IMG/VR virus record: IMGVR_UViG_3300020057_000001
Location: 62,001 to 126,000 of that record
Length of the DNA stretch: 64,000 bases
Strand: one strand, 5' to 3'
DNA from: a virus
Shown: positions 1-64,000 of the stretch, piece by piece
Numbering within the stretch: position 1 is the stretch's first letter
Layout of the letters: the number at the start of each line of letters is the position of its first letter
The notes under the pieces: model-generated
Database searches by the model: none
What the model was told of the DNA's origin: nothing
Seen by the model: the letters and a program-made list of their open reading frames with translations, nothing else
Made by a program: the position numbers and the translations under genes

Positions 1-88
1 GAGAAGGTTTTTTTACCTTCTTAGGCTTCTCTACTTCTTCTATTATCCCAGTTGCTCTATAAGTACCTAAACTAATTATCTTTGTCAT
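1..88 (-). CDS. Hypothetical protein, N-terminal part only
   Basis: The first 29 codons of a minus-strand gene that runs off the left edge. The ATG at 88 has an AGGAG ribosome site 6 bases upstream, and the peptide begins MTKIISLGTYRATG and becomes rich in lysine and glutamate. A sigma-28-like promoter (122-148) lies 33 bp upstream, so this is probably the first gene of a unit continuing outside the window. Too little is visible for a function. Confidence 0.6.
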   Translation of the reverse strand, partial: MTKIISLGTYRATGIIEEVEKPKKVKKPS

Positions 89-121
89 GCAATCTCCTGC
101 TTGTTTCAAACTCTACCTATG

Positions 122-148
122 GTTTCGGACGTGTCCGTTCAGACTTTA
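122..148 (-). promoter_or_regulatory. Sigma-28-like promoter F
   Basis: On the minus strand this reads TAAAGTCT-N11-TCCGAAAC, close to the FliA consensus TAAAGTTT-N11-GCCGATAA with the exact 11-base spacing. A CGGAC-GT-GTCCG dyad lies in the spacer and the -10-like box, suggesting an operator. It sits 33 bp before the ATG at 88. It is one of seven such elements in the window. Confidence 0.6.
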
Positions 149-162
149 GCATTATTTTCAGT

Positions 163-501
163 TTACTGAAAAAAAGCTAGCGGATGTGTCCATGAGTATT
201 CCTGTGCCCATTCTCGTGGCGTTAACGGTCTAGTAGTCCAAGAGAGATTTGAAAACTGCGCACCAAGCAATTCTGGCAAGACTTGGGTGACCATCTGCGT
301 GCGCTCGGTGCTGTGTTTGTGTGTGAATGCGGTGCTCACAATCGACAATTCGGCAAAGCCATCAGTCAGGCCGTTTGCGCTATGGATTACGATTTTTACA
401 AGAGGGTCGCTCCAGTACGTAGACAACACCTTTCTAAGATGTTCTTCCAATTGACCTATTACCACTTCTGTTGCCGATACGTCGTTGAAAAGCTCAGTCA
501 T
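163..501 (-). CDS. BolA/IbaG-like protein
   Basis: 112 aa with a GGGAG ribosome site; its start overlaps the end of the upstream gene by 8 bp. The pattern resembles the BolA/IbaG family: an N-terminal helix (VVIGQLEEHLRKVL), a beta hairpin with the block AELSIVSTAF near residues 50-60, a helix, and a C-terminal LTPREWAQEY that matches the family's TP-x-EW motif. BolA proteins have a KH-like fold and work with monothiol glutaredoxins in iron-sulfur handling, or bind DNA. The conserved histidine of the usual RHR block is absent (ERT here), so a glutaredoxin/cluster role is doubtful. Assignment rests on motif resemblance only. Confidence 0.5.
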   Translation of the reverse strand: MTELFNDVSATEVVIGQLEEHLRKVLSTYWSDPLVKIVIHSANGLTDGFAELSIVSTAFTHKHSTERTQMVTQVLPELLGAQFSNLSWTTRPLTPREWAQEYSWTHPLAFFQ

Positions 502-706
502 TCGACTCCCAGAGTTGTTCCATGCGCTCGGTTAATCTTACGACTTCCCGCGCAGTGTCCGTTCTAAATTCTGTAGAAAACCAGTTAGTAGGGGCTTCGT
601 TCAAGAAGCGAAGCAGAGCCGCACGCTGCCGCGCCGTGTGTAGGTATTCCGAGGGTATGTATTCCGTCAAGATGCCTGATAAACTCGACGGGTAGTGATG
701 CGTCAT
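494..706 (-). CDS. Hypothetical protein, 70 aa
   Basis: A 70 aa protein with a good ribosome site (GGAG, 5 bases before ATG). The ATG overlaps the upstream stop as ATGA, and its end overlaps the BolA-like gene, so three genes appear translationally coupled. The C-terminal half is helical and charged (DTAREVVRLTERMEQLWES). No family recognised. Confidence 0.65.
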   Translation of the reverse strand: MTHHYPSSLSGILTEYIPSEYLHTARQRAALLRFLNEAPTNWFSTEFRTDTAREVVRLTERMEQLWESND

Positions 707-1104
707 TCTTTCTCCTTCATTAGGTAGTCTAGATAATCTTCTTGCCCTGCCGCAATATACGCTAGCGTCTCATAAGGAATTGATGCGTAAGCCTGTTCGT
801 GCGACATGCCCTTCATGCGGTTTTTAATATAGTACGAAAGATAGGAACTGTAAAACTTAAGCCAGCCAATTTCTCGCACCTGCAAGCAGTGAACATTTTC
901 GTGGGCGCGCACCTTGGGGTCAATCTCTACCTCAAAGAAAAACACGATAGGGTAAAGTACGAACCCGCTCGGTATTTTCTTACTGCTAGTGGGTAGATGT
1001 ACAAACACCGAGCACGCTTCTCCTTTTAGTGGAGGCAGAAATTTTAGCTCAACCATTGAAAGGTTAAGCCACAGTAACAACGCTATTAGTATCCACCGCT
1101 TCAT
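703..1104 (-). CDS. Membrane-anchored HExxH zincin-like protein
   Basis: 133 aa. The ATG at 1104 is preferred because GGAG lies 4 bases upstream; a longer TTG-initiated frame exists but has no ribosome site. Residues 4-17 form a hydrophobic anchor or signal peptide. HENVH at 68-72 matches HExxH, followed by LQVREIG and, about 40 residues later, IPYETLAY whose glutamate (112) could be the third zinc ligand. This HE-x-x-H...Y-E-x-x-A layout is seen in small phage and bacterial zincin-like proteins. The position after the anchor places the catalytic domain outside the cytoplasm, where a lysis or envelope role is possible. Substrate unknown. Confidence 0.55.
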   Translation of the reverse strand: MKRWILIALLLWLNLSMVELKFLPPLKGEACSVFVHLPTSSKKIPSGFVLYPIVFFFEVEIDPKVRAHENVHCLQVREIGWLKFYSSYLSYYIKNRMKGMSHEQAYASIPYETLAYIAAGQEDYLDYLMKEKE

Positions 1105-1118
1105 AGTACTCCAAGTCC

Positions 1119-1433
1119 TTAACAATATTCCGTGGAATCGTCTTCGTCCGTAGGGGTGGGTGCAAGAGGTTCAAAGAATTTTGCTGGGTTTGCCGTGCCG
1201 TGTACCTGTTTTAAGTTGGTGACGTCTAAGTTGATACCAAGCGGCACGCGGTCGCCTTTCATATTGCAGCACGCAATTCCCGTCACGTGTGCGCCCGAAG
1301 AAACCGATGTAGTTTTAAAAATTTTAAAGACTAAACGGCTACGTCCCATTTCATGAGTGGCGTAGAACACCTGGGTAGTTTTAGGGTTTTGGAGCTGTAT
1401 GCGGGCGTGTGTGAAACATTCTGTCAAGTTCAT
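1119..1433 (-). CDS. Hypothetical protein, 104 aa
   Basis: Starts at ATG 1433 with an AGGAGA ribosome site, 35 bp downstream of sigma-28-like promoter A (1469-1494). It is therefore likely the first gene of the small-gene operon running leftward. Centre is beta-rich, with paired cysteines (GIACCNMKGDRVPLGINLD); the tail is acidic and proline-rich (PTPTDEDDSTEYC). No family recognised. Confidence 0.65.
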   Translation of the reverse strand: MNLTECFTHARIQLQNPKTTQVFYATHEMGRSRLVFKIFKTTSVSSGAHVTGIACCNMKGDRVPLGINLDVTNLKQVHGTANPAKFFEPLAPTPTDEDDSTEYC

Positions 1434-1468
1434 AAAAATCTCCTACGTGCGAACTAAGTCTACATTAG

Positions 1469-1494
1469 TTATCGGCAGGAATTTTCAAACTTGA
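1469..1494 (-). promoter_or_regulatory. Sigma-28-like promoter A
   Basis: Minus strand TCAAGTTT-N10-GCCGATAA. The -10-like half is a perfect match to the FliA consensus and the -35-like half differs in one base; the spacer is one base short. It lies 35 bp upstream of the ATG at 1433. Confidence 0.65.
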
Positions 1495-1500
1495 GGAAAA

Positions 1501-1659
1501 TTATTTCTTTTCTTCTTTATTTCTGTACTTGAGAAAAGTCTCGTTTTGTTTCGCCCAGATAGCGTGGAAGGCTGTAAGTTCTAGCTCTTTTACGCGCTTG
1601 TCGAGTTCTTTAATAATTTCAAGCAGGTCTTTAACGGTAGGCTTGGCGGGCAACTTCAC
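1501..1659 (-). CDS. Small charged helical protein, 52 aa
   Basis: A GTG-initiated 52-codon gene with a strong AAGGAG ribosome site 5 bases upstream. The protein (starts MKLPAKPTVKDLLEIIKEL, ends RNKEEKK) is a lysine/glutamate-rich amphipathic helix with heptad spacing, probably a small coiled-coil. It lies between thyX upstream and promoter A downstream. Function unknown. Confidence 0.6.
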   Translation of the reverse strand: MKLPAKPTVKDLLEIIKELDKRVKELELTAFHAIWAKQNETFLKYRNKEEKK

Positions 1660-1714
1660 GATAACTCCTTAAGAAGATCAAGATGGACCTATATTGGGAA
1701 AGACTGGTAGGGAG

Positions 1715-2365
1715 CTAAAGCCATTTTTTGGCTTGCCCGATAGCCGGAAACTGTTCACAAAAAACGTGTTGTATAGCCAAAGCGATATCTCTGTGTTCTT
1801 TTTGCGTTGAGACATCGGTCCTAAGGTCGAGGTAGTGTATCCAGTTGCGGAGGTTGTTTGTCATGTAAAGAGTTGTAGAGGTACCTAAAGGAAGGAGAAA
1901 ACGCGCTTGCTCTTTAGCAATGTTTTTATCTAACGCCTCTTGGTAAAGCCTAGTGCTTAAGCTCTGAACTTGAATTTGCGCGTCCAGAAACCACGCAAGG
2001 TCTTCTTCGGACATATCATCTAAGGAGTTCTGACGGTTTTTCTTATCTTGCCTGCGGGCAGGGTAAGTCTCAAATTCAGTAACCGCTGCGTAGCGCTGCG
2101 AAAACTCTTGAAACGTTGCAGACCTATGCCGAAGAATTTGTGCAGCTATGGCGCGTGAAGTAGTGATCTCCACTGTCATGTAAGCGTGTTCAAAGACAGA
2201 CCAGTGGCTGTGCTCTATGCAGTAGTTCAAAAGTTTAGAGGCTGTTTCGTTGTTCATCTGGTTCGAGGGGTTAGACACGCGCGCCACGTAAGCTGAAAGC
2301 TGCTCTGCTGACATATGCTCTAGGTCACCCACGCCCTTGGTCACCGATACTAGTTTCACTTTCAA
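1715..2365 (-). CDS. thyX: Flavin-dependent thymidylate synthase
   Basis: 216 aa, the usual size for ThyX. It converts dUMP to dTMP using methylene-tetrahydrofolate, FAD and NADPH. The family signature RHR-x7-S is at residues 79-89 (RHRSATFQEFS), followed by a second arginine (R91). Start is TTG at 2365 just after the upstream stop; the ribosome site is weak (GAGAT). With the phage dCMP deaminase, class II ribonucleotide reductase and dNMP kinase elsewhere in the window it completes a route to dTTP that does not depend on host ThyA. Confidence 0.93.
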   Translation of the reverse strand: MKVKLVSVTKGVGDLEHMSAEQLSAYVARVSNPSNQMNNETASKLLNYCIEHSHWSVFEHAYMTVEITTSRAIAAQILRHRSATFQEFSQRYAAVTEFETYPARRQDKKNRQNSLDDMSEEDLAWFLDAQIQVQSLSTRLYQEALDKNIAKEQARFLLPLGTSTTLYMTNNLRNWIHYLDLRTDVSTQKEHRDIALAIQHVFCEQFPAIGQAKKWL

Positions 2366-2374
2366 AATATGATC

Positions 2375-3865
2375 TCATTTCTTGCTTTGTTTGGGGAGCG
2401 TGTCCGGCTTTTTAACGTCTTTCAATTCGTTTATTGTTTCATGGTCAGCGTTCTCTAGCGCATTGTTAAACTCGTCGGTCTCATTCTTCGGATCGTAGCT
2501 GTAGTGCCCGATTTTTGAAATATTTACACCGTGGTGATTATTTAAGTGATCGATCACATCATTTGCAGCAGCCCTGTGGGTGCCTGTGACAAGAGACCCA
2601 TTCCCCATCTCACCATCGATCATGAAAGGCGGGATTTTGTTTTCACCTTTTATTTGAGACACGACCATTTGATGCACGTGCGGCCAATCGTGCACGACGT
2701 GGATCGGGTTGAAGTTTTGCGGATAATAAGGTTTCTGTGAGAATTTAGCAATAGTCTGTTTTAAAGCATGCGGTAAGTTGTTTGATTTTATGAGAGGGTT
2801 CTTCGGCGGTTTTGGAATTGCAATCTTTTTGGGAGCTTCAAAATCTGTTCCCGAACTCGATTCATCACGGGGATGCCCAACTTCGATATCTTTGCTGCTC
2901 ACTTTGAAGTGTGCCTCGGGGTGTGCGACGACGATTTCTTCTTCACTTGAATGGACTGGGTTGTGCCCTGGATAAAGTGAATGGCCGCCGGTGTGCAGCA
3001 CGTCTCTTAAGGGGACGTCCTTTTTCATGATGAGGTGGTGAGGGTGATCTTCTGAATCGTGCTCCCCCCGCCCTGTAGCGAAACGCGTAGCCATGTCACG
3101 ACTAAGAGACCAAGAGGACATGTGAGCCGAAGGGATTGTTACGGTTTTGTGGCGGTCCACTTTTGAAGCCTTCCCTACAGTGTAGGGGGACATACCGCCT
3201 TCGAGGTATTTTTCCTCGTCATGGTCTGTTACACCTAGTGAATCTTTCACCCGCTTTGCATAGCTTCCACCCACACCTCTATAGACCGTGATGTGCGGCT
3301 CGCCGTTAATCATTTTCTTGTTAATGTGGCTGTCGTTCATAATCGCTTTCTGTGAAGCAATCATGTGGTTAACGAGGTGAGGGGTTTGGTGCTTATGCTC
3401 GTCTGAGTGGCCCTTGTCACCTCTATGCGTTTCAATGTGTTCAGGCTCCCCCGTGTACATCGCTTTAATAGCCGCAAAATGGCTGGGCTCCACTTTTCTC
3501 TCGTATGAGTTCCAGAAGTCCCCAGATTGCTGCTCACCTTCCTCGGCGCCTCCACCTTGGTAGTTGGGGTGCGCTAAGATGGCTCCTGTGGAAAATTGCT
3601 CGTCAGGCGCGTGGCTCCATGCGTGTCTGAGTTGCTCTCTTGAGAGGTCCGGGTGTAGGTTGCCCGCTAAATTGTACAGTACATCCGATATTTGATCTTT
3701 GGGCGCGTGCTTCAGGTATTTTTCAACGTGACTTGGGGGAATAGGGTGTTCTTGTGCAGCAAGCATTTGAAAACCGCTGTGGTGTCTCAGTTTGTGTGCC
3801 ACTGCGATGGCTTTGTCCCAGTCCTGTGTCTGGGCGTAATGGTCTAAAAGTTGGTAGTCGTTCAT
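2375..3865 (-). CDS. Putative ADP-ribosyltransferase effector
   Basis: 496 aa, several regions. Residues 1-100 are helical with repeat-like segments. Residues 190-315 carry the three parts of the R-S-E class of mono-ADP-ribosyltransferases: YRG with R196, SSWS at 250-253, and the E-x-E pair at 308-310 (SSEEEIVV). Such enzymes transfer ADP-ribose from NAD to protein targets; T4 Alt and ModA are phage examples acting on RNA polymerase. Near 410-440, PPFMIDGE...GTHRAAA resembles a ParB/sulfiredoxin-type fold. The start overlaps the upstream NUDIX-GNAT gene by 4 bp, so they are likely co-made. Packaging into virions is inferred, not shown. Confidence 0.6.
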   Translation of the reverse strand: MNDYQLLDHYAQTQDWDKAIAVAHKLRHHSGFQMLAAQEHPIPPSHVEKYLKHAPKDQISDVLYNLAGNLHPDLSREQLRHAWSHAPDEQFSTGAILAHPNYQGGGAEEGEQQSGDFWNSYERKVEPSHFAAIKAMYTGEPEHIETHRGDKGHSDEHKHQTPHLVNHMIASQKAIMNDSHINKKMINGEPHITVYRGVGGSYAKRVKDSLGVTDHDEEKYLEGGMSPYTVGKASKVDRHKTVTIPSAHMSSWSLSRDMATRFATGRGEHDSEDHPHHLIMKKDVPLRDVLHTGGHSLYPGHNPVHSSEEEIVVAHPEAHFKVSSKDIEVGHPRDESSSGTDFEAPKKIAIPKPPKNPLIKSNNLPHALKQTIAKFSQKPYYPQNFNPIHVVHDWPHVHQMVVSQIKGENKIPPFMIDGEMGNGSLVTGTHRAAANDVIDHLNNHHGVNISKIGHYSYDPKNETDEFNNALENADHETINELKDVKKPDTLPKQSKK

Positions 3866-6267
3866 TTGGCACCCCTGCGCCCAATCGCATGCGCAACTTC
3901 CCGAGCTTCATCCCAGTCCACGGTCACTTCGTTGTCTGATTTTTTTAGAGAAGGCCCCTTTTGCCTAAACTGCCTAAACTTCCAGAGGTGTTCGGCATCG
4001 TGGCTCGTAGAACCTGCCTCTAATGGAACTCTGAAATGTTCCTCTGCATAGTCGTACATTGCCGACGCAACCCCTTTACGCTGGTGCTGAGGAAACACCT
4101 CTGTCTCGTAAGACATAATGTGGTCGGTGGGCTTTTTAGAAAAAATAGGCACGCCCTCTGCGTCTTCGTTATTGTCCCAATCATGGTAACCTATGCTTGC
4201 AAATCCCGCATGGTTTCCTTGCTTATCGTGGGCATTAACGTAGATGCCGCCGTGTGGGGAAGTTGTGTGAGAGAGCGTGTAACCCTCTTTTTGCCAATCC
4301 CCATTTTCACCTTTGCCCAAAGCAGCGACCCCCACTTGCCCAGCACTCTTTTTTATCTCTGGCTGCGGTTCTAGCAGCGCATTCTTTTCAGGAAGTTGTG
4401 TAGTTTGGTGTGCGGTTTTCAACGAGCGTAGCACTGACGCGTATTTTGCAGCGGCATGCAAGACACTCGTCTCGTTTCCAAACTCTAGCTTAGCCATTGA
4501 GGAGTTTCTAGCAACACCTCCAACGCCCTTTTGCGAACTGTGGTCCGAGTGTCTGATTTTTGGATGGTCAAATGGGAAACGTATGTATCTTGAATTCGTT
4601 GTCTCTGCCTTTTCTTCCCCGTGAGGAATACCTGAATCTTTGAGTTGACTTAAAAAGGCGTCGCATTGCAGGCTGCGTGTCTTCTGAGACGCAATCGCAA
4701 AACCTTGTTTTTCAAATTCGTCAGGTTGGAGCCCTTGGATGTACGCATGAGCGGAAGGAAGATCAGGAAAGCTTTCGGTGACCCCCTTTTTATTAGAAAC
4801 TTTCACGGGTTTGTTTACGTGCTCCTCGAGCCAAATACTACGGGAGACGCCCAAAGGACGGTCCGCCGGTGTGAGCGGAACGTGAGTAATATGCAAAGGC
4901 TTACCCAAAAGTGCGTCTTTTTTGTGCGGGTGGCTGTTCCTCACGGAATAGTAATTTGACATTGCGCGAAGTTTTTGCAAGCCCGTGCCTGCTTTGTTCA
5001 AATCTTTCGCCCAAACAATCGGAGGTTTTAGTGGGTCGCCCTGCACAACTTTTCGCGTTTTCCCGTCCATCGTAGGCTCTGGTAAATCTTTCGCATTTAA
5101 TTTAGACCAAACCCGTTTCGCTGCGTTTGACGTTTTGCCGGTATCTGACGCAAGGCCGCCGTAATGATCTGCTAACTTTTGATAAACTTTTTGTCCTAGA
5201 CCCTTACCCCTGTGAGGCTTGTCTATGAAGGAATGAGACATATGCATCCCATCGTGGCTTTTGTCGTGAAATTCCGAGTGGTCGACTAAAAATTTCCCAA
5301 CCGTTTTGTTTTCGTGATGTAATTCCCAGTAGTGTCTTTTGGAAGTCCCCCGCTCTCCTGGTTCAGTCCAGTTTCTGTGATGGAGTGTATACCCGTTCCC
5401 AATTTCATGCATCGTGAGCCCTTGAGCGTCTTCAGCTTTGTTGAGCTTCTCGCCGTTCATTTTGGGAAACATTTTCAGTATCAGATTGTGTTTTGCAGCG
5501 ACGTGAAGGTTTTCTAGGATTTCTTTCGGTAAACGCGCATTCACACTAAACCACTTAAAGCCTAGAGCTTCCTTGTCAGGGTCGTTTTCGTTTGTTATTT
5601 TTTGCGGGACTTTCTCTAGTTCAACTAAAAACGCCTTGACCACTTTGCCGTTAGGTGTTTTGCACCTCAATTTAGCGTCTGTAATTTCAGCTAAGTCTTG
5701 TATGCCTGTCTCTTCCCTAAATTCCCTTATTGCGCCTTTTTCAAAATCTTCGCCGTTTTCGACGTGTCCGCCAGGAAAGGTCCACTTTTTATTGTCGTTT
5801 CTTTTCATCATGAGAAGCTTATTATCCGCTTTCACTGCAAGACACGCCACGCGGTTACTTTCCGATTTCCACAGGCGGGTAGACTTCTTGACAGGCTCCG
5901 TCGAGTAATCCTCAATTTCGCTTTGATGGACACGTTCAGGGTGACCGCCTAAAGTGTAGAAATTACCGCCGCCTTCTTGGAGACTTTTTCCATTGTCTAC
6001 GATTTGAAGCACTGGATACCACAAGCCCTTGTACTTCGCTGTGTGCCCTTTGGGAGCCTTGTTTGCATTTGCTTTAGCTCGTGCAATTGCGTCTGCAAGG
6101 CTTTTTGCAAGTGCCGGATAAGACTTTGTTAACTGCGTGGCAGTGCTCATTGCGCTTTTTGCGAGACGGCTATCGCCGAGCTTAAGAGCCTCCTCTGCAA
6201 TTTTGAGGGCTTCGCTAAAAGCTTTTAAAGCGTTTTGTTGAATTTGGGTAAGTGGTTGTTTTTGCAT
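3862..6267 (-). CDS. NUDIX-GNAT-GNAT multidomain protein
   Basis: 801 aa from the ATG at 6267, chosen because GAGGGG lies just upstream; the longer reading has no ribosome site. Domains: N-terminal alanine/lysine-rich helix (1-75); NUDIX hydrolase with a complete box at 167-189 (G-x5-E-x7-REFREETGI); a GNAT acetyltransferase with acetyl-CoA loop RGKGLG at 353-358; a long unassigned middle; and a second GNAT with QRKGVA near 729. Short KKS-type linkers separate parts. NUDIX enzymes cleave nucleoside diphosphates linked to other groups and GNATs acetylate amines, so this resembles a multi-enzyme effector. It forms a pair with the ADP-ribosyltransferase gene. Confidence 0.75.
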   Translation of the reverse strand: MQKQPLTQIQQNALKAFSEALKIAEEALKLGDSRLAKSAMSTATQLTKSYPALAKSLADAIARAKANANKAPKGHTAKYKGLWYPVLQIVDNGKSLQEGGGNFYTLGGHPERVHQSEIEDYSTEPVKKSTRLWKSESNRVACLAVKADNKLLMMKRNDNKKWTFPGGHVENGEDFEKGAIREFREETGIQDLAEITDAKLRCKTPNGKVVKAFLVELEKVPQKITNENDPDKEALGFKWFSVNARLPKEILENLHVAAKHNLILKMFPKMNGEKLNKAEDAQGLTMHEIGNGYTLHHRNWTEPGERGTSKRHYWELHHENKTVGKFLVDHSEFHDKSHDGMHMSHSFIDKPHRGKGLGQKVYQKLADHYGGLASDTGKTSNAAKRVWSKLNAKDLPEPTMDGKTRKVVQGDPLKPPIVWAKDLNKAGTGLQKLRAMSNYYSVRNSHPHKKDALLGKPLHITHVPLTPADRPLGVSRSIWLEEHVNKPVKVSNKKGVTESFPDLPSAHAYIQGLQPDEFEKQGFAIASQKTRSLQCDAFLSQLKDSGIPHGEEKAETTNSRYIRFPFDHPKIRHSDHSSQKGVGGVARNSSMAKLEFGNETSVLHAAAKYASVLRSLKTAHQTTQLPEKNALLEPQPEIKKSAGQVGVAALGKGENGDWQKEGYTLSHTTSPHGGIYVNAHDKQGNHAGFASIGYHDWDNNEDAEGVPIFSKKPTDHIMSYETEVFPQHQRKGVASAMYDYAEEHFRVPLEAGSTSHDAEHLWKFRQFRQKGPSLKKSDNEVTVDWDEAREVAHAIGRRGAK

Positions 6268-6295
6268 AGGCCCCTCAAAAAGGTGTATAATCAAC

Positions 6296-6324
6296 ATTTT
6301 ATCGCAACAGGTCGTAAAATACAA
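6296..6324 (-). promoter_or_regulatory. Sigma-70-like promoter for the NUDIX-GNAT unit
   Basis: Minus strand TTGTAT-N17-TAAAAT, 28 bp upstream of the ATG at 6267. Its -35 overlaps the TAAAAT box of the divergent fibre promoter at 6315-6320, so the two promoters may compete. Confidence 0.45.
6315..6320 (+). promoter_or_regulatory. GTAAAAT box before fibre gene 1
   Basis: TAAAAT preceded by CG, 34 bp upstream of the ATG at 6354, with no recognisable -35. It belongs to a set of similar boxes before plus-strand units. Confidence 0.45.
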
Positions 6325-6353
6325 CTGACAAACTAAGCTTGAGGGGCAAAACA

Positions 6354-8732
6354 ATGGCCGGAACTATTAGTCACGCATCGCTCGCGTCACTTGGGTCTTT
6401 ACATAACGCACGCGTCGATCTGGTCTCAGGTGCTCCCGCTGGGTCGCCTCTTTACATTGGCCAAACTGCGTGGGACCAAGTCAACTCCCGCTTTTACATA
6501 GCGGTCGGTACCAATCCCGGAGACTGGGTGACTACTTCTATACCCGACGCGGTCTCCGTAGCTGACACCGCAACGGTTAACCTAACCCTTTCGAGCGGTT
6601 TATTATCGGCGGACGTCATAGAGGCAGCACTTTCGCTGCTCTCGACGCAGATCAGCGACTTTACGGCTGCGGTTACCACTAACAGTGACGTCGCGCAGAA
6701 CACCGCCAAGCGTCACGAGAGCTTGACCATTCCTGCGTCTCACACCCCGACTAGTATTGTCAACGGGTTAGAGCTTAATTTCATCAACCAAACTTTAAAG
6801 CTTTCTCAAAACCTTTCGACCGCAGGTTCTCCCATTTTTCAGGGCGCTACTCTCTCTACCCTGAGTACAGGTTTACTCCATGCAAACTCTTCGGGTGTTT
6901 TGTCCTCCTCTTTAGGAGTAAATGCGGATATTTCAGCTTCCGCTGCAATTGCAGGGACTAAGATTGCGCCCAACTTTGGATCTCAGACCGTACAAACCTC
7001 GGGACCCATTTTAGGGCAGAACTTTAACATCCAAGCGGGACAGACAGTCGTTACGCTTTTCCCAGACGCATTAGCCATTCAAATCGGTCAGTCAGCCACC
7101 CCCAAGGTTATTCAAATTGGTGGACCAAACGACATTGTGCAGATTCAGGGCAGCGCAATTATTAACCAAACCACAAACACATCGTCGAGAGACTCGACCG
7201 TGGTGATCAACCAGGGCGGCCTTGCGGGGTCAAGCGGGCAGGCAGGGCTTTACATTGAAGAAGCTGCGGTTGCTCTACTCCCAGCCACTACGAGCAATTG
7301 GCAGTCCGCCAATATTGTCAGAATGGCGATGGCTTCTACAGGAGCTATCACCGTAGGTAGCTTGGTAAATGTGCTAGGATTTAGCAACGCCCAAAACAAC
7401 GGGACTTTTCCTGTGACGTCCGTCTCAGCAAACGTCTTCATTGAGATTGACAATGCTCTGAGAACCGACGCTGCTTTAGATGAAGCCAGTGCGTCTGCCA
7501 CCGTGACCAACCCAGATTCAGCTAAAGGCTACGCCCGCATCTCGGCTGATAGAGCCTCTTGGGAATTCCAACCTTCTGGAGTTTCCGGACAGTTCATTTT
7601 TACCCCTGGCGCTTCTACTTTTACGTTTAACCAAGGCGTAAACTCCGCAGACGCCGTGTCTTTTTCTTCTCTGGCTCTCACAGGCGCGGGTACGGCTCTC
7701 TCTGTTACCAACAACTCGAGTCTGCTAGGCGACGTTGTGCTCGGGGTCGATAACACTAAAACGCTAGTCGTAAACTCGACAATTGCTTCCAATCTGTCTT
7801 TGGGCACGGGCTACAATATTACGCTATCTAACACGGGTCGGCTCGACGCACCTTTGGATCTCAATCTAGGCACCGTGAACGCCACGGTCGTAAATTTAGG
7901 GAGCGCTGGTACGGCTGTCACTCTGGCAAGTTTGACGGACGGTGTAGTGCTGTCTAGCAGCGGGGGTGTTCTTTCTTCTGGGCAAATCGTAAACACTAAC
8001 GTATCTAACTTAGCAGCAATAGCTTACTCAAAGCTTGCTCTTTCTAACTCTCTAGTCAATGCAGATATTAATGCTTCAGCAGCTATCGCTTACTCTAAGC
8101 TTGCTCTTTCCAACTCTCTAGTCAATGCAGATATTAATGCTTCAGCAGCTATCGCTTACTCTAAGCTTGCTCTTTCCAACTCTCTAGTAAATGCGGACGT
8201 TGCTCCGAGTGCAGCTATTGCTTACTCCAAGCTTGCTTTAACAAACTCTCTAGTCAATGCGGATATTGATGCTTCAGCAGCAATAGCTTACTCAAAGCTT
8301 GCTCTTTCCAACTCTCTAGTCAATGCAGATATTAATGCTTCAGCGGCTATAGCCGGAACAAAGATTGCACCTGACTTTGGCGCACAAACGGTAACCACGA
8401 CAGGTCTTACTCAAAGTGGCTCGTCGCGCATAACGGGCGCCGTGTACAGGTCCGTGGTTGCCACGCGGACGGCAAACTACTCTATCGCCGCAAACGACTA
8501 CGTTGTGAAGACGGATAGTACAAGCGGAACCTTTACGGTGACGCTGCCGAGTGCCGTCATAGAGGAAGGACGAGTTGTGTTTTTGAAGGACGTGTCAGAT
8601 TCTTGGGGTGTCGCACCTATTTCGATTACAGCTACCGCGGGACTAGTCGGTGGACTTTCAACGTTTGTAGGAGACGCGGACAGGCAGTCGCTTCAGTTCA
8701 TTAGTGACGGTGCGAATTGGCTTATTCTGTGA
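6354..8732 (+). CDS. Tail fibre / structural protein with 22-aa repeats
   Basis: 792 aa. ATG at 6354 is chosen over the upstream TTG because GAGGGG lies at 6341-6346. The composition (Ser, Thr, Ala, Asn, Val; almost no Cys or His) and repeated SAAIAGTKIAP blocks are typical of trimeric phage fibres. Residues near 554-663 hold five near-identical 22-aa units (AAIAYSKLALSNSLVNADIN core). The C-terminal about 120 residues form a different beta-rich domain. It heads the plus-strand fibre block. Receptor unknown. Confidence 0.7.
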   Translation: MAGTISHASLASLGSLHNARVDLVSGAPAGSPLYIGQTAWDQVNSRFYIAVGTNPGDWVTTSIPDAVSVADTATVNLTLSSGLLSADVIEAALSLLSTQISDFTAAVTTNSDVAQNTAKRHESLTIPASHTPTSIVNGLELNFINQTLKLSQNLSTAGSPIFQGATLSTLSTGLLHANSSGVLSSSLGVNADISASAAIAGTKIAPNFGSQTVQTSGPILGQNFNIQAGQTVVTLFPDALAIQIGQSATPKVIQIGGPNDIVQIQGSAIINQTTNTSSRDSTVVINQGGLAGSSGQAGLYIEEAAVALLPATTSNWQSANIVRMAMASTGAITVGSLVNVLGFSNAQNNGTFPVTSVSANVFIEIDNALRTDAALDEASASATVTNPDSAKGYARISADRASWEFQPSGVSGQFIFTPGASTFTFNQGVNSADAVSFSSLALTGAGTALSVTNNSSLLGDVVLGVDNTKTLVVNSTIASNLSLGTGYNITLSNTGRLDAPLDLNLGTVNATVVNLGSAGTAVTLASLTDGVVLSSSGGVLSSGQIVNTNVSNLAAIAYSKLALSNSLVNADINASAAIAYSKLALSNSLVNADINASAAIAYSKLALSNSLVNADVAPSAAIAYSKLALTNSLVNADIDASAAIAYSKLALSNSLVNADINASAAIAGTKIAPDFGAQTVTTTGLTQSGSSRITGAVYRSVVATRTANYSIAANDYVVKTDSTSGTFTVTLPSAVIEEGRVVFLKDVSDSWGVAPISITATAGLVGGLSTFVGDADRQSLQFISDGANWLIL
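8013..8342 (+). repeat. Five tandem 66 bp units inside fibre gene 1
   Basis: Five in-frame 66 bp copies plus a diverged sixth start. Three copies encode the same 22 residues; copies 3 and 4 vary (DVAPS, LALTNS, DIDAS). The high DNA identity suggests recent slippage or recombination that could change shaft length. Confidence 0.9.
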
Positions 8733-8886
8733 CGAGTGTAGCTTCGACTGGCTGAGCACTTACCAAGGCTTCAAGCACTTGCAAGGCTTCAATGATAATT
8801 TCATGATCCTTTCGCGTACCTGAAAAATTAGCTGTTGCTTGTCCTACTACTTTGAGGGCGTCTACTGCGGTCATTGCTACGGTCAT
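8722..8886 (-). CDS. Small hypothetical protein, 54 aa
   Basis: A 54-codon gene with AGGAG 6 bases before ATG 8886. The product (MTVAMTAVDALKVVGQATAN at the start) is a small helical acidic protein. Its 3' end overlaps the convergent fibre gene by 11 bp. It is probably co-transcribed with the upstream zinc-ribbon gene from promoter B. Confidence 0.6.
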   Translation of the reverse strand: MTVAMTAVDALKVVGQATANFSGTRKDHEIIIEALQVLEALVSAQPVEATLVTE

Positions 8887-8895
8887 GTAATTCTC

Positions 8896-9099
8896 CTAAA
8901 GAATTGGGTGGTTAGAAATCGTTTGTACCTTGGGGCTATTGCACTTTTTGCAGTAGAAATTACCAGCACTCTCAAAAGACCCTGAACATGTGTGACACTT
9001 TCGCACCTTAATCAAGATTAAGGGCAGTCCTACCATAGCACGCGCTTGGTTTTGCTGTTCAAGATGCTTTTTTTCACGCTGTAACATTACTTTAATCAT
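8896..9099 (-). CDS. Small zinc-ribbon protein
   Basis: 67 aa with an AGGAG ribosome site. The C-terminal half has two CxxC knuckles (CHTC and CKKC, 13 residues between them), a zinc-ribbon pattern; the N-terminus is a basic amphipathic helix. Such proteins bind nucleic acid or RNA polymerase. It lies 64 bp from sigma-28-like promoter B, so it may be made early and could be regulatory. Confidence 0.65.
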   Translation of the reverse strand: MIKVMLQREKKHLEQQNQARAMVGLPLILIKVRKCHTCSGSFESAGNFYCKKCNSPKVQTISNHPIL

Positions 9100-9162
9100 A
9101 CAAAAACTCCTAAATAAATAATAAAGCAGAGAGAGGAATTTGGCAAGCCTTTCTCGTTTTAA

Positions 9163-9175
9163 CCTATCGGCTAGG
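9163..9175. repeat. 13 bp inverted repeat, left copy
   Basis: CCTATCGGCTAGG; the reverse complement occurs at 16176-16188, so the pair brackets the fibre genes at 9371-16171. The left copy overlaps the -10-like box of promoter B. Confidence 0.5.
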
Positions 9176-9190
9176 CGGTCACGGACTTGA
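9164..9190 (-). promoter_or_regulatory. Sigma-28-like promoter B
   Basis: Minus strand TCAAGTCC-N11-GCCGATAG: seven of eight bases in the -10-like half match the FliA consensus, with the exact 11-base spacer. It is 64 bp before the zinc-ribbon gene and back-to-back with the TAAAAT box at 9193. Confidence 0.6.
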
Positions 9191-9192
9191 GG

Positions 9193-9198
9193 TAAAAT
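9193..9198 (+). promoter_or_regulatory. GTAAAAT box before fibre gene 2
   Basis: GGTAAAAT on the plus strand, about 170 bp upstream of the fibre start at 9371. It directly abuts promoter B, giving divergent minus and plus control from one site. Confidence 0.45.
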
Positions 9199-9370
9199 TT
9201 AACTAGAACCTGTCCTCCCTGCTTTTGCAGAGTCGCGCAGATTCTGAAAAGTACTTGCCCATAGAGCAGGGAAAAGTAGGAGCTATACGCTCTGAACAGT
9301 AGGGACGGGTTTACAAAAACCTAAACAGAATAACCGTTAAACTTTTAGTTTAACAATATTGAGGTGTTAA
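9199..9370 (+). other. Structured 5' leader before fibre gene 2
   Basis: A 170 bp stretch with no convincing ORF, unusually long for this genome. TCCCTGCT (9216-9223) can pair with AGCAGGGA (about 9266-9273), and GTTAAAC-TTTTA-GTTTAAC near 9337-9355 forms a second hairpin just before the ribosome site (GAGGTG). A regulatory leader is plausible; no known riboswitch was recognised. Confidence 0.35.
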
Positions 9371-10639
9371 TTGTCATATCAAGGACGGAAACCCGCGCTT
9401 CTCTCGTTACGTACAGGTGAGCTTGTGCTACCAAAAGCTGCGGATATCTCGCTGGCTACAGGTACGTCAAACAATTTAAATATCCCCGCGTCTACCAGTA
9501 ACTCGTACATCCGGTTTACACTCACTGGCGAATCCGTGCTCACCGGTGTCGTGGCTCCTACAGCGCCTTACGCAAGCGGTAAGCTGTACGTGTTTACCAA
9601 CGCGGGCGTCGGTTTGACAATCACTTTGAACAACGAAGATATCAACTCAAACGCTGGTAACCGCTTTATCACCGGGACAGGAAATGACCTCACTATTGCT
9701 GAAGGTGCTTCTGTCTTTGCAATCTACGACGACGGCGCATCGCGCTGGCGTATCGTGGGCGGCTCCGGCTCCGGTTCTGGCTCAGGTACTTTCAAAAACT
9801 ACTATTCTGTTTGGTTTGACTCGACCAAAAATATTCCGAGCACAAGCAACGGTACCGTGTCCGCTGCGGGTAACCGCACTGCAACTGACGTTCAGTGGGC
9901 TTCGACGAACACTTCGGACATCAGCGTAATACGCTCAGCAATCACGCCGCTTCGGGGAAGGTACTCATACATCTTTCAGGGTACTACGGCAAACGCAGCG
10001 GGAACTACATTCGTTGAATCGCCTACCTTTACATTAGACAATGTAGACCGAGCGACCTCAACTCTCTTACAGCCGATGTACATATCGTTTGAGTACAATG
10101 GTGTTGGCGCTGATGGAGATAACGATCTTATCTTAGTCAGATACAACTCCGCTGGTACGTTCGGATCTGTTCAAACTATTTTTACTGCCGCTGGGCAAAG
10201 TGCCACAGCAACGCCCGGCGCTCGAATCTTGTCAGCGGGTCCTCGGTTTTTTGGGTATGTTCCTGCGGGGATTACTGCAAACGTGGGCGATAAATTCGCT
10301 GTGCGGTTTAGAAACCTTGCGGCGGCTTCAGTCGGCTTAAGAATTACAGGCTTCTACACGGGGCCTAACGCCGACATCGGCTCTACTTCGCAACGGTTTG
10401 TCGGTGATAAAGAATTTGCCGACCGGTTGGTTGCACGGGAAGGAACAACAGTTCCACAGCAACTCGATATCGGCTCTACGACCACAATACTCGCAGGAGA
10501 AACAAGAATCGTCGGGCGCTTGGACATAGCTTCTGGGACAACTATTAACCTTGCGGCGGCTGACAGCTATCTCGTAACTGCCGGACCGATTACAGGACCT
10601 GGGACTTTAAGCGGACCGGGCGTTATCATAAGCGTTTAA
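9371..10639 (+). CDS. Tail fibre / structural protein
   Basis: 422 aa from a TTG start (GAGGTG ribosome site). Residues about 135-142 are a Gly-Ser linker that separates an N-terminal domain from a beta-rich C-terminal part. The central domain (roughly 215-330, with GVGADGDNDLILVRYNSAG) is clearly related to the equivalent part of the fibre at 13676 (GVTADGNWDVVVVRYNSSG), so the two share a receptor-side or shaft module. It ends in a short beta repeat segment. Probably a tail fibre or baseplate appendage. Confidence 0.6.
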   Translation: MSYQGRKPALLSLRTGELVLPKAADISLATGTSNNLNIPASTSNSYIRFTLTGESVLTGVVAPTAPYASGKLYVFTNAGVGLTITLNNEDINSNAGNRFITGTGNDLTIAEGASVFAIYDDGASRWRIVGGSGSGSGSGTFKNYYSVWFDSTKNIPSTSNGTVSAAGNRTATDVQWASTNTSDISVIRSAITPLRGRYSYIFQGTTANAAGTTFVESPTFTLDNVDRATSTLLQPMYISFEYNGVGADGDNDLILVRYNSAGTFGSVQTIFTAAGQSATATPGARILSAGPRFFGYVPAGITANVGDKFAVRFRNLAAASVGLRITGFYTGPNADIGSTSQRFVGDKEFADRLVAREGTTVPQQLDIGSTTTILAGETRIVGRLDIASGTTINLAAADSYLVTAGPITGPGTLSGPGVIISV

Positions 10640-10657
10640 CTTTTAAGGAGAAAATCT

Positions 10658-12430
10658 GTGTCTTTTATACCAAACTTAACAAGCTCCCCGTCCCTCGCGG
10701 TAGACGGACTTGCGGGTACTTCTGCAAGTGCTCCTGTAGCCTTCCCAGCCGGATTCACCGGCGTAGGAGCTATACCGTTTGCTGCCGCTGACGCAGCGCT
10801 GACCATGACTGTCGCAGTGCATGGGTCTCTAGTGTCTATGACGCCCACAGCTACAAGAATTATTACTCTAGCTTCAACGGGAGTTGCTACAGGTTTTCCT
10901 GTAATGATCATCAATAATAGCGCAACGTTTAGTATCACGATCAATGCCTCGGGTGGTACGCAAATCACGGTATGCGGCCCTTCCACTAGTATCAGTCTTT
11001 ATTCAAACACTGCTGCACCAACGTTAAACACGCAGTGGAGCATTGCAAACGGCGGCGCGTTTCTGCTTTCAGGTAACAGTGTCGGCGCTGCGATTACGCT
11101 TGGAACTAATGACAACTTTGATCTGAATCTCAGAACAAATGGAGTTGTCGGACTGACGTTAAGTACTGCGGGCGCTGTTACGATGGGATTCACCCCGTCA
11201 ACAAACATAACGCACCGAGTAAACGGCAGGGAGCTTAGACTTATAGGCCCTACTGGCGACCCAGCCTTCTTTCAAACAGACCAAGCAACGAATAACGCAG
11301 GTAAAAGGTGGCGCTTCGGGCATACTGGCGGAATCGCAGGTTTTAACAGTTTCGATTTACAGAACGAAACAGATAACATCATTGCATTTTCGGCTTCGAG
11401 CGCAGGCGCTGTTACGATGGGGGCTAGCGCAGCAGTGGGATTGAAGCACTCGCTGATTGGGAACAACGTGCTTGTCCTTGGAGATGGCGGCACCGTTGAC
11501 TTTAAAAACAGGGCAGAGACAACAACGTTTATGTCGATACAGACGACGACCGGCGCTGTTACGATTGGGCCACCGGTCAATCTGAATTACAACGGAACAG
11601 CACACAGTATTGCGGGCGGATTGAGAGTTGCTACTCCGACTTCGCCGAGTACCGACCAAGCTTACTCGTTCAACCTGACAGCTAACTCGCTTGGTGATAA
11701 TGCAACGCATACTCGCACCAACACGGCAAACGGTGGTGTAAGATTCATTTTAAATCCCAGAACATCGGACAATGATTCCTGCTTTAATATACAGACAACA
11801 CCTGCCGGAAGCTCGCTTGCGACAAGTCCCGACAAAACGGTTTTTGCTGTAACCGCAGCAGGCTCTGTTACGCTGGGGCCTTCTGCTGGTCTCGCGGGCT
11901 TTCACCTTATCCGAAACACCTCGACAACGTCGTCAACTTTATACCTAAGTAACAGCAGCACTAGTACATCGTCAGATACGCACTACAGTCTGATATGTGA
12001 AAAAGGTTCAACAACTGTTTCGACTTCACAGAACTACATCTTGTTTCAAGCCAACGCTGGCGCAAGCCTAAACGGCAAAATCAACGGTAACGGCGCTAAC
12101 AGTGCCGCCTTCGGCTCAACGTCTGATAGCAGAGTAAAAGAGAACGTAGCTGATATGGAACCAATGCTCGCAAACATGGTTGCACTGAGACCTGTTACGT
12201 TTGACTATATCCAAACTGCGTCAACAAGCGCCGGTGAAGGCGTCGGCTTTATTGCTCAAGAAATGGAAGTAATATTTCCAGACGCAGTGAGCGAAGACGG
12301 CAACGGCTTTAAGCAGATTAGCGGTTGGGACAAAACAACGGCTCGGCTTGTCAAAGCTCTGCAAGAACTATCAGCTAAAAATGACGCACTAGAAGCTAGA
12401 CTAGCAACATTAGAAGGAATAACCCTATGA
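10658..12430 (+). CDS. Tail fibre with S74 intramolecular chaperone
   Basis: 590 aa, GTG start with AAGGAG. Starts MSFIPNLTSSPSLAVDG, a motif shared by the next two fibres and likely the attachment point. The middle repeats GAVTMG/GAVTIG blocks typical of beta-helical shafts. The C-terminal about 100 residues are a peptidase S74 (endosialidase chaperone) domain: SDSRVKENV carries the Ser/Lys catalytic pair, followed by RPVTFDY, GFIAQEM and a final coiled coil. S74 domains trimerise the fibre, then cut themselves off. Confidence 0.85.
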   Translation: MSFIPNLTSSPSLAVDGLAGTSASAPVAFPAGFTGVGAIPFAAADAALTMTVAVHGSLVSMTPTATRIITLASTGVATGFPVMIINNSATFSITINASGGTQITVCGPSTSISLYSNTAAPTLNTQWSIANGGAFLLSGNSVGAAITLGTNDNFDLNLRTNGVVGLTLSTAGAVTMGFTPSTNITHRVNGRELRLIGPTGDPAFFQTDQATNNAGKRWRFGHTGGIAGFNSFDLQNETDNIIAFSASSAGAVTMGASAAVGLKHSLIGNNVLVLGDGGTVDFKNRAETTTFMSIQTTTGAVTIGPPVNLNYNGTAHSIAGGLRVATPTSPSTDQAYSFNLTANSLGDNATHTRTNTANGGVRFILNPRTSDNDSCFNIQTTPAGSSLATSPDKTVFAVTAAGSVTLGPSAGLAGFHLIRNTSTTSSTLYLSNSSTSTSSDTHYSLICEKGSTTVSTSQNYILFQANAGASLNGKINGNGANSAAFGSTSDSRVKENVADMEPMLANMVALRPVTFDYIQTASTSAGEGVGFIAQEMEVIFPDAVSEDGNGFKQISGWDKTTARLVKALQELSAKNDALEARLATLEGITL

Positions 12431-13674
12431 GTTTTATCCCAGGCGCAAGCAGTACGCCTTCAACATTTCCCGACGGTTTTAGTCTATCTGCTGGTAGCGT
12501 AACTAACGCTACGCTGCGATGGTCCTCGCCGACAACTGGTCTGTACGAACCAGGAACTAACCAGATCGGCTTTACTAATGCGGGCGTGCAAACATTCTTA
12601 ATGAGCGCTGCTGGAGCGGTTACGATTGGGCCGAGCGCTTTTGTGGGGGCGCATGTAATTAATGGCGCTCATTTATCAATACGAAACAGCGGGTCCAACG
12701 GAGGTTACATCGAGGGCCAGCAGGCAGGTGTGCCACAGTGGTTTATCGGTAAACACCCGTATAATAATTTCACTGGTAACAACGTTGGTATTGGTTCGGT
12801 AGTCGCGGGAGTTGGGCTTGAATTTGCGTCTGCAAATGTGTTGTGCGGAGCAGTAAGTGCAGCGGGCGCTTGGGCGTTTGGGCCTGCTCCTAGTGCGGGC
12901 GCTAACCTTGAGCATATCTTTCAATCGCAGGTACAAACACAACTTTCAATTAGGTCGTTAACCGGCAATTCGTCAATACTTAATTTTCAGCAGGGAAGTA
13001 CAAACCGTCTTCAAATTAGGCACAACCCAGGGGTGAACAGAGCAGAGCTGCTTGTAGGGAACCCTGCGACTCTTGTAGCTGCCGAGATCAGCCCAACAGG
13101 AGCTTGGACGCTGGGCGACGGAACCAACAACACCGCATCGCATGTGTTCAGGGCGAACACAACAAACGAATGGGTTGTCAGAGTTCAAAACTTGTCGAAT
13201 AGTAACCCTTACGGTCAAGCGATAACATTCACAGCGGCAGCGCCTAATGACACTACTCGACTGTTTTTTGAATGTGCGGACAATGTTGGGGTAAGGGCAA
13301 CAATACGGTCGAATGGTGGTATTGCGAACTTTTCAGCCAATAACGTAAACTTGTCAGATGCGCGGCTGAAAGAAGCTATCGAGCCTGCGCCTTCTTATCT
13401 CGCAAAGCTGTTACAAGTTGAAGTCGTTAACTACAAGTTTAAAGACCAGACCCATGATGATTTCAACTTAGGCGTTATTGCCCAGCAGCTTGACTCGGTT
13501 TGTCCTGAACTCGTTGACAAAGATGGCTTTGGTACAACGCCCGCAGACGGCATTCCTTTAATGTCTGTATACCAAACCGACCTCCAATACGCGCTCTTAA
13601 AAGCACTACAAGAACTATCAGCAAAAGTAGACGCACAGGCTGCTGAACTAGAAATATTAAAAGGATTAAACTAA
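12427..13674 (+). CDS. Second tail fibre with S74 chaperone
   Basis: 415 aa, starting within the stop of the previous gene (ATGA overlap) and preceded by AAGGAA. Same N-terminal motif (MSFIPGASSTPSTFPDG) and GAVTIG/GAWTLG shaft elements. The C-terminal S74 domain has LSDARLKEA (Ser/Lys pair), LGVIAQQL and a coiled-coil end (LLKALQELSAKVDAQ) very like that of the previous fibre. Probably a shorter paralogue displayed with, or as an alternative to, its neighbour. Confidence 0.85.
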   Translation: MSFIPGASSTPSTFPDGFSLSAGSVTNATLRWSSPTTGLYEPGTNQIGFTNAGVQTFLMSAAGAVTIGPSAFVGAHVINGAHLSIRNSGSNGGYIEGQQAGVPQWFIGKHPYNNFTGNNVGIGSVVAGVGLEFASANVLCGAVSAAGAWAFGPAPSAGANLEHIFQSQVQTQLSIRSLTGNSSILNFQQGSTNRLQIRHNPGVNRAELLVGNPATLVAAEISPTGAWTLGDGTNNTASHVFRANTTNEWVVRVQNLSNSNPYGQAITFTAAAPNDTTRLFFECADNVGVRATIRSNGGIANFSANNVNLSDARLKEAIEPAPSYLAKLLQVEVVNYKFKDQTHDDFNLGVIAQQLDSVCPELVDKDGFGTTPADGIPLMSVYQTDLQYALLKALQELSAKVDAQAAELEILKGLN

Positions 13675-13675
13675 A

Positions 13676-16171
13676 ATGGCATTCTTACCAGGAAATACAG
13701 CATCCCCGTCGACCGCGACGGACGGCATTGTCGGCAAGGGTCAGCTCGGCAATAACGAAACAATATCTGCTACTCGTGTACTGACTAACGCGGATAGAAG
13801 AATTCAAGTACTGACGCCTTCAGGTGCAATAAGAATAGTTCAGCTTCCTACTACAGCCATTGTTGCTGGAGAAGCTTGGGCTATAACATGTGCTGCAAGC
13901 TCAGGCTTTGGATTAACTGTTCAAAGTTCAAATGGAACAACAATCGTCACGCTTAACCCCGGCGAAGCGATGACTTATTCGGCTAATATTGCTACTCCTG
14001 TAGCTGCTACAGATTGGAGTTTTTCTGGGGTTGCAGTAACTGCTACTCTTGCTCAAACTCTTTTAAACAAAGTAGTTTCATCAACCGCCGCAATCACAGG
14101 TGCTCTAACATTACCCTCCGGAACAGTGGCTAACCGCTCTGCTCTAGCTACGGTCGGGATGATTAGGCATAATACCGACGCAAACGAGTTCGAAGGATTT
14201 TCGAATGGGACTTGGGCAAGTGTGGGCGGTGGATTAAACGAGCAACCAGTTAAAAACTACCTTAAGACATTCTCTAATGCCTCTGTAGCTCCTGGGACAG
14301 TATCTAACCTTGCTTCAACAACCGCTAACCTTGTTTCTTTAACTGCGTTTTACACGGGTACAGCGGCTAACGCTTCTGCTGTTACAAGTCCGGCGAATAC
14401 TGAGCTGAGAGGCTCAACCAACTACCTTACAGCGGCGCTGACATCTAACCCCACCGGTACATCGTTTGTGCAGTTCCCCGCCTTCGCTTTAGAAGGCGCA
14501 GACCTCGGCAAACCCGTCATGCTCAACTTTGATATCCTTGGCGTTACTGCTGATGGAAATTGGGATGTAGTCGTAGTCAGGTACAACTCATCGGGTGTTC
14601 ACCAGAGCATTATATCAGTTGCTGGGAACGCATCCGCAGCAACTCCTGCAAGTGCTAAACTGCCAACGGGCACGTCAAGATTCAGCGGCTTTTGGGTGCC
14701 AGACAGCATTACCCCTTCTGACCTCTACGCTGTGCGACCGAGAAGTTTGGCAGGCAGTGTTGCAGTGCGATTCGATACGCTTTTCTCAGGGCCGCAAGTG
14801 CTGATGCAGACGGGTGCTTTGACCGACCCAATCATAACCACAGGCATCACTGTTTCAGGTTTTGGCGCAACTCCAACGGTCGCGAGTGTATATTCCAGAA
14901 TTGGCCAAAACGCTCACATTCGGACGGTAGTAAAAGTAACAGCGGCATCAGGTTACGGTAATCATGTTTTCACACTTCCGGCAGAATTAACGCCAGACTT
15001 TACCAAGATACCAGGGCAGGAAGGCGGATTCGGCACGACCAATGCTTGGGTAGGTGAGGCTAGTATTGTCAATACCTCAACGGGTACACTTTGGAAAGGA
15101 AGGGTTCTTCTTAACACCTCAAGACAGATGACGCCATACGGGCCGAATGGTCAAGGCGACTGGAACGGAACGGTTCCCGTTGCGCTGTCAACTAACATGT
15201 CAATAACTCTTGATGTTATAATCCCAATAGTCGGCTGGTCGAGTAACGTAACAGCGGGTGATAGGAGTGTCTCAGAGTACGCTAGTAACTCAGGTGTCGG
15301 CGGTGTAGCTGCGAATACAATTTACACCACAGGAAGTGTACAAGGCGCTCTTGGTTCCCAATTTGTTTCAGTCAATAGTGTTACCTCAGGTGGTAATACA
15401 AAATACCGGCTTGATTGGGCGACAGCAATTCAGGCAACGGACACATTTATAATACAGACGACACAAGACTTCGGAGTTACTTTTCAAAATGAAGGCGGCT
15501 CAATTTCGTACATCGGACGAGGGCGTCAAGGCGCGTCAGAATACGGGATGTGGACTGAGCCCATTAACGCAAGCCAAAATTACATAGTCTTCGGTAACCA
15601 AGGGCGCATGATATCGAATGCAGGCTACGCAGGCTCAGGCGCTGCATGGTCTGATATTGCAGGCAGTGCGCAGTACCTATTCAGAGTATTAAAAGTAAGC
15701 GGCGGCGCAGTAGTCGGGTTTCCGATTGGCTCACCGAATATTACTGGGCGCACCGATGGAATTGCGCAGCCTGCGGGGATTGTAGGAGAGGTTATTAATG
15801 GAACGAATCTTTCACCTGCGCTTGGCTCATCAGGGGTAGTGGTTAACCACTATTCGATAGCATTAACAGCGGGGAACTGGCGCATCGAAGGAACTACGGG
15901 CTTTAACATAGGTACCACGGCGGTTGTTGGCTCGGACAATTATATAGTCGTCTCAGTTTCTTCAACTTCCGCGTCAGAACAAAACCCTCTGGGAATCACA
16001 AGTCTGGCACCGGTCGGGTCGGGCGGCGGAAGGCAGACGGGGACATCTAGGTGCATTTCGATATCAGCATCCGCAACGTGGTTTCTCACGGCAAGGCACG
16101 GCATCACGACAGCAGGAAATGCATCGGTTGATTCAGGAACAGGATTTTTTAGGGCTGTCAGAATCTCATGA
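13676..16171 (+). CDS. Large tail fibre, possible receptor-binding protein
   Basis: 831 aa with AAAGGA before the ATG. The N-terminus MAFLPGNTASPSTATDG matches the anchor motif of the two S74 fibres, but there is no C-terminal S74 domain. The central region is homologous to the 9371 fibre. The C-terminal half is glycine-, serine- and aromatic-rich with beta signatures (NYIVFGNQGRMISNAGYAGS region) as in receptor-binding tips. It is the last gene of the fibre block. Confidence 0.65.
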   Translation: MAFLPGNTASPSTATDGIVGKGQLGNNETISATRVLTNADRRIQVLTPSGAIRIVQLPTTAIVAGEAWAITCAASSGFGLTVQSSNGTTIVTLNPGEAMTYSANIATPVAATDWSFSGVAVTATLAQTLLNKVVSSTAAITGALTLPSGTVANRSALATVGMIRHNTDANEFEGFSNGTWASVGGGLNEQPVKNYLKTFSNASVAPGTVSNLASTTANLVSLTAFYTGTAANASAVTSPANTELRGSTNYLTAALTSNPTGTSFVQFPAFALEGADLGKPVMLNFDILGVTADGNWDVVVVRYNSSGVHQSIISVAGNASAATPASAKLPTGTSRFSGFWVPDSITPSDLYAVRPRSLAGSVAVRFDTLFSGPQVLMQTGALTDPIITTGITVSGFGATPTVASVYSRIGQNAHIRTVVKVTAASGYGNHVFTLPAELTPDFTKIPGQEGGFGTTNAWVGEASIVNTSTGTLWKGRVLLNTSRQMTPYGPNGQGDWNGTVPVALSTNMSITLDVIIPIVGWSSNVTAGDRSVSEYASNSGVGGVAANTIYTTGSVQGALGSQFVSVNSVTSGGNTKYRLDWATAIQATDTFIIQTTQDFGVTFQNEGGSISYIGRGRQGASEYGMWTEPINASQNYIVFGNQGRMISNAGYAGSGAAWSDIAGSAQYLFRVLKVSGGAVVGFPIGSPNITGRTDGIAQPAGIVGEVINGTNLSPALGSSGVVVNHYSIALTAGNWRIEGTTGFNIGTTAVVGSDNYIVVSVSSTSASEQNPLGITSLAPVGSGGGRQTGTSRCISISASATWFLTARHGITTAGNASVDSGTGFFRAVRIS

Positions 16172-16175
16172 AACA

Positions 16176-16188
16176 CCTAGCCGATAGG
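16176..16188. repeat. 13 bp inverted repeat, right copy
   Basis: CCTAGCCGATAGG, exact reverse complement of 9163-9175, located 4 bp after the last fibre stop codon. Confidence 0.5.
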
Positions 16189-16192
16189 CGCA

Positions 16193-16210
16193 GAAAGCAT
16201 AGCGGCTTTC
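16193..16210. terminator. Possible terminator hairpin after the fibre block
   Basis: GAAAGC-ATAGCG-GCTTTC forms a 6 bp stem between the convergent fibre block and the minus gene at 16243. No proper U-tract follows on either strand, so termination would be weak or factor-dependent. Confidence 0.3.
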
Positions 16211-16242
16211 AATTAGTTTAGAACTTGCATGGTGCGAGAATA

Positions 16243-16488
16243 CTAGTTGAGGGCCAGTCTTTCAGACGCTGCTTCATTTCTAAGCTCAACAGCCAGTCTA
16301 TAATAGTCGTCTGCATCCAGCGGTTCTTCGTCGTCGCTCAGACAGCTCGGGTATCCTTGAGATGCTGCGTATTCTTTTAATTGATCCGCAATTTGTTGCA
16401 TCGGGGAATCCGGCGATAAGCCTAATTCTTTCATTGTGTTAAGAGCCGAAAGTGCACTTCCCGTGAGGTCTGCCCAATAATTCACCAT
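16243..16488 (-). CDS. Hypothetical acidic protein, 81 aa
   Basis: The start at ATG 16488 is chosen for its AAGGAAAT ribosome site; a TTG 75 bp upstream would add a basic extension without such a site. The predicted helical protein begins MVNYWADLTGSALSAL and ends in acidic helices (DDEEPLDADDYYRLAVEL). Upstream, CACAAGTTT occurs twice in tandem (about 16510-16535) and could be an operator. Function unknown. Confidence 0.55.
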   Translation of the reverse strand: MVNYWADLTGSALSALNTMKELGLSPDSPMQQIADQLKEYAASQGYPSCLSDDEEPLDADDYYRLAVELRNEAASERLALN

Positions 16489-16583
16489 TTTGATTTCCTT
16501 TGCAACTACTGAAACTTGTGAAACTTGTGACGGCTTAACCCTCACATCTCCTGTATCGGACAATCATCAGAACAAGTAAAGGC

Positions 16584-17360
16584 TTATTTCATATTTTTAA
16601 ACGCCATCTCAGACCAGCGCACATACACTGCCGAAGGGTAGATGTGTGCAAAATGCCCGCCTGAACTTGGCGGCCAGCCAGCAGCCTCTCCATACTTATT
16701 CAAAGTAAGCATTGAGTTGCGGTTGTCCGCAGCGGTGCCCGCAATACCCTCAACACGTTCCTTGGCACCCTTCAAATATAGAAACACAACATCGTTTTGA
16801 TTTCTGACATTCTCAAGCGTCCTCATGGTTTCACGAGTCCAATAGTTGTCCACACCGTGCTTTCTAAAAAGCATCAGCGCGCAACAAACAAGGTTTAGCT
16901 GGTACGGCTCATAGACTGTAACCGCTTCTACGAAAGCTATAAAACCGAGGAGTGGTTTAAAAATCTTCGCGAGAATAAAACCTTTTAGGCCCATGTGTGC
17001 AACAGTGGCATCTTTACCAAGCGCTAGTCCGAGTTGAGCCCAGCCCATGACGCCCACTCTGTTACGGTTGTCGCTTGCCGTTGGTGAGAGAAGGCCGTTG
17101 TTGGAAGCGAGATAGCGCGCGATGCGTATCTTAGAGAGCTGAGAAGCGCCAAGCAGTGCGCCAATGAACATGTCGCGACTGTTAGAGTTGCGGTAATCCG
17201 TGTTTCTGTTCGCAGCTAGTACGTTGCGCCAAATACGACCGTTGCTGTCAATACAAGCGTCGACGTAGCCTTGCTGCTCCGTGTCCCCGACCGCCACGAG
17301 CATACCTGCGTACAGTAGCGAATCGCCAAAAACATCGGAATATAGTACTTCAGAATTCAT
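16584..17360 (-). CDS. Hypothetical protein, possible membrane association
   Basis: 258 aa from ATG 17360 (AAGGA ribosome site); a longer frame overlaps the upstream gene and is unlikely. It begins with a conserved-looking block (DSLLYAGMLVAVGD, then NSNSRDMFIGALLG) and has two hydrophobic stretches near 135-180 (GFILAKIFKPLLGFIAFVEA; LVCCALMLF) that may be membrane-associated. No family recognised. Strand and spacing place it in the small-gene cluster with 17455-18105. Confidence 0.55.
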   Translation of the reverse strand: MNSEVLYSDVFGDSLLYAGMLVAVGDTEQQGYVDACIDSNGRIWRNVLAANRNTDYRNSNSRDMFIGALLGASQLSKIRIARYLASNNGLLSPTASDNRNRVGVMGWAQLGLALGKDATVAHMGLKGFILAKIFKPLLGFIAFVEAVTVYEPYQLNLVCCALMLFRKHGVDNYWTRETMRTLENVRNQNDVVFLYLKGAKERVEGIAGTAADNRNSMLTLNKYGEAAGWPPSSGGHFAHIYPSAVYVRWSEMAFKNMK

Positions 17361-17454
17361 TGTGTGTCCTTTTAATTGTTTAAACTGGTTAGGGTTTGCC
17401 GCTTTTAGTTCTGCTGTGAGTACTGGGTCGTAAGATCCGCTACCAACGCTTGCT

Positions 17455-18105
17455 TCAGTCCTCCTCAACTTCGTATGTTCCAGAAACAAACACACACGCA
17501 ATGCGTGGGGTTCGTCCTTCAATCGAATCAGTGACTGCTTTTGCGGCGGCCTCCGATGGATAGACTTCGCTGGCCCATGTGGCGTATACGCTCACCCACC
17601 CCGAGAACGCTTTTGTTACCATCATTTTTTTCTTGACTATCAAACCTGGAATAGTCACATACGGTAGAACGTCATAGAAGATATGGGTGCGGTTGTTCTG
17701 CGCCATGAGCGAGGTGCTGCCTGCATCTCTTGCTACAGTCCAGGTGAGCTTGTGATCGGTGACCTTAGTTCCCTCAGGCAATGATTCCACAAATTCAAGT
17801 ACCGTGGGTTCTCTATACGGTGGCCCCATGACAAAGTCACGCGGGTCGTGTGTGTACGTTCCAGTGGCGAATGCGCTCGCGGGCGTCTCGAAGGATAAGA
17901 TGTCCTGCGACTGAGATTCGTCGGCAGCACGGTAATGCCCGTTTGATGTGTAGTAGTGGCGCATACCATTACCTCCCTCGAAATAAATACCATACTTGCT
18001 TCTGCGGTAGTGTTCCAAAGTACGAATAATGGTGACTGTCTGGGTCTGACCGTTTCGGAGAGTAACTACGTCTCCGACTCTTAAATCACTAAGGTCTACT
18101 GTCAT
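17455..18105 (-). CDS. Hypothetical protein with SH3/KOW-like N-terminus
   Basis: 216 aa from ATG 18105, which has TGGAG 6 bases upstream; an ATG 12 bp earlier contains that ribosome site and is less likely. The first 45 residues (LSDLRVGDVVTLRNGQTQTV) look like a small SH3/KOW barrel and are closely similar to the next gene upstream, showing a tandem duplication. The rest (KVTDHKLTWTVARDAG onward) resembles no family I know. Confidence 0.6.
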   Translation of the reverse strand: MTVDLSDLRVGDVVTLRNGQTQTVTIIRTLEHYRRSKYGIYFEGGNGMRHYYTSNGHYRAADESQSQDILSFETPASAFATGTYTHDPRDFVMGPPYREPTVLEFVESLPEGTKVTDHKLTWTVARDAGSTSLMAQNNRTHIFYDVLPYVTIPGLIVKKKMMVTKAFSGWVSVYATWASEVYPSEAAAKAVTDSIEGRTPRIACVFVSGTYEVEED

Positions 18106-18117
18106 TTTCGGCTCCAT

Positions 18118-18351
18118 TTATTTCACCGGTGATTCAAAGGACACAATGTCCAGGTCACGGTCGTCTCCTTCTGCCCGGCCATCCACATCGAAGCTATAGG
18201 GCAAGCCCTGCTCGGTGAAACTAATACTAAAACTACTGTACGCGTATCCATCTGCGCAGTGGACATCTTGGTCCCACGTCTCTTCAACGGACAGAGTTCG
18301 ACCCCCGCGCAAAGTGACGATATCTCCAATTCGCAAGTCGTTCAGGTTCAT
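18118..18351 (-). CDS. Short paralogue of the SH3/KOW-like protein
   Basis: 77 aa. Begins MNLNDLRIGDIVTLRGGRTL, matching the start of the downstream gene, and ends SFESPVK. About 26 bp around each start codon (GGTGAAATAAATGGAGCCGA and following) are nearly identical. A third partial copy of the gene end (SFELQVK plus stop) sits just upstream at 18362-18385. This points to repeated local duplication. Confidence 0.6.
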   Translation of the reverse strand: MNLNDLRIGDIVTLRGGRTLSVEETWDQDVHCADGYAYSSFSISFTEQGLPYSFDVDGRAEGDDRDLDIVSFESPVK

Positions 18352-18361
18352 TTTCGGCTCC

Positions 18362-18385
18362 ATTTATTTCACCTGTAGTTCAAAG
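18362..18385 (-). pseudogene. Remnant 3' end of a third paralogue
   Basis: Minus strand reads S-F-E-L-Q-V-K-stop, matching the SFESPVK-stop end of the 77 aa gene, then the same leader GGTGAAATAAATGGAGCC. It lies inside no convincing gene of its own, so it is probably the scar of a deleted tandem copy. Confidence 0.45.
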
Positions 18386-18397
18386 GACGTTCAACGC

Positions 18398-18730
18398 TCA
18401 TTCGTCTAGTGACGCTTTACATTGCGTTATCAACACTTGACATTCTTCGAGCGTCTCGTAGGTATCACACGGCTTGCACGCAGCAACGGATTCGACTTCG
18501 CAACTTTTCTTGACGCCATCCGACGTGCTTGTACACGACCAGTCACCAAGACAGGCAAAATACTCGCAAGACAGGCACGTGGTCATAGCGCGAGCTACAG
18601 CCGCCGACTCCCTTAGCAACCTTTCTCTTTGGTTCAAATCGTCAGTTTGTGTGTACACAGGACCGAGGAAATAACCACAACTCACCGCCAGCAACCCCAG
18701 TGCGGCTACAAGCCCTATTCGTTTACGCAC
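18398..18730 (-). CDS. Small cysteine-rich lipoprotein
   Basis: 110 aa from GTG 18730 (GGGGG stretch upstream). The N-terminus MRKRIGLVAALGLLAVSC is a lipoprotein signal peptide with cysteine 18 as the likely lipidation site. The mature part carries about ten further cysteines in CxxC-type pairs (CLSCEYFACLGDWSC; CKPCDTYETLEEC), suggesting disulfides in the periplasm. It starts inside the end of the preceding TM gene in another frame. This layout recalls overlapping spanin pairs, but the cysteine richness is unusual and the partner lacks a periplasmic coiled coil. Confidence 0.5.
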   Translation of the reverse strand: MRKRIGLVAALGLLAVSCGYFLGPVYTQTDDLNQRERLLRESAAVARAMTTCLSCEYFACLGDWSCTSTSDGVKKSCEVESVAACKPCDTYETLEECQVLITQCKASLDE

Positions 18731-18867
18731 GCGAGCCCCCAAAGTGCCAAAACAATTGCGAGCGTCAGCGCAACAATTGAGAGGTTGATGTAACGACCAA
18801 CCAACAACCCCAAAGCGACGTAGCAGCAAAGACTGTACAAACTAAACAGGATATTATTCTTTGTCAT
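18715..18867 (-). CDS. Two-TM small membrane protein, holin candidate
   Basis: 50 aa, ATG 18867. Two hydrophobic stretches (ILFSLYSLCCYVALGLLVG and LSIVALTLAIVLALWGL) separated by RYIN, close to a class II holin hairpin though very short. Its start overlaps the upstream stop and its last 16 bp overlap the lipoprotein gene. The ribosome site is weak. A lysis role is inferred only from topology and neighbour. Confidence 0.45.
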   Translation of the reverse strand: MTKNNILFSLYSLCCYVALGLLVGRYINLSIVALTLAIVLALWGLACVNE

Positions 18868-19024
18868 CAGGCTTGTCTTTCTTGAATATCTTCTCGTCGC
18901 AGTACAGATAGGCTAGCCGCAGTGCCTGCATGCGTATACCGATCAGCTCGGGGTTCATCTCTTTCGATTTCTTGATCTTCTTTAGCGTAAGACCCTTTTT
19001 TACTTTTACTTTGTCGTCACTCAT
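18854..19024 (-). CDS. Small basic protein, 56 aa
   Basis: From ATG 19024 with an AAGGAAAT ribosome site. Very lysine-rich at the start (DDKVKVKKGLTLKKIKKSKE) and at the end (EKIFKKDKPDDKE), helical in the middle. It overlaps the MoxR gene stop by 4 bp, so it is part of the same operon. Possibly nucleic-acid-binding; no family recognised. Confidence 0.55.
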   Translation of the reverse strand: MSDDKVKVKKGLTLKKIKKSKEMNPELIGIRMQALRLAYLYCDEKIFKKDKPDDKE

Positions 19025-20085
19025 GAAGATTTCCTTGCAAGTCCGAGTTTTCCAATCCGTACAGCGATGTAGTCCCAAGCCCAGTTTTGAGGGTCCAAGT
19101 CGGCTACATGCGCTAGCCCCGTAGGCCAGTGCTTTAGAGTATGCCTGAATTCTCCGTAAGAAAACATCCCCCTACACGTCTCAGGAAGAGCAGTAGTTAG
19201 CAGATAGTGTGCAGCCATCTCACTCTCCTGGCTCTGAAGATAGCCGATAGTCTCGTTCACAAGCCCTTTGGCTTCTAGCTGAGACACAGCTTCAAAATTT
19301 AACTGTGTGAGCGTCAGTGGAAACACAGTAGTCCTTTTGTCAACGATATCACAGTACTGTTGGAAACGTGCGTTCCCATGCTCTAGGCCCATTTTGCCTA
19401 CGAACACATGGCGAGTTTCATCTCGCGATAGCAGCCCTGTTTCCGCAATCTCAAGAGCTTGATCGAGTTGTCTTGGTGACTCGCTAAGTTTTACCCAAAC
19501 TTCCTCTCCCGATCCCGGCTCTTTAAAAAGCTTTGGGTGTTTCTGTAGCATCTCTGTTGCCAACTTCGACCGCATGGTGCGAGCCACTGCGTGGACGCTT
19601 GGAGCATGCACCACGTGTGTCACGCGTTTAATCACGGCATCCGGTAGGTCACGTACACCGATGTCCTCAGTCTCTAAGTTAGCAGCCGCAAGAATAAGGA
19701 CGTTGTCGGATAGCTTGTACGTATTCATAAATGTGCGATCGAGTAGCATTTCGGTAAACATTCCAAACGTCTGGTCGCTCATAGGCCGATTAAACTCGTC
19801 CAAAAACAACACGGTTTTGGGGACGACGTAGCCTGTGGACGGGTCGTCGCAGAGGTCCTTCACCCATTTGTCAGGGTACGGGATAAGTACCTTGTTTACT
19901 TCGTCTTTGTGTGGGATGCAAAGATTCAGCGGGTCGATATTTAATACGCGCCTCTCAATGTAGTTAAACCCGTGGTTTTGGGCAAACGCTTTTACTAGCG
20001 CAGATTTACCAAACCCGCTCGAACCATGTATCAGGATTGTCTGTTTGGTCTGGAAGTGGGCTAGAAACATGTTGTCGGTAATCAT
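19021..20085 (-). CDS. MoxR-type AAA+ ATPase
   Basis: 354 aa with GAGAGGA before the ATG. Walker A is HGSSGFGKS (20-28), Walker B is VLFLDEFNR (92-100), followed by a sensor I-like ILAAANLE and an arginine-rich RDLPDAVIKRVTH stretch: the MoxR/BchI branch of AAA+ proteins. These ATPases act as chaperones with a VWA-domain partner, and the next gene upstream encodes one. First gene after sigma-28-like promoter C (20117-20143). Confidence 0.8.
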   Translation of the reverse strand: MITDNMFLAHFQTKQTILIHGSSGFGKSALVKAFAQNHGFNYIERRVLNIDPLNLCIPHKDEVNKVLIPYPDKWVKDLCDDPSTGYVVPKTVLFLDEFNRPMSDQTFGMFTEMLLDRTFMNTYKLSDNVLILAAANLETEDIGVRDLPDAVIKRVTHVVHAPSVHAVARTMRSKLATEMLQKHPKLFKEPGSGEEVWVKLSESPRQLDQALEIAETGLLSRDETRHVFVGKMGLEHGNARFQQYCDIVDKRTTVFPLTLTQLNFEAVSQLEAKGLVNETIGYLQSQESEMAAHYLLTTALPETCRGMFSYGEFRHTLKHWPTGLAHVADLDPQNWAWDYIAVRIGKLGLARKSS

Positions 20086-20116
20086 AAAAATCCTCTCGGT
20101 TTATTTCCTAGTGTAG

Positions 20117-20143
20117 TGTTCGGAGGGAGCGCGCAAAACTTGA
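20117..20143 (-). promoter_or_regulatory. Sigma-28-like promoter C
   Basis: Minus strand TCAAGTTT-N11-TCCGAACA, 31 bp before the MoxR gene start. Spacing and -35-like half fit the FliA pattern; the -10-like half is weaker and is shared exactly with promoter E. Confidence 0.55.
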
Positions 20144-20168
20144 GAGGAATTCACATATTTTTTAGCAA

Positions 20169-21299
20169 TCATATTTTTATTAAATGAAACCTATGCTGCG
20201 TTCTCACCAAATCCCACGCAATCTCTAAGTCGGATAGCACAACGACATCGAGGTTGTTTCCGTGGTCTTTATAAATTTTGTTCATCATGGCGTCCGAGAT
20301 TACTGTTCCACCCCCGCCTACAAACGCTTTAGCATCCAAACTAAATGGTCGGATATCCGCATCAAACGTGTAAGTCGCTAGAAGCTTACCGCTCGCTTCC
20401 ATGTGCTTGCAGCCTGCGTAGAGTTGAGAGAGTGTCTCAGGATTACACATAGATCCCGACACGTCAAGTAGTAGGACCGCTTGCCTTGTCCTTCCAGGTA
20501 CTCTCTTAACGCCTGGAAGATACCCGTAGGCGTGGTTAATTGCGCTGCACGTGTAATGCGACTGTGGGTTTTTGAGGCTTAGCCTTTTTGTTACAATCCG
20601 CACTTGCTCTAGCGCATCGCGGATTGTCTTCATAAGTTTCGCCCTAGGGTCAAACGTCAGGTCGCTGTCCATAGCTTGGTGACCAGCGGTAGTCCCCATT
20701 CTTTGCGCAACGTCTTTCGCTGTCATAAGCTTATGCCTAATTAAGTCACCCACACCGTCTTCAATTTCGTGCTCGTCAAAAGACGGGGGGAGTTCGTCCG
20801 CAATGTCTAAGATCCGGTTGTAATAGTACACCCAGTCTTGGTTTCGCTCCAAGACGACGTGGGTGACGTTTGAGTGCTCTTTTGCCTTCCGGTCTATGGT
20901 CTCCTGCAAAGATTCCACGGTAACCATACCACCCAGCACGTCCTTAGTGGCTTGGGCTTCCGTTGGAAATAACCTGATAAGGTCTTCATGCAACGCTGCG
21001 TCCATGGCCGCGTTCGCAATCCGCTTTTCAAACTTAGACATCTTTTGCATCTCTAGGTAAGTGGCTATCTGGTATATGTGGCGGATTTCGTGGCATAAGA
21101 CAAACAAAAACGTATCTTTGCTTGAGCACACGGCGTCACCCAAGGTGATCGAGATCCCGCTTGGAGTAAACCGCACACTGGCAGACGGCGTCTCCGAATT
21201 GTGTGACACCGACACTTGCTGGAGTAGCGCGAGGGTGTGATACATCCGCATTCTTGCCAGGGTCGTTACCGCGTGTTCGCGCAAGTTACTAATGTCCAT
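20169..21299 (-). CDS. VWA-domain protein with HExxH motif (MoxR partner)
   Basis: 376 aa. The N-terminal domain has HEIRH at 70-74 (VLCHEIRHIYQ), a zincin-like motif, and the C-terminal domain has the metal-ion site DVSGSM at 279-284, the hallmark of VWA domains, plus GGGGT. This order matches the VWA-like/metallopeptidase family encoded beside MoxR ATPases in bacteria. ATG overlaps the ligase stop (TAATG), so it is translated with the ligase. The pair may remodel a protein complex or insert a metal; the target is unknown. Confidence 0.75.
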   Translation of the reverse strand: MDISNLREHAVTTLARMRMYHTLALLQQVSVSHNSETPSASVRFTPSGISITLGDAVCSSKDTFLFVLCHEIRHIYQIATYLEMQKMSKFEKRIANAAMDAALHEDLIRLFPTEAQATKDVLGGMVTVESLQETIDRKAKEHSNVTHVVLERNQDWVYYYNRILDIADELPPSFDEHEIEDGVGDLIRHKLMTAKDVAQRMGTTAGHQAMDSDLTFDPRAKLMKTIRDALEQVRIVTKRLSLKNPQSHYTCSAINHAYGYLPGVKRVPGRTRQAVLLLDVSGSMCNPETLSQLYAGCKHMEASGKLLATYTFDADIRPFSLDAKAFVGGGGTVISDAMMNKIYKDHGNNLDVVVLSDLEIAWDLVRTQHRFHLIKI

Positions 21300-22189
21300 T
21301 ACAAATCCCTTTCATCACGAAAGCCCAAAAACACAGGAAACCGCGGGCGACCTTCCGATCCCACACCCTGAAACTTAAACTTCACATGTCGACCTAGCAG
21401 CCGGTCTTTCTCCGACCAGTAAGACTTTCGAAGACCGTGGGTAAGCCCATCACCGGTGCCGAGCTTAAACTCCAAGCCCTTCCACGCCACGACTAACGCG
21501 CCGAGGGTATCTTTACCGACCATGCCGTCTTGGTGAGACGATCGTTTCGTAGTCCCCAGCTCAGACACTTGTACAACGTTGGTATTCTGCATTTGTTCTT
21601 CATACCCGACGACCAGACCTTCATCGTCCTCGAAAAACTTAACTTTAAGCAAAATTTCTTCTTTTAAAGTAGAGCGTCCGAATTTGTAGCGTCCTTTTGG
21701 ATCTCTTAGCATCGCGCCCTCGAGCCCAAGGTCGACCCAATGCTGTGCTTGAGCAAGCGCCTCTTCGGCACCGGTCACAGTGAAATAAGACAGAAAACAT
21801 ACATGCGGGGGTTCCTTCGCCGCAAGAATGCGTGCTAAGCCCATCGCCCGCTCTTCATAATGTGCTTCGCCTATCTGGTCAAAAACCCAATACGTAAAAA
21901 ATGGAGTTCCGGCTACGCTCATGACCGCTGATTGTGTTTGGTTGAAGTCACAACCGTTCACCATGATTTCACCGTCCATGCCGTCAAGCTCGGGCATCAA
22001 GTAGACAAGAGCTTCGAGTTGCTCGCGTATGTATGTGTTTGGGATAGGCTTCAGTTTGCGGGATACGGCTTTACCGTTCAACAGGATGCAACGTATACCA
22101 TCCAGCTTTGTCGAGATAAGCTTTGGGTATTTGAGTTTTGAGAGGTCGTCGGCTTTTTCAGCGAGTAAAGGTTTAAACTGTTTCGTCAT
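21299..22189 (-). CDS. ATP-dependent DNA ligase
   Basis: 296 aa from ATG 22189, which has GGAG 6 bases upstream. Adenylation lysine in KLDG (28-31), motif III DGE (72-74), motif IV EGAMLRDP, and motif V lysines (EEILLKVKFF) are present, followed by an OB-type C-terminal domain. Compact size is like small phage ligases. It seals nicks in replication and repair. Promoter D lies 27 bp upstream. Confidence 0.88.
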   Translation of the reverse strand: MTKQFKPLLAEKADDLSKLKYPKLISTKLDGIRCILLNGKAVSRKLKPIPNTYIREQLEALVYLMPELDGMDGEIMVNGCDFNQTQSAVMSVAGTPFFTYWVFDQIGEAHYEERAMGLARILAAKEPPHVCFLSYFTVTGAEEALAQAQHWVDLGLEGAMLRDPKGRYKFGRSTLKEEILLKVKFFEDDEGLVVGYEEQMQNTNVVQVSELGTTKRSSHQDGMVGKDTLGALVVAWKGLEFKLGTGDGLTHGLRKSYWSEKDRLLGRHVKFKFQGVGSEGRPRFPVFLGFRDERDL

Positions 22190-22216
22190 AACGCACTCCA
22201 TTAAGGTCTATCAGAG

Positions 22217-22243
22217 GTATCGCCAGTCTGTGCCAAAACTTGA
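22217..22243 (-). promoter_or_regulatory. Sigma-28-like promoter D
   Basis: Minus strand TCAAGTTT-N11-GGCGATAC, 27 bp before the ligase ATG. Six of eight -10-like bases and seven of eight -35-like bases fit the FliA consensus. A sigma-70 reading (TTGGCA-N17-TGATAG) of the same DNA is also possible. Confidence 0.5.
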
Positions 22244-22376
22244 GAGAAAAGTTTTAAGGTTTTGATCATAGCTGAGGTTTTAGTCAAAAGTCCAGCAATT
22301 CTTCTCATTTTGCGCTCTTGCCTGACACTCAGCTCAAAGATGTTGTTTGGGCACCTAGTCAACTCTGGCCGGTTGG

Positions 22377-22382
22377 TAAAAT
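22377..22382 (+). promoter_or_regulatory. GTAAAAT box before plus-strand island 1
   Basis: GGTAAAAT, 25 bp upstream of the GTG at 22408, no clear -35. Same box as before other plus-strand units. Confidence 0.45.
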
Positions 22383-22407
22383 GCTAAATAATAAGAGGGG
22401 GGTCGGC

Positions 22408-22728
22408 GTGGACGTAATTGATTGGATCTTTAAAAGCATTCAGGGCGGTAACACGGCACTCGCCATAGCTATAGTATCAGGTGCCGCGTTATACGGTATT
22501 TGGCAGCTCGCTATGCGCTTTTTAAGGTTTTTAACTACCCTTTTTAAAAACACGAATGCAGAACTATGCTCTATGAAAGAGATGTTTGTCGGCTTAACCA
22601 AAGAAGTCGAGAAGTTAAACCTCGTGTTAGAGAAAACCGTAGAACTCAGCTCTCAGCGCTTTGGTCACCTCGAGCACCGTGTCAGCCGCCTAGAGAATCG
22701 TGTCGACGTTTTACAAGATAAAGACTAA
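22408..22728 (+). CDS. Single-TM coiled-coil protein, holin/spanin candidate
   Basis: 106 aa from GTG 22408, preceded by GAGGGGGG; an earlier ATG overlaps the TAAAAT box and is unlikely. Residues 15-40 form one transmembrane helix (ALAIAIVSGAALYGIWQLA), followed by a long coiled coil with a regular heptad end (LEHRVSRLENRVDVL). One N-terminal TM plus coiled coil is the layout of BhlA/UviB-type holins and of inner-membrane spanins. It is followed closely by a secreted zincin gene. Confidence 0.5.
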   Translation: MDVIDWIFKSIQGGNTALAIAIVSGAALYGIWQLAMRFLRFLTTLFKNTNAELCSMKEMFVGLTKEVEKLNLVLEKTVELSSQRFGHLEHRVSRLENRVDVLQDKD

Positions 22729-22732
22729 CAAT

Positions 22733-23341
22733 ATGACTATCATCGGTATTTTTGTTGCCCTCTTTATCGGTTTAGGTGTGTCTTCTGTTGCTGGCAGGTC
22801 AGGGTACATTGACCCTATCATGCTGACCGGCGACGGTATCAGCGACCCGTTGATTAAAGCCGAAGCTGCCGAGTTCATTCAAGCTTGTGAGCGAAGAGGG
22901 GTAATGGAGCCCTGTGAATTGGGCGTGGGATTTATCACGCGCGGCGAGTTTTGGCATGAAGACGCATTCAACACGCTACCAGGATCGGACGGCGCAGCGG
23001 GTATTACGTACAGTTCGTTTGTCACACCTTTCAAAAACATCTTTATTCAAGCGCACTTGCAGTATGCGTTGACGGATCGGGCCTTAAAAAACCTGATCTG
23101 GCACGAACTAGCGCATGCCGTGTTTCAGGCGGAGCACGACGACTTGTCCCCGCATCTCATGAATTCCGGTTTTGGGATCTACGAGCTAGAAAAAGAGCGG
23201 ATGTCGTGGGATATCTTGGAAGAACACTTGTTTCGCAACTACGGGTTTCCCAACACTCAAAAATTAAAGTTTCATTGTAACTTAAACGACTTACGGGCTT
23301 TGGGTACCCTTCTCATTGCGGGCTACTGCACAAACCCCTAG
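22733..23341 (+). CDS. Secreted HExxHx6HD zincin-like protease
   Basis: 202 aa from ATG 22733. The first 21 residues are a signal peptide or anchor (MTIIGIFVALFIGLGVSSVA). WHELAH at 123-128 plus histidine 135 and aspartate 136 give HExxH-x6-HD, followed at about 142 by LMNSG, which can serve as a Met-turn. This matches secreted bacterial zincin-like peptidases with HELGH-type motifs six residues before HD. It probably acts in the periplasm or outside. Located 4 bp after the TM/coiled-coil gene. Confidence 0.6.
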   Translation: MTIIGIFVALFIGLGVSSVAGRSGYIDPIMLTGDGISDPLIKAEAAEFIQACERRGVMEPCELGVGFITRGEFWHEDAFNTLPGSDGAAGITYSSFVTPFKNIFIQAHLQYALTDRALKNLIWHELAHAVFQAEHDDLSPHLMNSGFGIYELEKERMSWDILEEHLFRNYGFPNTQKLKFHCNLNDLRALGTLLIAGYCTNP

Positions 23342-23344
23342 GCT

Positions 23345-23908
23345 TCATTTCACACGCTGTAGCTCAACTAGTAAAAACTTAACACAGTCTTCCACCCAGG
23401 CTTCCCACGTCTCTAGTGGAAGCCCTTGCTTTAAGTGTAACAGCGCAGCAAAAGCTCCGCTGCCGTAGTCCCACCAAGAACAGCACGACACGATAGCTTT
23501 TACAGGTGCCGAGGGGTCTGAGGTAAACATTGTGAACGTCTGTTTGTGCGATTGTTCCGCGAGTGCTTTTTGAAGCGCCATCAATGGCTCTGAGCAGAGA
23601 GAATCTTTTCCTACTACCCGTTTAAGCTCTTTGTAAAGCAATTCGGTAAAAAGACCCTGTACTTCTGAATAAGTACGTATTCTTTCAAAAATGAAAACAC
23701 AGAGTTTTGCGGAAATTTCCTCTGGGAATAGCGTAGGGGTACGCAATATGAGGTCTAAGCGACCTAGGCACGTAAACTTGTAGGAAGAGAGCACATCCTC
23801 TATCGTCCCCGCCCAACTTGGAGAAAAGGGAAGGTTCAGCCCTGCTGGGTGGTAGCGAAACGACACAGCAGTTAGGGCGCGATCAAGCTTTGGTGGATTT
23901 TTTTGCAC
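23345..23908 (-). CDS. Hypothetical protein, start uncertain
   Basis: About 187 aa if GTG 23908 is used; the frame is open upstream but there overlaps the neighbouring gene, and no start has a good ribosome site. A helical protein with a cysteine/tryptophan block (VSCCSWWDYGSGAFAALL) near its end. Convergent with the zincin gene 3 bp away. No family recognised. Confidence 0.5.
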   Translation of the reverse strand: MQKNPPKLDRALTAVSFRYHPAGLNLPFSPSWAGTIEDVLSSYKFTCLGRLDLILRTPTLFPEEISAKLCVFIFERIRTYSEVQGLFTELLYKELKRVVGKDSLCSEPLMALQKALAEQSHKQTFTMFTSDPSAPVKAIVSCCSWWDYGSGAFAALLHLKQGLPLETWEAWVEDCVKFLLVELQRVK

Positions 23909-24251
23909 GTTTTGGGCTTTTTGGTGGAGGTGGGGGTAGATTTTCAAGCATTTCTTCGAGTTCTGTATCCGCTACACCGTCTTCTATACCATCGTCTGCA
24001 CTGTCAGCGCCGTAGACGAGGTTAAAGGGTAGGCCGAGGGCAGGTGCTTTTGTGGGGAGTTGTATGAGTTCTTGGCATTCGGCCACCGCTTGGACGAGCT
24101 TGGCAATTTCTTTCGGGTCGCTGACGTAAGACATGTTACCGGCAATGTCGTATACGGCACGGTATCCCCGCCCTGTGTCTTTAATCAAAGAAACAAACTG
24201 GGGGTTAATATAAAGAGTCTTTTTCATGGAGTCTTGTATACTCAGTATCAT
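23883..24251 (-). CDS. Hypothetical protein, 122 aa
   Basis: ATG 24251 has AAGG 6 bases upstream and overlaps the preceding stop by 4 bp. Beta-rich N-terminal half (TLYINPQFVSLIKDTG), an acidic middle (DSADDGIEDGVADTELEEM), and a proline run and basic tail (PPPPPKSPKRAKKSTKA). The tail suggests binding to protein or nucleic acid. Function unknown. Confidence 0.55.
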   Translation of the reverse strand: MILSIQDSMKKTLYINPQFVSLIKDTGRGYRAVYDIAGNMSYVSDPKEIAKLVQAVAECQELIQLPTKAPALGLPFNLVYGADSADDGIEDGVADTELEEMLENLPPPPPKSPKRAKKSTKA

Positions 24252-24469
24252 TTTTTCGCCTTTTTCTTCTGGTCGACAACCGGAACCTTGTTGCGCTCTG
24301 TAAGCCTTGCACCGCCGTGGCATAAGTTCCACTCTTTTCCTTTATGCATTTCGGTCATGGTAGCTATAAAATCTTCCCAGGTCTCATGCTCTTCTTTGAA
24401 ATACTCCGTAATCACTATCAAATTTCCGTCCGCTGTGGGTCCGTTGAGCTGATTTCGGTGTACTCGCAA
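24248..24469 (-). CDS. Small hypothetical protein, TTG start
   Basis: 73 aa from TTG 24469, chosen for the strong AAGGAG site 6 bases upstream; the frame stays open further upstream only as the antisense of the plus-strand gene at 24537. A beta strand (NLIVITEYF) is followed by a helix and a basic tail (DQKKKAKK). Overlaps the downstream ATG by 4 bp. Confidence 0.55.
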   Translation of the reverse strand: MRVHRNQLNGPTADGNLIVITEYFKEEHETWEDFIATMTEMHKGKEWNLCHGGARLTERNKVPVVDQKKKAKK

Positions 24470-24512
24470 TCGGTTCTCCTTTGTGTCTACAGCTATTTTA
24501 GGCTGTCGGGGG

Positions 24513-24518
24513 TAAAAT
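24513..24518 (+). promoter_or_regulatory. GTAAAAT box before plus-strand island 2
   Basis: GGTAAAAT, 18 bp before the ATG at 24537 and directly followed by the ribosome site GGAGGAG. Confidence 0.4.
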
Positions 24519-24536
24519 GGCAAGGAGGAGAAAACT

Positions 24537-25112
24537 ATGAATATTACTTGGAAAATGGCATCATTGGGTGCTTTCGTTGCTATATCGTTGGGCTTTGTAG
24601 CCGGTCGTATGACCAACCAAGCGACTACCACTTCTGTTGTCGACACAAAAACGTCAGAAGTGAGGGAAGTTGAAAATAAACTTGTTGTCGATGTAGTAGC
24701 AGACAAGGTGGTGGTGGTCGAAAAAGGACCTACAAGAACCAGAACAAAAAAGAAAGTTACACGCCCTACAGGTGAAGTCGAAGAGTCAGAGACTGTGGTT
24801 GAAGAAGGACCTGTAAAAGTCGTCGAAACTGACAAAGGTACGTCTAAGCTGGTTGTAGACGAGAAGTCTAAGACAGCGATAAAAACCGAAACACGCACAG
24901 AGACGACGAGTACGCCACCGAGAAACTGGTTGGTTGGTGGGTCTGTATCTTACGGATTGACAGATGCGCTTCAGCAACAATGGCAAAAACCCGACGTGGA
25001 AATCCACGCGGGCTATCGAATTTTTGGTGGGTCCTACTTCGTCGTACAGACTGGGTTTGATGTTTCAAACCAGAACGTGAAATTAGGCGTGGGTCTGAAC
25101 GTCACGTTCTAG
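24537..25112 (+). CDS. Inner-membrane-anchored periplasmic protein, spanin-like
   Basis: 191 aa with a very strong GGAGGAG ribosome site. One N-terminal transmembrane helix (residues 6-23), a long charged Val/Lys/Glu/Thr-rich extended region (25-125), then a C-terminal part (VGGSVSYGLTDALQ to VGLNVTF) with alternating beta strands ending in phenylalanine, as in outer-membrane beta proteins. A protein that could bridge inner and outer membranes would fit a spanin-type role in the last step of lysis. No homologue is recognised; the assignment rests on architecture. Confidence 0.45.
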   Translation: MNITWKMASLGAFVAISLGFVAGRMTNQATTTSVVDTKTSEVREVENKLVVDVVADKVVVVEKGPTRTRTKKKVTRPTGEVEESETVVEEGPVKVVETDKGTSKLVVDEKSKTAIKTETRTETTSTPPRNWLVGGSVSYGLTDALQQQWQKPDVEIHAGYRIFGGSYFVVQTGFDVSNQNVKLGVGLNVTF

Positions 25113-25114
25113 TG

Positions 25115-25477
25115 TTAGCCGCGTTTCTTTTTTTCAATGAACAATGCACAGACGTCTAAAGTCGCTTTTAGCGGGTTAGTAACATTCTTCAAGGCCGCGT
25201 TAAAGTCTTTTACGATTTCTTTGGCGTCTTGAAATCCTTTGTTATTCTCCACTTGCTCGGTTTGCGCGTTAATCTCAATCCAAGACGCAGCAGCCATATT
25301 TTCAAGTTCGGCTACGGGCTTGTCGTCCAGTTCTTCAATGCTACCGAATTCGAAACTTTTGGCGATACGCTTAGCTTTCTTTTCGGAAATACCAAACAAC
25401 CCGATGAGCTTGTCCGCCGTTGCGCGTACGTCTTCAGCGTGAATTTCTTTAGTAGGTGTAATCTCGTTAACAGACAT
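25115..25477 (-). CDS. Hypothetical protein with helix-hairpin-helix-like region
   Basis: 120 aa with AGGATA before the ATG. Residues 20-60 (KLIGLFGISEKKAKRIAKS) look like a helix-hairpin-helix or SAP-like nucleic-acid-binding segment, followed by helical C-terminus (KEIVKDFNAALKNV). Located downstream of the recombinase gene; a recombination accessory role is only a guess. Confidence 0.5.
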   Translation of the reverse strand: MSVNEITPTKEIHAEDVRATADKLIGLFGISEKKAKRIAKSFEFGSIEELDDKPVAELENMAAASWIEINAQTEQVENNKGFQDAKEIVKDFNAALKNVTNPLKATLDVCALFIEKKKRG

Positions 25478-25488
25478 TATCGTATCCT

Positions 25489-26010
25489 TTACAAATTAAG
25501 TGAGGGGCCAGAAAGAATTGAGTTTAAAATATCATTTGGAATTTCGCTAGAGCCCGAAGCGGCGTGTTGTCTTTGCTGCGGGCGCTGAGGTGCTTGCGAA
25601 TTTTGGGCAACTTTACCCAACGCGCCTTGCACAGTTTGTGTAAACATTAAAAGATGCTTGTGAGTGGCGTCATGCGTACTGGAGATAACAGATGCCATAT
25701 GGTCTAGCATCTTGTTCAGTTCCCCGACGTCTTCGAAAGTTTGTTCGTTAGTTTGCAACGAGATGATTTCTTTTTCGACGGACGCTAAAAACAACTCCCA
25801 CACGCGAGAACCGCTAGGCTTCGCTAGAACCAGACTTTTGATGTTGGCGTCACGGATAACTTGAACCATTTCAAAAGACCGTTCGACTCTTTCAATAGCA
25901 GATAGAGCTACGGACTTAGGAGGGGCTAGCTCGGGCAAAGCATTTTCTTGTTCTGTATTCGGACCTAGATTTTCCGAATCCAAAGCTTCTAGTTTTTTGC
26001 GTACCGCCAC
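25489..26010 (-). CDS. Hypothetical helical protein after the recombinase
   Basis: 173 aa from GTG 26010 (GGGAGG ribosome site), one base after the recombinase stop. Mainly helical to about residue 130, then a Gln/Ala/Pro-rich linker (QAPQRPQQRQHAA) and a short conserved-looking C-terminal peptide (NDILNSILSGPSLNL) typical of interaction tails. Position suggests a recombination mediator but no motif proves it. Confidence 0.55.
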   Translation of the reverse strand: MAVRKKLEALDSENLGPNTEQENALPELAPPKSVALSAIERVERSFEMVQVIRDANIKSLVLAKPSGSRVWELFLASVEKEIISLQTNEQTFEDVGELNKMLDHMASVISSTHDATHKHLLMFTQTVQGALGKVAQNSQAPQRPQQRQHAASGSSEIPNDILNSILSGPSLNL

Positions 26011-26011
26011 C

Positions 26012-27163
26012 TTACCCTCCCAATTCCATATCAATAATATCGTCGTCTGGAGTATACCCGTTTGGATTTGCCATGCAAGCGGCGACGACCGATCTGTACG
26101 CATTCTCGTCGTCACGTAGAGCTTTCAGGGTTTTCTCTTCACCGTGAAACTTGTGTTCTTTACCATCTACCTGAAACGCCCACCATTGCGGGTTAGATTT
26201 TCCCGTATCGGGATTTACAGGATGATATACAATCCCGAGTTTTGTAGCGAGAGAAAAAAGGCTCTTGTCTTGCCGAATAATACGGCAGGTATCAAAGTCA
26301 GCCATGATCTCAGCGACCTTCCCCTCCATTGTCCCCCGCGACTTAACGATCTTGATGCGGACGGTCTTGCCCGTAGCGACTAAAGAGTCACGCTCTTTCG
26401 ATTCAATGATATTACCCGTGTTATCGACCTGCGATTCCTTACGGTTTACCGTCTCTGTAAGGAGCATACACTCAGCCTGAAACCGTAGTTTCTGGCCGCC
26501 TGTGATGATCCACTTGTTACCCGTTTTCTGGAAATCCATATCTTCGATTGCGTGCTGGATCAGGAAAATAGTCACGTCGTATTTAGCGGCAAGGTCGTTT
26601 AAAAACTTAGACAGGGTACCAACAACTTTTGCCATACCGCCGAACTTGTTCCCAGCGTCTTCGATGTTCCCTTCTGCGATCTTTTTGAGTGCGTGAGGGT
26701 CTTGTAGACCCCCTAAAGAATCTACGATAATAGCTGCTATCTTACCTTCGCCCGCTTTTAGACTGTCTTCAATAGTCTGCAACGTGCCAAAAACTTCGTC
26801 CACCTTTGAAGACGAAAAAATGGCAGTTCTTTCGAGGTCAATGCCGAATTTACGGAGACGCGATACACGCTCGGGCATGTTGTAATAGTGTTCAATGTCT
26901 TTGATAATAATGATGGAATCCGGTATTGCTCTCTGAAGCTTTGCGGCGGCAAGAGTGGCAAGAAACGACTTACCCGAGCCCGAAGGTCCGGCCAGTACGT
27001 TCAAACGGCCTCGGAAAAATCCACCCCCTAAAGCCCATTCTAAAAACGGCTCGTCGATCTTGACGAATGTAGGCGGGCGAGATGTGTCTTTTTCGATTGC
27101 GGCGGCGCTTGTCGCACCGTCCATTTTTTTAAGCAATGAACTCATAAACTTGGGTGTAGCCAT
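26012..27163 (-). CDS. uvsX: RecA/UvsX-like recombinase
   Basis: 383 aa, AGGAG ribosome site. RecA core: Walker A GPSGSGKS (59-66), a Walker B-like strand AAIIVDSLGG, then a region where filament loops are expected (NKFGGMAKVVGTLSKFLNDL), FLIQHAIED and an ATP-sensing TGGQKLRFQAECM. Closest in pattern to phage UvsX proteins; it would form strand-exchange filaments in recombination-dependent replication with the SbcC/SbcD pair and the SSBs. A rho-independent terminator from the upstream ClpP gene lies 8 bp ahead of the start, so some separate initiation is expected. Confidence 0.85.
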   Translation of the reverse strand: MATPKFMSSLLKKMDGATSAAAIEKDTSRPPTFVKIDEPFLEWALGGGFFRGRLNVLAGPSGSGKSFLATLAAAKLQRAIPDSIIIIKDIEHYYNMPERVSRLRKFGIDLERTAIFSSSKVDEVFGTLQTIEDSLKAGEGKIAAIIVDSLGGLQDPHALKKIAEGNIEDAGNKFGGMAKVVGTLSKFLNDLAAKYDVTIFLIQHAIEDMDFQKTGNKWIITGGQKLRFQAECMLLTETVNRKESQVDNTGNIIESKERDSLVATGKTVRIKIVKSRGTMEGKVAEIMADFDTCRIIRQDKSLFSLATKLGIVYHPVNPDTGKSNPQWWAFQVDGKEHKFHGEEKTLKALRDDENAYRSVVAACMANPNGYTPDDDIIDMELGG

Positions 27164-27170
27164 TCACAAA

Positions 27171-27199
27171 CTCCTAAAAAAGAAAGAGGCAAAGCCTCT
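27171..27199 (-). terminator. Rho-independent terminator after the ClpP-like gene
   Basis: Minus strand AGAGGC-TTT-GCCTCT followed by TTCTTTTTT: a 6 bp GC-rich stem with a 3-base loop and a U-tract, 26 bp after the ClpP-like stop. Confidence 0.75.
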
Positions 27200-27224
27200 A
27201 GTGTTACAAAAGTGCAAGCTGAAA

Positions 27225-28043
27225 CTATTTACGAATTCTCGCCTGAGTAGTCACGTTATCACGTATGTTCAAAGAGTCAACAAAGCTCTTAAACTGCATA
27301 TCTGTACCTGAAAAGCGCTTAGCTTTTACGTCCAATGGGGCTGAGACTAGGGGACACGCAGACCAAGTCACTTGAAACTGGCCAAAAGGCGTATTCAGAA
27401 TCTCCTCTAGGGTCTCTTTAAAAGCTTTCTTGGAGCAAGTAAGGTTAGCGTTACGGTCGGTCACACCTTCTTCAGCGAGGTCCGTACCAAACGACCACCA
27501 GTCACTTCGTGTTTTTGCTTTAAAAGCCGCGTACGAAATACCGATGCGCTTTGCTTGCGCAATATCCATCAGCTCTGCCATGCGTGTGAGAAATTTAACG
27601 AACGATTCTGCATTCGGTGCTTGCTGCTGGTTCAGCCCGTAGGACGTAACATGCTGCATCGAGATCGACGAGTAATTTGAAAGCCTTAAGTCGCACGCTT
27701 CAAGAATTACAAATGCCATGGAGATTGCGATGTCCGCAAAACATGTGATCTTCTTTTCTGACGCGCGAATATAGCTGATAGCTTTCATTCCGGCTAGAAC
27801 TGATCCACCTGGAGAAGTGATAACGACAAACACTTCGTCGCTAGGACTATTGGCGATGTCTTTTATTAACTTTGAGACGCTCTTGTCGTCTACTGGGCCT
27901 CTCAGGGTGACCGTGTTGCTAGGGTCAAGCTCGATGGTGTCTGGAGTTTTTGGAAGATTCTTTTTTTCCCTAAACTCAAACCCCAGGGCGGTACCGGAAA
28001 ACAAACTCATTGCGACTAACGCCGAAACGCAAAACTTGAACAT
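27225..28043 (-). CDS. Exported ClpP-like serine protease
   Basis: 272 aa, AAAGGA ribosome site. Residues 1-21 are a signal peptide (ends SGTALG). The rest has the ClpP/crotonase fold signature: SPGGSV (77-82) for the oxyanion loop, nucleophile serine 108 in AISMAF, histidine 131 in SMQHV, and an aspartate at 181 or 188. Phage ClpP homologues usually act in the cytoplasm as prohead proteases, so the signal peptide is unusual. It has its own sigma-70-like promoter and a terminator, so it is independently expressed. Envelope target unknown. Confidence 0.75.
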   Translation of the reverse strand: MFKFCVSALVAMSLFSGTALGFEFREKKNLPKTPDTIELDPSNTVTLRGPVDDKSVSKLIKDIANSPSDEVFVVITSPGGSVLAGMKAISYIRASEKKITCFADIAISMAFVILEACDLRLSNYSSISMQHVTSYGLNQQQAPNAESFVKFLTRMAELMDIAQAKRIGISYAAFKAKTRSDWWSFGTDLAEEGVTDRNANLTCSKKAFKETLEEILNTPFGQFQVTWSACPLVSAPLDVKAKRFSGTDMQFKSFVDSLNIRDNVTTQARIRK

Positions 28044-28073
28044 ACGTGTCCTTTCTAATGGAAGACTACTTAA

Positions 28074-28102
28074 ACATTACCATGTTTTTGTGAAATAATC
28101 AA
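28074..28102 (-). promoter_or_regulatory. Sigma-70-like promoter for the ClpP-like gene
   Basis: Minus strand TTGATT-N17-TAATGT, 30 bp before the ATG at 28043. The -35 hexamer is the same as in the promoter at 45214. Confidence 0.6.
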
Positions 28103-28113
28103 AATTGGAAAAC

Positions 28114-28136
28114 AGAGGGTGGGTGCGCCACCCTCT
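28114..28136 (-). terminator. Terminator hairpin after 28140-28652
   Basis: AGAGGGTGG-loop of 5-CCACCCTCT, a perfect 9 bp stem, followed on the minus strand by GTTTTCC. It closes the minus operon ending at 28140. It could also stop plus-strand transcripts (CTTTG). Confidence 0.7.
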
Positions 28137-28139
28137 TTG

Positions 28140-28652
28140 TTAAAACCCCTTGGAGCCGGATACACCGGAGGAGTCACGATAACCATAGGCGATAGAGCGG
28201 GTAGAACTGAGAGCCATGGTGATCGCTAATTTAATAGAAGCGAGCTGTTCAACCAACGCTTGAAAGAACCCCTCCTGCAAAAAGAAGCCTTGTACTTCTT
28301 TATCCATTGCCACAAAAGCCGCTCGCATGTCTGCGGTACCCTTGTTCCCTGTAGTGTTACACCAGTCGGGAAACTTCTCTAGAGCGGCAATAGCTTCGGC
28401 GTTCTTACGAAAGACTTTCGTCTCATTTAGTTTAAAAAGCGCCGACGCATAGTAGGTGCCTGCAACCATAAGACCTTCTGAAAGAGTAGACAAAGCCACG
28501 GGCGCCGTGGACTCGGTCACATTTGTAAGGTCCGAAGCTTGGACAACATATCGGGCTAGAGCTTCGTGTGCCTTGTCTAGCGTCAGGCTTGCCTGCTGCG
28601 GGTTGGGGTACACGTTGTTTAGGCTCAACGAGCCAAGCGTTGTTAAACTCAT
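28140..28652 (-). CDS. Hypothetical helical protein, 170 aa
   Basis: Starts with a TAATG overlap on the upstream stop, GGTGGG just before. Begins MSLTTLGSLSLNNVYPNP and is mostly alpha-helical afterwards (LSEGLMVAGTYYASALFKLN). Last gene of the replication operon before a strong terminator. No family recognised; coupling to the gp32-like gene suggests a replication accessory role. Confidence 0.55.
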   Translation of the reverse strand: MSLTTLGSLSLNNVYPNPQQASLTLDKAHEALARYVVQASDLTNVTESTAPVALSTLSEGLMVAGTYYASALFKLNETKVFRKNAEAIAALEKFPDWCNTTGNKGTADMRAAFVAMDKEVQGFFLQEGFFQALVEQLASIKLAITMALSSTRSIAYGYRDSSGVSGSKGF

Positions 28653-29917
28653 TACCCACCTGCTTTAGGAGGTAGGTTGGCTGCCATAAACTGCGCCAAG
28701 TTAGGCACGGCAGACGGTGCCACTGGAGGAGGTGTAAAAGCGGGAGCCTGCGCAGCGACGTGTTGCGCAACAGGTACTGCATAGGTCGGCTGAGGCGCAG
28801 GTACTGCATAGGTCGGCTGAGGCACAGGTTGTACGTATTGTGGCTGTGCCGCTTGCACATGTTGTACGGCTTCTACCTGCAACACATGCTGTACATGTGG
28901 TACATGTGGTACGGCTTCTACCTGCAACACATGTTGTACATATTGTGGCTGTGCTGCTTGCACGTCGTCTACCTGCAACACAGGTGCGGTAAAGCCAGCG
29001 GGTGTAGGAGGAGGCGTTGGTCCGGTAGCTGCGACAGCACCTTCTGTTTTCAAGTACTTCGCTATGCGCTCAGAAATGGATCGCGGTAGCGTCTTAAAGC
29101 CGTTCTGTGCGTATTCGTTTACTTCGTCGACAGACCACGGGAAATTATTGACGTGCGCCACTGGGTCGGGAAGAGTAGCGGTATCTAATTGGAGGATCGC
29201 AGGATGGACTGGCGCGTCAATTATCATTGGTATGCTCATGGTCTGACCTGTTGCCGCATCGGTAATAGTGCGTAGCTCTTTTGCTGGCTCTGCGTGATAG
29301 CGCGTGTCCATGAAGGTAGAGCCAGTACGCCACAGCTTTGCCCAACCTTTGGTTGCATTTAGGTTGAAAAGATCGCCTTCATTGTTTTTGCGCATAGAAT
29401 CTGTAAGAGATTCAACCGCCGCAGCAGTCCCCCAAGCTGGCTTGCCAAACAACTGATCCGTGATGGTTCGGCTCGTTGTGAGGACGTGCACTTTCGGGTC
29501 GTTTGGGCAGATAACCAAGATAGCTACTTTAGTCTGCGGTTTAATAGCTTTATGTTCGTTTTTCATTTGGTTGTATTGGTGAGCATATTCGGGAAGCTTG
29601 TCGAAGCCGCCCTTTTCCCACTCTTTAATCGTCTTCTGGAGCGAGTCAGCATACTCTTTTTGCGGGTCTTTGAATCCGCTTAGCTCGAGGGAGGGACGTG
29701 TCCAGTTTTCTGCCTTACCGTTGCGGACGATTGTGTAGGGCATTTGGTCGTACTTAAGATACTTCAGGAAGTTTCCCTGTGCATCTTTCTTAGAAAGGAT
29801 CGGAACTACCTTGATGTAGATAGGATTGTCTTTAATTGTCTTCGTCTCAAGGCGGGTCGAAGAAGACTGTGTGCCGGAAACTTCTGAAGCGTTGTATGCA
29901 GTACCGAGAGTAGTCAT
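28652..29917 (-). CDS. Putative gp32-like single-stranded DNA-binding protein
   Basis: 421 aa, AAGGAA ribosome site. Residues 30-290 show a layout seen in phage gp32-type SSBs: an early ILSKKDAQGNFLKYLKY block, KVAILVICPNDPKVHVL, then GDLFNLNATKGWAKLWRTG and a tyrosine-rich DTRYHAEP. The C-terminal third (310-421) is a Pro/Gln/Val low-complexity tail with repeats (VQHVLQVEAV, PQPTYAVP), and it lacks the usual acidic tip. Encoded just before the HNH/primase/helicase/polymerase genes, which supports a replisome role. Moderate confidence only. Confidence 0.45.
   Translation of the reverse strand: MTTLGTAYNASEVSGTQSSSTRLETKTIKDNPIYIKVVPILSKKDAQGNFLKYLKYDQMPYTIVRNGKAENWTRPSLELSGFKDPQKEYADSLQKTIKEWEKGGFDKLPEYAHQYNQMKNEHKAIKPQTKVAILVICPNDPKVHVLTTSRTITDQLFGKPAWGTAAAVESLTDSMRKNNEGDLFNLNATKGWAKLWRTGSTFMDTRYHAEPAKELRTITDAATGQTMSIPMIIDAPVHPAILQLDTATLPDPVAHVNNFPWSVDEVNEYAQNGFKTLPRSISERIAKYLKTEGAVAATGPTPPPTPAGFTAPVLQVDDVQAAQPQYVQHVLQVEAVPHVPHVQHVLQVEAVQHVQAAQPQYVQPVPQPTYAVPAPQPTYAVPVAQHVAAQAPAFTPPPVAPSAVPNLAQFMAANLPPKAGG
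28765..28985 (-). repeat. Low-complexity direct repeats in the gp32-like gene tail
   Basis: In-frame repeats encode PQPTYAVP (twice) and VQHVLQVEAV-type units. Neighbouring copies such as GCATAGGTCGGCTGAGGC are nearly identical in DNA, implying recent slippage. Confidence 0.75.
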
Positions 29918-29959
29918 TGTATTTCCTTATGCCTATACGGCTGGTGTGAGTATGGATGT

Positions 29960-30511
29960 CTATTGTTTTGACTTCCGTGGTCGTTTATCGGAAGTCTTTT
30001 TTGGGACTTTAGCTTTTTCTTTTACCTCCTTTCTAACAACACCTTCTTGGTTAGTTTTTAATAGGTGGCAAGGTCCGCAGAGTAACTGTAGCCGATGCTT
30101 AATTGAGTTGTAAAGCGCAAGACGAGAATTTATTTTTGGGTCCCATACTTCTACGTCTACAAATTCTCTAGCTATCCAGGTGTTGAAATCGACGTACCCC
30201 GTTTGCGGGTTTATGACAGGCTCGACGTGGTCTACCTGTACCTGTGTAATTTTATTAATTTTTTCAGGAAACCACTGCTTGCAGTGATTGCACTGGTACT
30301 CGACTCTTCGTGCCTTTGACGGAGACCCGTCTTGTTTAGTAACCAGACGCTCGCGTTTATTAAACTCTTTTACAACGGAAAAAAGAGGACTTCGAACAAA
30401 GACTTTTTTCAAAGCTGAAATCACGCTAGCGCGTAAAACAAACTTGTACTCTTTTTTCTTCTTTTTGACGCCGGTATCTGGGTCAGTTTTCTTTTTCACA
30501 TGCGCCGCCAC
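29960..30511 (-). CDS. HNH endonuclease
   Basis: 183 aa, GTG start overlapping the primase end by 16 bp. Basic N-terminus, then a zinc-bound HNH core: CNHC, VDHVEPV (the first histidine) and LLCGPCHLLKT with the second CxxC and histidine. C-terminus again very basic. It nicks or cuts DNA. Because it sits inside the replication operon it may be a free-standing homing nuclease or a resolvase/packaging nuclease; no split host gene is visible beside it. Confidence 0.75.
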   Translation of the reverse strand: MAAHVKKKTDPDTGVKKKKKEYKFVLRASVISALKKVFVRSPLFSVVKEFNKRERLVTKQDGSPSKARRVEYQCNHCKQWFPEKINKITQVQVDHVEPVINPQTGYVDFNTWIAREFVDVEVWDPKINSRLALYNSIKHRLQLLCGPCHLLKTNQEGVVRKEVKEKAKVPKKTSDKRPRKSKQ

Positions 30512-31488
30512 ATTCTGTTCGCAATACCTAAAGGCATACCTCCAAATTGTTTTGCTACATCTACTTCTACAAATTTCGAGTATCCAACTTCTTCACGCCA
30601 CTCTTTAGCGATGATACTCAACGCCTCTCGGCTATGCATTGCGTCCTCAGTCCAGCATTTAGCAATGTAGTCGTCACCCCAGATACGGAAGTTGTCGCCG
30701 TGGTTGTCACGCCCTTGTGCCCTACATGCGGGACACGGAAGGTCGACACCCGATGGCTTGTACTCGACACTGTTCTCCTCACAATACCAATCGAGCATAG
30801 CTATGATGTCTGTACGGTCTTCTTCTTTTTTAGGCGCGCCCCAATTGTGCGAAAAAGGGTCAACCGCAAGCTCTTCTTTGGTGCGAATGACTGTGCTGTT
30901 CTCTTGTGGGAGGTCGGACAACGGTACCGCGCGCCGCACTTCTAGCACTGTCTGCTCAACGTCCCCTCGCCAACATCCAGGAAAGCGAGACCACCGCGCA
31001 GGGTCGTTACAGCCTTGGTCATTCATTCGATTAAGGCGTTTTGACAAAAAGAAAAAGATTTTCTTAAAAGTCTTTTCGTCGATCGGCTTTTGCGCTCCAC
31101 CAAGAGTAAAGATACGGATCAGGTAGTGGTAGCTTTTTCCACCCGAAAACGTTTTAGTAGTCCACGGTATACCGGAGGCTTCCATAATTTTTTCTTGTTC
31201 GTCTAGCGGAATTGGTTGACCCTCTAGGGGATGGTGCTTTGGATATTTGTCAAACTCGATTAGGAACGTGCGCGAAAGAGCGGCGGAGTTAGCTCGAACT
31301 TGCGTCGATCCAGTAGACGGATTACCGCAGAGGAAAACGCCCTGCGGTCCTTTGTGACCGATCCATCGCCTAGCTTCGTGTAGAGGGATAGAAATACACG
31401 CTCTGTTCAATTCGTCGGTGACCCAAACAAAATCGTCGGGATCAAATAGAACGTCTAAGGCTTGTTGTGCAAGGTCATTCGCTAACAT
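30496..31488 (-). CDS. DNA primase, archaeo-eukaryotic type
   Basis: About 330 aa from ATG 31488; the longer frame overlaps the deaminase gene. An acidic FLIEFDKYP, then SGGKSYHYLIR (the sGGKSxH motif) and DPARWSRFPG match the AEP primase core. A C-terminal zinc finger (CPAC...C with HGDNFRIWGDDYIAKCW) resembles the CHC2-type ribbon that binds template. It would make primers for the family A polymerase and works next to the DnaB-like helicase two genes upstream. Confidence 0.7.
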   Translation of the reverse strand: MLANDLAQQALDVLFDPDDFVWVTDELNRACISIPLHEARRWIGHKGPQGVFLCGNPSTGSTQVRANSAALSRTFLIEFDKYPKHHPLEGQPIPLDEQEKIMEASGIPWTTKTFSGGKSYHYLIRIFTLGGAQKPIDEKTFKKIFFFLSKRLNRMNDQGCNDPARWSRFPGCWRGDVEQTVLEVRRAVPLSDLPQENSTVIRTKEELAVDPFSHNWGAPKKEEDRTDIIAMLDWYCEENSVEYKPSGVDLPCPACRAQGRDNHGDNFRIWGDDYIAKCWTEDAMHSREALSIIAKEWREEVGYSKFVEVDVAKQFGGMPLGIANRMWRRM

Positions 31489-31948
31489 GCTGGGTTTCTT
31501 GAGGGATGTAGTCGACATAGATACCAAACTCTCCTAGTAAATCTAGACCAAGACCTTTGAATTTTCTAAAAACTACGCGCTTGATACCCACGAAAGCGAT
31601 GTGCTTGGCGCAATCAGGGCAGGGCGAGTGCGTTACGTAGAGTGTAGCACCTCGAGCGTCGTCTATGTTCGTACAGGAAAAAAAAGCACGCATCTCTGCA
31701 TGTACAATTCGAGGATGCTTGTAGTCCGACTGCATGTCAATCGGCCAGTAGTTAAACAATGGCGGAAAAGAGTTGTAGCCTTCCGCGACTACGTAACCTT
31801 CTGTATACGCATATGGAGCAGGGGGGACACGGTAAATAATTGCACCTACCTGCGTCTTAGTGTCGTGGCTGCATTCTGCGGCAGCTTCCGCTAAGTCTAG
31901 CATTTTGTTGTCGAAATCCGTGTCGTAGGTAGGTTTATTTTCGGCCAT
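31475..31948 (-). CDS. Deoxycytidylate deaminase
   Basis: 157 aa with AAGGAGA before the ATG. Zinc site HAE (83-85) and PCPDC (109-113) mark the cytidine/dCMP deaminase family; the size and TKTQVGAII start suit dCMP deaminase, which makes dUMP for ThyX. Overlaps both neighbours by about 14 bp. Confidence 0.88.
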   Translation of the reverse strand: MAENKPTYDTDFDNKMLDLAEAAAECSHDTKTQVGAIIYRVPPAPYAYTEGYVVAEGYNSFPPLFNYWPIDMQSDYKHPRIVHAEMRAFFSCTNIDDARGATLYVTHSPCPDCAKHIAFVGIKRVVFRKFKGLGLDLLGEFGIYVDYIPQETQHVSE

Positions 31949-32954
31949 TTTTTTTCTCCTTCTTGTCTGCTTCCACGTCTAGTTCTTCTTGCTTCTTGCC
32001 GAATTTAGACCAATCATCCGGTACCTCCTCGTTCTCAAACCGCTCTCTGCTCGATTCGTACTTAAAGGCGCTCACCGCAGTATAAGGAATACCTGGATAG
32101 CGGAACTTATCACACTTGATAATTGTGTAGTTGTCTACACGCCCGATGATCAGTACGTGCGTGGCATCCTCAATTGCACCTTTACCATTTCGCGCTACGG
32201 AGTATGCGTCCCATGTTCGGGGGTGCTTCTTTACATCTGGGCTGTACCCTTGCTGAAACGTCACGATGGGCGCGAGCTTTAGGCGCTGGTTGCAGAGAAT
32301 CTGAAATCGCGTGGTAATAAATTTTATCTGCTTGAAAGGGTCTTTTATGTTGAGCGTTTTAGAGTTTTCGGGGTTGTACGTGTTACCCGTGTTACTGAGT
32401 TGGTCAAAAAGAGTAAGTTCAGCGCCGAAGTGCTGCGATTGCTCGACGACGTAGTCGGCTACCGAATCCCAACAAGTTGTAACACTCATAGACGTCGTAG
32501 TGTCGTAGATACGGACGTACTTTACAGCGTCTTCAGCGACTTTACGTAAGTCAGCAATCCCTTTGATTCTGCCGATAATCGTCGAGATCGCGTACAGGTA
32601 CGAGTATATGTCTAGCTCGTTACTAAAAACCGCAACCATACGCTTCTGCATAATCATCTTAGCTGCCACATGGTTAGCAAACGTGGACTTCCCATGCCCT
32701 GAACGTGCAAACACAACTGTTAAGCTGTCGAGGTGCACGGGGACGTTAAAGTCGTCATGAAATATTTTGAACGCAGAGGCTTTCCGCTCTTCTACGTAAG
32801 TAAACCCCTTGTCGATCTCTTCTGCGGTCTGGTTGCGAATCTCGTTTACACTAAAAGGAGAGACTTTAGGCGCTTCGACGACGTAGCCGCCCGCAGGCGA
32901 CCACAGCGAGTCGATCTCGGATTCGGTAGGTACACCGGTGTACATTTCAGCCAT
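31935..32954 (-). CDS. DnaB-like replicative helicase
   Basis: 339 aa from ATG 32954, just after the polymerase stop. A RecA-type core with Walker A ARSGHGKS (83-90), a strand ending in AVFSNELD, ELTLFDQLSN as Walker B and VTFQQGYSPD followed by GKGAIEDATHVLIIGR. The N-terminal primase-interacting domain of bacterial DnaB is reduced, as in many phage helicases. It unwinds DNA at the fork. Confidence 0.75.
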   Translation of the reverse strand: MAEMYTGVPTESEIDSLWSPAGGYVVEAPKVSPFSVNEIRNQTAEEIDKGFTYVEERKASAFKIFHDDFNVPVHLDSLTVVFARSGHGKSTFANHVAAKMIMQKRMVAVFSNELDIYSYLYAISTIIGRIKGIADLRKVAEDAVKYVRIYDTTTSMSVTTCWDSVADYVVEQSQHFGAELTLFDQLSNTGNTYNPENSKTLNIKDPFKQIKFITTRFQILCNQRLKLAPIVTFQQGYSPDVKKHPRTWDAYSVARNGKGAIEDATHVLIIGRVDNYTIIKCDKFRYPGIPYTAVSAFKYESSRERFENEEVPDDWSKFGKKQEELDVEADKKEKKNGRK

Positions 32955-32955
32955 G

Positions 32956-35163
32956 TTATTTCGCTTCATAGAAATTGTTACCGACAGCAAATCCAAATCT
33001 CATGTTTAAGCTCCATTTAAGCCAAGCGTTGACACGGTCTTGCGCAACTTCTTTGGCCTTTCGGCAATCCTCTAGGTCGACTTTAGGGCATTCTATAATT
33101 ACTTCATCGTGGATGATGGTCACGAACTTAGCATACGGTGCTTCTTCTAGCAAGAATCTGGTAAAGTTCTGAATAATTGGGTTCACAGAAGACTGTATCA
33201 TCCAGTTGAATGCTTTTCTAGGTTCGGGGGTACCTCTGTATCCTAGAGGGTTTACAAGAAACTCCTGACGTTCGACGATCTGTTTTTGTTTGTCGGCGTA
33301 TGCTTTAATGCCCGAGAACACGTCCCAGTAGCGATACCAAAATTTCTGCACGTCTTCAAACCGAACATCAAAGCCTGACTCGGTAACTGACTTATGAATC
33401 TTTGCAGCGCCCGCTCCATACGCAATCGCCAACGCGCATGTCTTGTGGATGTTTCTGATCTTTTTCAATTTTGTTTTGATCACTTCATCGTCAGCCAACC
33501 ACTGTTGTGCAAACGTCTTACCCGACCAGTCCGCCGCGAAAGCTTCGCGAAGAACTGCGGCACCGAATGGCGAAAACGACATGGACATTAGGTACAGATC
33601 GCTAATCAGCATGACGTCTTTTTCGTAGTAAGGTTCTTTACCAATCCCCGTCAAAGAAGCGTGTGTGTACAGCCGGTCTCCCGTGTACACACTGGTAATT
33701 GTGGGTTCACAGCCTAGGGCGTCTGCACTGATCAAAATATTATCTGCACTTGAAGGGAGCAATGCAGACATTAAGCCGGAATCCCTGCGCCCTAGAGCTT
33801 GAATATTTGCGCCGCCGCCACCTGCGTACCTCCCCGTGACAGTCCCACACAAGCGCAATGTGTGGTGCCAGCGGTCGTCTTGCGTAGATAAGAGTGCAAG
33901 TTTAGCGGCTTGTGTTTTAATCAAGAGGCGCTTTCCTCTGTTCTGGACAATTTCGCCAGGACGACCCCACTGATGCATGTGAGCGCTTCTAAATGACGGA
34001 GAGTTCTTAGGCGTGACCAGAAGCTCTGCGCCATGTACACGACCTTGTTCAGTTTGAATTATCTTAAACCATTTCAGTTCCGTTGCGTCTTTAACTTTCA
34101 TGAGTACCTTCCGAGCAAGGTCAAGTTGATTGACGCACAAGGCTTCCATATGTGTTTTAGACGTGATGTTAAACTCAGGAAGGATCTCTACAATCTTTTT
34201 CTTAAACTTAGACTGCTCTTTGATCTTAAGCGCTTGCCGCACTGCCATAATAGGATCAGCGAATTCTTGAAAAAAGACTTGGTCAATATCTGCTACTTCT
34301 TTGTTTACGTCTTTGACGTATTGCAATAAAGCCGCGCGATCGACGTTAATCCCAGTTATTTGTGCGTCTACAATTAAATGCGCCATGCTCATAAATAGCT
34401 CGTGGTCGGTTTCCCAGTCGTACTTCTGTGCAGCGAAACTGTTCGCTATAAACCGCGCAAGCTTAAGCGTGCAGTCAGTGTCACCAACGTTGTACTCCTC
34501 AAGCGCCGTATCGTCAGCGAGATAGATGTACTTCATAAGATTCTTTTTAGTCATTTTGATTTCCTTGGTGACAAATTTTGTCTCCCAGGTACCGCTAAAA
34601 AAAATAGCGTCGTCGTGCTCCACGCCGTCGTCGAGCCAGACACGTTCACCATCGTCGTCGATAATTGCTAGGCGTTGGTCTTTTCCATTGTCGTCGGGGG
34701 TCCAAGTTTTTTCTGTAAGGGATTTGTTAGTCTGGGCAAGAGCTACCTGTTGTTTCAGGTGCTCATAAAATTTTTGCTTGTGCCCGACGAGGTGCGGGAG
34801 GATGCGGGCTAGCGAGTCGTCTAGACCGAAGCCCTCACCCATTTCGTTTGCGTGACCAAAAAGCTGCGAAAGGCGCATGCTGTCGTATTTAAGATTTAAG
34901 TTTAGCTCGGGAAATCGGCACTTAATAACGAGTAGCTCAAAGCCCACGTTGTGGGCTACAAGTGGAATTTGTGCGTCCGAGAGCATTTTCAAGAAAGCGC
35001 GAACTTGATCTTCACCTTTGGCAAAGTATGTCTGCGTAATATCGTCGTCGGGATCGCCGACAAGCCAGCTTGCTGCTACGGAGAGTACGCGAAAATCGGG
35101 CTCCCACGCGTTTAGTCCAGTCGTTTCGAAGTCTATGCATATTAAATTTGAAAAATTTATCAT
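32956..35163 (-). CDS. Family A DNA polymerase with 3'-5' exonuclease
   Basis: 735 aa. The exonuclease domain opens with IDFETTG (D11, E13). The polymerase has O-helix residues RNIHKTCALAIAYG and motif C IIHDEVIIEC (H685, D686). Motif A is unusual: SADALGCEPT keeps the aspartate and the glutamate five residues on, but replaces the normal DYSQIELR residues between and after them. This is the replicative polymerase of the phage. The motif A change may affect nucleotide choice. Confidence 0.87.
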   Translation of the reverse strand: MINFSNLICIDFETTGLNAWEPDFRVLSVAASWLVGDPDDDITQTYFAKGEDQVRAFLKMLSDAQIPLVAHNVGFELLVIKCRFPELNLNLKYDSMRLSQLFGHANEMGEGFGLDDSLARILPHLVGHKQKFYEHLKQQVALAQTNKSLTEKTWTPDDNGKDQRLAIIDDDGERVWLDDGVEHDDAIFFSGTWETKFVTKEIKMTKKNLMKYIYLADDTALEEYNVGDTDCTLKLARFIANSFAAQKYDWETDHELFMSMAHLIVDAQITGINVDRAALLQYVKDVNKEVADIDQVFFQEFADPIMAVRQALKIKEQSKFKKKIVEILPEFNITSKTHMEALCVNQLDLARKVLMKVKDATELKWFKIIQTEQGRVHGAELLVTPKNSPSFRSAHMHQWGRPGEIVQNRGKRLLIKTQAAKLALLSTQDDRWHHTLRLCGTVTGRYAGGGGANIQALGRRDSGLMSALLPSSADNILISADALGCEPTITSVYTGDRLYTHASLTGIGKEPYYEKDVMLISDLYLMSMSFSPFGAAVLREAFAADWSGKTFAQQWLADDEVIKTKLKKIRNIHKTCALAIAYGAGAAKIHKSVTESGFDVRFEDVQKFWYRYWDVFSGIKAYADKQKQIVERQEFLVNPLGYRGTPEPRKAFNWMIQSSVNPIIQNFTRFLLEEAPYAKFVTIIHDEVIIECPKVDLEDCRKAKEVAQDRVNAWLKWSLNMRFGFAVGNNFYEAK

Positions 35164-35175
35164 AGAGACCCGCTT

Positions 35176-35898
35176 TCATTTATTTAACATCTCTAAAAGA
35201 TAAGTATGTTTCGCCACGTAATTCGCGGTTTCCGTGTTAATTGCCGTAAGGGCTTCTAAAGATTTTAGAGATTTGGAGTACAGACCTGCGTTGTACGCAA
35301 CAAGCGTTAAGGCAACAGATCCATTTACTCTTTCATTGATCAGGTTAAACAAGCACGCAGAAATATTTAAATTCACGACAGGCTCGTTTAGATCGTGTGC
35401 ATCGAGTTTTTCTTGAAACCCGCAGCGCAGCGAGAAATCAGATGCCGTAGGTGGAGTAACTTGCCCGACGCCTCTAGCGCCTGCGGAAGATTTAGCGTCT
35501 GGTGAGAAGGCACTCTCGATAGCGAGTGTAGCAATCCAAGCATTCCTAAGTTCAATGCTAGGTAGGCGCTTTACAGCGGTCTGTGCAATTAAAGCAGCCA
35601 TTGATGTCCTCTGATACGTCGACAAGGGCGATCTAGATATTTCCATTGCGTTTAGCGTAAGACTAATAATACGCAGAAATTCTAGGTCTGCAAGACGCGC
35701 CGTCTCTTCTTTTTTCTCGAACTCGACCACCTTGGACTGCAACGCTTGAACTTTCTCGTCTACGCTAGAAAGAGCTAAAGTTTCGGCGGAGAACCTTAAA
35801 GAATTATAGCCGAGCACTATAAACACGCCTAAGATAAGAACAGCAACACCAACTCGAAAAAACCGTCGCAAAAAAGATCTAACTTGAATATATAGCAT
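35176..35898 (-). CDS. Membrane-anchored lytic transglycosylase
   Basis: 240 aa, AGGAGG ribosome site. Residues 15-30 are a transmembrane anchor, 45-70 a coiled coil, and 110-230 an SLT/goose-lysozyme-like domain: catalytic glutamate in IESAFSPDA (E128), GARGVGQVTP (140-149) and AYNAG. It cleaves peptidoglycan with anhydro-muramate formation and probably serves as the endolysin, held in the inner membrane like SAR-type lysins. Promoter E lies 22 bp upstream, so it is controlled separately from the sbcC gene. Confidence 0.82.
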   Translation of the reverse strand: MLYIQVRSFLRRFFRVGVAVLILGVFIVLGYNSLRFSAETLALSSVDEKVQALQSKVVEFEKKEETARLADLEFLRIISLTLNAMEISRSPLSTYQRTSMAALIAQTAVKRLPSIELRNAWIATLAIESAFSPDAKSSAGARGVGQVTPPTASDFSLRCGFQEKLDAHDLNEPVVNLNISACLFNLINERVNGSVALTLVAYNAGLYSKSLKSLEALTAINTETANYVAKHTYLLEMLNK

Positions 35899-35920
35899 AC
35901 TTGATGCCTCCTAAATACAG

Positions 35921-35947
35921 TGTTCGGACGGGATGTCCGAAACTTTA
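35921..35947 (-). promoter_or_regulatory. Sigma-28-like promoter E with dyad
   Basis: Minus strand TAAAGTTT-N11-TCCGAACA: a perfect -35-like match to FliA. The core has a 7 bp dyad (TTCGGAC-GGGAT-GTCCGAA), so a repressor could compete with sigma factor. It overlaps the sbcC stop codon and lies 22 bp before the transglycosylase ATG. Confidence 0.6.
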
Positions 35948-38077
35948 GCAAAAAATGACGTCGTCAAATGACGAGTCGTTAACTCCATGTTCTACAAGTA
36001 ATATTAATTTTGACTGCCCTACCACACGCAGATGGTCTAAGATATCATCTCGTAGTTCTGTGTGGCTTCCAGTGAGTGCTTCGTCGAGACAGAGAATAGG
36101 GGATGCGAACATGTCAGAAATAGCTAACTGCGCGGCTAACAAGCACCTATTTTCGGCGCCACCTGAAAAATCTTCAATAGCCATCTCCAAGCCTTTATGA
36201 ATAATCTTGAGCCCCATCTTAGCTCTGCGCTCGTCTTTTTTCGTAAAACTCTCATTTGTAATGAATATGTGTGTACCAGCATCGGGGAAAAAGAGGTCGA
36301 TATAGTGTTTTAAATTTGTGTTTATGGCATTCACAATTGCGCTAACAGAAGACATCGTAGACTCGTCGCTGAGTTTTTTGAGTTTCGTAGCCGTTGTCAC
36401 ACTCTTCAGCAGAGAGTTCTCGCCCTCTACGACTTTGTTTAGGGATTCCTCTAGCAAAAGGTGCGCCTTGAGGGCAGCGCTAAAAGCTTGGTCTAGTGTA
36501 ATGGCACGCTCTCGCGTTGCTTTACGAGCCAACCCCTCGGCTTGCTTCTGCTCTAGGTCTTTTAAAAAAGACCTGTGGTCGGCTGAGCGGATGTTCAACG
36601 CATGCAAACTCTCTCTTATTAGGGTTTCATCTGGGAGATCTTGAACCCACTGCGCTGACAGGGTGCGCAGTTGATTGCGCTTAGACGCTAGGTTTTGTTC
36701 CAAAAAATGCAGATTGTTAATTTCTTGAACAACTACGGTCATTTCGGCATGTACATCTTGCTGTTTTTTAGTCGTGAGTTGTACGAGTTCTGTAAAGTCT
36801 GTGTCAGACACGGGGTGCGCTTTCGCTAAGAGCCCAGTACTCTCCTCAAACATCTGCCTTTGGACGACGCTTGCGGCCCTGTAGCGTTCCCAGTCGAGTA
36901 CAAAACTAGCAGCCTGTTTCTCTTCTAGCTCTAAGGTATTTAGTGTCGCCACGAGTGCAGACTTAGCCGTGCCATCGTGTGAATGATGTAGTGTATTCGA
37001 CGCTAACGTCAGGGGTGCTTGGCATGCAGGGCACTCATAGATAGACGTCATTGCATGAAGTGTTTGCGCTTTTTCAGCGGCTAACGTGGCAATACGTTGG
37101 CGAATCGCAGCAAGGTTAGCGTCTGCGGAAACAATCCCTTCCCTAGCTTGTTCGAGAGTTGTCGAGAGACCTGATTGAAGGGCTATCTGTAGCTTGTCGC
37201 GGGCTTGCTTCTTTAGCTCCTGCCTGTTGATTTGGTCAGATGCGTCCGCTAAAACGGCAGCCGCCTGTTGAATCTCAGTGGAGAGGCTAAATTTGCGGGC
37301 GTCGAGGGCACTTCTTGTAGGTAGTGTATTCTCTAATGCCGCAATCTCAACTTGCAGGTTGTGAATAAGGGGAGCCAGCGTGCGGCTAGGGTGGTTTAGA
37401 AGGGCGGTTTGAGCCTGTATTGCGGAATCTACTTCGCGTATCTGTTGTCTAGCGTACTCAAACGTGTCACTAGACCACTGGTCGGTGTCCGCAGGTGGAA
37501 CCGGAGGGTGATCGAGTGTCTCTAAGTGCGCTTTGCTGCGGGTTACGTTTTCTTGCGCCTGTGCTCGCAAGGACGTCTTGATGGTAAGATTCTGGGTGTA
37601 CGACGTTAATTTGTCCTGTATAACTTTTTTATATTTCTCAGGGTCGTGGGCACCGAAAGCGAGCGTCTGGATAAAGCGGACTTGATCCGCCGCACCTAGC
37701 GTAAGGAGTGACCCTCTAAGCTTCTGCTTGACGTAAGAGGAAGCAGAAAACTGCTCATGGCTCATACCAAGCACCCGCTGTATCTCAGCTTGTCCCACGT
37801 CGTTCTCAAGGTGGTCATTCACAATTAACCGACCCGGACCTTTAAAACGAGCTATGGAAGCAAGACCAGAAAAACCTGTAAGAATAACAGAGGCTTTAGT
37901 TTCACCCAACGGGGCGACCGCACGTATGGCTTCATCGCCGTAGAGCGCCCAGTTGATGGCTTGCAGTATTGTGCTCTTACCGGCCTCACTATTCCCTGCG
38001 ATTCTTACTAACCCAGTCTGGGGTAATTCTATAGTTTTGTCTTTAAGTCCCTTAAATGCTTTAATCTCTAGTCTCAA
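35945..38077 (-). CDS. sbcC: SbcC/Rad50-like recombination ATPase
   Basis: 710 aa from TTG 38077 (AGGAGTG upstream). Walker A GNSEAGKS (28-35), a central coiled coil broken by the zinc hook CPAC (in YECPACQAPL), and near 665 the D-loop LCLDEALTGSH. With the SbcD-like gene immediately upstream (2 bp gap) it forms the phage gp46/gp47-type nuclease complex, which resects DNA ends for recombination-dependent replication. Confidence 0.88.
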   Translation of the reverse strand: MRLEIKAFKGLKDKTIELPQTGLVRIAGNSEAGKSTILQAINWALYGDEAIRAVAPLGETKASVILTGFSGLASIARFKGPGRLIVNDHLENDVGQAEIQRVLGMSHEQFSASSYVKQKLRGSLLTLGAADQVRFIQTLAFGAHDPEKYKKVIQDKLTSYTQNLTIKTSLRAQAQENVTRSKAHLETLDHPPVPPADTDQWSSDTFEYARQQIREVDSAIQAQTALLNHPSRTLAPLIHNLQVEIAALENTLPTRSALDARKFSLSTEIQQAAAVLADASDQINRQELKKQARDKLQIALQSGLSTTLEQAREGIVSADANLAAIRQRIATLAAEKAQTLHAMTSIYECPACQAPLTLASNTLHHSHDGTAKSALVATLNTLELEEKQAASFVLDWERYRAASVVQRQMFEESTGLLAKAHPVSDTDFTELVQLTTKKQQDVHAEMTVVVQEINNLHFLEQNLASKRNQLRTLSAQWVQDLPDETLIRESLHALNIRSADHRSFLKDLEQKQAEGLARKATRERAITLDQAFSAALKAHLLLEESLNKVVEGENSLLKSVTTATKLKKLSDESTMSSVSAIVNAINTNLKHYIDLFFPDAGTHIFITNESFTKKDERRAKMGLKIIHKGLEMAIEDFSGGAENRCLLAAQLAISDMFASPILCLDEALTGSHTELRDDILDHLRVVGQSKLILLVEHGVNDSSFDDVIFC

Positions 38078-38079
38078 AA

Positions 38080-39081
38080 TTACACTCCTACTGCTGTTAC
38101 GACCTCTTGAAAAAGGAAGTTTACGTCATTATCGGCGAGTTCGTCCACCATATGAGACAAAACATCTAAATAAGTTTTACGGTCTGTGGAACTAGAGGAG
38201 AACACGACGTCGTCCGCCGCAAGTATTATTTTTACACCTAGCGCGTTAAATTCTTTGTAAGCATCGCTTTTCTTAAACTTTGAGAGTTCTAAGAAGGAGC
38301 CTGACAGCTTGAGACGAAAAGAGTCACCTGTGTTAAACAGCTCTACACGCGGTAGATTTTCTACCTTGCACTCGTAGGTCAATTTTCGAGGAAGACCGAG
38401 CGAGATTAAATTTTCAGTGTACGTCCCTGCGCTGAAGTTAAATAGAGATATCGTCTTTTCCGCTACTTCGCCAAACGAGTGGTGAAAAGGTGTACCTACG
38501 TATATGACGTTTGAGTGAGGCTTTTGTCTATCGTGAAAGTGTCCCGCAATAAGAAGGGGCCAATTAGCGTCCCACCTGTCACCTTTTGCGCAGACGACTT
38601 TAGGCGCCATAAACGAGCCCTCGATTTCGGGGTGCGCAAACACCGCTGAAGATGTGCGCCAGTCGGGTAGCAAATCTAGAGCTTCTACAAGTCGTCCTGG
38701 CGGGGTGTACGGTGTGAAGGAAAATGATAAGCCACCTATAGTGGCTTGAGTAGGGTGGTCAACTATAGTGATATTGCGTAGGTTTTTTAGAACTTTAAAC
38801 GGATGGTCTGATTCAAGAAACCGTGAAGGCGCTACCATATCGTGATTACCGATAAGGAGGTAGACGGGTACATGTTCAGCTAGGCTCTTAATCCAATCGT
38901 ATGCAGTGTTTAAAAGCGTACTGTGACAAACTGCGTGGGTGTGGTTAAGGTCGCCCGTGATCACTACAGCGTCGGGTTTGGTTTGCTTTACGACTTCTAA
39001 CGTAGTCTCTGCCATCTTAAGAAAAACGGGTAGAGTACTCATTTGACAATGAGGGTCACCTATCACGAGAACATTAGACAT
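38080..39081 (-). CDS. sbcD: SbcD/Mre11-like nuclease
   Basis: 333 aa, AAGGAAA ribosome site. Calcineurin-type phosphoesterase motifs in order: GDPH (8-11), ITGDLNH, LIGNHD, AGHFHD and, nearby, FAHPEI. It supplies the nuclease partner of SbcC. Equivalent to T4 gp47. Confidence 0.9.
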   Translation of the reverse strand: MSNVLVIGDPHCQMSTLPVFLKMAETTLEVVKQTKPDAVVITGDLNHTHAVCHSTLLNTAYDWIKSLAEHVPVYLLIGNHDMVAPSRFLESDHPFKVLKNLRNITIVDHPTQATIGGLSFSFTPYTPPGRLVEALDLLPDWRTSSAVFAHPEIEGSFMAPKVVCAKGDRWDANWPLLIAGHFHDRQKPHSNVIYVGTPFHHSFGEVAEKTISLFNFSAGTYTENLISLGLPRKLTYECKVENLPRVELFNTGDSFRLKLSGSFLELSKFKKSDAYKEFNALGVKIILAADDVVFSSSSTDRKTYLDVLSHMVDELADNDVNFLFQEVVTAVGV

Positions 39082-39102
39082 AAAATTTCCTTCGGTGCAA
39101 AT

Positions 39103-40536
39103 TTATTCGGCGCGCCATTTTGTATCGATAAGCATAACTAGTTGGCGTTGCTTACCCGTGTAAAGGATACCATTGCAATGCATCCAAGTCGATGCACCCT
39201 TATCGTTGTACCCGAGTTTGAGAAAAGTTGAGGTTCCTACTTGCCAGCAGCCACCCGGATGGATACCGGGACTATGCGAGTGACCCACAAAACAATCTCC
39301 GACCGCTTTAGATAATCCCGCTAGTCCGCCTTTAGAGCCGTTAAGTCCAAGGTGCCCATGTTGTGAAAACTCTACTCCTTCTACTTTAAATGATGCTGCG
39401 GCGGACAGCCAATTCCAACTTCCATCTGGGTCGGTAGCGTATGATAGTGGGTTGTGTCCTTGGCGAAGTTTTACTGCCAGTTCTAGCGCGATTTCGATGT
39501 TTTGTACATCGTTCACAAATCGCATTTCGTTCAGGTAGCGGCTTAAAAAGTAGTCGTGGTTACTCTCTTTAACGTAGCATTCTGTGTGTGCGGGTAGAAA
39601 AGATTTAATCGTATTCAGTAGTTCGCCGCAGACCTCAAGTTCCGCGTCCAAAGTGGCGATATGTGTATGTACGAGGGAACGGTCAATCTTTTTAGTTTCA
39701 ATGTGATGATTCACAGAAGCGCCAGAAAATACGTCTTGAACAAACACTTTTTTAGGAAGGACTACAGATGCTAAGTCTTGTAAAAACGCTAGAGCCACAG
39801 GATCAGTTTCCCCAGCATGTAAGTCGCCGACTTCGATTGCCTCTGCTTGCTCTTTCCAAGTTGAGCCGTCAGCAAAGTAGCGTGTACCAAGGTCGATTAT
39901 GGAGTTATTCTCAGCATGCGCCTGAAGTTGACGAAGATGAAAAATATCGTCGTCTATCTCTATTACCAGTGCGCCGTAAACGTGCCGCTGTTCCGCCAAT
40001 TTGCCTGGACGAGTTGGTTGATAGTTGGGTTGCGTCACGACACCAGTTGAGTGCACGATACGTGGCAAAGACCCGATCTTACCGGGCAGCATGCGCATGG
40101 ATTGTACGGGTGCCGCAACAATAAGGCTGATTCGTTCACCATTGTCTAGCGACAGCTCGCTTAGACCCCGTAGAGGGTCTACGAGTTGCGGAACGTTTTG
40201 AATGTCAAAAGCAACAAGGTTTGAATTAAATCGGTAGCTCGTTACTAATTGACCACTTTTGAAATACTTTGTAAGAGGTGAATCGTAAAACTCGTCTTGT
40301 TTTTCTAAGGCGCGTTGATGCGGGCGCATCCCTAGAATGATAAGGGTGGCATTATTCTGATGGCAGTAGGCTTCAAGGCTTTTTAAAAAGTCTTTGTTCA
40401 CGTACGCGTTCTGCACTGCGGCAGTAACGACAAAGCGCCCTTGTGTGTGGTCAGCCGTAATGTTCTGAGCTTCGAGGGAGTCTCGGGTAATTGCGTTGGG
40501 TTTTTTCTCTTTTTTAATCTTTGTCGTATCGGTCAT
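39103..40536 (-). CDS. T5 A1-like metallophosphoesterase
   Basis: 477 aa, AGGAG ribosome site. Two parts: an N-terminal domain that starts RFVVTAAVQNAYVNKDFLKS and LEAYCHQNNATLIIL, resembling the T5 A1 family, and a phosphoesterase domain with VGDLHAGE (236-243), ESNHD (324-328), HGH (393-395) and GHSH (418-421). T5 A1 is needed for host DNA breakdown after first-step transfer. Here it lies directly upstream of sbcD. Cellular target not proven. Confidence 0.6.
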   Translation of the reverse strand: MTDTTKIKKEKKPNAITRDSLEAQNITADHTQGRFVVTAAVQNAYVNKDFLKSLEAYCHQNNATLIILGMRPHQRALEKQDEFYDSPLTKYFKSGQLVTSYRFNSNLVAFDIQNVPQLVDPLRGLSELSLDNGERISLIVAAPVQSMRMLPGKIGSLPRIVHSTGVVTQPNYQPTRPGKLAEQRHVYGALVIEIDDDIFHLRQLQAHAENNSIIDLGTRYFADGSTWKEQAEAIEVGDLHAGETDPVALAFLQDLASVVLPKKVFVQDVFSGASVNHHIETKKIDRSLVHTHIATLDAELEVCGELLNTIKSFLPAHTECYVKESNHDYFLSRYLNEMRFVNDVQNIEIALELAVKLRQGHNPLSYATDPDGSWNWLSAAASFKVEGVEFSQHGHLGLNGSKGGLAGLSKAVGDCFVGHSHSPGIHPGGCWQVGTSTFLKLGYNDKGASTWMHCNGILYTGKQRQLVMLIDTKWRAE

Positions 40537-40543
40537 AAAACTC

Positions 40544-40843
40544 CTAGAGTCGTTGAAATGTGGACTTTTGAAAGCGGTTCAAGTTGTCTTCTTGGTCTTT
40601 TTTTCGAGCGTGTTCGTCTGACACTTTCTTTGATAAATGTGCTGAATCGTAAATGGGATACATATGCCGGTATCCAATGCTCGTACCGACGGTGGTGATA
40701 GTTTTCGGGCTTTCTTTTAACCAAAGACACTCGCTGTCCGAACCATCCCGTTTACGAAACCCGTCCTCTAAGGGCTCTACTTCGTCGTCGAATAAGTCGA
40801 GTGTGCGATCGCAGTGCACACAGTGGAATTTGTACATCGGCAT
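40544..40843 (-). CDS. FmdB-like small zinc-ribbon protein
   Basis: 99 aa, GAGG ribosome site. Begins MPMYKFHCVHCD, the start of FmdB-type zinc ribbons, but the second CxxC is not present (a single cysteine follows at SECLW), so zinc binding may be incomplete. Role unknown; lies between the A1-like and DnaQ-like genes. Confidence 0.5.
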   Translation of the reverse strand: MPMYKFHCVHCDRTLDLFDDEVEPLEDGFRKRDGSDSECLWLKESPKTITTVGTSIGYRHMYPIYDSAHLSKKVSDEHARKKDQEDNLNRFQKSTFQRL

Positions 40844-40844
40844 T

Positions 40845-41522
40845 TCATGCCTCGACTATAGCGAAATGTTTGTTTTGCCAATTTTTAATTTCGTCAGTGG
40901 AAAGTTTCTTGAGCCAATTTTTAGAAGCGTTGTCAAAAAAGAACCCTTCAGCTTTTGCGAAGTCTTTTTGATGAAACGAAACCAAGGCTTTAACCGTCTT
41001 TTTTGGCTGTAGAGCATCCTGTATAACACTGTCGAGGTTCGGTAGAGCGCATAAGATTTGAATCAACAAGCGCACGTCGGCTGCTGCCCTATGGAGTTTT
41101 AAAACAGGCAATCCAAGGTCAACGGCAATGTGCGAGAGTTTGCTGGCCTTCGTGCCCGTGATTCGAATGTCTTCGCGTGTGCAAAGAAAAGGGCGGTCGA
41201 TCGGCAAGCCTAGCATCTGTAGGCGAGGAGCATCAAACTTTACGTTATGGGCGACAAGGGCGTCTGCTTGAGAAGCGTAGTAAGACAGTATACAAAGACC
41301 AACGTTGAGCCATTCAGGGCTAGAGGGGATTTCTTGAAGGGCTGCGTCAGGTATACCGTTGACGTGAAAGGTCGCGTTGAGTTTGTCAGTCTTCACCAAA
41401 AAACTAAACTCAGCCAGTACTTCTTTTGTCGTCGTAGACAAAAGAGCCCCTGCCACTTCAATAACAGGGTCGTCGGCGAGGTCGAGCCCTGTAGTTTCAG
41501 TATCTAGTACAAGTAGTTTCAC
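40845..41522 (-). CDS. DnaQ-family 3'-5' exonuclease
   Basis: 225 aa. DEDDh exonuclease motifs: LDTETTG (D7, E9), ALVAHNVKFDAPRL (second aspartate), and HRAAADVRLL (histidine and final aspartate). The C-terminal 60 residues are extra and end in FAIVEA. It may proofread or degrade short single strands or RNA. Four bp overlap with the GroEL gene. Confidence 0.85.
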   Translation of the reverse strand: MKLLVLDTETTGLDLADDPVIEVAGALLSTTTKEVLAEFSFLVKTDKLNATFHVNGIPDAALQEIPSSPEWLNVGLCILSYYASQADALVAHNVKFDAPRLQMLGLPIDRPFLCTREDIRITGTKASKLSHIAVDLGLPVLKLHRAAADVRLLIQILCALPNLDSVIQDALQPKKTVKALVSFHQKDFAKAEGFFFDNASKNWLKKLSTDEIKNWQNKHFAIVEA

Positions 41523-44149
41523 CCACCACCCCCATGCCGAGCTTGCTCTTGAAAGAGCATCCGAGCTTCATTGATTTTCCCAAGGTCCGCAGTTACGGCT
41601 ATACATCCGGTAGTGGCGCACAAAATCCCAAGTTCCACACCGTTGCGAATTACAGACGTGACCGTCACGGACGAATCTGCTACACCGAGGTCCCGGAAGT
41701 CCCCGATAACAACCCCACTTTCTTCAAAGCGGACAGTTGTCGTACCCGTATCGGCTAGTGCTAGATCAAAAGTTAGCGCAGTTCCGTAATTTTCACATAA
41801 TTGTAAAAGAACGGATTTAAAAGCTTCGCTCAAACCAGCCGACATGCCCGATGCCCTTGCAGCGTAGATGTAAGACATGCCTGCGCCAGGGACGACGCCG
41901 TTGCGGGAAGCTGCTTGAACGGCTTGAATAGCATCGTCAACTCGGTCGGCTCTTTCTTGAATGCTTGCAGAGTGCCCGCCACCGACAGAAATTGTAACCA
42001 GACCGCCCGTGAGTTCGGCGTTGCGTGCCGAAATAACATCGGCACCTTGGCGTGTGGGCGCAAAGCTAACAGCTTTTTCGTTCTGCGCAGCTCGCTCGGG
42101 AATCGTGTGCTTTGCCGCACGACCTGTGAGGATAGTCTTAAAGGGCTGCACCTCAATAGAGGTACAAGTACCTAGGTCGTCGTAGGTGGACGTTCGGTAA
42201 CTAGCGCCATCTTGCAGGGTGGCGCACGTGATAGCGGAAATGTCCAAGAGTCTCTGATACTCGACGTTCATTTCCGGGCTTAAAGCGAGTTTCGATAAAA
42301 AGATGCGTCCTGTGTGCTTTCCGTGAGCGAGGTTGCGGTTCTGCACCATTACCTCGTTGGCAAGACCTTCACCGATATCTTTTGCGAAACAGACCAAGTG
42401 TTGCTTGAATTGCCCATTGCTCTGGGCAGCAATACTGTTAACAGCTTGTGTGATCTGCTCCATGCTCTCAAGGTTCCCATTGTAGATAAAGACTGCGGGA
42501 CCTTGAAGAACAAAAGAGTCGTTCTCGGCAGATTTTTCTGACACTGAAATAGCTAAGCTCTTGTGGTACTCGTACCCACGACCTGCACAGTAACCGTTTT
42601 GGCGTACAATTTTGTAGAGTTCATTCTGCAAAGCATCTTTTGCGATAGTGACCGTCCCATAGGCACCTACGTTGTCTAGGGCTTCTAGCGCAGCGGTGGC
42701 GATGTCGGAATCGCCATTAGAAGAAGTCATAGCTACGTGGTGTAAAAGGCTCGCATCTCGGATAGCAAGTTCCTCTACCTTGAGAATGGCTGCTTCTGCT
42801 TCTCGTTTAAATTGACGGGCGAGAGCTTGAGGATTTTTAGAAGAACTGTTGAGTATAGCGCTGGATACTGCCGCCGCAAGCACGAGAGTGGACGTCGTGT
42901 TGTGGGTGACAATGAAATTGTCTGTGATGTAAAGATTGTCAGGGTTACTGACTTTTATACACATCATAGGGGTTGTAACCCCTGTGGCTGTAATTTTGTC
43001 TAGCCTATTTCCGTACTTAAAGTTTTCTAAATGTGTGACGCTCCAGATCGGCGGCGGGAAGTAGAGGTTACCTTCTTCGTGTTTCTGTAGCGACATCTTT
43101 ACAGGTTTACCTAAACTGAGGCAAAGGTCGGTAAAGTCTTGAGCCAGCTCTTTACTGACGCTGCTAAACGCAACCACGCTGCTGTTAGTCGTGTAAGCGT
43201 CAGCGTCTGTTAAACCTTGAAATAATTTTTCACGATGATTCGCAGTTGTGTAGAGGTATGATTTAGGGATAAATTGTGCGCCTAGCAATCCTATAGACGC
43301 AAGAATTTGTTGCATGGTCTTACCGTCGGTCGAACGTCCCTGTATGCTTACGCGAAATGAAGAATCACTTACTACGTAGGTAGAAGAGAGGTTAAACCCT
43401 TCGGGAAGAACCAACTTAGCGATAATGTGCTCTTTTGGCTTACTCAAAGAAATTTCAACAGATCCCGTACCACGAAGTGAGACATCGCCAAGTAAGACAC
43501 CCACGAGGTATGGGTCGAGAGGCATCTCTGCCTCATTGTTGCAGAATTGGACGTGAGTGAGAGGCGAGTAGTATCGTTTTTGGGTCTCTCCTTCGTTGTT
43601 AGCAATTATATAATCTTTGGCTAAATCACCCGTTGTTTTTGTTTCTAATCGAGGGCCGGTAGTACCCGCGTTTGTAACAGTCCAGAGGTGGTCGGCGCAG
43701 CATTCCACCTCGCGGTTGTCACTGAACAGCAGTTTGTAAATCTCTCGCTCGCCTTTAGGGAACACCCCTAAGACGGTTTGAATGGTTCCGTTTGTCCCAC
43801 AGATTCCCATGCCTACTGTGACGTCCCGCATCTCAATGAAGCCTTTAGGTGTCAGCACTTTAGAGTACAGAGGCTGAGGGCCGTCGCCTGCATCTAATAC
43901 TGTCTTGGCAGAAGACTGGTTGCAGAAGTAATGAATGGCGTGCTCTATCGGGTCGTTGAATTCTAATGCCTTTAAGACAGTAATACCGTCCTTGGTGTAA
44001 GTGGCACAAAAATCACCGAGCGGGTCACGCTTTTCAATAATTGCGGGTTTGCCGGAAGGTCCGAGGGTGGACCCCACCGCTTGAGCGATCTTCGAGAGAG
44101 CTTCTACGGCTTTGCGTGAAGCGTCCTGTATTTCTAAAGTTTTTGTCAT
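41519..44149 (-). CDS. groEL: GroEL-type chaperonin interrupted by an intein
   Basis: 876 aa from ATG 44149 (GAGGA ribosome site); removing the intein (residues 91-417) leaves about 549 aa, the normal GroEL size. The GroEL parts include GSTLGPSGKPAIIEK, KDGITVLKAL, VVPGAGMSYIYA and a glycine-rich end (HGGGG). The intein interrupts the ATP-binding loop DAGDG/TTSTLVLA between glycine and threonine, so unspliced protein should be inactive. Phage chaperonins fold virion or replication proteins and some work without GroES; no GroES-like gene is visible here. Confidence 0.93.
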   Translation of the reverse strand: MTKTLEIQDASRKAVEALSKIAQAVGSTLGPSGKPAIIEKRDPLGDFCATYTKDGITVLKALEFNDPIEHAIHYFCNQSSAKTVLDAGDGPQPLYSKVLTPKGFIEMRDVTVGMGICGTNGTIQTVLGVFPKGEREIYKLLFSDNREVECCADHLWTVTNAGTTGPRLETKTTGDLAKDYIIANNEGETQKRYYSPLTHVQFCNNEAEMPLDPYLVGVLLGDVSLRGTGSVEISLSKPKEHIIAKLVLPEGFNLSSTYVVSDSSFRVSIQGRSTDGKTMQQILASIGLLGAQFIPKSYLYTTANHREKLFQGLTDADAYTTNSSVVAFSSVSKELAQDFTDLCLSLGKPVKMSLQKHEEGNLYFPPPIWSVTHLENFKYGNRLDKITATGVTTPMMCIKVSNPDNLYITDNFIVTHNTTSTLVLAAAVSSAILNSSSKNPQALARQFKREAEAAILKVEELAIRDASLLHHVAMTSSNGDSDIATAALEALDNVGAYGTVTIAKDALQNELYKIVRQNGYCAGRGYEYHKSLAISVSEKSAENDSFVLQGPAVFIYNGNLESMEQITQAVNSIAAQSNGQFKQHLVCFAKDIGEGLANEVMVQNRNLAHGKHTGRIFLSKLALSPEMNVEYQRLLDISAITCATLQDGASYRTSTYDDLGTCTSIEVQPFKTILTGRAAKHTIPERAAQNEKAVSFAPTRQGADVISARNAELTGGLVTISVGGGHSASIQERADRVDDAIQAVQAASRNGVVPGAGMSYIYAARASGMSAGLSEAFKSVLLQLCENYGTALTFDLALADTGTTTVRFEESGVVIGDFRDLGVADSSVTVTSVIRNGVELGILCATTGCIAVTADLGKINEARMLFQEQARHGGGG
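42899..43879 (-). mobile_element. Intein with LAGLIDADG homing endonuclease in groEL
   Basis: 327 aa. First residue is proline (PQPLYSKVLTPKGFIEM), last residues VTHN with threonine at +1. Splicing blocks: A-block LTPKGFIEMRDV, B-block CCADHLWTV, F-block MMCIKVSNPDNLYITD and G-block NFIVTHN. The tryptophan in B, cysteine at the fourth F position and threonine in G are the triplet of class 3 inteins, which lack a nucleophile at position 1. Between the splicing halves lie LAGLIDADG-type motifs (LVGVLLGDVSL, LFQGLTDADA), so it is probably a mobile element. Confidence 0.88.
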
Positions 44150-44817
44150 GGCAAATCCTCGTATTTTTTGAGTAGTGTAGCGGCTTCGTCCATGCTCTTG
44201 GCGAAACACTCTACCTGTACTTTAAATGTTTTGGCAAAAGATAACAGGTTGACGTCAGGTGGGTTACCCCAGACTAATTTACGGTGGCGTAACGGATGCA
44301 CAAGGCAGAGCGTTAAAAGCCCGAGGTCCCAAGCAAACTGCCCATAGGAAGTTTTGGCAACAGGTTCTTTCACGTCGTGAGAATACGGTGTTAGATCCCA
44401 TACGTTCCCTGCGTTGGTTGAGTCTTCTCGGTACCATGAGGTTTGGTCCCAGGTCGGAGGCGTCGTGCCTTTGGAAAGAATGACTGCGGCCTCGCCTAGT
44501 TTGGATAGTGTGCCTCTTTTCGAGGTCGTCTGGTAGTGCATAAACACGACGTCACCAAACGTAAGCTGCGGGTACGCCGAAAGGTCTGCGGTATGCGACA
44601 TCGCTTTTACAAGGTCCATCTTGCTATGTCTAAAGGTCAGTAAGGTGACACTATCACTAGAGGTGCCTTGGTTCAAACGAGTGAGGAGGGTTTTTGCTTC
44701 TTCTTGTTTGACGGGCATGTTGAACACGTAGACGTCGGCACTCGGCATAGGGGCTTCCCACACACTGTCAGTGCTGACGACTTGAATTGAGATAAGATTG
44801 TCTTCAGACTTCATCAT
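44146..44817 (-). CDS. Hypothetical protein upstream of groEL
   Basis: 223 aa from ATG 44817, inside the end of the SSB gene (14 bp overlap). Alternating beta strands and helices (SADVYVFNMP, VTLLTFRH, FGDVVFMHYQT, EAAVILSKG) and conserved-looking YGQFAWDLGLLTLC and HPLRHRKLVWGNPP. The fold pattern recalls a degenerate Rossmann or methyltransferase-like protein, but no catalytic motif is evident. Overlaps groEL by 4 bp. Function unknown. Confidence 0.55.
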   Translation of the reverse strand: MMKSEDNLISIQVVSTDSVWEAPMPSADVYVFNMPVKQEEAKTLLTRLNQGTSSDSVTLLTFRHSKMDLVKAMSHTADLSAYPQLTFGDVVFMHYQTTSKRGTLSKLGEAAVILSKGTTPPTWDQTSWYREDSTNAGNVWDLTPYSHDVKEPVAKTSYGQFAWDLGLLTLCLVHPLRHRKLVWGNPPDVNLLSFAKTFKVQVECFAKSMDEAATLLKKYEDLP

Positions 44818-45178
44818 CGGGGGTAGCCTCTTTTGCAAACTTAGAGAAGCCTGCTTGGTCGTGTCGGTTAAATGCAACGATGTCCGTAAGGACAACTTCT
44901 TGAATTAAGTCTTCTGTTATAGTTTTGTCGGCTTCTTCAAACTCTACGTAGAAACTGCTCATAAAACCGTGAGCGATTACTACAGAGCCGCGCTTGACAT
45001 GCTGTAAAGCATGACGAGCTACATCGTCTTTCGCAACTACCGTGTGGGGGAAGGATTCACCTCGGCTGTTTACGATACCGATATCAAATTTAACTAGGGA
45101 GCCGCCGTTTCGGCGGGTTTTTACGTTAAGGTCAGAAGTTACAACCCCCATCAACTCACACCTGAAGTACGAAAACAT
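44804..45178 (-). CDS. ssb: OB-fold single-stranded DNA-binding protein
   Basis: 124 aa with AAGGAT before the ATG. OB-fold layout of SSB: LMGVVTSDLNVKTRRNGGSLVKFDIGIVN, then RGSVVIAHGFMSSFYVEF; acidic C-terminus ATPDDEV could serve as the partner-binding tip. It differs from the larger gp32-like protein at 28652, so the phage may carry two SSBs. Driven by the sigma-70-like promoter at 45214. Confidence 0.65.
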   Translation of the reverse strand: MFSYFRCELMGVVTSDLNVKTRRNGGSLVKFDIGIVNSRGESFPHTVVAKDDVARHALQHVKRGSVVIAHGFMSSFYVEFEEADKTITEDLIQEVVLTDIVAFNRHDQAGFSKFAKEATPDDEV

Positions 45179-45213
45179 TTTTAAATCCTTTTTAAAATTT
45201 CTAGCACTTCTGT

Positions 45214-45242
45214 AGTGTAACGGGCGCTAAGAAAAAAATCAA
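45214..45242 (-). promoter_or_regulatory. Sigma-70-like promoter for ssb-groEL unit
   Basis: Minus strand TTGATT-N17-TACACT, 36 bp before the ssb ATG; -35 overlaps the stop of the upstream gene. Confidence 0.6.
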
Positions 45243-47050
45243 GCGAGGCTGTTCCAGTCTAGGTGCTGGGCGGTCGAGAGAGGGTTGTCGCAAGTAGGAG
45301 CACCCGTGAGGCTCCTCTTACCTTCGCGTGCTTTGTTTGACGCAGCGGTGTAATGCCCTAGATACACGTCTTTGTAAATGACCGTTTGAACTTCTTTCGA
45401 TAGCTTAAAAGGTATATTAAAGGTATCCGTAAATTCCTTTACCGCAGGTTTAAACGATTCCAGTCTGCCACCCAGTCTTTGCTGTATAACAACGAATACA
45501 GCGTCGATCAGTTGGTTTATCAAACTCACCATATGACTTTCAACCATAAAAGAAGGCGTAAGGTATTGAGACGTCCCCAGTTCTATACGGCACAAGCAGT
45601 GCAACATAGCGGCTCTAGGGTTGCTAAAGCGCTCAGGGTACTGTTGAAATTCAGCTCGCACAAGCTGAGGTAGCAGACCAAAGTAAAACGCGTTAAAGTC
45701 GGGCGGTAACCTTGGGCCGTGTGTGTTTAACGGGTCGTAGGGGTTAATAAACGAACATCTTTCCCAGCCTAGCGAAGCAGCGTCCAGATCCTTTGTGTGC
45801 TCGTTAAAGTCAAAAAATTGCTGAGTATACGGGGGAAGCTCGCGCATAGGCGGAAACCCCTCAAGCGTGCGATCCGCTTTTGCTCGGTCGACATCTAGTT
45901 TGCCGTGGCGTGTGTAAGTAAGCCAACAGAAAGGCCGATGTTGATAAATGACAGCTACTTTACGGTAGTTCTCAAGCACTAGCTCATGGTACTTGGCAAG
46001 CTGCTCCGTAGAGGAGAAGAGCCACTGATCTGGCGCCTCGCCGCAATCCACACGCCTGAAGTACTCTACCCACCACGTGTAACGCGCCATCTCGGTAATG
46101 TTTTCACGGTAAGGGATGAACATGGGCGCTACGCTCTCGTTCATGTCGAGTTCGCCCGTGTAGTAGTGGTCGGTACGAAAGTCTAAAAACACTTTTAATT
46201 GTGCATGGAGTTTATACTTTTCGTCTCGTTCAGGCAAACCCCCGGATGCACGTTGCAGCACTAAGCCTCGGAGGGTTTTCTCAATTGCTTCGGTGTATTG
46301 GATGGACGAAGAAAAATCGTTGTTCCGTGCTTTGACAGCAGCGAAGTAAAAATAATCTTTTGGCTTTTCTACGTAGGTGGTTATCCACTTTAAAAACGTA
46401 GTGAAATACTCGGGGCGCAGTCGCGGGTGAATATCAAAGGGGGTCATGTAGATATGCGCTATTTTCTCTGCGGGCTCTTCGGGCTCAAGTTGTACGGCTA
46501 TGTGCCCGAAGCGCATAGGTAAGGCTAGGCGCGTCATGAGGCAGCTACGTCTCTCTATACCGTCCCAGAATTCTAACCCACCAAACAGAAAAGTCAGGAT
46601 TTTCGAAAACAGAAACTGGATATCGTCGCTGTCTTCAGGGTTTTGCCACGCTGCGGGACTGACGCAACCAATACGCTCGTCTAGTATCTCTAAAAGCTCG
46701 CGATGCGTAGCGACGGGCATCGGGATAACATCCATCTTGGTCGGGTTACAAGTGAAATACTCGTAAAACACGTTACCGGAGACGTCAGGGCTAGGGAAGT
46801 AGGGGTCAATGAGAGGACGGAAGTTAACCATGTCCGTTTTTGAATTTTCATGAAACTCAATAAAAGAGGGGTCGTATACAACGCGCCCGTTGAAGGAGCC
46901 GTTGAATGCGGGGTTTACGGTAGGGCGCTTCCCTGCGGCGTAGAGAGCTTTAATCTTCTCTAGAGTAGGGTCACGTACCACGACGTCGTCGTGAAGAGTA
47001 GTAGATCTAAGCGCCGTGACATTTGCAATAGCTCGTTTTTTCTTAATCAC
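45239..47050 (-). CDS. Large protein of unknown function next to the initiator-like gene
   Basis: 603 aa from GTG 47050 (AGGAT upstream). No recognised domain. Rich in aromatic residues (EYFTCNPTKMD, TPFDIHPRLRPEYF, DYFYFAAVKARNND, WWVEYFRRVD) with no P-loop or nuclease motif. It is made 13 bp after the winged-helix gene, from promoter G, and lies between it and ssb. A role in replication start or early host takeover is possible but unproven. Confidence 0.6.
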   Translation of the reverse strand: MIKKKRAIANVTALRSTTLHDDVVVRDPTLEKIKALYAAGKRPTVNPAFNGSFNGRVVYDPSFIEFHENSKTDMVNFRPLIDPYFPSPDVSGNVFYEYFTCNPTKMDVIPMPVATHRELLEILDERIGCVSPAAWQNPEDSDDIQFLFSKILTFLFGGLEFWDGIERRSCLMTRLALPMRFGHIAVQLEPEEPAEKIAHIYMTPFDIHPRLRPEYFTTFLKWITTYVEKPKDYFYFAAVKARNNDFSSSIQYTEAIEKTLRGLVLQRASGGLPERDEKYKLHAQLKVFLDFRTDHYYTGELDMNESVAPMFIPYRENITEMARYTWWVEYFRRVDCGEAPDQWLFSSTEQLAKYHELVLENYRKVAVIYQHRPFCWLTYTRHGKLDVDRAKADRTLEGFPPMRELPPYTQQFFDFNEHTKDLDAASLGWERCSFINPYDPLNTHGPRLPPDFNAFYFGLLPQLVRAEFQQYPERFSNPRAAMLHCLCRIELGTSQYLTPSFMVESHMVSLINQLIDAVFVVIQQRLGGRLESFKPAVKEFTDTFNIPFKLSKEVQTVIYKDVYLGHYTAASNKAREGKRSLTGAPTCDNPLSTAQHLDWNSLA

Positions 47051-47063
47051 TGGTTTGTAAATC

Positions 47064-48053
47064 CTATTTAGAACGTGTGTGGGTATTTAAGCGTTGCGTT
47101 AATGAAAGAGATTCGGTAAAATCTGTAGCCGCTTCGTGAAGAGCGTGTTCCGCAGCGGCATGAACTTCGGGCGTAGTTGCATCGTGTAGGAGAGCTACGC
47201 GGAATTCTTCTTCTACTAGTAACCCCGAGTTCACAGGGAGGTTAAACCGTTCAACGGCACTCAGTAAATGGCTCAGCTCCGTTCTGTAGGGTACCACGAG
47301 AGTATTGGCTGTGTTTGTATTAGCGAAGAGCAAAAACGGGCACAAGGAGAGTTTTCGATAGTCGAAGCAGTCAATCATCGGTGGAATCCCTGTAGTGTAC
47401 TGCTTATGTACCAGAGCACGGGCGGTCTCTATTTCAAAAGCCGAGGATGCGCAGTATTCAAAAACAGATTCAAGGTACTCGTTCCCTAGGGCTTTGTATA
47501 TAGCTGCACGGCTAGGGCGAAGCTGGCGTGCCAAATTAAGCGCTGTCAGGTCGGACGCTAGCAAACCAACAATATCGTAGCTCTCTGTAAAGATGCGAAG
47601 ACCTCGTTTAAGTAGTTCGGCCCTTATTATTACGGTATTGCGATTCAAACTAGACTTGTAGCTAAAGAAAAAGGAACCGGGTAACCGTGTACCTTGGCGT
47701 AGAGATGTTCTGCTTTTGGTGGATTCACCTACCGGAGAGGTAAGCCAGTTACTCATAGGCTTGAGTGTGTACTGGGGATGGTTACCGGCGGTATGCGTAA
47801 TATCAAGTACACCCCGAGACGTTAAATGTCTAAGTGCGGCAGCAACAGCGGTCTTTCCCATCCCTGTTGCGTCAGTGAGATTCTGGCGAGACGGCATGAA
47901 GGCGTCCGAGTGAAACAATAGATGCATCAGGATAACAAACCCCCCCGAATCGAGCCTTAAATCCAAAAGCTCCCGCCGCAGCGTAAGGTACTTAGTTGTT
48001 TTAGCTTTTACCGCTTGATACGTACTCTCAACATACTCTGATTTCCCTAACAT
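47064..48053 (-). CDS. Winged-helix protein, replication initiator or repressor candidate
   Basis: 329 aa. Residues 35-105 form a winged helix-turn-helix (FMPSRQNLTDATGMGKTAVA then ALRHLTSRGVLDITHT and a wing). The rest is helical without a known enzymatic motif. The gene starts about 110 bp from a 28 bp iteron array and is read away from it, as in plasmid and phage initiators that bind upstream iterons. It is transcribed from promoter G. Initiator versus transcription regulator cannot be told from sequence alone. Confidence 0.55.
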   Translation of the reverse strand: MLGKSEYVESTYQAVKAKTTKYLTLRRELLDLRLDSGGFVILMHLLFHSDAFMPSRQNLTDATGMGKTAVAAALRHLTSRGVLDITHTAGNHPQYTLKPMSNWLTSPVGESTKSRTSLRQGTRLPGSFFFSYKSSLNRNTVIIRAELLKRGLRIFTESYDIVGLLASDLTALNLARQLRPSRAAIYKALGNEYLESVFEYCASSAFEIETARALVHKQYTTGIPPMIDCFDYRKLSLCPFLLFANTNTANTLVVPYRTELSHLLSAVERFNLPVNSGLLVEEEFRVALLHDATTPEVHAAAEHALHEAATDFTESLSLTQRLNTHTRSK

Positions 48054-48093
48054 AAACCCTCTCAGTAAATTGCGATCAATACTACTTTCAACC

Positions 48094-48120
48094 GTATCGG
48101 CAGACCCAAACGAAAGTCAA
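48094..48120 (-). promoter_or_regulatory. Sigma-28-like promoter G
   Basis: Minus strand TTGACTTT-N11-GCCGATAC: seven of eight -10-like bases match FliA. The -35-like half diverges and also gives TTGACT, so dual recognition is possible. It is 40 bp before the winged-helix gene. Confidence 0.5.
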
Positions 48121-48150
48121 GCTCTATTTCTACCTGACCTAGAATTCAAC

Positions 48151-48230
48151 CCAAGGGGTACCCTGGTATCAAAACCGGACAGGGGGTACCCTGGTATCAA
48201 AACCAGCCAAGGGGTACCCTGTCCGGTTTG
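48151..48230 (+). repeat. Three 28 bp iterons centred on GGTACC
   Basis: GGTACC palindromes at 48157, 48185 and 48213 are spaced exactly 28 bp. The first two units share GGGGTACCCTGGTATCAAAA; the third changes to GGGGTACCCTGTCCGGTTT, and AAACCGGACAGGG (from 48173) pairs with CCCTGTCCGGTTT (48217-48229). More GGTACC sites follow at 48264, 48287 and 48354. Confidence 0.85.
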
Positions 48231-48363
48231 AAGGATAGCTTGTCCGGTTTTAATTTCCAAACAGGTACCCAACTAGTGCTTGTTAAGGTACCCACCCCGG
48301 TCATGTAAAGCAAAATTCTAAGTTTGTAATCAACCTGGGGTAGGCTGGTTTTAGGTACCCCCC

Positions 48364-48382
48364 CTGCCCGTGCGACGGGCAG
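48364..48382. other. Perfect hairpin at the putative origin
   Basis: CTGCCCGT-GCG-ACGGGCAG, an 8 bp GC-rich stem with a 3-base loop. No U-tract follows on the minus strand and only a mixed A/T tract on the plus strand, so a structural role is as likely as termination. Confidence 0.6.
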
Positions 48383-48440
48383 CTATTAATAATAACTAAT
48401 AAAAACTTATTAATAAAAAAAAAAACTAACAATAAAACCA
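48383..48440. other. A/T-rich tract, possible unwinding element
   Basis: Almost entirely A and T with a run of eleven A residues (about 48415-48425), directly next to the hairpin and iterons. Consistent with a duplex-unwinding element. Confidence 0.5.
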
Positions 48441-48697
48441 ATGCGCGAGGCGCAAATTGCTGCGCGCTCCGCTTGCACACTTCGGAATCCGGAAGGCGGT
48501 GGATCATTCTTACCTCCAGCAATGAAGCCAACTCCCTCCTGAAGGCATTTCCTCTCTGAAGCCTACTTTTAGCCCTCCTGTGATGCCCTAGACCTCTGAC
48601 CCTTGTCAGTGTAGCCATTGAGCTTTAGAACGTCACCTTGAGGCTGAAAACAACTTTCCCCTGTAGCCCTGTGCCCATGTAGCCAAAAGTAGCACCA

Positions 48698-48726
48698 TTG
48701 CAAAACTAGAACATCCAAGGTAAAAT
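48698..48726 (+). promoter_or_regulatory. Promoter for the virion gene block
   Basis: TTGCAA-N17-TAAAAT (GGTAAAAT), 27 bp before the ATG at 48754. One of the few plus-strand boxes with a fair -35. Confidence 0.6.
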
Positions 48727-48753
48727 CATGTAGCAACTCATGAAGGATTTGAA

Positions 48754-49590
48754 ATGATTAATAAAACTAGCATTTCTGATGTGAATACTACCCCTGGACT
48801 GACTGGAATTGGGAACCTACTGGGTAAAAGCCCTGTAGCCTCCTTCAATCTCGACGGCATAGAAAATCTTATCAACACCAAAGGGTTTTTGGGGTTTCAT
48901 ATCAAATCGGCGATAAATCCCGACAGAAACACGGTCACTGCTGGCTTAAATCCTAACGATAACGGCTACTCACGTATTTTCTACTCTGTTCATCCTGTAC
49001 GTCTGGTGCCAACAAACATGAGCCTGACGGATACCCTTACGCGTGTCGGGTTAGCGATTCAAGGCAGTTCTGTACTCAACCTTTCTGGATCCTACTTAGA
49101 CAACCCAAACGCAAGAGTTCACGCAAAAACCGGCGACCTTATTGTAATGAACCCGAGTTTCACCGAGGTCTACGATCAGATCGTCGACTACGACGGAGAA
49201 GCGGTACTAAAACTTCACTACCCTGCCCGTGAGGTGGACTACCTAGCGTCCTCGAAACAAGCCTTCGAGTTTGGCGTAGACTTCCTACTTACCCCGGACG
49301 GCTCAATTCAGTGGCTGAGAGGTGCACTCAGTCCTTCCAAGGGGGACGTGCTTAGCATCGTGTACACAGCCTCACCCATCTACGTAGTAAACCGCGTAGA
49401 GCATAGTTTGCGAATTCTGCCTAGTAACACCACGGGCAACGGTAGTAGCCCAAGACAAGCGCGCTACGCGCCTCAACTGCTTTTAGCCAATCTCTCAAAC
49501 GTTCGATCCGAGGGACCTTCCTTTGACCCATTCTCACTTCCTGTCGTCCAAGACTGGCAAAAATATTTACTCGCTCACGAAAAATACTAA
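48754..49590 (+). CDS. Putative virion structural protein
   Basis: 278 aa, AAGGAT ribosome site. Beta-rich with a proline/asparagine-rich C-terminus; contains LGFHIKSAINPDRNTV and GDVLSIVYTASPIYVVNRV, typical of neck or tail-tube proteins but not assignable. First gene of the plus-strand block starting at the origin region; that position and the late-type promoter support a virion role. Confidence 0.5.
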   Translation: MINKTSISDVNTTPGLTGIGNLLGKSPVASFNLDGIENLINTKGFLGFHIKSAINPDRNTVTAGLNPNDNGYSRIFYSVHPVRLVPTNMSLTDTLTRVGLAIQGSSVLNLSGSYLDNPNARVHAKTGDLIVMNPSFTEVYDQIVDYDGEAVLKLHYPAREVDYLASSKQAFEFGVDFLLTPDGSIQWLRGALSPSKGDVLSIVYTASPIYVVNRVEHSLRILPSNTTGNGSSPRQARYAPQLLLANLSNVRSEGPSFDPFSLPVVQDWQKYLLAHEKY

Positions 49591-49603
49591 AGGAACCAGC
49601 AGC

Positions 49604-50452
49604 ATGCAAGACTTAGACAAAAAGAACGACCCTCTCAATGCGGAACAACCACCGAAAGACGTGAAGAAGCTCGTAGCGGCATTCCAAACTGTATTTGAAC
49701 ACCAAAACGGGCGCATGCCTGACGAAGGCGAAGTAGGTGAATTTCTACAAGCTGCTGGCCTAGAGGAAGAAGTAGACAAGAGTGAAGGCGATGAACCCGA
49801 TGTGCTACATACCCAGGTCATTGAAAGTAAGAACGGTGACCCTTTGTTTTACCTTCTACCAAACGACCGCTGCTTTGACGTAGAGCAAGGCGCGTGGCTT
49901 TCCAATGTTCCCAGTTTTGTCGCAGAGCTTCAAGCAAGACCTATGAACCGAGAAGATTTAGTTCCTATGATCATTCATGGTCTTGTAGACCCTCAAAGTT
50001 TCGCGGCGCTTAAGGAAAGAAAGCTCGTGAGCAATGTAGTAGTTCGGTTGTACGACCAAATGAACCAGCAGCAAGAGTTAGTTAAATCGGTTGATTCGGT
50101 TGATTCTGACGAAGGTTACGACTTGTTCAATGACGGTGATTTTGACGACAGCGACTTGAACGAATTCGGCACAAACGAAAGCAATGGCGTCGAATTTGCG
50201 CCGTTGGTTGAAGCTCAGGTTGGTCCCAACCAAGTCGACGAGCTGTTTCGCCTAGCTCAAATCTACACGCTCGATAAGCGTCTTGAGGAAGCGATTCGCA
50301 AAATAGTACGCGACGAAATTGGCGTAACGTCAGTTGAGCCACTTGAGCAATCGTTGGACCTCGCAGCGGCAGACCGCATGCATCAAGCCGATGCAGCGGC
50401 TAATGAAACCAGTAACGCTGGGGTCGTCCCTGGTAACTACTCACCGGTGTAA
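49604..50452 (+). CDS. Acidic protein in the virion block
   Basis: 282 aa from ATG 49604 (AAAGGA upstream). Highly acidic (DSDEGYDLFNDGDFDDSDLN) with KS pairs (VDKSEGDEPD, LVKSVDSVDS) and a helical C-terminal end. Acidity and order suggest a scaffold-like or assembly factor. No family recognised. Confidence 0.5.
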   Translation: MQDLDKKNDPLNAEQPPKDVKKLVAAFQTVFEHQNGRMPDEGEVGEFLQAAGLEEEVDKSEGDEPDVLHTQVIESKNGDPLFYLLPNDRCFDVEQGAWLSNVPSFVAELQARPMNREDLVPMIIHGLVDPQSFAALKERKLVSNVVVRLYDQMNQQQELVKSVDSVDSDEGYDLFNDGDFDDSDLNEFGTNESNGVEFAPLVEAQVGPNQVDELFRLAQIYTLDKRLEEAIRKIVRDEIGVTSVEPLEQSLDLAAADRMHQADAAANETSNAGVVPGNYSPV

Positions 50453-50454
50453 TC

Positions 50455-51228
50455 ATGGCAGACGAGAAGAGCCCTTTTGATGAAGCGCTCGAGTTCTTTG
50501 GTCGTGTGGCTAAAGGATTAGAGATCGGTATTATCAAAGCTATGACAGCTTCTCCTTTGCTTATAAAGCAAGAATTTGCATCGCAAGCAAAGCGCAAGCT
50601 CAACACATCCAGAGACACTTACCTAGCCGCCATAGATATCGACATTAAAGGTGGCGTTATTATAGTAGAACTTGACCCTAAAAACTGGTTGGCGCAGGCT
50701 GTAGAAGATGGTGCCAGTGCATTTGACCTTCATAAAATGCTACAGACGTCTCAAAAAGTGAGAATAAGCCGTGAAGGCTTTCGCTGGCTAACGATACCGA
50801 TGGAGAAAACAAAGAGCAGTACACTCAATCCCGGAACAAGTGTAGGGCAGCAACTTGACCAAAAGATTCGAAACGCCTTGAACGGTAAACCTCGCTGGAC
50901 AATCCCCTACACAAGCCAACGACCCGATGGCACAGTGACGTCAGCCGAAACTCTAATCACTAAAGACCCCGAGCTTATAGGGCTCTCAAGAATCCGTCGG
51001 TACTCTAGCCCTGAAGACCCACCGCGAGGGAAGCGCCCTATTTCAAGTCAATTTGTTTTGTTTCGTAGGATGTCTGAAAATCCTCGCAGTAAATCGTATG
51101 GCCGGTGGCAGCATCCTGGAATTACAGAAAGAAGTCTGTTTCCTGCTGTAGAGACTTGGGCGAACACGACGTTAATTAAGATTATTGAAAAAATTATGAC
51201 CAATTCGGTAGACAAGGAATTGAAATGA
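50455..51228 (+). CDS. Putative virion/neck protein
   Basis: 257 aa starting 2 bp after the previous gene. Helical start (ALEFFGRVAKGLEIGIIKAM), then a beta-rich core (DIKGGVIIVELDPKNWLAQA) and basic C-terminal half. Resembles head-tail connector or tail-completion proteins in size and position only. Overlaps the next gene by 4 bp. Confidence 0.45.
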   Translation: MADEKSPFDEALEFFGRVAKGLEIGIIKAMTASPLLIKQEFASQAKRKLNTSRDTYLAAIDIDIKGGVIIVELDPKNWLAQAVEDGASAFDLHKMLQTSQKVRISREGFRWLTIPMEKTKSSTLNPGTSVGQQLDQKIRNALNGKPRWTIPYTSQRPDGTVTSAETLITKDPELIGLSRIRRYSSPEDPPRGKRPISSQFVLFRRMSENPRSKSYGRWQHPGITERSLFPAVETWANTTLIKIIEKIMTNSVDKELK

Positions 51229-52160
51229 GTTTTTACGCACCACATATTTCGTTAGCCGCTGTTCTTAAGGATAAGGTAGCTAATCTCGAAAACTACGCAC
51301 CCGACCTGTTCTTAGTCTTCGAAGAATTTATTTGCATTCCCGATTCCGCCGCCCTTGTGGGCGGCTACAAGTACGTCAAGCAAATCATGGAGTCGCTCGT
51401 AGGCCCTAACAAGAAACCCATTGATGTGCAGCTCTACAACACCCCGACACCGCCCGGAAACTATGCCTTGTTTGTTGAGTTCCTTGGAAGCTCGGGCGAG
51501 GAGCAATTCTTAGGTGAGCACGCAGGCTACTCCTACACGCCTAACGTCACGAAGAAGATCTTTACTTCTTTTACACCACGCAATCTGCTTGCTTCCTGCC
51601 CAAAGACATTGATATTAAACCCTGCGGAAATTAATGAATGTGCTCTTTGGCCTCTTCAAGAAGCTGCGGTTTCAACATCAGCTGACTGCGAAGAAACATT
51701 TATTCTAAAGTCGGTTATTCTTTTAAACGGGCTTTTAAATCTTGAGTTTGACCGCGCAATCGACAAAAGTTTATTAGGCCGAAGTTGGGTTACTAGGGCT
51801 CCGTCGTTCGGCACGGTTAACGCTTACTCTGGTACCATCGACGATGTGCGCTTGCGGGTTATTCTTAGAACCGTAGGCGAAATCGAAATACACTTACTCA
51901 TGGCTATGTTGACACGTTGGCTTATTAAGCTAGCACGTACCGATTTGAGGTTTACAGCCGACAATCTTCAAGCGTCTCGGGTCACGCAAGGCGCTCCTTC
52001 GTTAGAGTCCGAAAGCCCAGATGTCTTTGTGACCGCCTTTGACTTTTCCTGCCGTTCAGGCGATACTTGGATCTCAAACCGTACTCCAACATCTAGTCAT
52101 ATGGGTCTGGCTGTTGGAGCCGAGAGTACCGACGAAAGCGAGACCATCCTATATGTCTAA
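51225..52160 (+). CDS. Putative virion protein, 311 aa
   Basis: ATG with AAGGAA upstream, overlapping the previous gene. Mixed alpha/beta, with a beta-rich second half (DDVRLRVILRTVGEIEIH, DVFVTAFDFSCRSGD). Its short spacing with neighbours and late-type unit suggest a virion component. No family recognised. Confidence 0.45.
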   Translation: MSFYAPHISLAAVLKDKVANLENYAPDLFLVFEEFICIPDSAALVGGYKYVKQIMESLVGPNKKPIDVQLYNTPTPPGNYALFVEFLGSSGEEQFLGEHAGYSYTPNVTKKIFTSFTPRNLLASCPKTLILNPAEINECALWPLQEAAVSTSADCEETFILKSVILLNGLLNLEFDRAIDKSLLGRSWVTRAPSFGTVNAYSGTIDDVRLRVILRTVGEIEIHLLMAMLTRWLIKLARTDLRFTADNLQASRVTQGAPSLESESPDVFVTAFDFSCRSGDTWISNRTPTSSHMGLAVGAESTDESETILYV

Positions 52161-52494
52161 GAAACCGCAATCAAAAACAAGTGCGCCAAAAAAGCCACAC
52201 GTTACCGAAGAAGTTTCCGAGCTTCTACCGACCACCGACAACACTGATACAAAGACGGAAGAAATTCCTCAAGTCGTAGAAGTGCTCGCCGATACCCCCG
52301 AAAGAACAATGCACTCTGAGCACGGTGCCCTTTACGAGCTGGACGAAGCTGCGCAAACTTTGATTGCACATTTCAACCCGAGTTGGTTACCGAGCATTCG
52401 CGCTTATGCCAAGTCTCATGGGCTTTCTCCACAGTGCCCTCTCGCTCTGTGGTCGTGGTTATTTAAATCTTGGGGTGCCGTTCTTAAAACTTAA
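52153..52494 (+). CDS. Hypothetical protein, 113 aa
   Basis: From ATG 52153, overlapping the previous stop by 8 bp. Basic and Thr/Glu-rich disordered start (KKPQSKTSAPKKPHVTEE), helical C-terminal half (AQTLIAHFNPSWLPSIRAYA) ending WSWLFKSWGAVLKT. Possibly a small tail or chaperone protein. Confidence 0.5.
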   Translation: MSKKPQSKTSAPKKPHVTEEVSELLPTTDNTDTKTEEIPQVVEVLADTPERTMHSEHGALYELDEAAQTLIAHFNPSWLPSIRAYAKSHGLSPQCPLALWSWLFKSWGAVLKT

Positions 52495-52512
52495 TTTTTT
52501 GAGAGGATTTTT

Positions 52513-53040
52513 GTGAAACTCGCATTTGGTTCGAAGGCCCGCAGTGGAAAAGACACCGCAGCCGAGTATCTGACCTCTCTATACGGAGGTACAAGCTTTA
52601 AGTTCGCCTCCGCCATCTACGACATCTCCCGTTATGCCTACACGCGTGCAGGTCTACCCTTTGAAAAAAACGCTAAGCTGCTTCAGTTTTTAGGGACAGA
52701 CTTTGGGAGGTCGATCGATAAAGACATTTGGGTGAAGTCTTGCCTAGCCGACATTCAGCGGTTCGAGGACGTTAATTCTGTAGAGAACATTTTTGTTACA
52801 GACTGTCGCTTCGAGAACGAAGCTGACGCATTAAAACAAAGCGGTTTTGTCCTTGTACAGATTGACCGATCTGCCGACCTTCGTGGTGATATTGGTCGCG
52901 ACCCTAACCACCCCTCCGAGATTGCATTAGACCATTATACTCGGTGGGATTACACGATCGGCAACAACGGGACGCTCGAAGAATTTCATAATAAAATTCA
53001 CACCTTATATTTACAGCTTCTCGACTCTTCCCCGCAGTAA
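52513..53040 (+). CDS. Deoxynucleoside monophosphate kinase
   Basis: 175 aa, GTG start with GAGAGGAT upstream. P-loop GSKARSGKD (6-14), then FKFASAIYDISRYAY, LLQFLGTDFGRSI and VTDCRFENEADALKQSG match phage dNMP kinases of the T4 gp1/T5 dmk type. It makes dNDPs from dNMPs, feeding phage DNA synthesis with ThyX and the reductase. Confidence 0.8.
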   Translation: MKLAFGSKARSGKDTAAEYLTSLYGGTSFKFASAIYDISRYAYTRAGLPFEKNAKLLQFLGTDFGRSIDKDIWVKSCLADIQRFEDVNSVENIFVTDCRFENEADALKQSGFVLVQIDRSADLRGDIGRDPNHPSEIALDHYTRWDYTIGNNGTLEEFHNKIHTLYLQLLDSSPQ

Positions 53041-53043
53041 AAT
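53038..53043 (+). promoter_or_regulatory. GTAAAAT box before the reductase gene
   Basis: AGTAAAAT overlapping the kinase stop, 21 bp before the ATG at 53065; no obvious -35. Confidence 0.35.
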
Positions 53044-53064
53044 GGAATTTCCACTTCTCTAAAC

Positions 53065-54930
53065 ATGTCCACCGAGGTTGTCGCTGTGTCCTTTCCAAAT
53101 CTTCTTGCCGAGATTGCTTTTTACCGTACTTACTCCGCAGTCAAGCCTAATGGCTATAAAGAATCCTGGGACGATGTCGTCCTTAGATATCAGAATTGCC
53201 TGATCAAACGCTATTCACACCTAGAGCAAGATATTAAGGACGCTTGCGAATTTGTTAAACTGTCCAAGATTCTTCCCTCGATGCGAATGCTCCAGTTTGC
53301 CGGAACTGGGATTGAGCGAGAAAATGCTAGGGCTTTTAACTGCTCAGCTACCAACATTACTAGTTTTCGTACTATTGCTGAGAACATGTACGTTCTACTC
53401 TGCGGCGCGGGTAATGGATTTAGCGTCCAACAAGAACACATTTCGCACTTACCCGTTATTTCTGAAGGCTACGCCCAAACTTTTGTTATCACGGACGACA
53501 AAGCAGGCTGGTGTGACTCTGTTATTGCTCTTCTTGAGAACCCTCAAGTCACGTTCAATTACGACCTCGTGCGCCCCTCAGGAGCACGAATTAGCACTGG
53601 AGGTACCGCAAGCGGTCCTGAGCCCTTGCGCACTGCGCATGAGGCGGTACGAGCGATTCTTCAAAACGCCACAAACCGGCAGCTCTTTGATATAGAAGTA
53701 GCAGACGTAGAGTGCTTGTTCAGCGACGCTGTAATCGTCGGTGGCGTGCGCCGTAGCGCCCGCATCTGTATTTTCGATAACGAATCTAAAGCAATGTGCG
53801 AATATAAATCCGGTACTTGGTGGCAAAACCACCCTTACAGGGCGCGCACTAACATTTCGGCAATGCTAAAACGAGACGAAGTAACCCAAGACCAGTTCAA
53901 CGAAGTCCTCGACGCTTGCTTTAATAGTATGTCTGGTGAACCCGGAGTTTTTTGGTCAAACAACAAATCAATGATCACCAATCCGTGTGTCGAGATTGCG
54001 TTAAACAACAAACAGTTTTGCAATCTTACGACCGTCAACATAGCTTCCTGCAAAGATTCTTCAGACTTTTACGAGCGGGCTCTGAAGGCCACTTTCTTGG
54101 GGACCCTCCAAGCAGGATTTACCGATTTTGCGTACCTTTCCCCCGAATGGAAAGAAATTACAGACGCTGAGGCTCTCTTAGGCGTCAGTATGACAGGTAT
54201 CTGTGACAACTGGCCGCTTATCGTAAGTTTAGCAGAATCAGGGTTTATGAGTAAGACTGTAGCAGCTATGCGGGTAACTAACGCACGTGTAGCCGCACTA
54301 ATCGGTATCCGACCCGCAGCACGTATCACGTGTGTTAAACCCGAAGGTACCACCTCGTCGGTCTTAGGTACTTCAAGTGGAGCCAACGCAACATTTAGCC
54401 CCTATTTCATTCGAACTGTAAGAGTTGATAAAGCCAACCCCGTAGGTGCGCATTTAGCTCGTGTCCTTAGTGGGACCCCCTTTATCGAAGAAGACGTTAC
54501 AAAATCCTCGATGTGGGTTGTAAGCGTCCCGATGAAAAGTCCCGCCGTCATTACTGAACAGAATCAAAAAGCCTTAGACGCTCTTGAACGCGTCAAGCTG
54601 CTTCACACCTTTTGGATACGCCCAGGTCATGTCTACGGGGACAATACGCATAACGTGTCTTGTACAATTAACTACAGGGACCACGAAAAAGAAGAGGTTA
54701 AAGCGTGGATGTGGGAGAACCGTGAGTCTTACGCAGGGATCGCACTCTTTCCTCTGTATGATTCAACGTACGCCCAAGCGCCGTATCAGTTGAGTACAGA
54801 AGACAAGTACAACGAGCTTATCAAGTGCTTGCCTCCGATAGACCTCGCCTCGGTGTTCTACGGACTAGACGCCGAAGACACTCGCAAAGAGATTCTGGCT
54901 TGCGCCGGTGGAAGTTGCGAAATCACCTAA
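53065..54930 (+). CDS. nrdJ: Adenosylcobalamin-dependent (class II) ribonucleotide reductase
   Basis: 621 aa. Motifs of monomeric class II reductases: AENMYVLLCGAGNGFSVQ, MSGEPGVFWSNN, NPCVEIAL with the active-site cysteine, and a C-terminal cysteine pair (CAGGSC) close to the end, like the redox tail of lactobacillar RTPR. It reduces ribonucleotides to deoxyribonucleotides with B12 and a thioredoxin-like donor. No NrdA/NrdB, NrdD or thioredoxin is seen in the window. The start has a poor ribosome site. Confidence 0.88.
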   Translation: MSTEVVAVSFPNLLAEIAFYRTYSAVKPNGYKESWDDVVLRYQNCLIKRYSHLEQDIKDACEFVKLSKILPSMRMLQFAGTGIERENARAFNCSATNITSFRTIAENMYVLLCGAGNGFSVQQEHISHLPVISEGYAQTFVITDDKAGWCDSVIALLENPQVTFNYDLVRPSGARISTGGTASGPEPLRTAHEAVRAILQNATNRQLFDIEVADVECLFSDAVIVGGVRRSARICIFDNESKAMCEYKSGTWWQNHPYRARTNISAMLKRDEVTQDQFNEVLDACFNSMSGEPGVFWSNNKSMITNPCVEIALNNKQFCNLTTVNIASCKDSSDFYERALKATFLGTLQAGFTDFAYLSPEWKEITDAEALLGVSMTGICDNWPLIVSLAESGFMSKTVAAMRVTNARVAALIGIRPAARITCVKPEGTTSSVLGTSSGANATFSPYFIRTVRVDKANPVGAHLARVLSGTPFIEEDVTKSSMWVVSVPMKSPAVITEQNQKALDALERVKLLHTFWIRPGHVYGDNTHNVSCTINYRDHEKEEVKAWMWENRESYAGIALFPLYDSTYAQAPYQLSTEDKYNELIKCLPPIDLASVFYGLDAEDTRKEILACAGGSCEIT

Positions 54931-54933
54931 CCA

Positions 54934-54961
54934 TTGCTTTTAACTCCAGAACGTGTAAAAT
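54934..54961 (+). promoter_or_regulatory. Promoter before 55025
   Basis: TTGCTT-N16-TAAAAT (GTGTAAAAT), 63 bp before the ATG at 55025. Confidence 0.55.
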
Positions 54962-55024
54962 GGCTATAGAGTTATCTAGAGTGATAATTTTAAAAACCGT
55001 AACATGTTAATATTGGAGACTTAA

Positions 55025-55522
55025 ATGTCAGGACAAATCGCATCATTGAGGTTGCTCGAACAACTAGTTGAGACTCAGCTCAAAAATTTCGGATTCAAGG
55101 CTCCTGTAGTCCTTGAAGCTAAACTCGTTGACGGAAAACCGTCACTATACGTCAACTACTCCGACGCCACCCTCAGCGCTACTGACGCAGCTGTTCAGAT
55201 TCGTCTAGTATTCGCTAACGCAGCTTTTGCTGACATTGCTCAACAGAGCATCAATGGTTCGGCTATTGTCGCTGGACCGGTTTCAGCTCTAGTTGTTGCT
55301 TTTGCCGCTGCTTCAGACGGTTCAACTCCACAGTTGGGCAAGCTAGTAATTCAAACAGTTCAAGCGCTTAACCGCAATAACATTCCGACAAGCCTCTGCC
55401 TTGCCGATCCCGCTGGCCCAGTACCTGCACTTAAAGGTCTCAACGGCGCTACTGCCGACGCAAACATTCCTGCGGCTTTGGGTATTTTCCAAGAAGCTCC
55501 TCTTTCTTCAACCGGTGGATAA
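55025..55522 (+). CDS. Small alanine-rich virion-type protein
   Basis: 165 aa, GGAG ribosome site and its own promoter, as for an abundant product. Alanine-rich (ATLSATDAAVQIRLVFANAA, ALVVAFAAASD), few charges; ends PLSSTGG. Could be a decoration or tube protein; no family recognised. Confidence 0.45.
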   Translation: MSGQIASLRLLEQLVETQLKNFGFKAPVVLEAKLVDGKPSLYVNYSDATLSATDAAVQIRLVFANAAFADIAQQSINGSAIVAGPVSALVVAFAAASDGSTPQLGKLVIQTVQALNRNNIPTSLCLADPAGPVPALKGLNGATADANIPAALGIFQEAPLSSTGG

Positions 55523-55546
55523 CCCTAAAAGAAAGGAGCACACCAC

Positions 55547-56395
55547 ATGTCTAGATATACTACACACGCTAAGGCTATGGCTGACGCGCTGACTCCCGAA
55601 CAGGTTGTCGCCCAGCTTAACACCTTGGCTACACAACTAGAAACGCTACAGAAATCAACCCCGATGTACAAAGCCGACGAAGACCAAGCACCTCTGGACG
55701 GCGAAATGCCTCCGATGGAAGGCGAGCAACCCCCTATGGAAGGCGAGCAACCCCCTATGGACCCAATGGCTCCCGAAGGCGAGATGCCTCCTATGGACCC
55801 AATGGCTCCTGAAGGCGACCCCGCTTTAGACGCAGATCCAGACGCAGCTCCTGCTGAAGGCGCTGAACAAGAAGTAGAGCAAGCAATTGAAGGCGGCGAC
55901 GAAGCTGAACTTCGAGAAGTGTTCGGCGACATGGAAGGCGAAGAACTCAGCCAACTGGTTGAATTTCTTGTTAAACTCCAAGAAGAAAAGTCGGCGCAGG
56001 TTGACAAATCGTCGGCTGGTATGGACCCACTTGCTATGAGCGAGTGCTTTACGGATATGAAAAAGAGCCAAAACGCCTTGCAAGCTCAAGTGGCAGCTCT
56101 TACAAAGAGCATCACTACTTTGACTGCACAAGTCAAAAAGCCCGCTCCCCGCCCCGCAAGCCGCCCTGCCATGATGAACAGCGAATCACTCTCTAAGAGC
56201 GACCGCTTTCCTGAGATGCTGAAAAAGAGCGAAGTTGTTGAATTTCTTGGCACTCAGATTCGCCGAGCTGGTAAGCCAGACGCCGACCTTTTGAGCCTTT
56301 GGCAAGACGCTTCCGCTACTGGGGAAGACCCATCAGCTCTTCGTAGTCTCTACAGCCGTGCCGAACGCATTGGCGTAAAGATTCCCCACAAGTAA
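55547..56395 (+). CDS. Acidic repeat protein, scaffold candidate
   Basis: 282 aa, AAAGGAG ribosome site. N-terminal helix, an acidic proline/methionine repeat (PPMEGEQPPMEGEQPPMDP) from about 52 to 95, an acidic helical part (EGGDEAELREVFGDMEGEEL), then KS-containing segments (LSKSDRFPEMLKKSEVVEF) and a basic C-terminus. Acidic core plus short basic tail is typical of internal scaffolding proteins, but the major capsid gene is not in this window to confirm. The terminator at 56420 follows. Confidence 0.5.
   Translation: MSRYTTHAKAMADALTPEQVVAQLNTLATQLETLQKSTPMYKADEDQAPLDGEMPPMEGEQPPMEGEQPPMDPMAPEGEMPPMDPMAPEGDPALDADPDAAPAEGAEQEVEQAIEGGDEAELREVFGDMEGEELSQLVEFLVKLQEEKSAQVDKSSAGMDPLAMSECFTDMKKSQNALQAQVAALTKSITTLTAQVKKPAPRPASRPAMMNSESLSKSDRFPEMLKKSEVVEFLGTQIRRAGKPDADLLSLWQDASATGEDPSALRSLYSRAERIGVKIPHK
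55703..55822 (+). repeat. Short direct repeats in the scaffold-like gene
   Basis: Tandem ATGGAAGGCGAGCAACCCCC units followed by repeated GACCCAATGGCTCC elements encode the proline/methionine stretch. Confidence 0.75.
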
Positions 56396-56413
56396 TCGCG
56401 CAGCCCAATCGCT

Positions 56414-56419
56414 TAAAAT
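56414..56419 (+). promoter_or_regulatory. TAAAAT box abutting a terminator
   Basis: CTTAAAAT directly before the hairpin at 56420. As a promoter it would initiate inside the hairpin, so it may instead be A-tract support for the terminator or chance. Confidence 0.2.
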
Positions 56420-56456
56420 AGCCTTAGAGCCCTAGTTCTCTAAGGCTTTTTCTTTT
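56420..56456 (+). terminator. Rho-independent terminator
   Basis: AGCCTTAGAG-loop of 8-CTCTAAGGCT followed by TTTTCTTTT: a perfect 10 bp stem and U-tract, 24 bp after the scaffold-like gene. Confidence 0.85.
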
Positions 56457-56465
56457 GGAGATCAT

Positions 56466-56654
56466 ATGAAACGAATCTGGACTTGTAGGCGAACGTTCCT
56501 CGCCGTCTTGGGAATAGCCTGCCTTACTTTTTTAGGTTACAGGATGGGTAGCACCGACGTGGCTCTAAGCATAGCTGGAATAGTAGCGTCAATTGCGGGT
56601 TCAAACGCTTTTGAGGCGGGTAAAAAGCAACTACCAAAGGCGGATGCTTCATGA
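56466..56654 (+). CDS. Small membrane protein, 62 aa
   Basis: TTGGAG ribosome site. Basic start, one or two hydrophobic segments (FLAVLGIACLTFLGYRMG; VALSIAGIVASIAGSNAF), short charged tail. Holin-like topology. Overlaps the next small membrane gene through TGA/ATGA. Confidence 0.55.
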   Translation: MKRIWTCRRTFLAVLGIACLTFLGYRMGSTDVALSIAGIVASIAGSNAFEAGKKQLPKADAS

Positions 56655-56809
56655 ACCCACGTGACACCTCCTCTGTTTCTTTCACAAGCCAAGACCAATT
56701 GGCAGCCCTCTGTCGAAAAGCACAAAAGGGTGCTACGATAGGGAAATACATTGTGAGCGGGGTGGTGCTCTTAGCCCTTCTCGCTCTTCTGCTTCAAATC
56801 AACAACTAA
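56651..56809 (+). CDS. Small membrane protein, 52 aa
   Basis: Starts in the ATGA overlap with the previous gene. A polar N-terminal half (SQDQLAALCRKAQKG) and one C-terminal transmembrane helix (IVSGVVLLALLALLLQINN). With its neighbour it may form a holin/antiholin or membrane scaffold pair. Confidence 0.55.
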   Translation: MNPRDTSSVSFTSQDQLAALCRKAQKGATIGKYIVSGVVLLALLALLLQINN

Positions 56810-56821
56810 AAGGATTTCACA

Positions 56822-56974
56822 ATGCTCGGCAAAAAGATCAAAGACAAAATGAATACATGTTGGGGTGGCTCTATGGAAAAAGCGGATGGCTGCGAGAAAG
56901 CGCCCAAGCTGGAAAAGTCCAAAGAAGAAAAAGCCCTCTTGCTAAAGTCTGTCGTTAAAAAATTAAAACTCTAA
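56822..56974 (+). CDS. Small basic KS-motif protein, 50 aa
   Basis: AAAGGA ribosome site. Lysine-rich with three cysteines... MLGKKIKDKMNTCWGGSMEK, then LEKSKEEK and a terminal LLLKSVVKKLKL. The final motif recurs in the next two large genes, so this may be a minimal carrier of a shared packaging or cleavage signal. Only two cysteines (C13, C24) are in fact present. Function unknown. Confidence 0.6.
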   Translation: MLGKKIKDKMNTCWGGSMEKADGCEKAPKLEKSKEEKALLLKSVVKKLKL

Positions 56975-56984
56975 GGTGACCGTT

Positions 56985-59900
56985 GTGCAACCCACTCGCT
57001 TGTCTTCGCTGGTCCGTAAATTAAAAAATAAAGTGGTAGCGCGCAGGGAAAATACTTTACATCCTGACGTTCATGCACAACTCTGGTCGGAACCAGAGGC
57101 CGAAACGATGCAAAAGTCAGACAAGCTCCCACACTACCAAAAGTTTATGGGCACTCACCCTAAAGCTCAAGAAACAGCAAGCTGGGTGGATGATAATATA
57201 AGCCACCGAGGGTTGGCTGAATTTGGCATGAGGCAAGCCAAGACAAGACCAGAAGGGTTAGGCAACGAAGAAAAGTCTCAACTAAAGCACTTTAACGATT
57301 CCCTACACATGCCGGAAGTGAAAAAGGGCGCAGGAGAGTTGACGAAAGATCACACTTGGGAAAGTGGGATTGAAAAGTTAAACGCACATGAAGCGGCGTA
57401 CACTGAAAAACATAAAAAAATAGCACCCTCGCTTGTGCCTTCGGAAGGCGAAAAACTCCTTGACTTAGGCGAAGGCGTCGGCCTTTATAATCTACCTCTT
57501 GATGGTGCGCGCAAGAACAAACATGAAGCAGTGGGCATGGGTCACTGCGCTACTGCACTTGAGGGTGGTGATCTTTGGTCGATCCGCAAAGACCATGGCA
57601 ACGGGATGGTGGAACCTATGGTTACCCTTTCTCACGCGGATGGGTACGTAGGTGAAGTGAAGGGAAAACACAACTGGAAGCCTTCAGAAAAACACCACTC
57701 AGCTATTTTGAAAGTTTTGGCAAGTGACTTAGTAAAGGGTTTTGTTGGTGGCGGTTATGCGCCAGAAAGCAATTTTAGCTTAAATGACGTAAAACCTGAA
57801 TGGAAACAGAAGCTCACATCCGTTAAGCCTACGCTCATGCAAAAACCTTACATAGAAACGTTACCGCTACCATTTGCGGACGGGTATAACCACGAGCCCG
57901 ACGTCCCGACAATTGCAAAAATCAAAGACCCTGCAAAAATGCTTCGCCTCGCCCAAGCAAGCGAGCCCAAATCCGCTGTTCACAATTACTCAGCCAAAAA
58001 CCCCAACATTTCTCCCGAAGTTGCACAGCACTTAGCGCAAACAAACAACCCAGGCTCTAGGGTTCACGAAAACTTAGCCAAAAACCCCAACCTCTCTCCA
58101 GAAGTTGCACATCATTTAGTCCAAACAAACAAGCCCAGATCCGGCGTTCACGTTCTCTTAGCCGAAAACCCCAACCTTTCTCCAGAAGCTGTGAAGCACT
58201 TAGCCCAAACAAACGAGCCCGATTCGCCCGTTCACGGAATCTTAGCCGAAAACCCCAACCTTTCTCCCGAACTTGCGCAGCACTTAGCCCAAACAAACGA
58301 GCCCGATTACCCCATTCACAACAGCTTAGCCAAAAACCCCAACCTCTCTCCAGAAGTTGCACATCATTTAGCCCAAACAAACAAGCCCGATTCCGACGTT
58401 CACAAATACTTAGCCAAAAACCCCAACCTCCCACCAGAAGTTGCACAACATTTAGCCCAAACAAACAAGCCAGGGGCCTTCGTTCACGTACTCTTAGCCA
58501 AAAACCCCAACCTCTCTCCAGAACTCGCACATCATTTAGCCCAAACAGACAAGCCAGGGGCCTTCGTTCACAACAGCTTAGCTCAAAACCCCAACCTCTC
58601 TCCAGAACTCGCACATCATTTAGCCCAAACAAACAAGCCCGATTCCTCCGTTCACCTTGCCTTAGCCAAAAACCCCAACCTTTCTCCCGAACTTGCACAT
58701 CATTTAGCCCAAGCAAGCGGACCCGCATCCGGCGTTCACCTTGCCTTAGCCAAAAACCCCAACCTTTCTCCAGAACTCGCACATCATTTAGCCCAAGCAA
58801 ACGAGCCCGTATCCTCCGTTCACCTTCTCTTAGCCAAAAACCCCAACCTTTCTCCAGAAGCTGCGCAGCATTTAGCCCAAACAAACAAGCCCGATTCCTC
58901 CATTCACGCATACTTAGCTGAAAACCCCAACCTTTCTCCAGAAGCTGCGCAGCATTTAGCCCAAACAAACAAGCCCGATTCCGACGTTCACAACAGCTTA
59001 GCCCAAAACCCCAAATACGCACATCTTGCGTTATCCGCACCACGCCCTCAACAAGCTACGCACATCCAAAAACTTATCGGCATTCTCAACGACGAAAACG
59101 CTGATAGAGGTCTTCAACGTCAAGCCGCACAAGAAATTAAAACAAGAAGAGAAGAAGAACTGCAACACCGACTGTCTGACAAAGGCGATATGCAAGACCT
59201 CTTAAATTTAGCGGAATCTTCAGACGACGACGTGTCTGAAAAAGCCACTAAAGAAATTCAGAGAAGAAACCTACAAAAATCAATGCGTAAGTCCGAGAGC
59301 AAGGCCAAAACAAGTGTAGTAGCTAAGTTAAAAGCCAAAATAACTACAAAACCAAAAGACGCTCCGGTTCCTCCCCACGAGGTCATTGATTCAGGCATTT
59401 TGACGCCTTTCCATCAAACGTTAATTATGCACGGATCAAAAGTCTCATTAAAAGAAGCACGCGTCGGGCATTCAGAAGTAAACCCTAGCAGTAATAAGGA
59501 GCGGGCGGTGAATAAGGATCTTAAAAAGGGCGATATCGTTGGTGGAAACCCTGAAGCAAAAGAAAAACTAGCACTCACGAACGAAAACAGGGTGTCTTCG
59601 AGCCCCGCCGCGATTGGTGCATATAAAAAACCATTTCAATTTACACAGCGCGACGGGGCTAGTGGACGGCGCGTTAACGTACAAACCAGCAGTGGTAAAA
59701 ATATCATGTCACATTTTGACCATGCGGCGCATCAAGACTTCAGCTCTGCGGATCACAAAGAAGCCGCCGTTGCCCACCAGAGACACCTTATTGAGTTAAA
59801 GGAGGGTCGACCGCACCCAGACCTTCTAAAGTTTCATCAAGACCAGTACAAAAACCATTGGCAGCAACACCAAGATCTAAAGAACCGGAGTAACACGATG

Positions 59901-60125
59901 TTAGGTAAGTCCTTAAAGGCAAAGTTTCTCAAAAAGGCTTCTCTTGACAAATCACAGACTTTAAGCCATTCTTCAGCGCCTAAGCTTTCCAAGTCCTCCA
60001 CGCTGGGACAGAGAATCAAGGCTGCTCTGGCAAGTCCTGAGATGCCGACCTTTCCACGGAACCACCACTCCGAAGTGCCTCACCATGACCCCCGAGACGT
60101 AAAATATTTTGATATCGAGGAATAA
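56985..60125 (+). CDS. Giant solenoid repeat protein 1 (28-aa repeats)
   Basis: 1046 aa from GTG 56985, preceded by AGGTGA; an upstream GTG lacks a ribosome site. N-terminal basic SLVRKLKNK; residues about 20-310 hold a domain with GEGVGLYNLPLDG, VGMGHCATAL, LWSIRKDHG and YVGEVKGKHNWKPS, similar in motif order to PcfJ-like proteins (a HC loop, a S-x-R strand, a G-x-x-N turn). Then 13 repeats of 28 aa (LAQTNKPDSDVH...LAKNPNLSPE core) resembling leucine-rich-variant solenoids. C-terminal part has KTSVVAKLKAK and LDKSQ motifs. Probably a head-packaged or host-interacting protein. Confidence 0.7.
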   Translation: MQPTRLSSLVRKLKNKVVARRENTLHPDVHAQLWSEPEAETMQKSDKLPHYQKFMGTHPKAQETASWVDDNISHRGLAEFGMRQAKTRPEGLGNEEKSQLKHFNDSLHMPEVKKGAGELTKDHTWESGIEKLNAHEAAYTEKHKKIAPSLVPSEGEKLLDLGEGVGLYNLPLDGARKNKHEAVGMGHCATALEGGDLWSIRKDHGNGMVEPMVTLSHADGYVGEVKGKHNWKPSEKHHSAILKVLASDLVKGFVGGGYAPESNFSLNDVKPEWKQKLTSVKPTLMQKPYIETLPLPFADGYNHEPDVPTIAKIKDPAKMLRLAQASEPKSAVHNYSAKNPNISPEVAQHLAQTNNPGSRVHENLAKNPNLSPEVAHHLVQTNKPRSGVHVLLAENPNLSPEAVKHLAQTNEPDSPVHGILAENPNLSPELAQHLAQTNEPDYPIHNSLAKNPNLSPEVAHHLAQTNKPDSDVHKYLAKNPNLPPEVAQHLAQTNKPGAFVHVLLAKNPNLSPELAHHLAQTDKPGAFVHNSLAQNPNLSPELAHHLAQTNKPDSSVHLALAKNPNLSPELAHHLAQASGPASGVHLALAKNPNLSPELAHHLAQANEPVSSVHLLLAKNPNLSPEAAQHLAQTNKPDSSIHAYLAENPNLSPEAAQHLAQTNKPDSDVHNSLAQNPKYAHLALSAPRPQQATHIQKLIGILNDENADRGLQRQAAQEIKTRREEELQHRLSDKGDMQDLLNLAESSDDDVSEKATKEIQRRNLQKSMRKSESKAKTSVVAKLKAKITTKPKDAPVPPHEVIDSGILTPFHQTLIMHGSKVSLKEARVGHSEVNPSSNKERAVNKDLKKGDIVGGNPEAKEKLALTNENRVSSSPAAIGAYKKPFQFTQRDGASGRRVNVQTSSGKNIMSHFDHAAHQDFSSADHKEAAVAHQRHLIELKEGRPHPDLLKFHQDQYKNHWQQHQDLKNRSNTMLGKSLKAKFLKKASLDKSQTLSHSSAPKLSKSSTLGQRIKAALASPEMPTFPRNHHSEVPHHDPRDVKYFDIEE
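57948..59036 (+). repeat. Thirteen tandem 84 bp units
   Basis: In-frame units of exactly 84 bp (28 aa). NPNLSPE is invariant in most units, while the stretch between P and VH (DSD, GAF, DSS, ASG, VSS) varies. The repeat leaves a long antisense open frame that is not a gene. Confidence 0.95.
60101..60106 (+). promoter_or_regulatory. GTAAAAT box before repeat gene 2
   Basis: CGTAAAAT inside the end of repeat gene 1, 21 bp before the GTG at 60128. The same 35 bp occurs before repeat gene 3, so it was duplicated with the gene. Confidence 0.4.
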
Positions 60126-60127
60126 AA

Positions 60128-62635
60128 GTGGAAAAGTTAGCAAAAGCTGGGTTTACACAACTGAAACAGATGTTTGCGGAAACCAACGATCACGACCACG
60201 TCGTAAAATGGGCTGCTGACAGCATCAAACCTAACGACATGCAGTCTTGGTACTTGCGCAACTATAAGCAAAATCCGGCTATTCACACAAAGGCCAACCA
60301 AGAAAAAATCGCACATTTTTCTGGAATGCATGGTCTTTCTGAGGATATCAAAAACGTTAAATTAGATAAAAACGACACGTTAGAATCAGGTTTAGCGAAA
60401 TACGATCAGGCTGAAAAAAAATGGCAATCCAGTAGTGGGAGCCGTTTTACTGCTCCAGAAGGTAAGAAGATCGTTGACCTTGGTAACAACATGGGTTGGT
60501 ACAATCTCAAAAAGCCTACGTCAGATGAAGAGGCTAGCTGCATGGGACATTGTGGAAATTATGGAAATCCTCACGAAAAAGACCAAATTTTTTCTTTGCG
60601 AAAAGAAGTAAAAGTTGGAAACAAGACCTATCACGAGCCTATGTCAACTGCCATTTACAATAAAGGTTGGCTGGGGGAAATGAAAGGTCGAGCAAATTCT
60701 CGTCCAGGTGCGAAGTTTCATGAACACTATGCGGCACTGTTGAAACACCCTAAAATCAAAGGGTTAATCGGGGCGGGGCATAAACCACACGAAAATTTTC
60801 ATTTCGACGACCTAAGCCCAGAACTTCAACAGCAAGTCAAAACAGCAAACCCAAAGATGGTGGACTTAAGAAGTAATGCTTGGGACACAGCAACAAAACA
60901 TAAAGCCACAGCGTCCGTTCCGAAAATTGAAAAGTATCAGAGCACTGTCAAAGACATTCACCGATCGACTGAACTGAAAGATCAATTGGATCAGGGACAT
61001 CCAATGGACGCTCTTGACCCAAACGACTTAAGACTAGTCGTTGATCATCCAGCTTTTCAAAAAGGGCACCTTGACAAATTAGTAAAGGGTCTAGCGGATC
61101 AAAAAGGCATCAAGGATGTGTATTCAAAACTCCAAGCATATGGCGCTATTGAGAGATCCCCACATTTAAACGACCAGCACATCGACCACTTAATCGATTC
61201 AGATGAAACGGCTAACACAGCTCAATTATTAAGAAAAAAACTCAACCAAAGCCACGTAGACAACATCGTTCAAAAAGCTCCTGCCATGGCAGCAGAACAG
61301 TTAAAAGACCACCGTCTGTTAAACCAAAGCCACATAACCCATATTGTTAAAGAATACCCCGGTAGAGCAGCCCTATATTTAAACAACCACCCCCTCTTAA
61401 ACGCAACCCACATAGACCAAATTGCTCAAAAAGCACCCCACGCAGCAGCCGTACATTTAAAAGACCACCCCCTTCTCAACGCAAGCCACATAGACCACAT
61501 TGTCCGACAAGAACCCAGAGAAGCAGCGAAACATTTAAAAGACCACCCCCTCTTAAACGCAAGCCACATAGACCGTATTGCGCAAGACGAACCCTTCGCC
61601 GCAGCAAGACATTTAACCGACCACCCCGTCTTCAACGCAAGCCACATAGACCGTATTGTCCAACAAGACCCCGCTTCCGCCGCCGCAAATTTAAAAGACC
61701 ACCCCCTCTTTAACCAAAGCCACCTAGACCAAATTGTTCAAGGCAACTCCGGCGCAGCAGCCGTACATTTAAAAGACCACCCCCTTCTCAACGCAAGCCA
61801 CATAGACCGTATTGTTCAAAAAGAACCCGGCACAGCAGCCTACCATTTAAACAACCACCCCCTCTTCAACGCAAGCCACATAACCCAGCTTGCCCAAAAA
61901 GACCCCAACGCCGCAGCCCTATATTTAAATAATCACCGCCTCTTCAACCAAAGCCATATAGACCACATTGTTCAAGAGCACCCCAACGCAGCGCTAGAGT
62001 ATTTAAGAAAACACCCCCTTCTCAACGTAAGCCACATAACCCATATTGCCCAAAAAGAACCCGGCGCAGCCGCCCAATATTTAAACGACCACCCTCTCTT
62101 CAACGCAAGCCATATAGACCACATTGTTCAACAAGACCCCTATAGAGCAGCTGGATTTTTAAACGACCACCCCCTCTTTAACCAAAGCCACATAACCCAT
62201 ATTGTTCAAGAAGCACCCCACATAGCAGCCGAATATTTAAAAGACCACCCCCTTCTCAACCAAAGCCATATAGACCACATGGTTCAAGAAGCACCCTTCA
62301 GAGCAGCCGCATATTTAAAAGACCACCCCCTTCTCAACCAAAGCCATATAGACCACATTGTTCAAGAAGCACCCCACATAGCAGCCGAATATTTAAAAGA
62401 CCACCCCCTCTTTGCAGAAGCTATGAGACGCGCTAAAGCTAAAAAAGTACAGAAACCCGAAGCAACTGCTCCGCTAACCAAATCTGAGAAAAACTTAAAG
62501 AGCGTCGTTCAAAAATTGAAACGTAAGGCTACACCACAAACACCAGACACAGCGTTCGAAGCCCAAACCGCTAGGAAAAACCTTCTCAGTAGTATAGCAT
62601 CCAAACTGAAGAAGATACCCGCTGGCCCAACTTGA
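60128..62635 (+). CDS. Giant solenoid repeat protein 2 (26-aa repeats)
   Basis: 835 aa, GTG start with GAGGAA. N-terminal 290 residues: helical start, then GKKIVDLGNNMGWYNLKKP, CMGHCGN, FSLRKEVKVG and GEMKGRANSRPG, the same PcfJ-like motif order as in repeat protein 1. After a linker come about 15 units of 26 aa (LKDHPLLNASHIDHIVQ core). Variable residues cluster after IVQ and before LKDHP. C-terminus: PLTKSEKNLKSVVQKLKRK and SSIASKLKK. Two-helix repeats with variable loops suggest a superhelical binding surface. The target is unknown. Confidence 0.7.
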   Translation: MEKLAKAGFTQLKQMFAETNDHDHVVKWAADSIKPNDMQSWYLRNYKQNPAIHTKANQEKIAHFSGMHGLSEDIKNVKLDKNDTLESGLAKYDQAEKKWQSSSGSRFTAPEGKKIVDLGNNMGWYNLKKPTSDEEASCMGHCGNYGNPHEKDQIFSLRKEVKVGNKTYHEPMSTAIYNKGWLGEMKGRANSRPGAKFHEHYAALLKHPKIKGLIGAGHKPHENFHFDDLSPELQQQVKTANPKMVDLRSNAWDTATKHKATASVPKIEKYQSTVKDIHRSTELKDQLDQGHPMDALDPNDLRLVVDHPAFQKGHLDKLVKGLADQKGIKDVYSKLQAYGAIERSPHLNDQHIDHLIDSDETANTAQLLRKKLNQSHVDNIVQKAPAMAAEQLKDHRLLNQSHITHIVKEYPGRAALYLNNHPLLNATHIDQIAQKAPHAAAVHLKDHPLLNASHIDHIVRQEPREAAKHLKDHPLLNASHIDRIAQDEPFAAARHLTDHPVFNASHIDRIVQQDPASAAANLKDHPLFNQSHLDQIVQGNSGAAAVHLKDHPLLNASHIDRIVQKEPGTAAYHLNNHPLFNASHITQLAQKDPNAAALYLNNHRLFNQSHIDHIVQEHPNAALEYLRKHPLLNVSHITHIAQKEPGAAAQYLNDHPLFNASHIDHIVQQDPYRAAGFLNDHPLFNQSHITHIVQEAPHIAAEYLKDHPLLNQSHIDHMVQEAPFRAAAYLKDHPLLNQSHIDHIVQEAPHIAAEYLKDHPLFAEAMRRAKAKKVQKPEATAPLTKSEKNLKSVVQKLKRKATPQTPDTAFEAQTARKNLLSSIASKLKKIPAGPT
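61223..62419 (+). repeat. About fifteen tandem 78 bp units
   Basis: In-frame 78 bp units start at 61301 and continue to 62393 without slippage; one diverged unit precedes them. DNA identity between units (for example CACCCCCTCTTAAACGCAAG) is high, indicating recent expansion. Confidence 0.95.
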
Positions 62636-62663
62636 ATAGGCTACTCAACCTTGACCCGAGACG

Positions 62664-62669
62664 TAAAAT
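62664..62669 (+). promoter_or_regulatory. GTAAAAT box before repeat gene 3
   Basis: CGTAAAAT, 22 bp before GTG 62692, within a copy of the 3' end of repeat gene 1 (LDPRDVKYFDIEE-stop can be read across it). Confidence 0.4.
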
Positions 62670-62691
62670 ATTTTGATATCGAGGAGTAAAA

Positions 62692-64000
62692 GTGGAAAAG
62701 TTAGCAAAAGCTGGGTTTACACAACTGAAACAGATGTTTGCAGATTCGGACGATCACGACCACGTCGTTAAGTGGGCTGCTGACAGCATCAAACCAAACG
62801 ACATGCAGTCTTGGTACTTGCGAAATTACAAACAAAATCCGGCTATTCACACAACGGAAAACCAAGAAAAAATTGCACATTTTTCGGGAATGCATGGTCT
62901 TTCCGAGGATATCAAAAACGTTAAGCTGGACAAGAACGACACGTTAGAATCAGGTTTAGCGAAATACGATCAGGCCGAGAAAAAATGGCAATCCAGTAGT
63001 GGGAGCCGTTTCACGGCTCCAGAAGGTAAGAAGATCGTTGAGCTTGGGAACGGTATGGGTTGGTACGATTTAAAGAAGCCGGTGTCAAGTGAAGAGGCTA
63101 ACTGCATGGGCCATTGTGGAAATTCGGGAAATCCTCACGAAAAAGACCAAATTTTTTCTTTGCGAAAAGAAGTAAAAGTCGGAAATAAAACGTACCACGA
63201 GCCCATGTCAACTGCTATTTACAATAAGGGTTGGTTAGGCGAAATGAAAGGTCGAGCCAATTCTCGTCCAGGTGAAAAGTTTCATGAACACTACGCGGCA
63301 CTCCTAAAGCACCCTAAAATCAAAGGGTTAATCGGTGCGGGGCATAAACCACAAGAAAATTTTCATTTCGACGACTTGAGCCCAGAACTTCAACAACAAG
63401 TCAAAACAGCAAATCCGGCAATGGTGGACTTAAGAAGTAATGCTTGGGACACAGCAACAAAATACAAAGCCACGGCGTCCGTTCCTAAAATTAAAAAATA
63501 TCAGCATACTGTCAAAGACATTCACCGATCCACGGAACTGAAAGATCAATTGGATCAGGGACATCCAATGGACGCGCTCAAGTCAAGCGACTTAAGACTA
63601 GTCGTTGACCATCCAGCTTTTCAAAAAGGACACCTTGACAAATTAGTAAAAGGTATAGCTAACCAAAAAGGCATCAAGGATGTGTATTCAAAACTCCAAG
63701 CCTACGGTGCTATTGAAAGATCTCCGCATTTAAACGACCAACACATCGACCACTTAATCGATTCAGATGAGATCGCTAACACAGCGCAACTATTAAGAAA
63801 AAAACTCAACCAAAGCCACGTAGATAGCATTGTGCAAAAAGCTCCCGTCATGGCAGCAAAACAGTTAAAAGACCACCGTCTGTTAAACCAAAGCCACGTA
63901 GACCACATTGTTCAAAAAGCCCCTGGCATGGCAGCGGAATATTTAAACGACCACCCCCTCTTCAACGCAAGCCACATAGACCACATTGCTCAAAAATACC
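62692..64000 (+). CDS. Giant solenoid repeat protein 3, partial
   Basis: Runs off the right edge after 436 codons. GTG with GAGGAG. Its first 380 residues are about 90-95 percent the same as repeat protein 2 by eye (GKKIVELGNGMGWYDLKKP, CMGHCGNSGNPH), with substitutions such as ADSDDHDH for AETNDHDH; then the same 26-aa repeats begin (LLNQSHVDHIVQ). A recent tandem duplicate. Confidence 0.8.
   Translation, partial: MEKLAKAGFTQLKQMFADSDDHDHVVKWAADSIKPNDMQSWYLRNYKQNPAIHTTENQEKIAHFSGMHGLSEDIKNVKLDKNDTLESGLAKYDQAEKKWQSSSGSRFTAPEGKKIVELGNGMGWYDLKKPVSSEEANCMGHCGNSGNPHEKDQIFSLRKEVKVGNKTYHEPMSTAIYNKGWLGEMKGRANSRPGEKFHEHYAALLKHPKIKGLIGAGHKPQENFHFDDLSPELQQQVKTANPAMVDLRSNAWDTATKYKATASVPKIKKYQHTVKDIHRSTELKDQLDQGHPMDALKSSDLRLVVDHPAFQKGHLDKLVKGIANQKGIKDVYSKLQAYGAIERSPHLNDQHIDHLIDSDEIANTAQLLRKKLNQSHVDSIVQKAPVMAAKQLKDHRLLNQSHVDHIVQKAPGMAAEYLNDHPLFNASHIDHIAQKY

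Follow-up and report, generated by a model that had tools for sequence, protein, structure and literature searches.

FliA/sigma-28-type promoter sites in a contractile-tailed phage and their recurrence in other phage genomes

In bacteria, the class 3 flagellar promoters form the FliA/sigma-28 regulon, which has a known consensus. To our knowledge, phages are generally taken to open infection with promoters of the housekeeping sigma factor. The attack phase of Bdellovibrio bacteriovorus is reported in PMC3627812 to use a sigma-28-like TTAAG-N16-CCGATA motif in 92 of 140 promoters, many of which belong to non-flagellar genes. No report of phages with FliA, sigma-28 or SigD promoters was found in searches that covered article listings and the openings of abstracts, mostly of open-access papers.

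The DNA analyzed here (the window, 64,000 bp) corresponds to bases 62001-126000 of the 160,071-bp phage record G000. Its FliA-type sites resemble class 3 flagellar promoters in the -35 element TAAAGTTT, the 11-base gap, the -10 element GCCGATAA and the short distance to the start codon, and, together with their intergenic position directed at the next gene, these features place them in the FliA/sigma-28-type class. Unlike class 3 flagellar promoters, they are located in a phage genome ahead of replication, accessory and lipoprotein genes, and their -10 element is more degenerate, with C or G as the second base and GAA besides GAT. With the attack-phase promoters of Bdellovibrio, which govern a life stage in that bacterium, they share the sigma-28-like consensus; however, those promoters drive cellular genes whereas the G000 sites are phage-borne, and the Bdellovibrio phage phi1422 lacks the design.

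The virus is represented in IMG/VR by an independent second assembly as well (G031, 147,886 bp); this assembly is circularly permuted relative to G000 and spans the junction of that record, from the last bases into the first. Since G031 crosses the ends of G000, the record is essentially a whole, effectively circular genome, except for the exact length of the ankyrin-type repeats at the junction. Its products include DNA polymerase and DNA ligase, a helicase, UvsX-like and SbcCD-like proteins, ribonucleotide reductase, ThyX, a ClpP-like protease, a chaperonin and a tail sheath protein, the last of which indicates a contractile tail. The stretches of G000 that were scanned for tRNA genes contained none.

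The nearest cultured relative found was the Myxococcus phage Mx1 (OR576727.2), which was the one phage retrieved when the tail sheath was compared with cultured phages. Seventeen G000 ORFs have a match in Mx1; one of them is an antisense shadow of the baseplate gene. The two phages have in common the terminase, portal, major capsid, tail sheath and baseplate genes that mark G000 as an Mx1-related contractile-tailed phage, as well as chaperonin and SbcD-like proteins. Unlike G000, Mx1 contains no FliA-type sites at up to two mismatches (one reversed) and one site and one reversed site with a looser pattern, and it carries CTTGACT and CTAGTAT words ahead of genes, its own sigma gene and tRNA genes. 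Its host genus, Myxococcus, is not known to have flagella. Comparison of a 24-kb stretch of the window at near-DNA level, and of the polymerase and capsid proteins of G000, with cultured phages gave no match, and the A1-like protein matched 1116 records of cultured phages, all below 60% identity. Two scans of genome collections, by the A1-like protein and by portal alignment, returned no relatives and did not identify a host.

The original prediction listed seven minus-strand FliA-like sites in the window, all of which are present with the gaps it described (11 bases in six of them, 10 in the site at 1469-1494) and lie 22-64 bp upstream of an ATG (Table 1). Their classification as FliA-type holds for the sites at 9164, 20117, 22217 and 35921 and, with its 10-base gap, for that at 1469; the site at 122 is borderline and the one at 48094 falls short. 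The list also lacked a good site at 29985-30011. An HNH endonuclease gene (29960-30511) contains this site within its final 52 bases, and the homologous gene of another record, G010, likewise has a site in its 3' end. Gene calls were made with a simple script without curated annotation, and distances were measured either to the called start or to the first ATG that has a ribosome-binding-like site. Because the script missed at least one real gene, namely this HNH gene, the intergenic and transcription-unit-head counts given below depend on its calls.

Table 1. Positions of FliA-type sites and GTAAAAT words in the window, with scores in bits where available
Feature	Position	Strand	Downstream start	Score and remarks
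FliA-type promoter TAAAGTCT-N11-TCCGAAAC	122..148	-	33 bp before ATG	13.985, borderline (matrix without G000)
FliA-type promoter, 10-base gap, TCAAGTTT-N10-GCCGATAA	1469..1494	-	35 bp before ATG	octamers near perfect; matrix score only after one-base padding of the gap
FliA-type promoter TCAAGTCC-N11-GCCGATAG	9164..9190	-	64 bp before 67-aa ORF	15.1
FliA-type promoter TCAAGTTT-N11-TCCGAACA	20117..20143	-	31 bp before AAA-ATPase gene	16.4
Match within DNA ligase gene	21621..21647	-		14.5
FliA-type promoter TCAAGTTT-N11-GGCGATAC	22217..22243	-	27 bp before ATP-dependent DNA ligase gene	19.0
FliA-type promoter TAAAGTCC-N11-TCCGATAA	29985..30011	-	67 bp before 421-aa gene	16.4; absent from the original list
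FliA-type promoter TAAAGTTT-N11-TCCGAACA	35921..35947	-	22 bp before transglycosylase gene	17.9
Originally listed site, -35 element TTGACTTT	48094..48120	-		9.2; FliA-type status unsupported
In-gene match	52269..52295	+	no suitable start codon downstream	15.8
GTAAAAT	6314..6320	+	33 nt before start	
GTAAAAT	22376..22382	+	25 nt before start	
GTAAAAT	24512..24518	+	18 nt before start	
GTAAAAT	48720..48726	+	27 nt before gene with weak virion-protein match	
GTAAAAT	60099..60105	+	22 nt before start	
GTAAAAT	62663..62669	+	22 nt before start	

A motif search over the full genome, as the original prediction had proposed, showed a clear excess of sites over chance. The unmodified E. coli consensus TAAAGTTT-N11-GCCGATAA, allowed up to three mismatches, matched the 160,071-bp record 17 times and the reversed pattern matched it once. 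An iterated matrix gave 36 sites of at least 14 bits (mean of 20 simulations 3.25; reversed 3). Because G000 had been part of the training set of that matrix, the test was repeated at the same threshold of 14 bits with an independent matrix, built from 86 sites that all lie outside G000, in eleven other records. This matrix detected 20 sites across G000, where 30 Markov-3 simulations averaged 1.0 with a maximum of 4 and the reversed control gave 0; in the window it detected seven (mean 0.6, maximum 3; reversed 0). These seven comprise the sites at 9164, 20117, 22217, 29985 and 35921 and the two in-gene matches at 21621 and 52269, which are probably due to chance. The spacing was specific: pairs of half-sites in the record at gaps of 8 to 15 bases numbered 2, 0, 1, 20, 4, 0, 0 and 3, so that the gap was exactly 11 in 20 of 30.

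By the script calls, 15 of the 20 sites are intergenic (14 once the HNH gene is taken into account), although intergenic DNA makes up only 11.7% of the record; the other five lie inside called genes, and a sixth is the one inside the uncalled HNH gene. Eight of the 20 sites are on the plus strand and 12 on the minus strand, so that in the record as a whole the signal extends beyond the minus-strand units of the original description. The genes just downstream encode an ankyrin-repeat protein, an AAA ATPase, a DNA ligase, a transglycosylase, many small proteins and a lipoprotein (record 37613-38386) that combines collagen repeats with a trypsin-like domain. The transglycosylase gene behind the site at 35921-35947 is followed by genes for DNA polymerase, a DnaB-like helicase and dCMP deaminase. 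From this gene content, the genes behind FliA-type sites may be early genes. Only 10 of the 76 transcription-unit heads in the record have a site, which indicates that most units use something else.

To see how far the motif extends beyond G000, IMG/VR was scanned with the exact 16-base consensus, which returned at least 120 stretches. Each of these has at least one exact match by selection. Within the 120 stretches, a looser motif had 185 occurrences with the correct spacing, compared with 4, 2, 1, 17, 0 and 1 at neighbouring spacings and one in reversed form. A set of 31 distinct records (32 handles), consisting of G000, the record of L017 and others from the 120 loci, most of them picked for several matches, was then tested at up to two mismatches. 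Five or more sites were found in 22 of the 31, G000 included, with 232 sites in total against 35 reversed. The signal was noisy in G017 (11 sites, 8 reversed), and G026 (2 sites, 2 reversed) and G029 were no better than their own controls. G012 and G014 have sites in common and look like one virus. In 13 fetched records, one of them partial, 92 of 109 sites were intergenic by the earlier gene calls, the next gene was co-oriented in 92 of 92, and many sites were located 20-50 bp upstream of a start. When the second gene calls were applied to seven fetched records, intergenic DNA made up 16% of the sequence and contained 66 of the 80 sites.

Distinct G000 ORFs with a match numbered 22 in G018, 13 in G022, 11 in G003, 7 in G025, 5 each in G001 and G013, and 4 in G020. 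Judged by protein similarity, G018, G022, G003, G020 and G001 are distant relatives of G000; other records of the set look unrelated to it. G001 was found by its capsid gene first and also by the motif, most other records by the motif alone. G013 groups with G025 and G006 with G024, and G002 and G004 had no match to G000 in the ORF comparison. Comparisons with single proteins of G006 and G025 gave no match or only polymerase matches of mixed host. Eleven portal relatives that had been found without the motif contained five sites in 103.8 kb, four of them distinct; the reversed pattern gave none, and 20 simulations had a mean of 1.1 and a maximum of 3. This count is small but supportive of recurrence. 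A homologue of the anti-sigma factor FlgM was not detected in 15 records.

Judged from sequence, the phage carries real, strong and recurrent sigma-28-type promoters, and we consider it likely that they are read by the host RNA polymerase with a sigma factor of the FliA/sigma-28 family. The original prediction had left open whether a host factor is recruited or the phage encodes its own sigma factor outside the window; recruitment of the host factor is the better supported of the two, as neither FliA/WhiG nor RNA polymerase beta' was found in the essentially complete record. The sigma-28 homologue that had been envisaged elsewhere in the genome was not found: a search of the 160-kb record for FliA/WhiG (TIGR02479) gave no match at E up to 10. 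Likewise, sigma-70 region 2 (PF04542, phrog_351, phrog_234 and a profile built from Mx1 and G018), a multisubunit RNA polymerase beta' and a gp55-like gene were not found in the G000 record.

That the sites are instead read by a sigma factor of the phage itself, made as one protein or as separate region-2 and region-4 proteins and with FliA-like specificity, is in our view unlikely. Phages of this set do encode such proteins: Mx1 and G018 have a region-2-type sigma, G006, itself a phage with FliA-type sites, has a T4 gp55-like late sigma, and a small region-4-like protein is common to G000, G003, G017 and G022. In G000, this is a 198-aa protein encoded outside the window (record 31832-32428) that matches PF04545 below the cut-off (11.7 bits, E 0.036) and has a predicted fold of low confidence (mean pLDDT 46), while its relative in G003 is above the cut-off. 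In G000 and G022 the gene follows the portal gene and precedes the same next gene; in G018, no region-4-like protein was detected, and the portal gene abuts that next gene directly. Across the 31 records, sigma region 4 was above the cut-off in two (G003, G026) and gave a weaker match in eight. However, the G003 protein is only weakly similar to region 4 of SigA (best E 0.016-0.023), and none of its 28 matches is named FliA. The region-4-like protein could contribute in the manner of T4 gp33, but the motif is also present in G018, where such a gene was not detected. Moreover, sigma genes and motif do not track each other, which speaks for a host factor: Mx1 has a sigma but no motif, G000 and G022 (the latter a 51-kb fragment) have the motif but no detectable region-2 protein, and G018 has the motif but no detected region-4-like protein. 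The exact bacterial consensus also recurs in phages without mutual homology, which argues against a sigma factor private to the phage.

Another reading, to which we give little credence, is that the sites happen to resemble FliA promoters and are in fact operators for a regulator of the phage, or promoters that another host sigma factor recognizes. A conserved TAG/GTA stretch a few bases after the -10 element in several records, A-rich bases ending in C ahead of the -35 element, and the frequent occurrence of TTGACA, the sigma-70 -35 hexamer, in the spacer of G006 and G024 would fit such a reading; against it, a sigma-28 promoter has just these octamers, gap, direction and start distance, and most records show a variable spacer. 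An origin of the sites by chance, or as an artefact of searching AT-rich intergenic DNA, is highly improbable: most other records were chosen for at least one exact match, and G017 and G026 are not clean, but G000 was not chosen by motif, the matrix without G000, the simulations, the reversed pattern and the gap controls all reject it, and no sites and one reversed match each were obtained for lambda, for Mx1 and for the initial 50 kb of T4.

Under the favoured reading, host RNA polymerase with a flagellar-type sigma would read the FliA-type sites, and these would serve part of the replication genes and many small accessory and surface-lipoprotein genes. Infection would then start only, or best, where sigma-28 is active, in motile cells or in the free-swimming phase of a predatory bacterium. 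Use by the host sigma-28, timing and dependence on motility are what we infer from the promoters, and the pattern suggests an infection wired to the swimming programme of the host. If this is true, some phages take the motility state of the cell as a go signal. A set of FliA sites would be a simple sequence signature for finding such phages in metagenomes and a hint at the host state that they need, and a direct test is possible in any cultured member.

Two further cultured phages were compared. Bdellovibrio phage phi1422, whose accession was confirmed by its record, has one site and one reversed, so that general use of the motif by Bdellovibrio phages was unsupported by the one tested. Phage Chi has two sites, both in-gene, and use of the motif by flagellum-binding phages was likewise unsupported by this single case. 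As neither phage uses the motif, a motile or sigma-28-rich host alone does not yield this design. A description of phi1422 is given in PMC3391216.

Word counts upstream of transcription-unit heads without a FliA site revealed a second promoter-like class, GTAAAAT. The word has 22 copies in the record, 13 of which lie 8-45 nt upstream of a co-oriented start, all 13 on the plus strand, whereas the reversed word has 18 copies with five near a start. The genes that follow encode the major capsid protein, protease-like and virion-like proteins and others, and include four long tandem genes. No conserved -35 element was seen at these copies. GTAAAAT looks like a T4-type, -10-only late promoter. Late transcription in T4 depends on gp55 with TATAAATA promoters; GTAAAAT resembles these in being -10-only and close upstream of genes that include structural ones, but G000 differs in the motif itself and in having no detected gp55-like gene. 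GTAAAAT would serve many genes of the plus strand, including structural ones, and a two-stage scheme may be envisaged in which sigma-28-type promoters act first and GTAAAAT later. A tentative proposal, which we regard as rather doubtful, is that the early programme came under control of the host flagellar sigma independently in several unrelated phage lineages, which would confine infection to swimming cells (for example to the attack phase of predatory Bdellovibrio-like bacteria, where sigma-28 acts as a global regulator) and leave later genes to the -10-only class. GTAAAAT was also found in G022, and in G006 the related word GTAAATA is present in 33 copies, of which only eight are near a start.

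Sigma-28-type sites, candidate promoters with FliA-like sequence, were found to be followed by a collagen-repeat lipoprotein-like gene in three phages (the collagen match in G022, a distant relative of G000, lies below its cut-off), and the G000 protein also carries a trypsin-like domain. A further site, at record 18946, precedes the start of one ankyrin-repeat-like gene. Many sites of two phages from a separate group, G006 (stretches L175-L181) and G024 (L187), harbor TTGACA in the spacer and are followed downstream by TATAGT or a similar word, which gives the appearance, as judged from these words, as if sigma-28 and sigma-70 promoters overlapped.

The small sigma region-4-like protein is common to G000 and G022, and its gene in G000 is located after the portal gene. 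Proteins of 85-86 aa in G003 and G017 are its relatives.

A second, -10-only class of promoter-like word, GTAAAAT, was observed upstream of plus-strand genes in the window and the rest of G000, where 13 of the 22 copies in the record stand 17-45 nt upstream of such genes. Four paralogous genes in tandem, all very long and with proteins that start MEKLAKAGF..., are each preceded by the word. Apart from these elements, a LAGLIDADG-like segment seems to split the divergent Cpn60 gene (the match is weak, below cut-off).

Coordinates of the features (record, whole G000; L010, a stretch of G000; L157 and L159, stretches of phage DNA)
Feature	Position	Strand	Remark
Divergent chaperonin (Cpn60) gene	window 41519-44209	-	seemingly split
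Terminase large subunit gene, intein-like insert	G000 record 25284-27746	+	translation judged by eye
Terminase large subunit gene, intein-like insert	G022 10226-13507	+	translation judged by eye
Small ankyrin-repeat-like protein genes, array	record 301-3939	-	
Small ankyrin-repeat-like protein genes, array	record 18989-23115	+	
Small ankyrin-repeat-like protein genes, array	record 159016-159715	-	
Small sigma region-4-like protein gene	record 31832-32428 (= L010:12032-12628)	+	outside window
Four tandem paralogous genes, array	window 60128-64000, continuing to record 134772	+	
Collagen-repeat lipoprotein-like gene	G000 record 37613-38386	-	follows sigma-28-type site
Collagen-repeat lipoprotein-like gene	L157:8634-9308		follows sigma-28-type site
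Collagen-repeat lipoprotein-like gene	L159:9206-10357		follows sigma-28-type site
GTAAAAT word	window 6314	+	upstream of plus-strand gene
GTAAAAT word	window 22376	+	upstream of plus-strand gene
GTAAAAT word	window 24512	+	upstream of plus-strand gene
GTAAAAT word	window 48720	+	upstream of plus-strand gene
GTAAAAT word	window 60099	+	upstream of plus-strand gene
GTAAAAT word	window 62663	+	upstream of plus-strand gene
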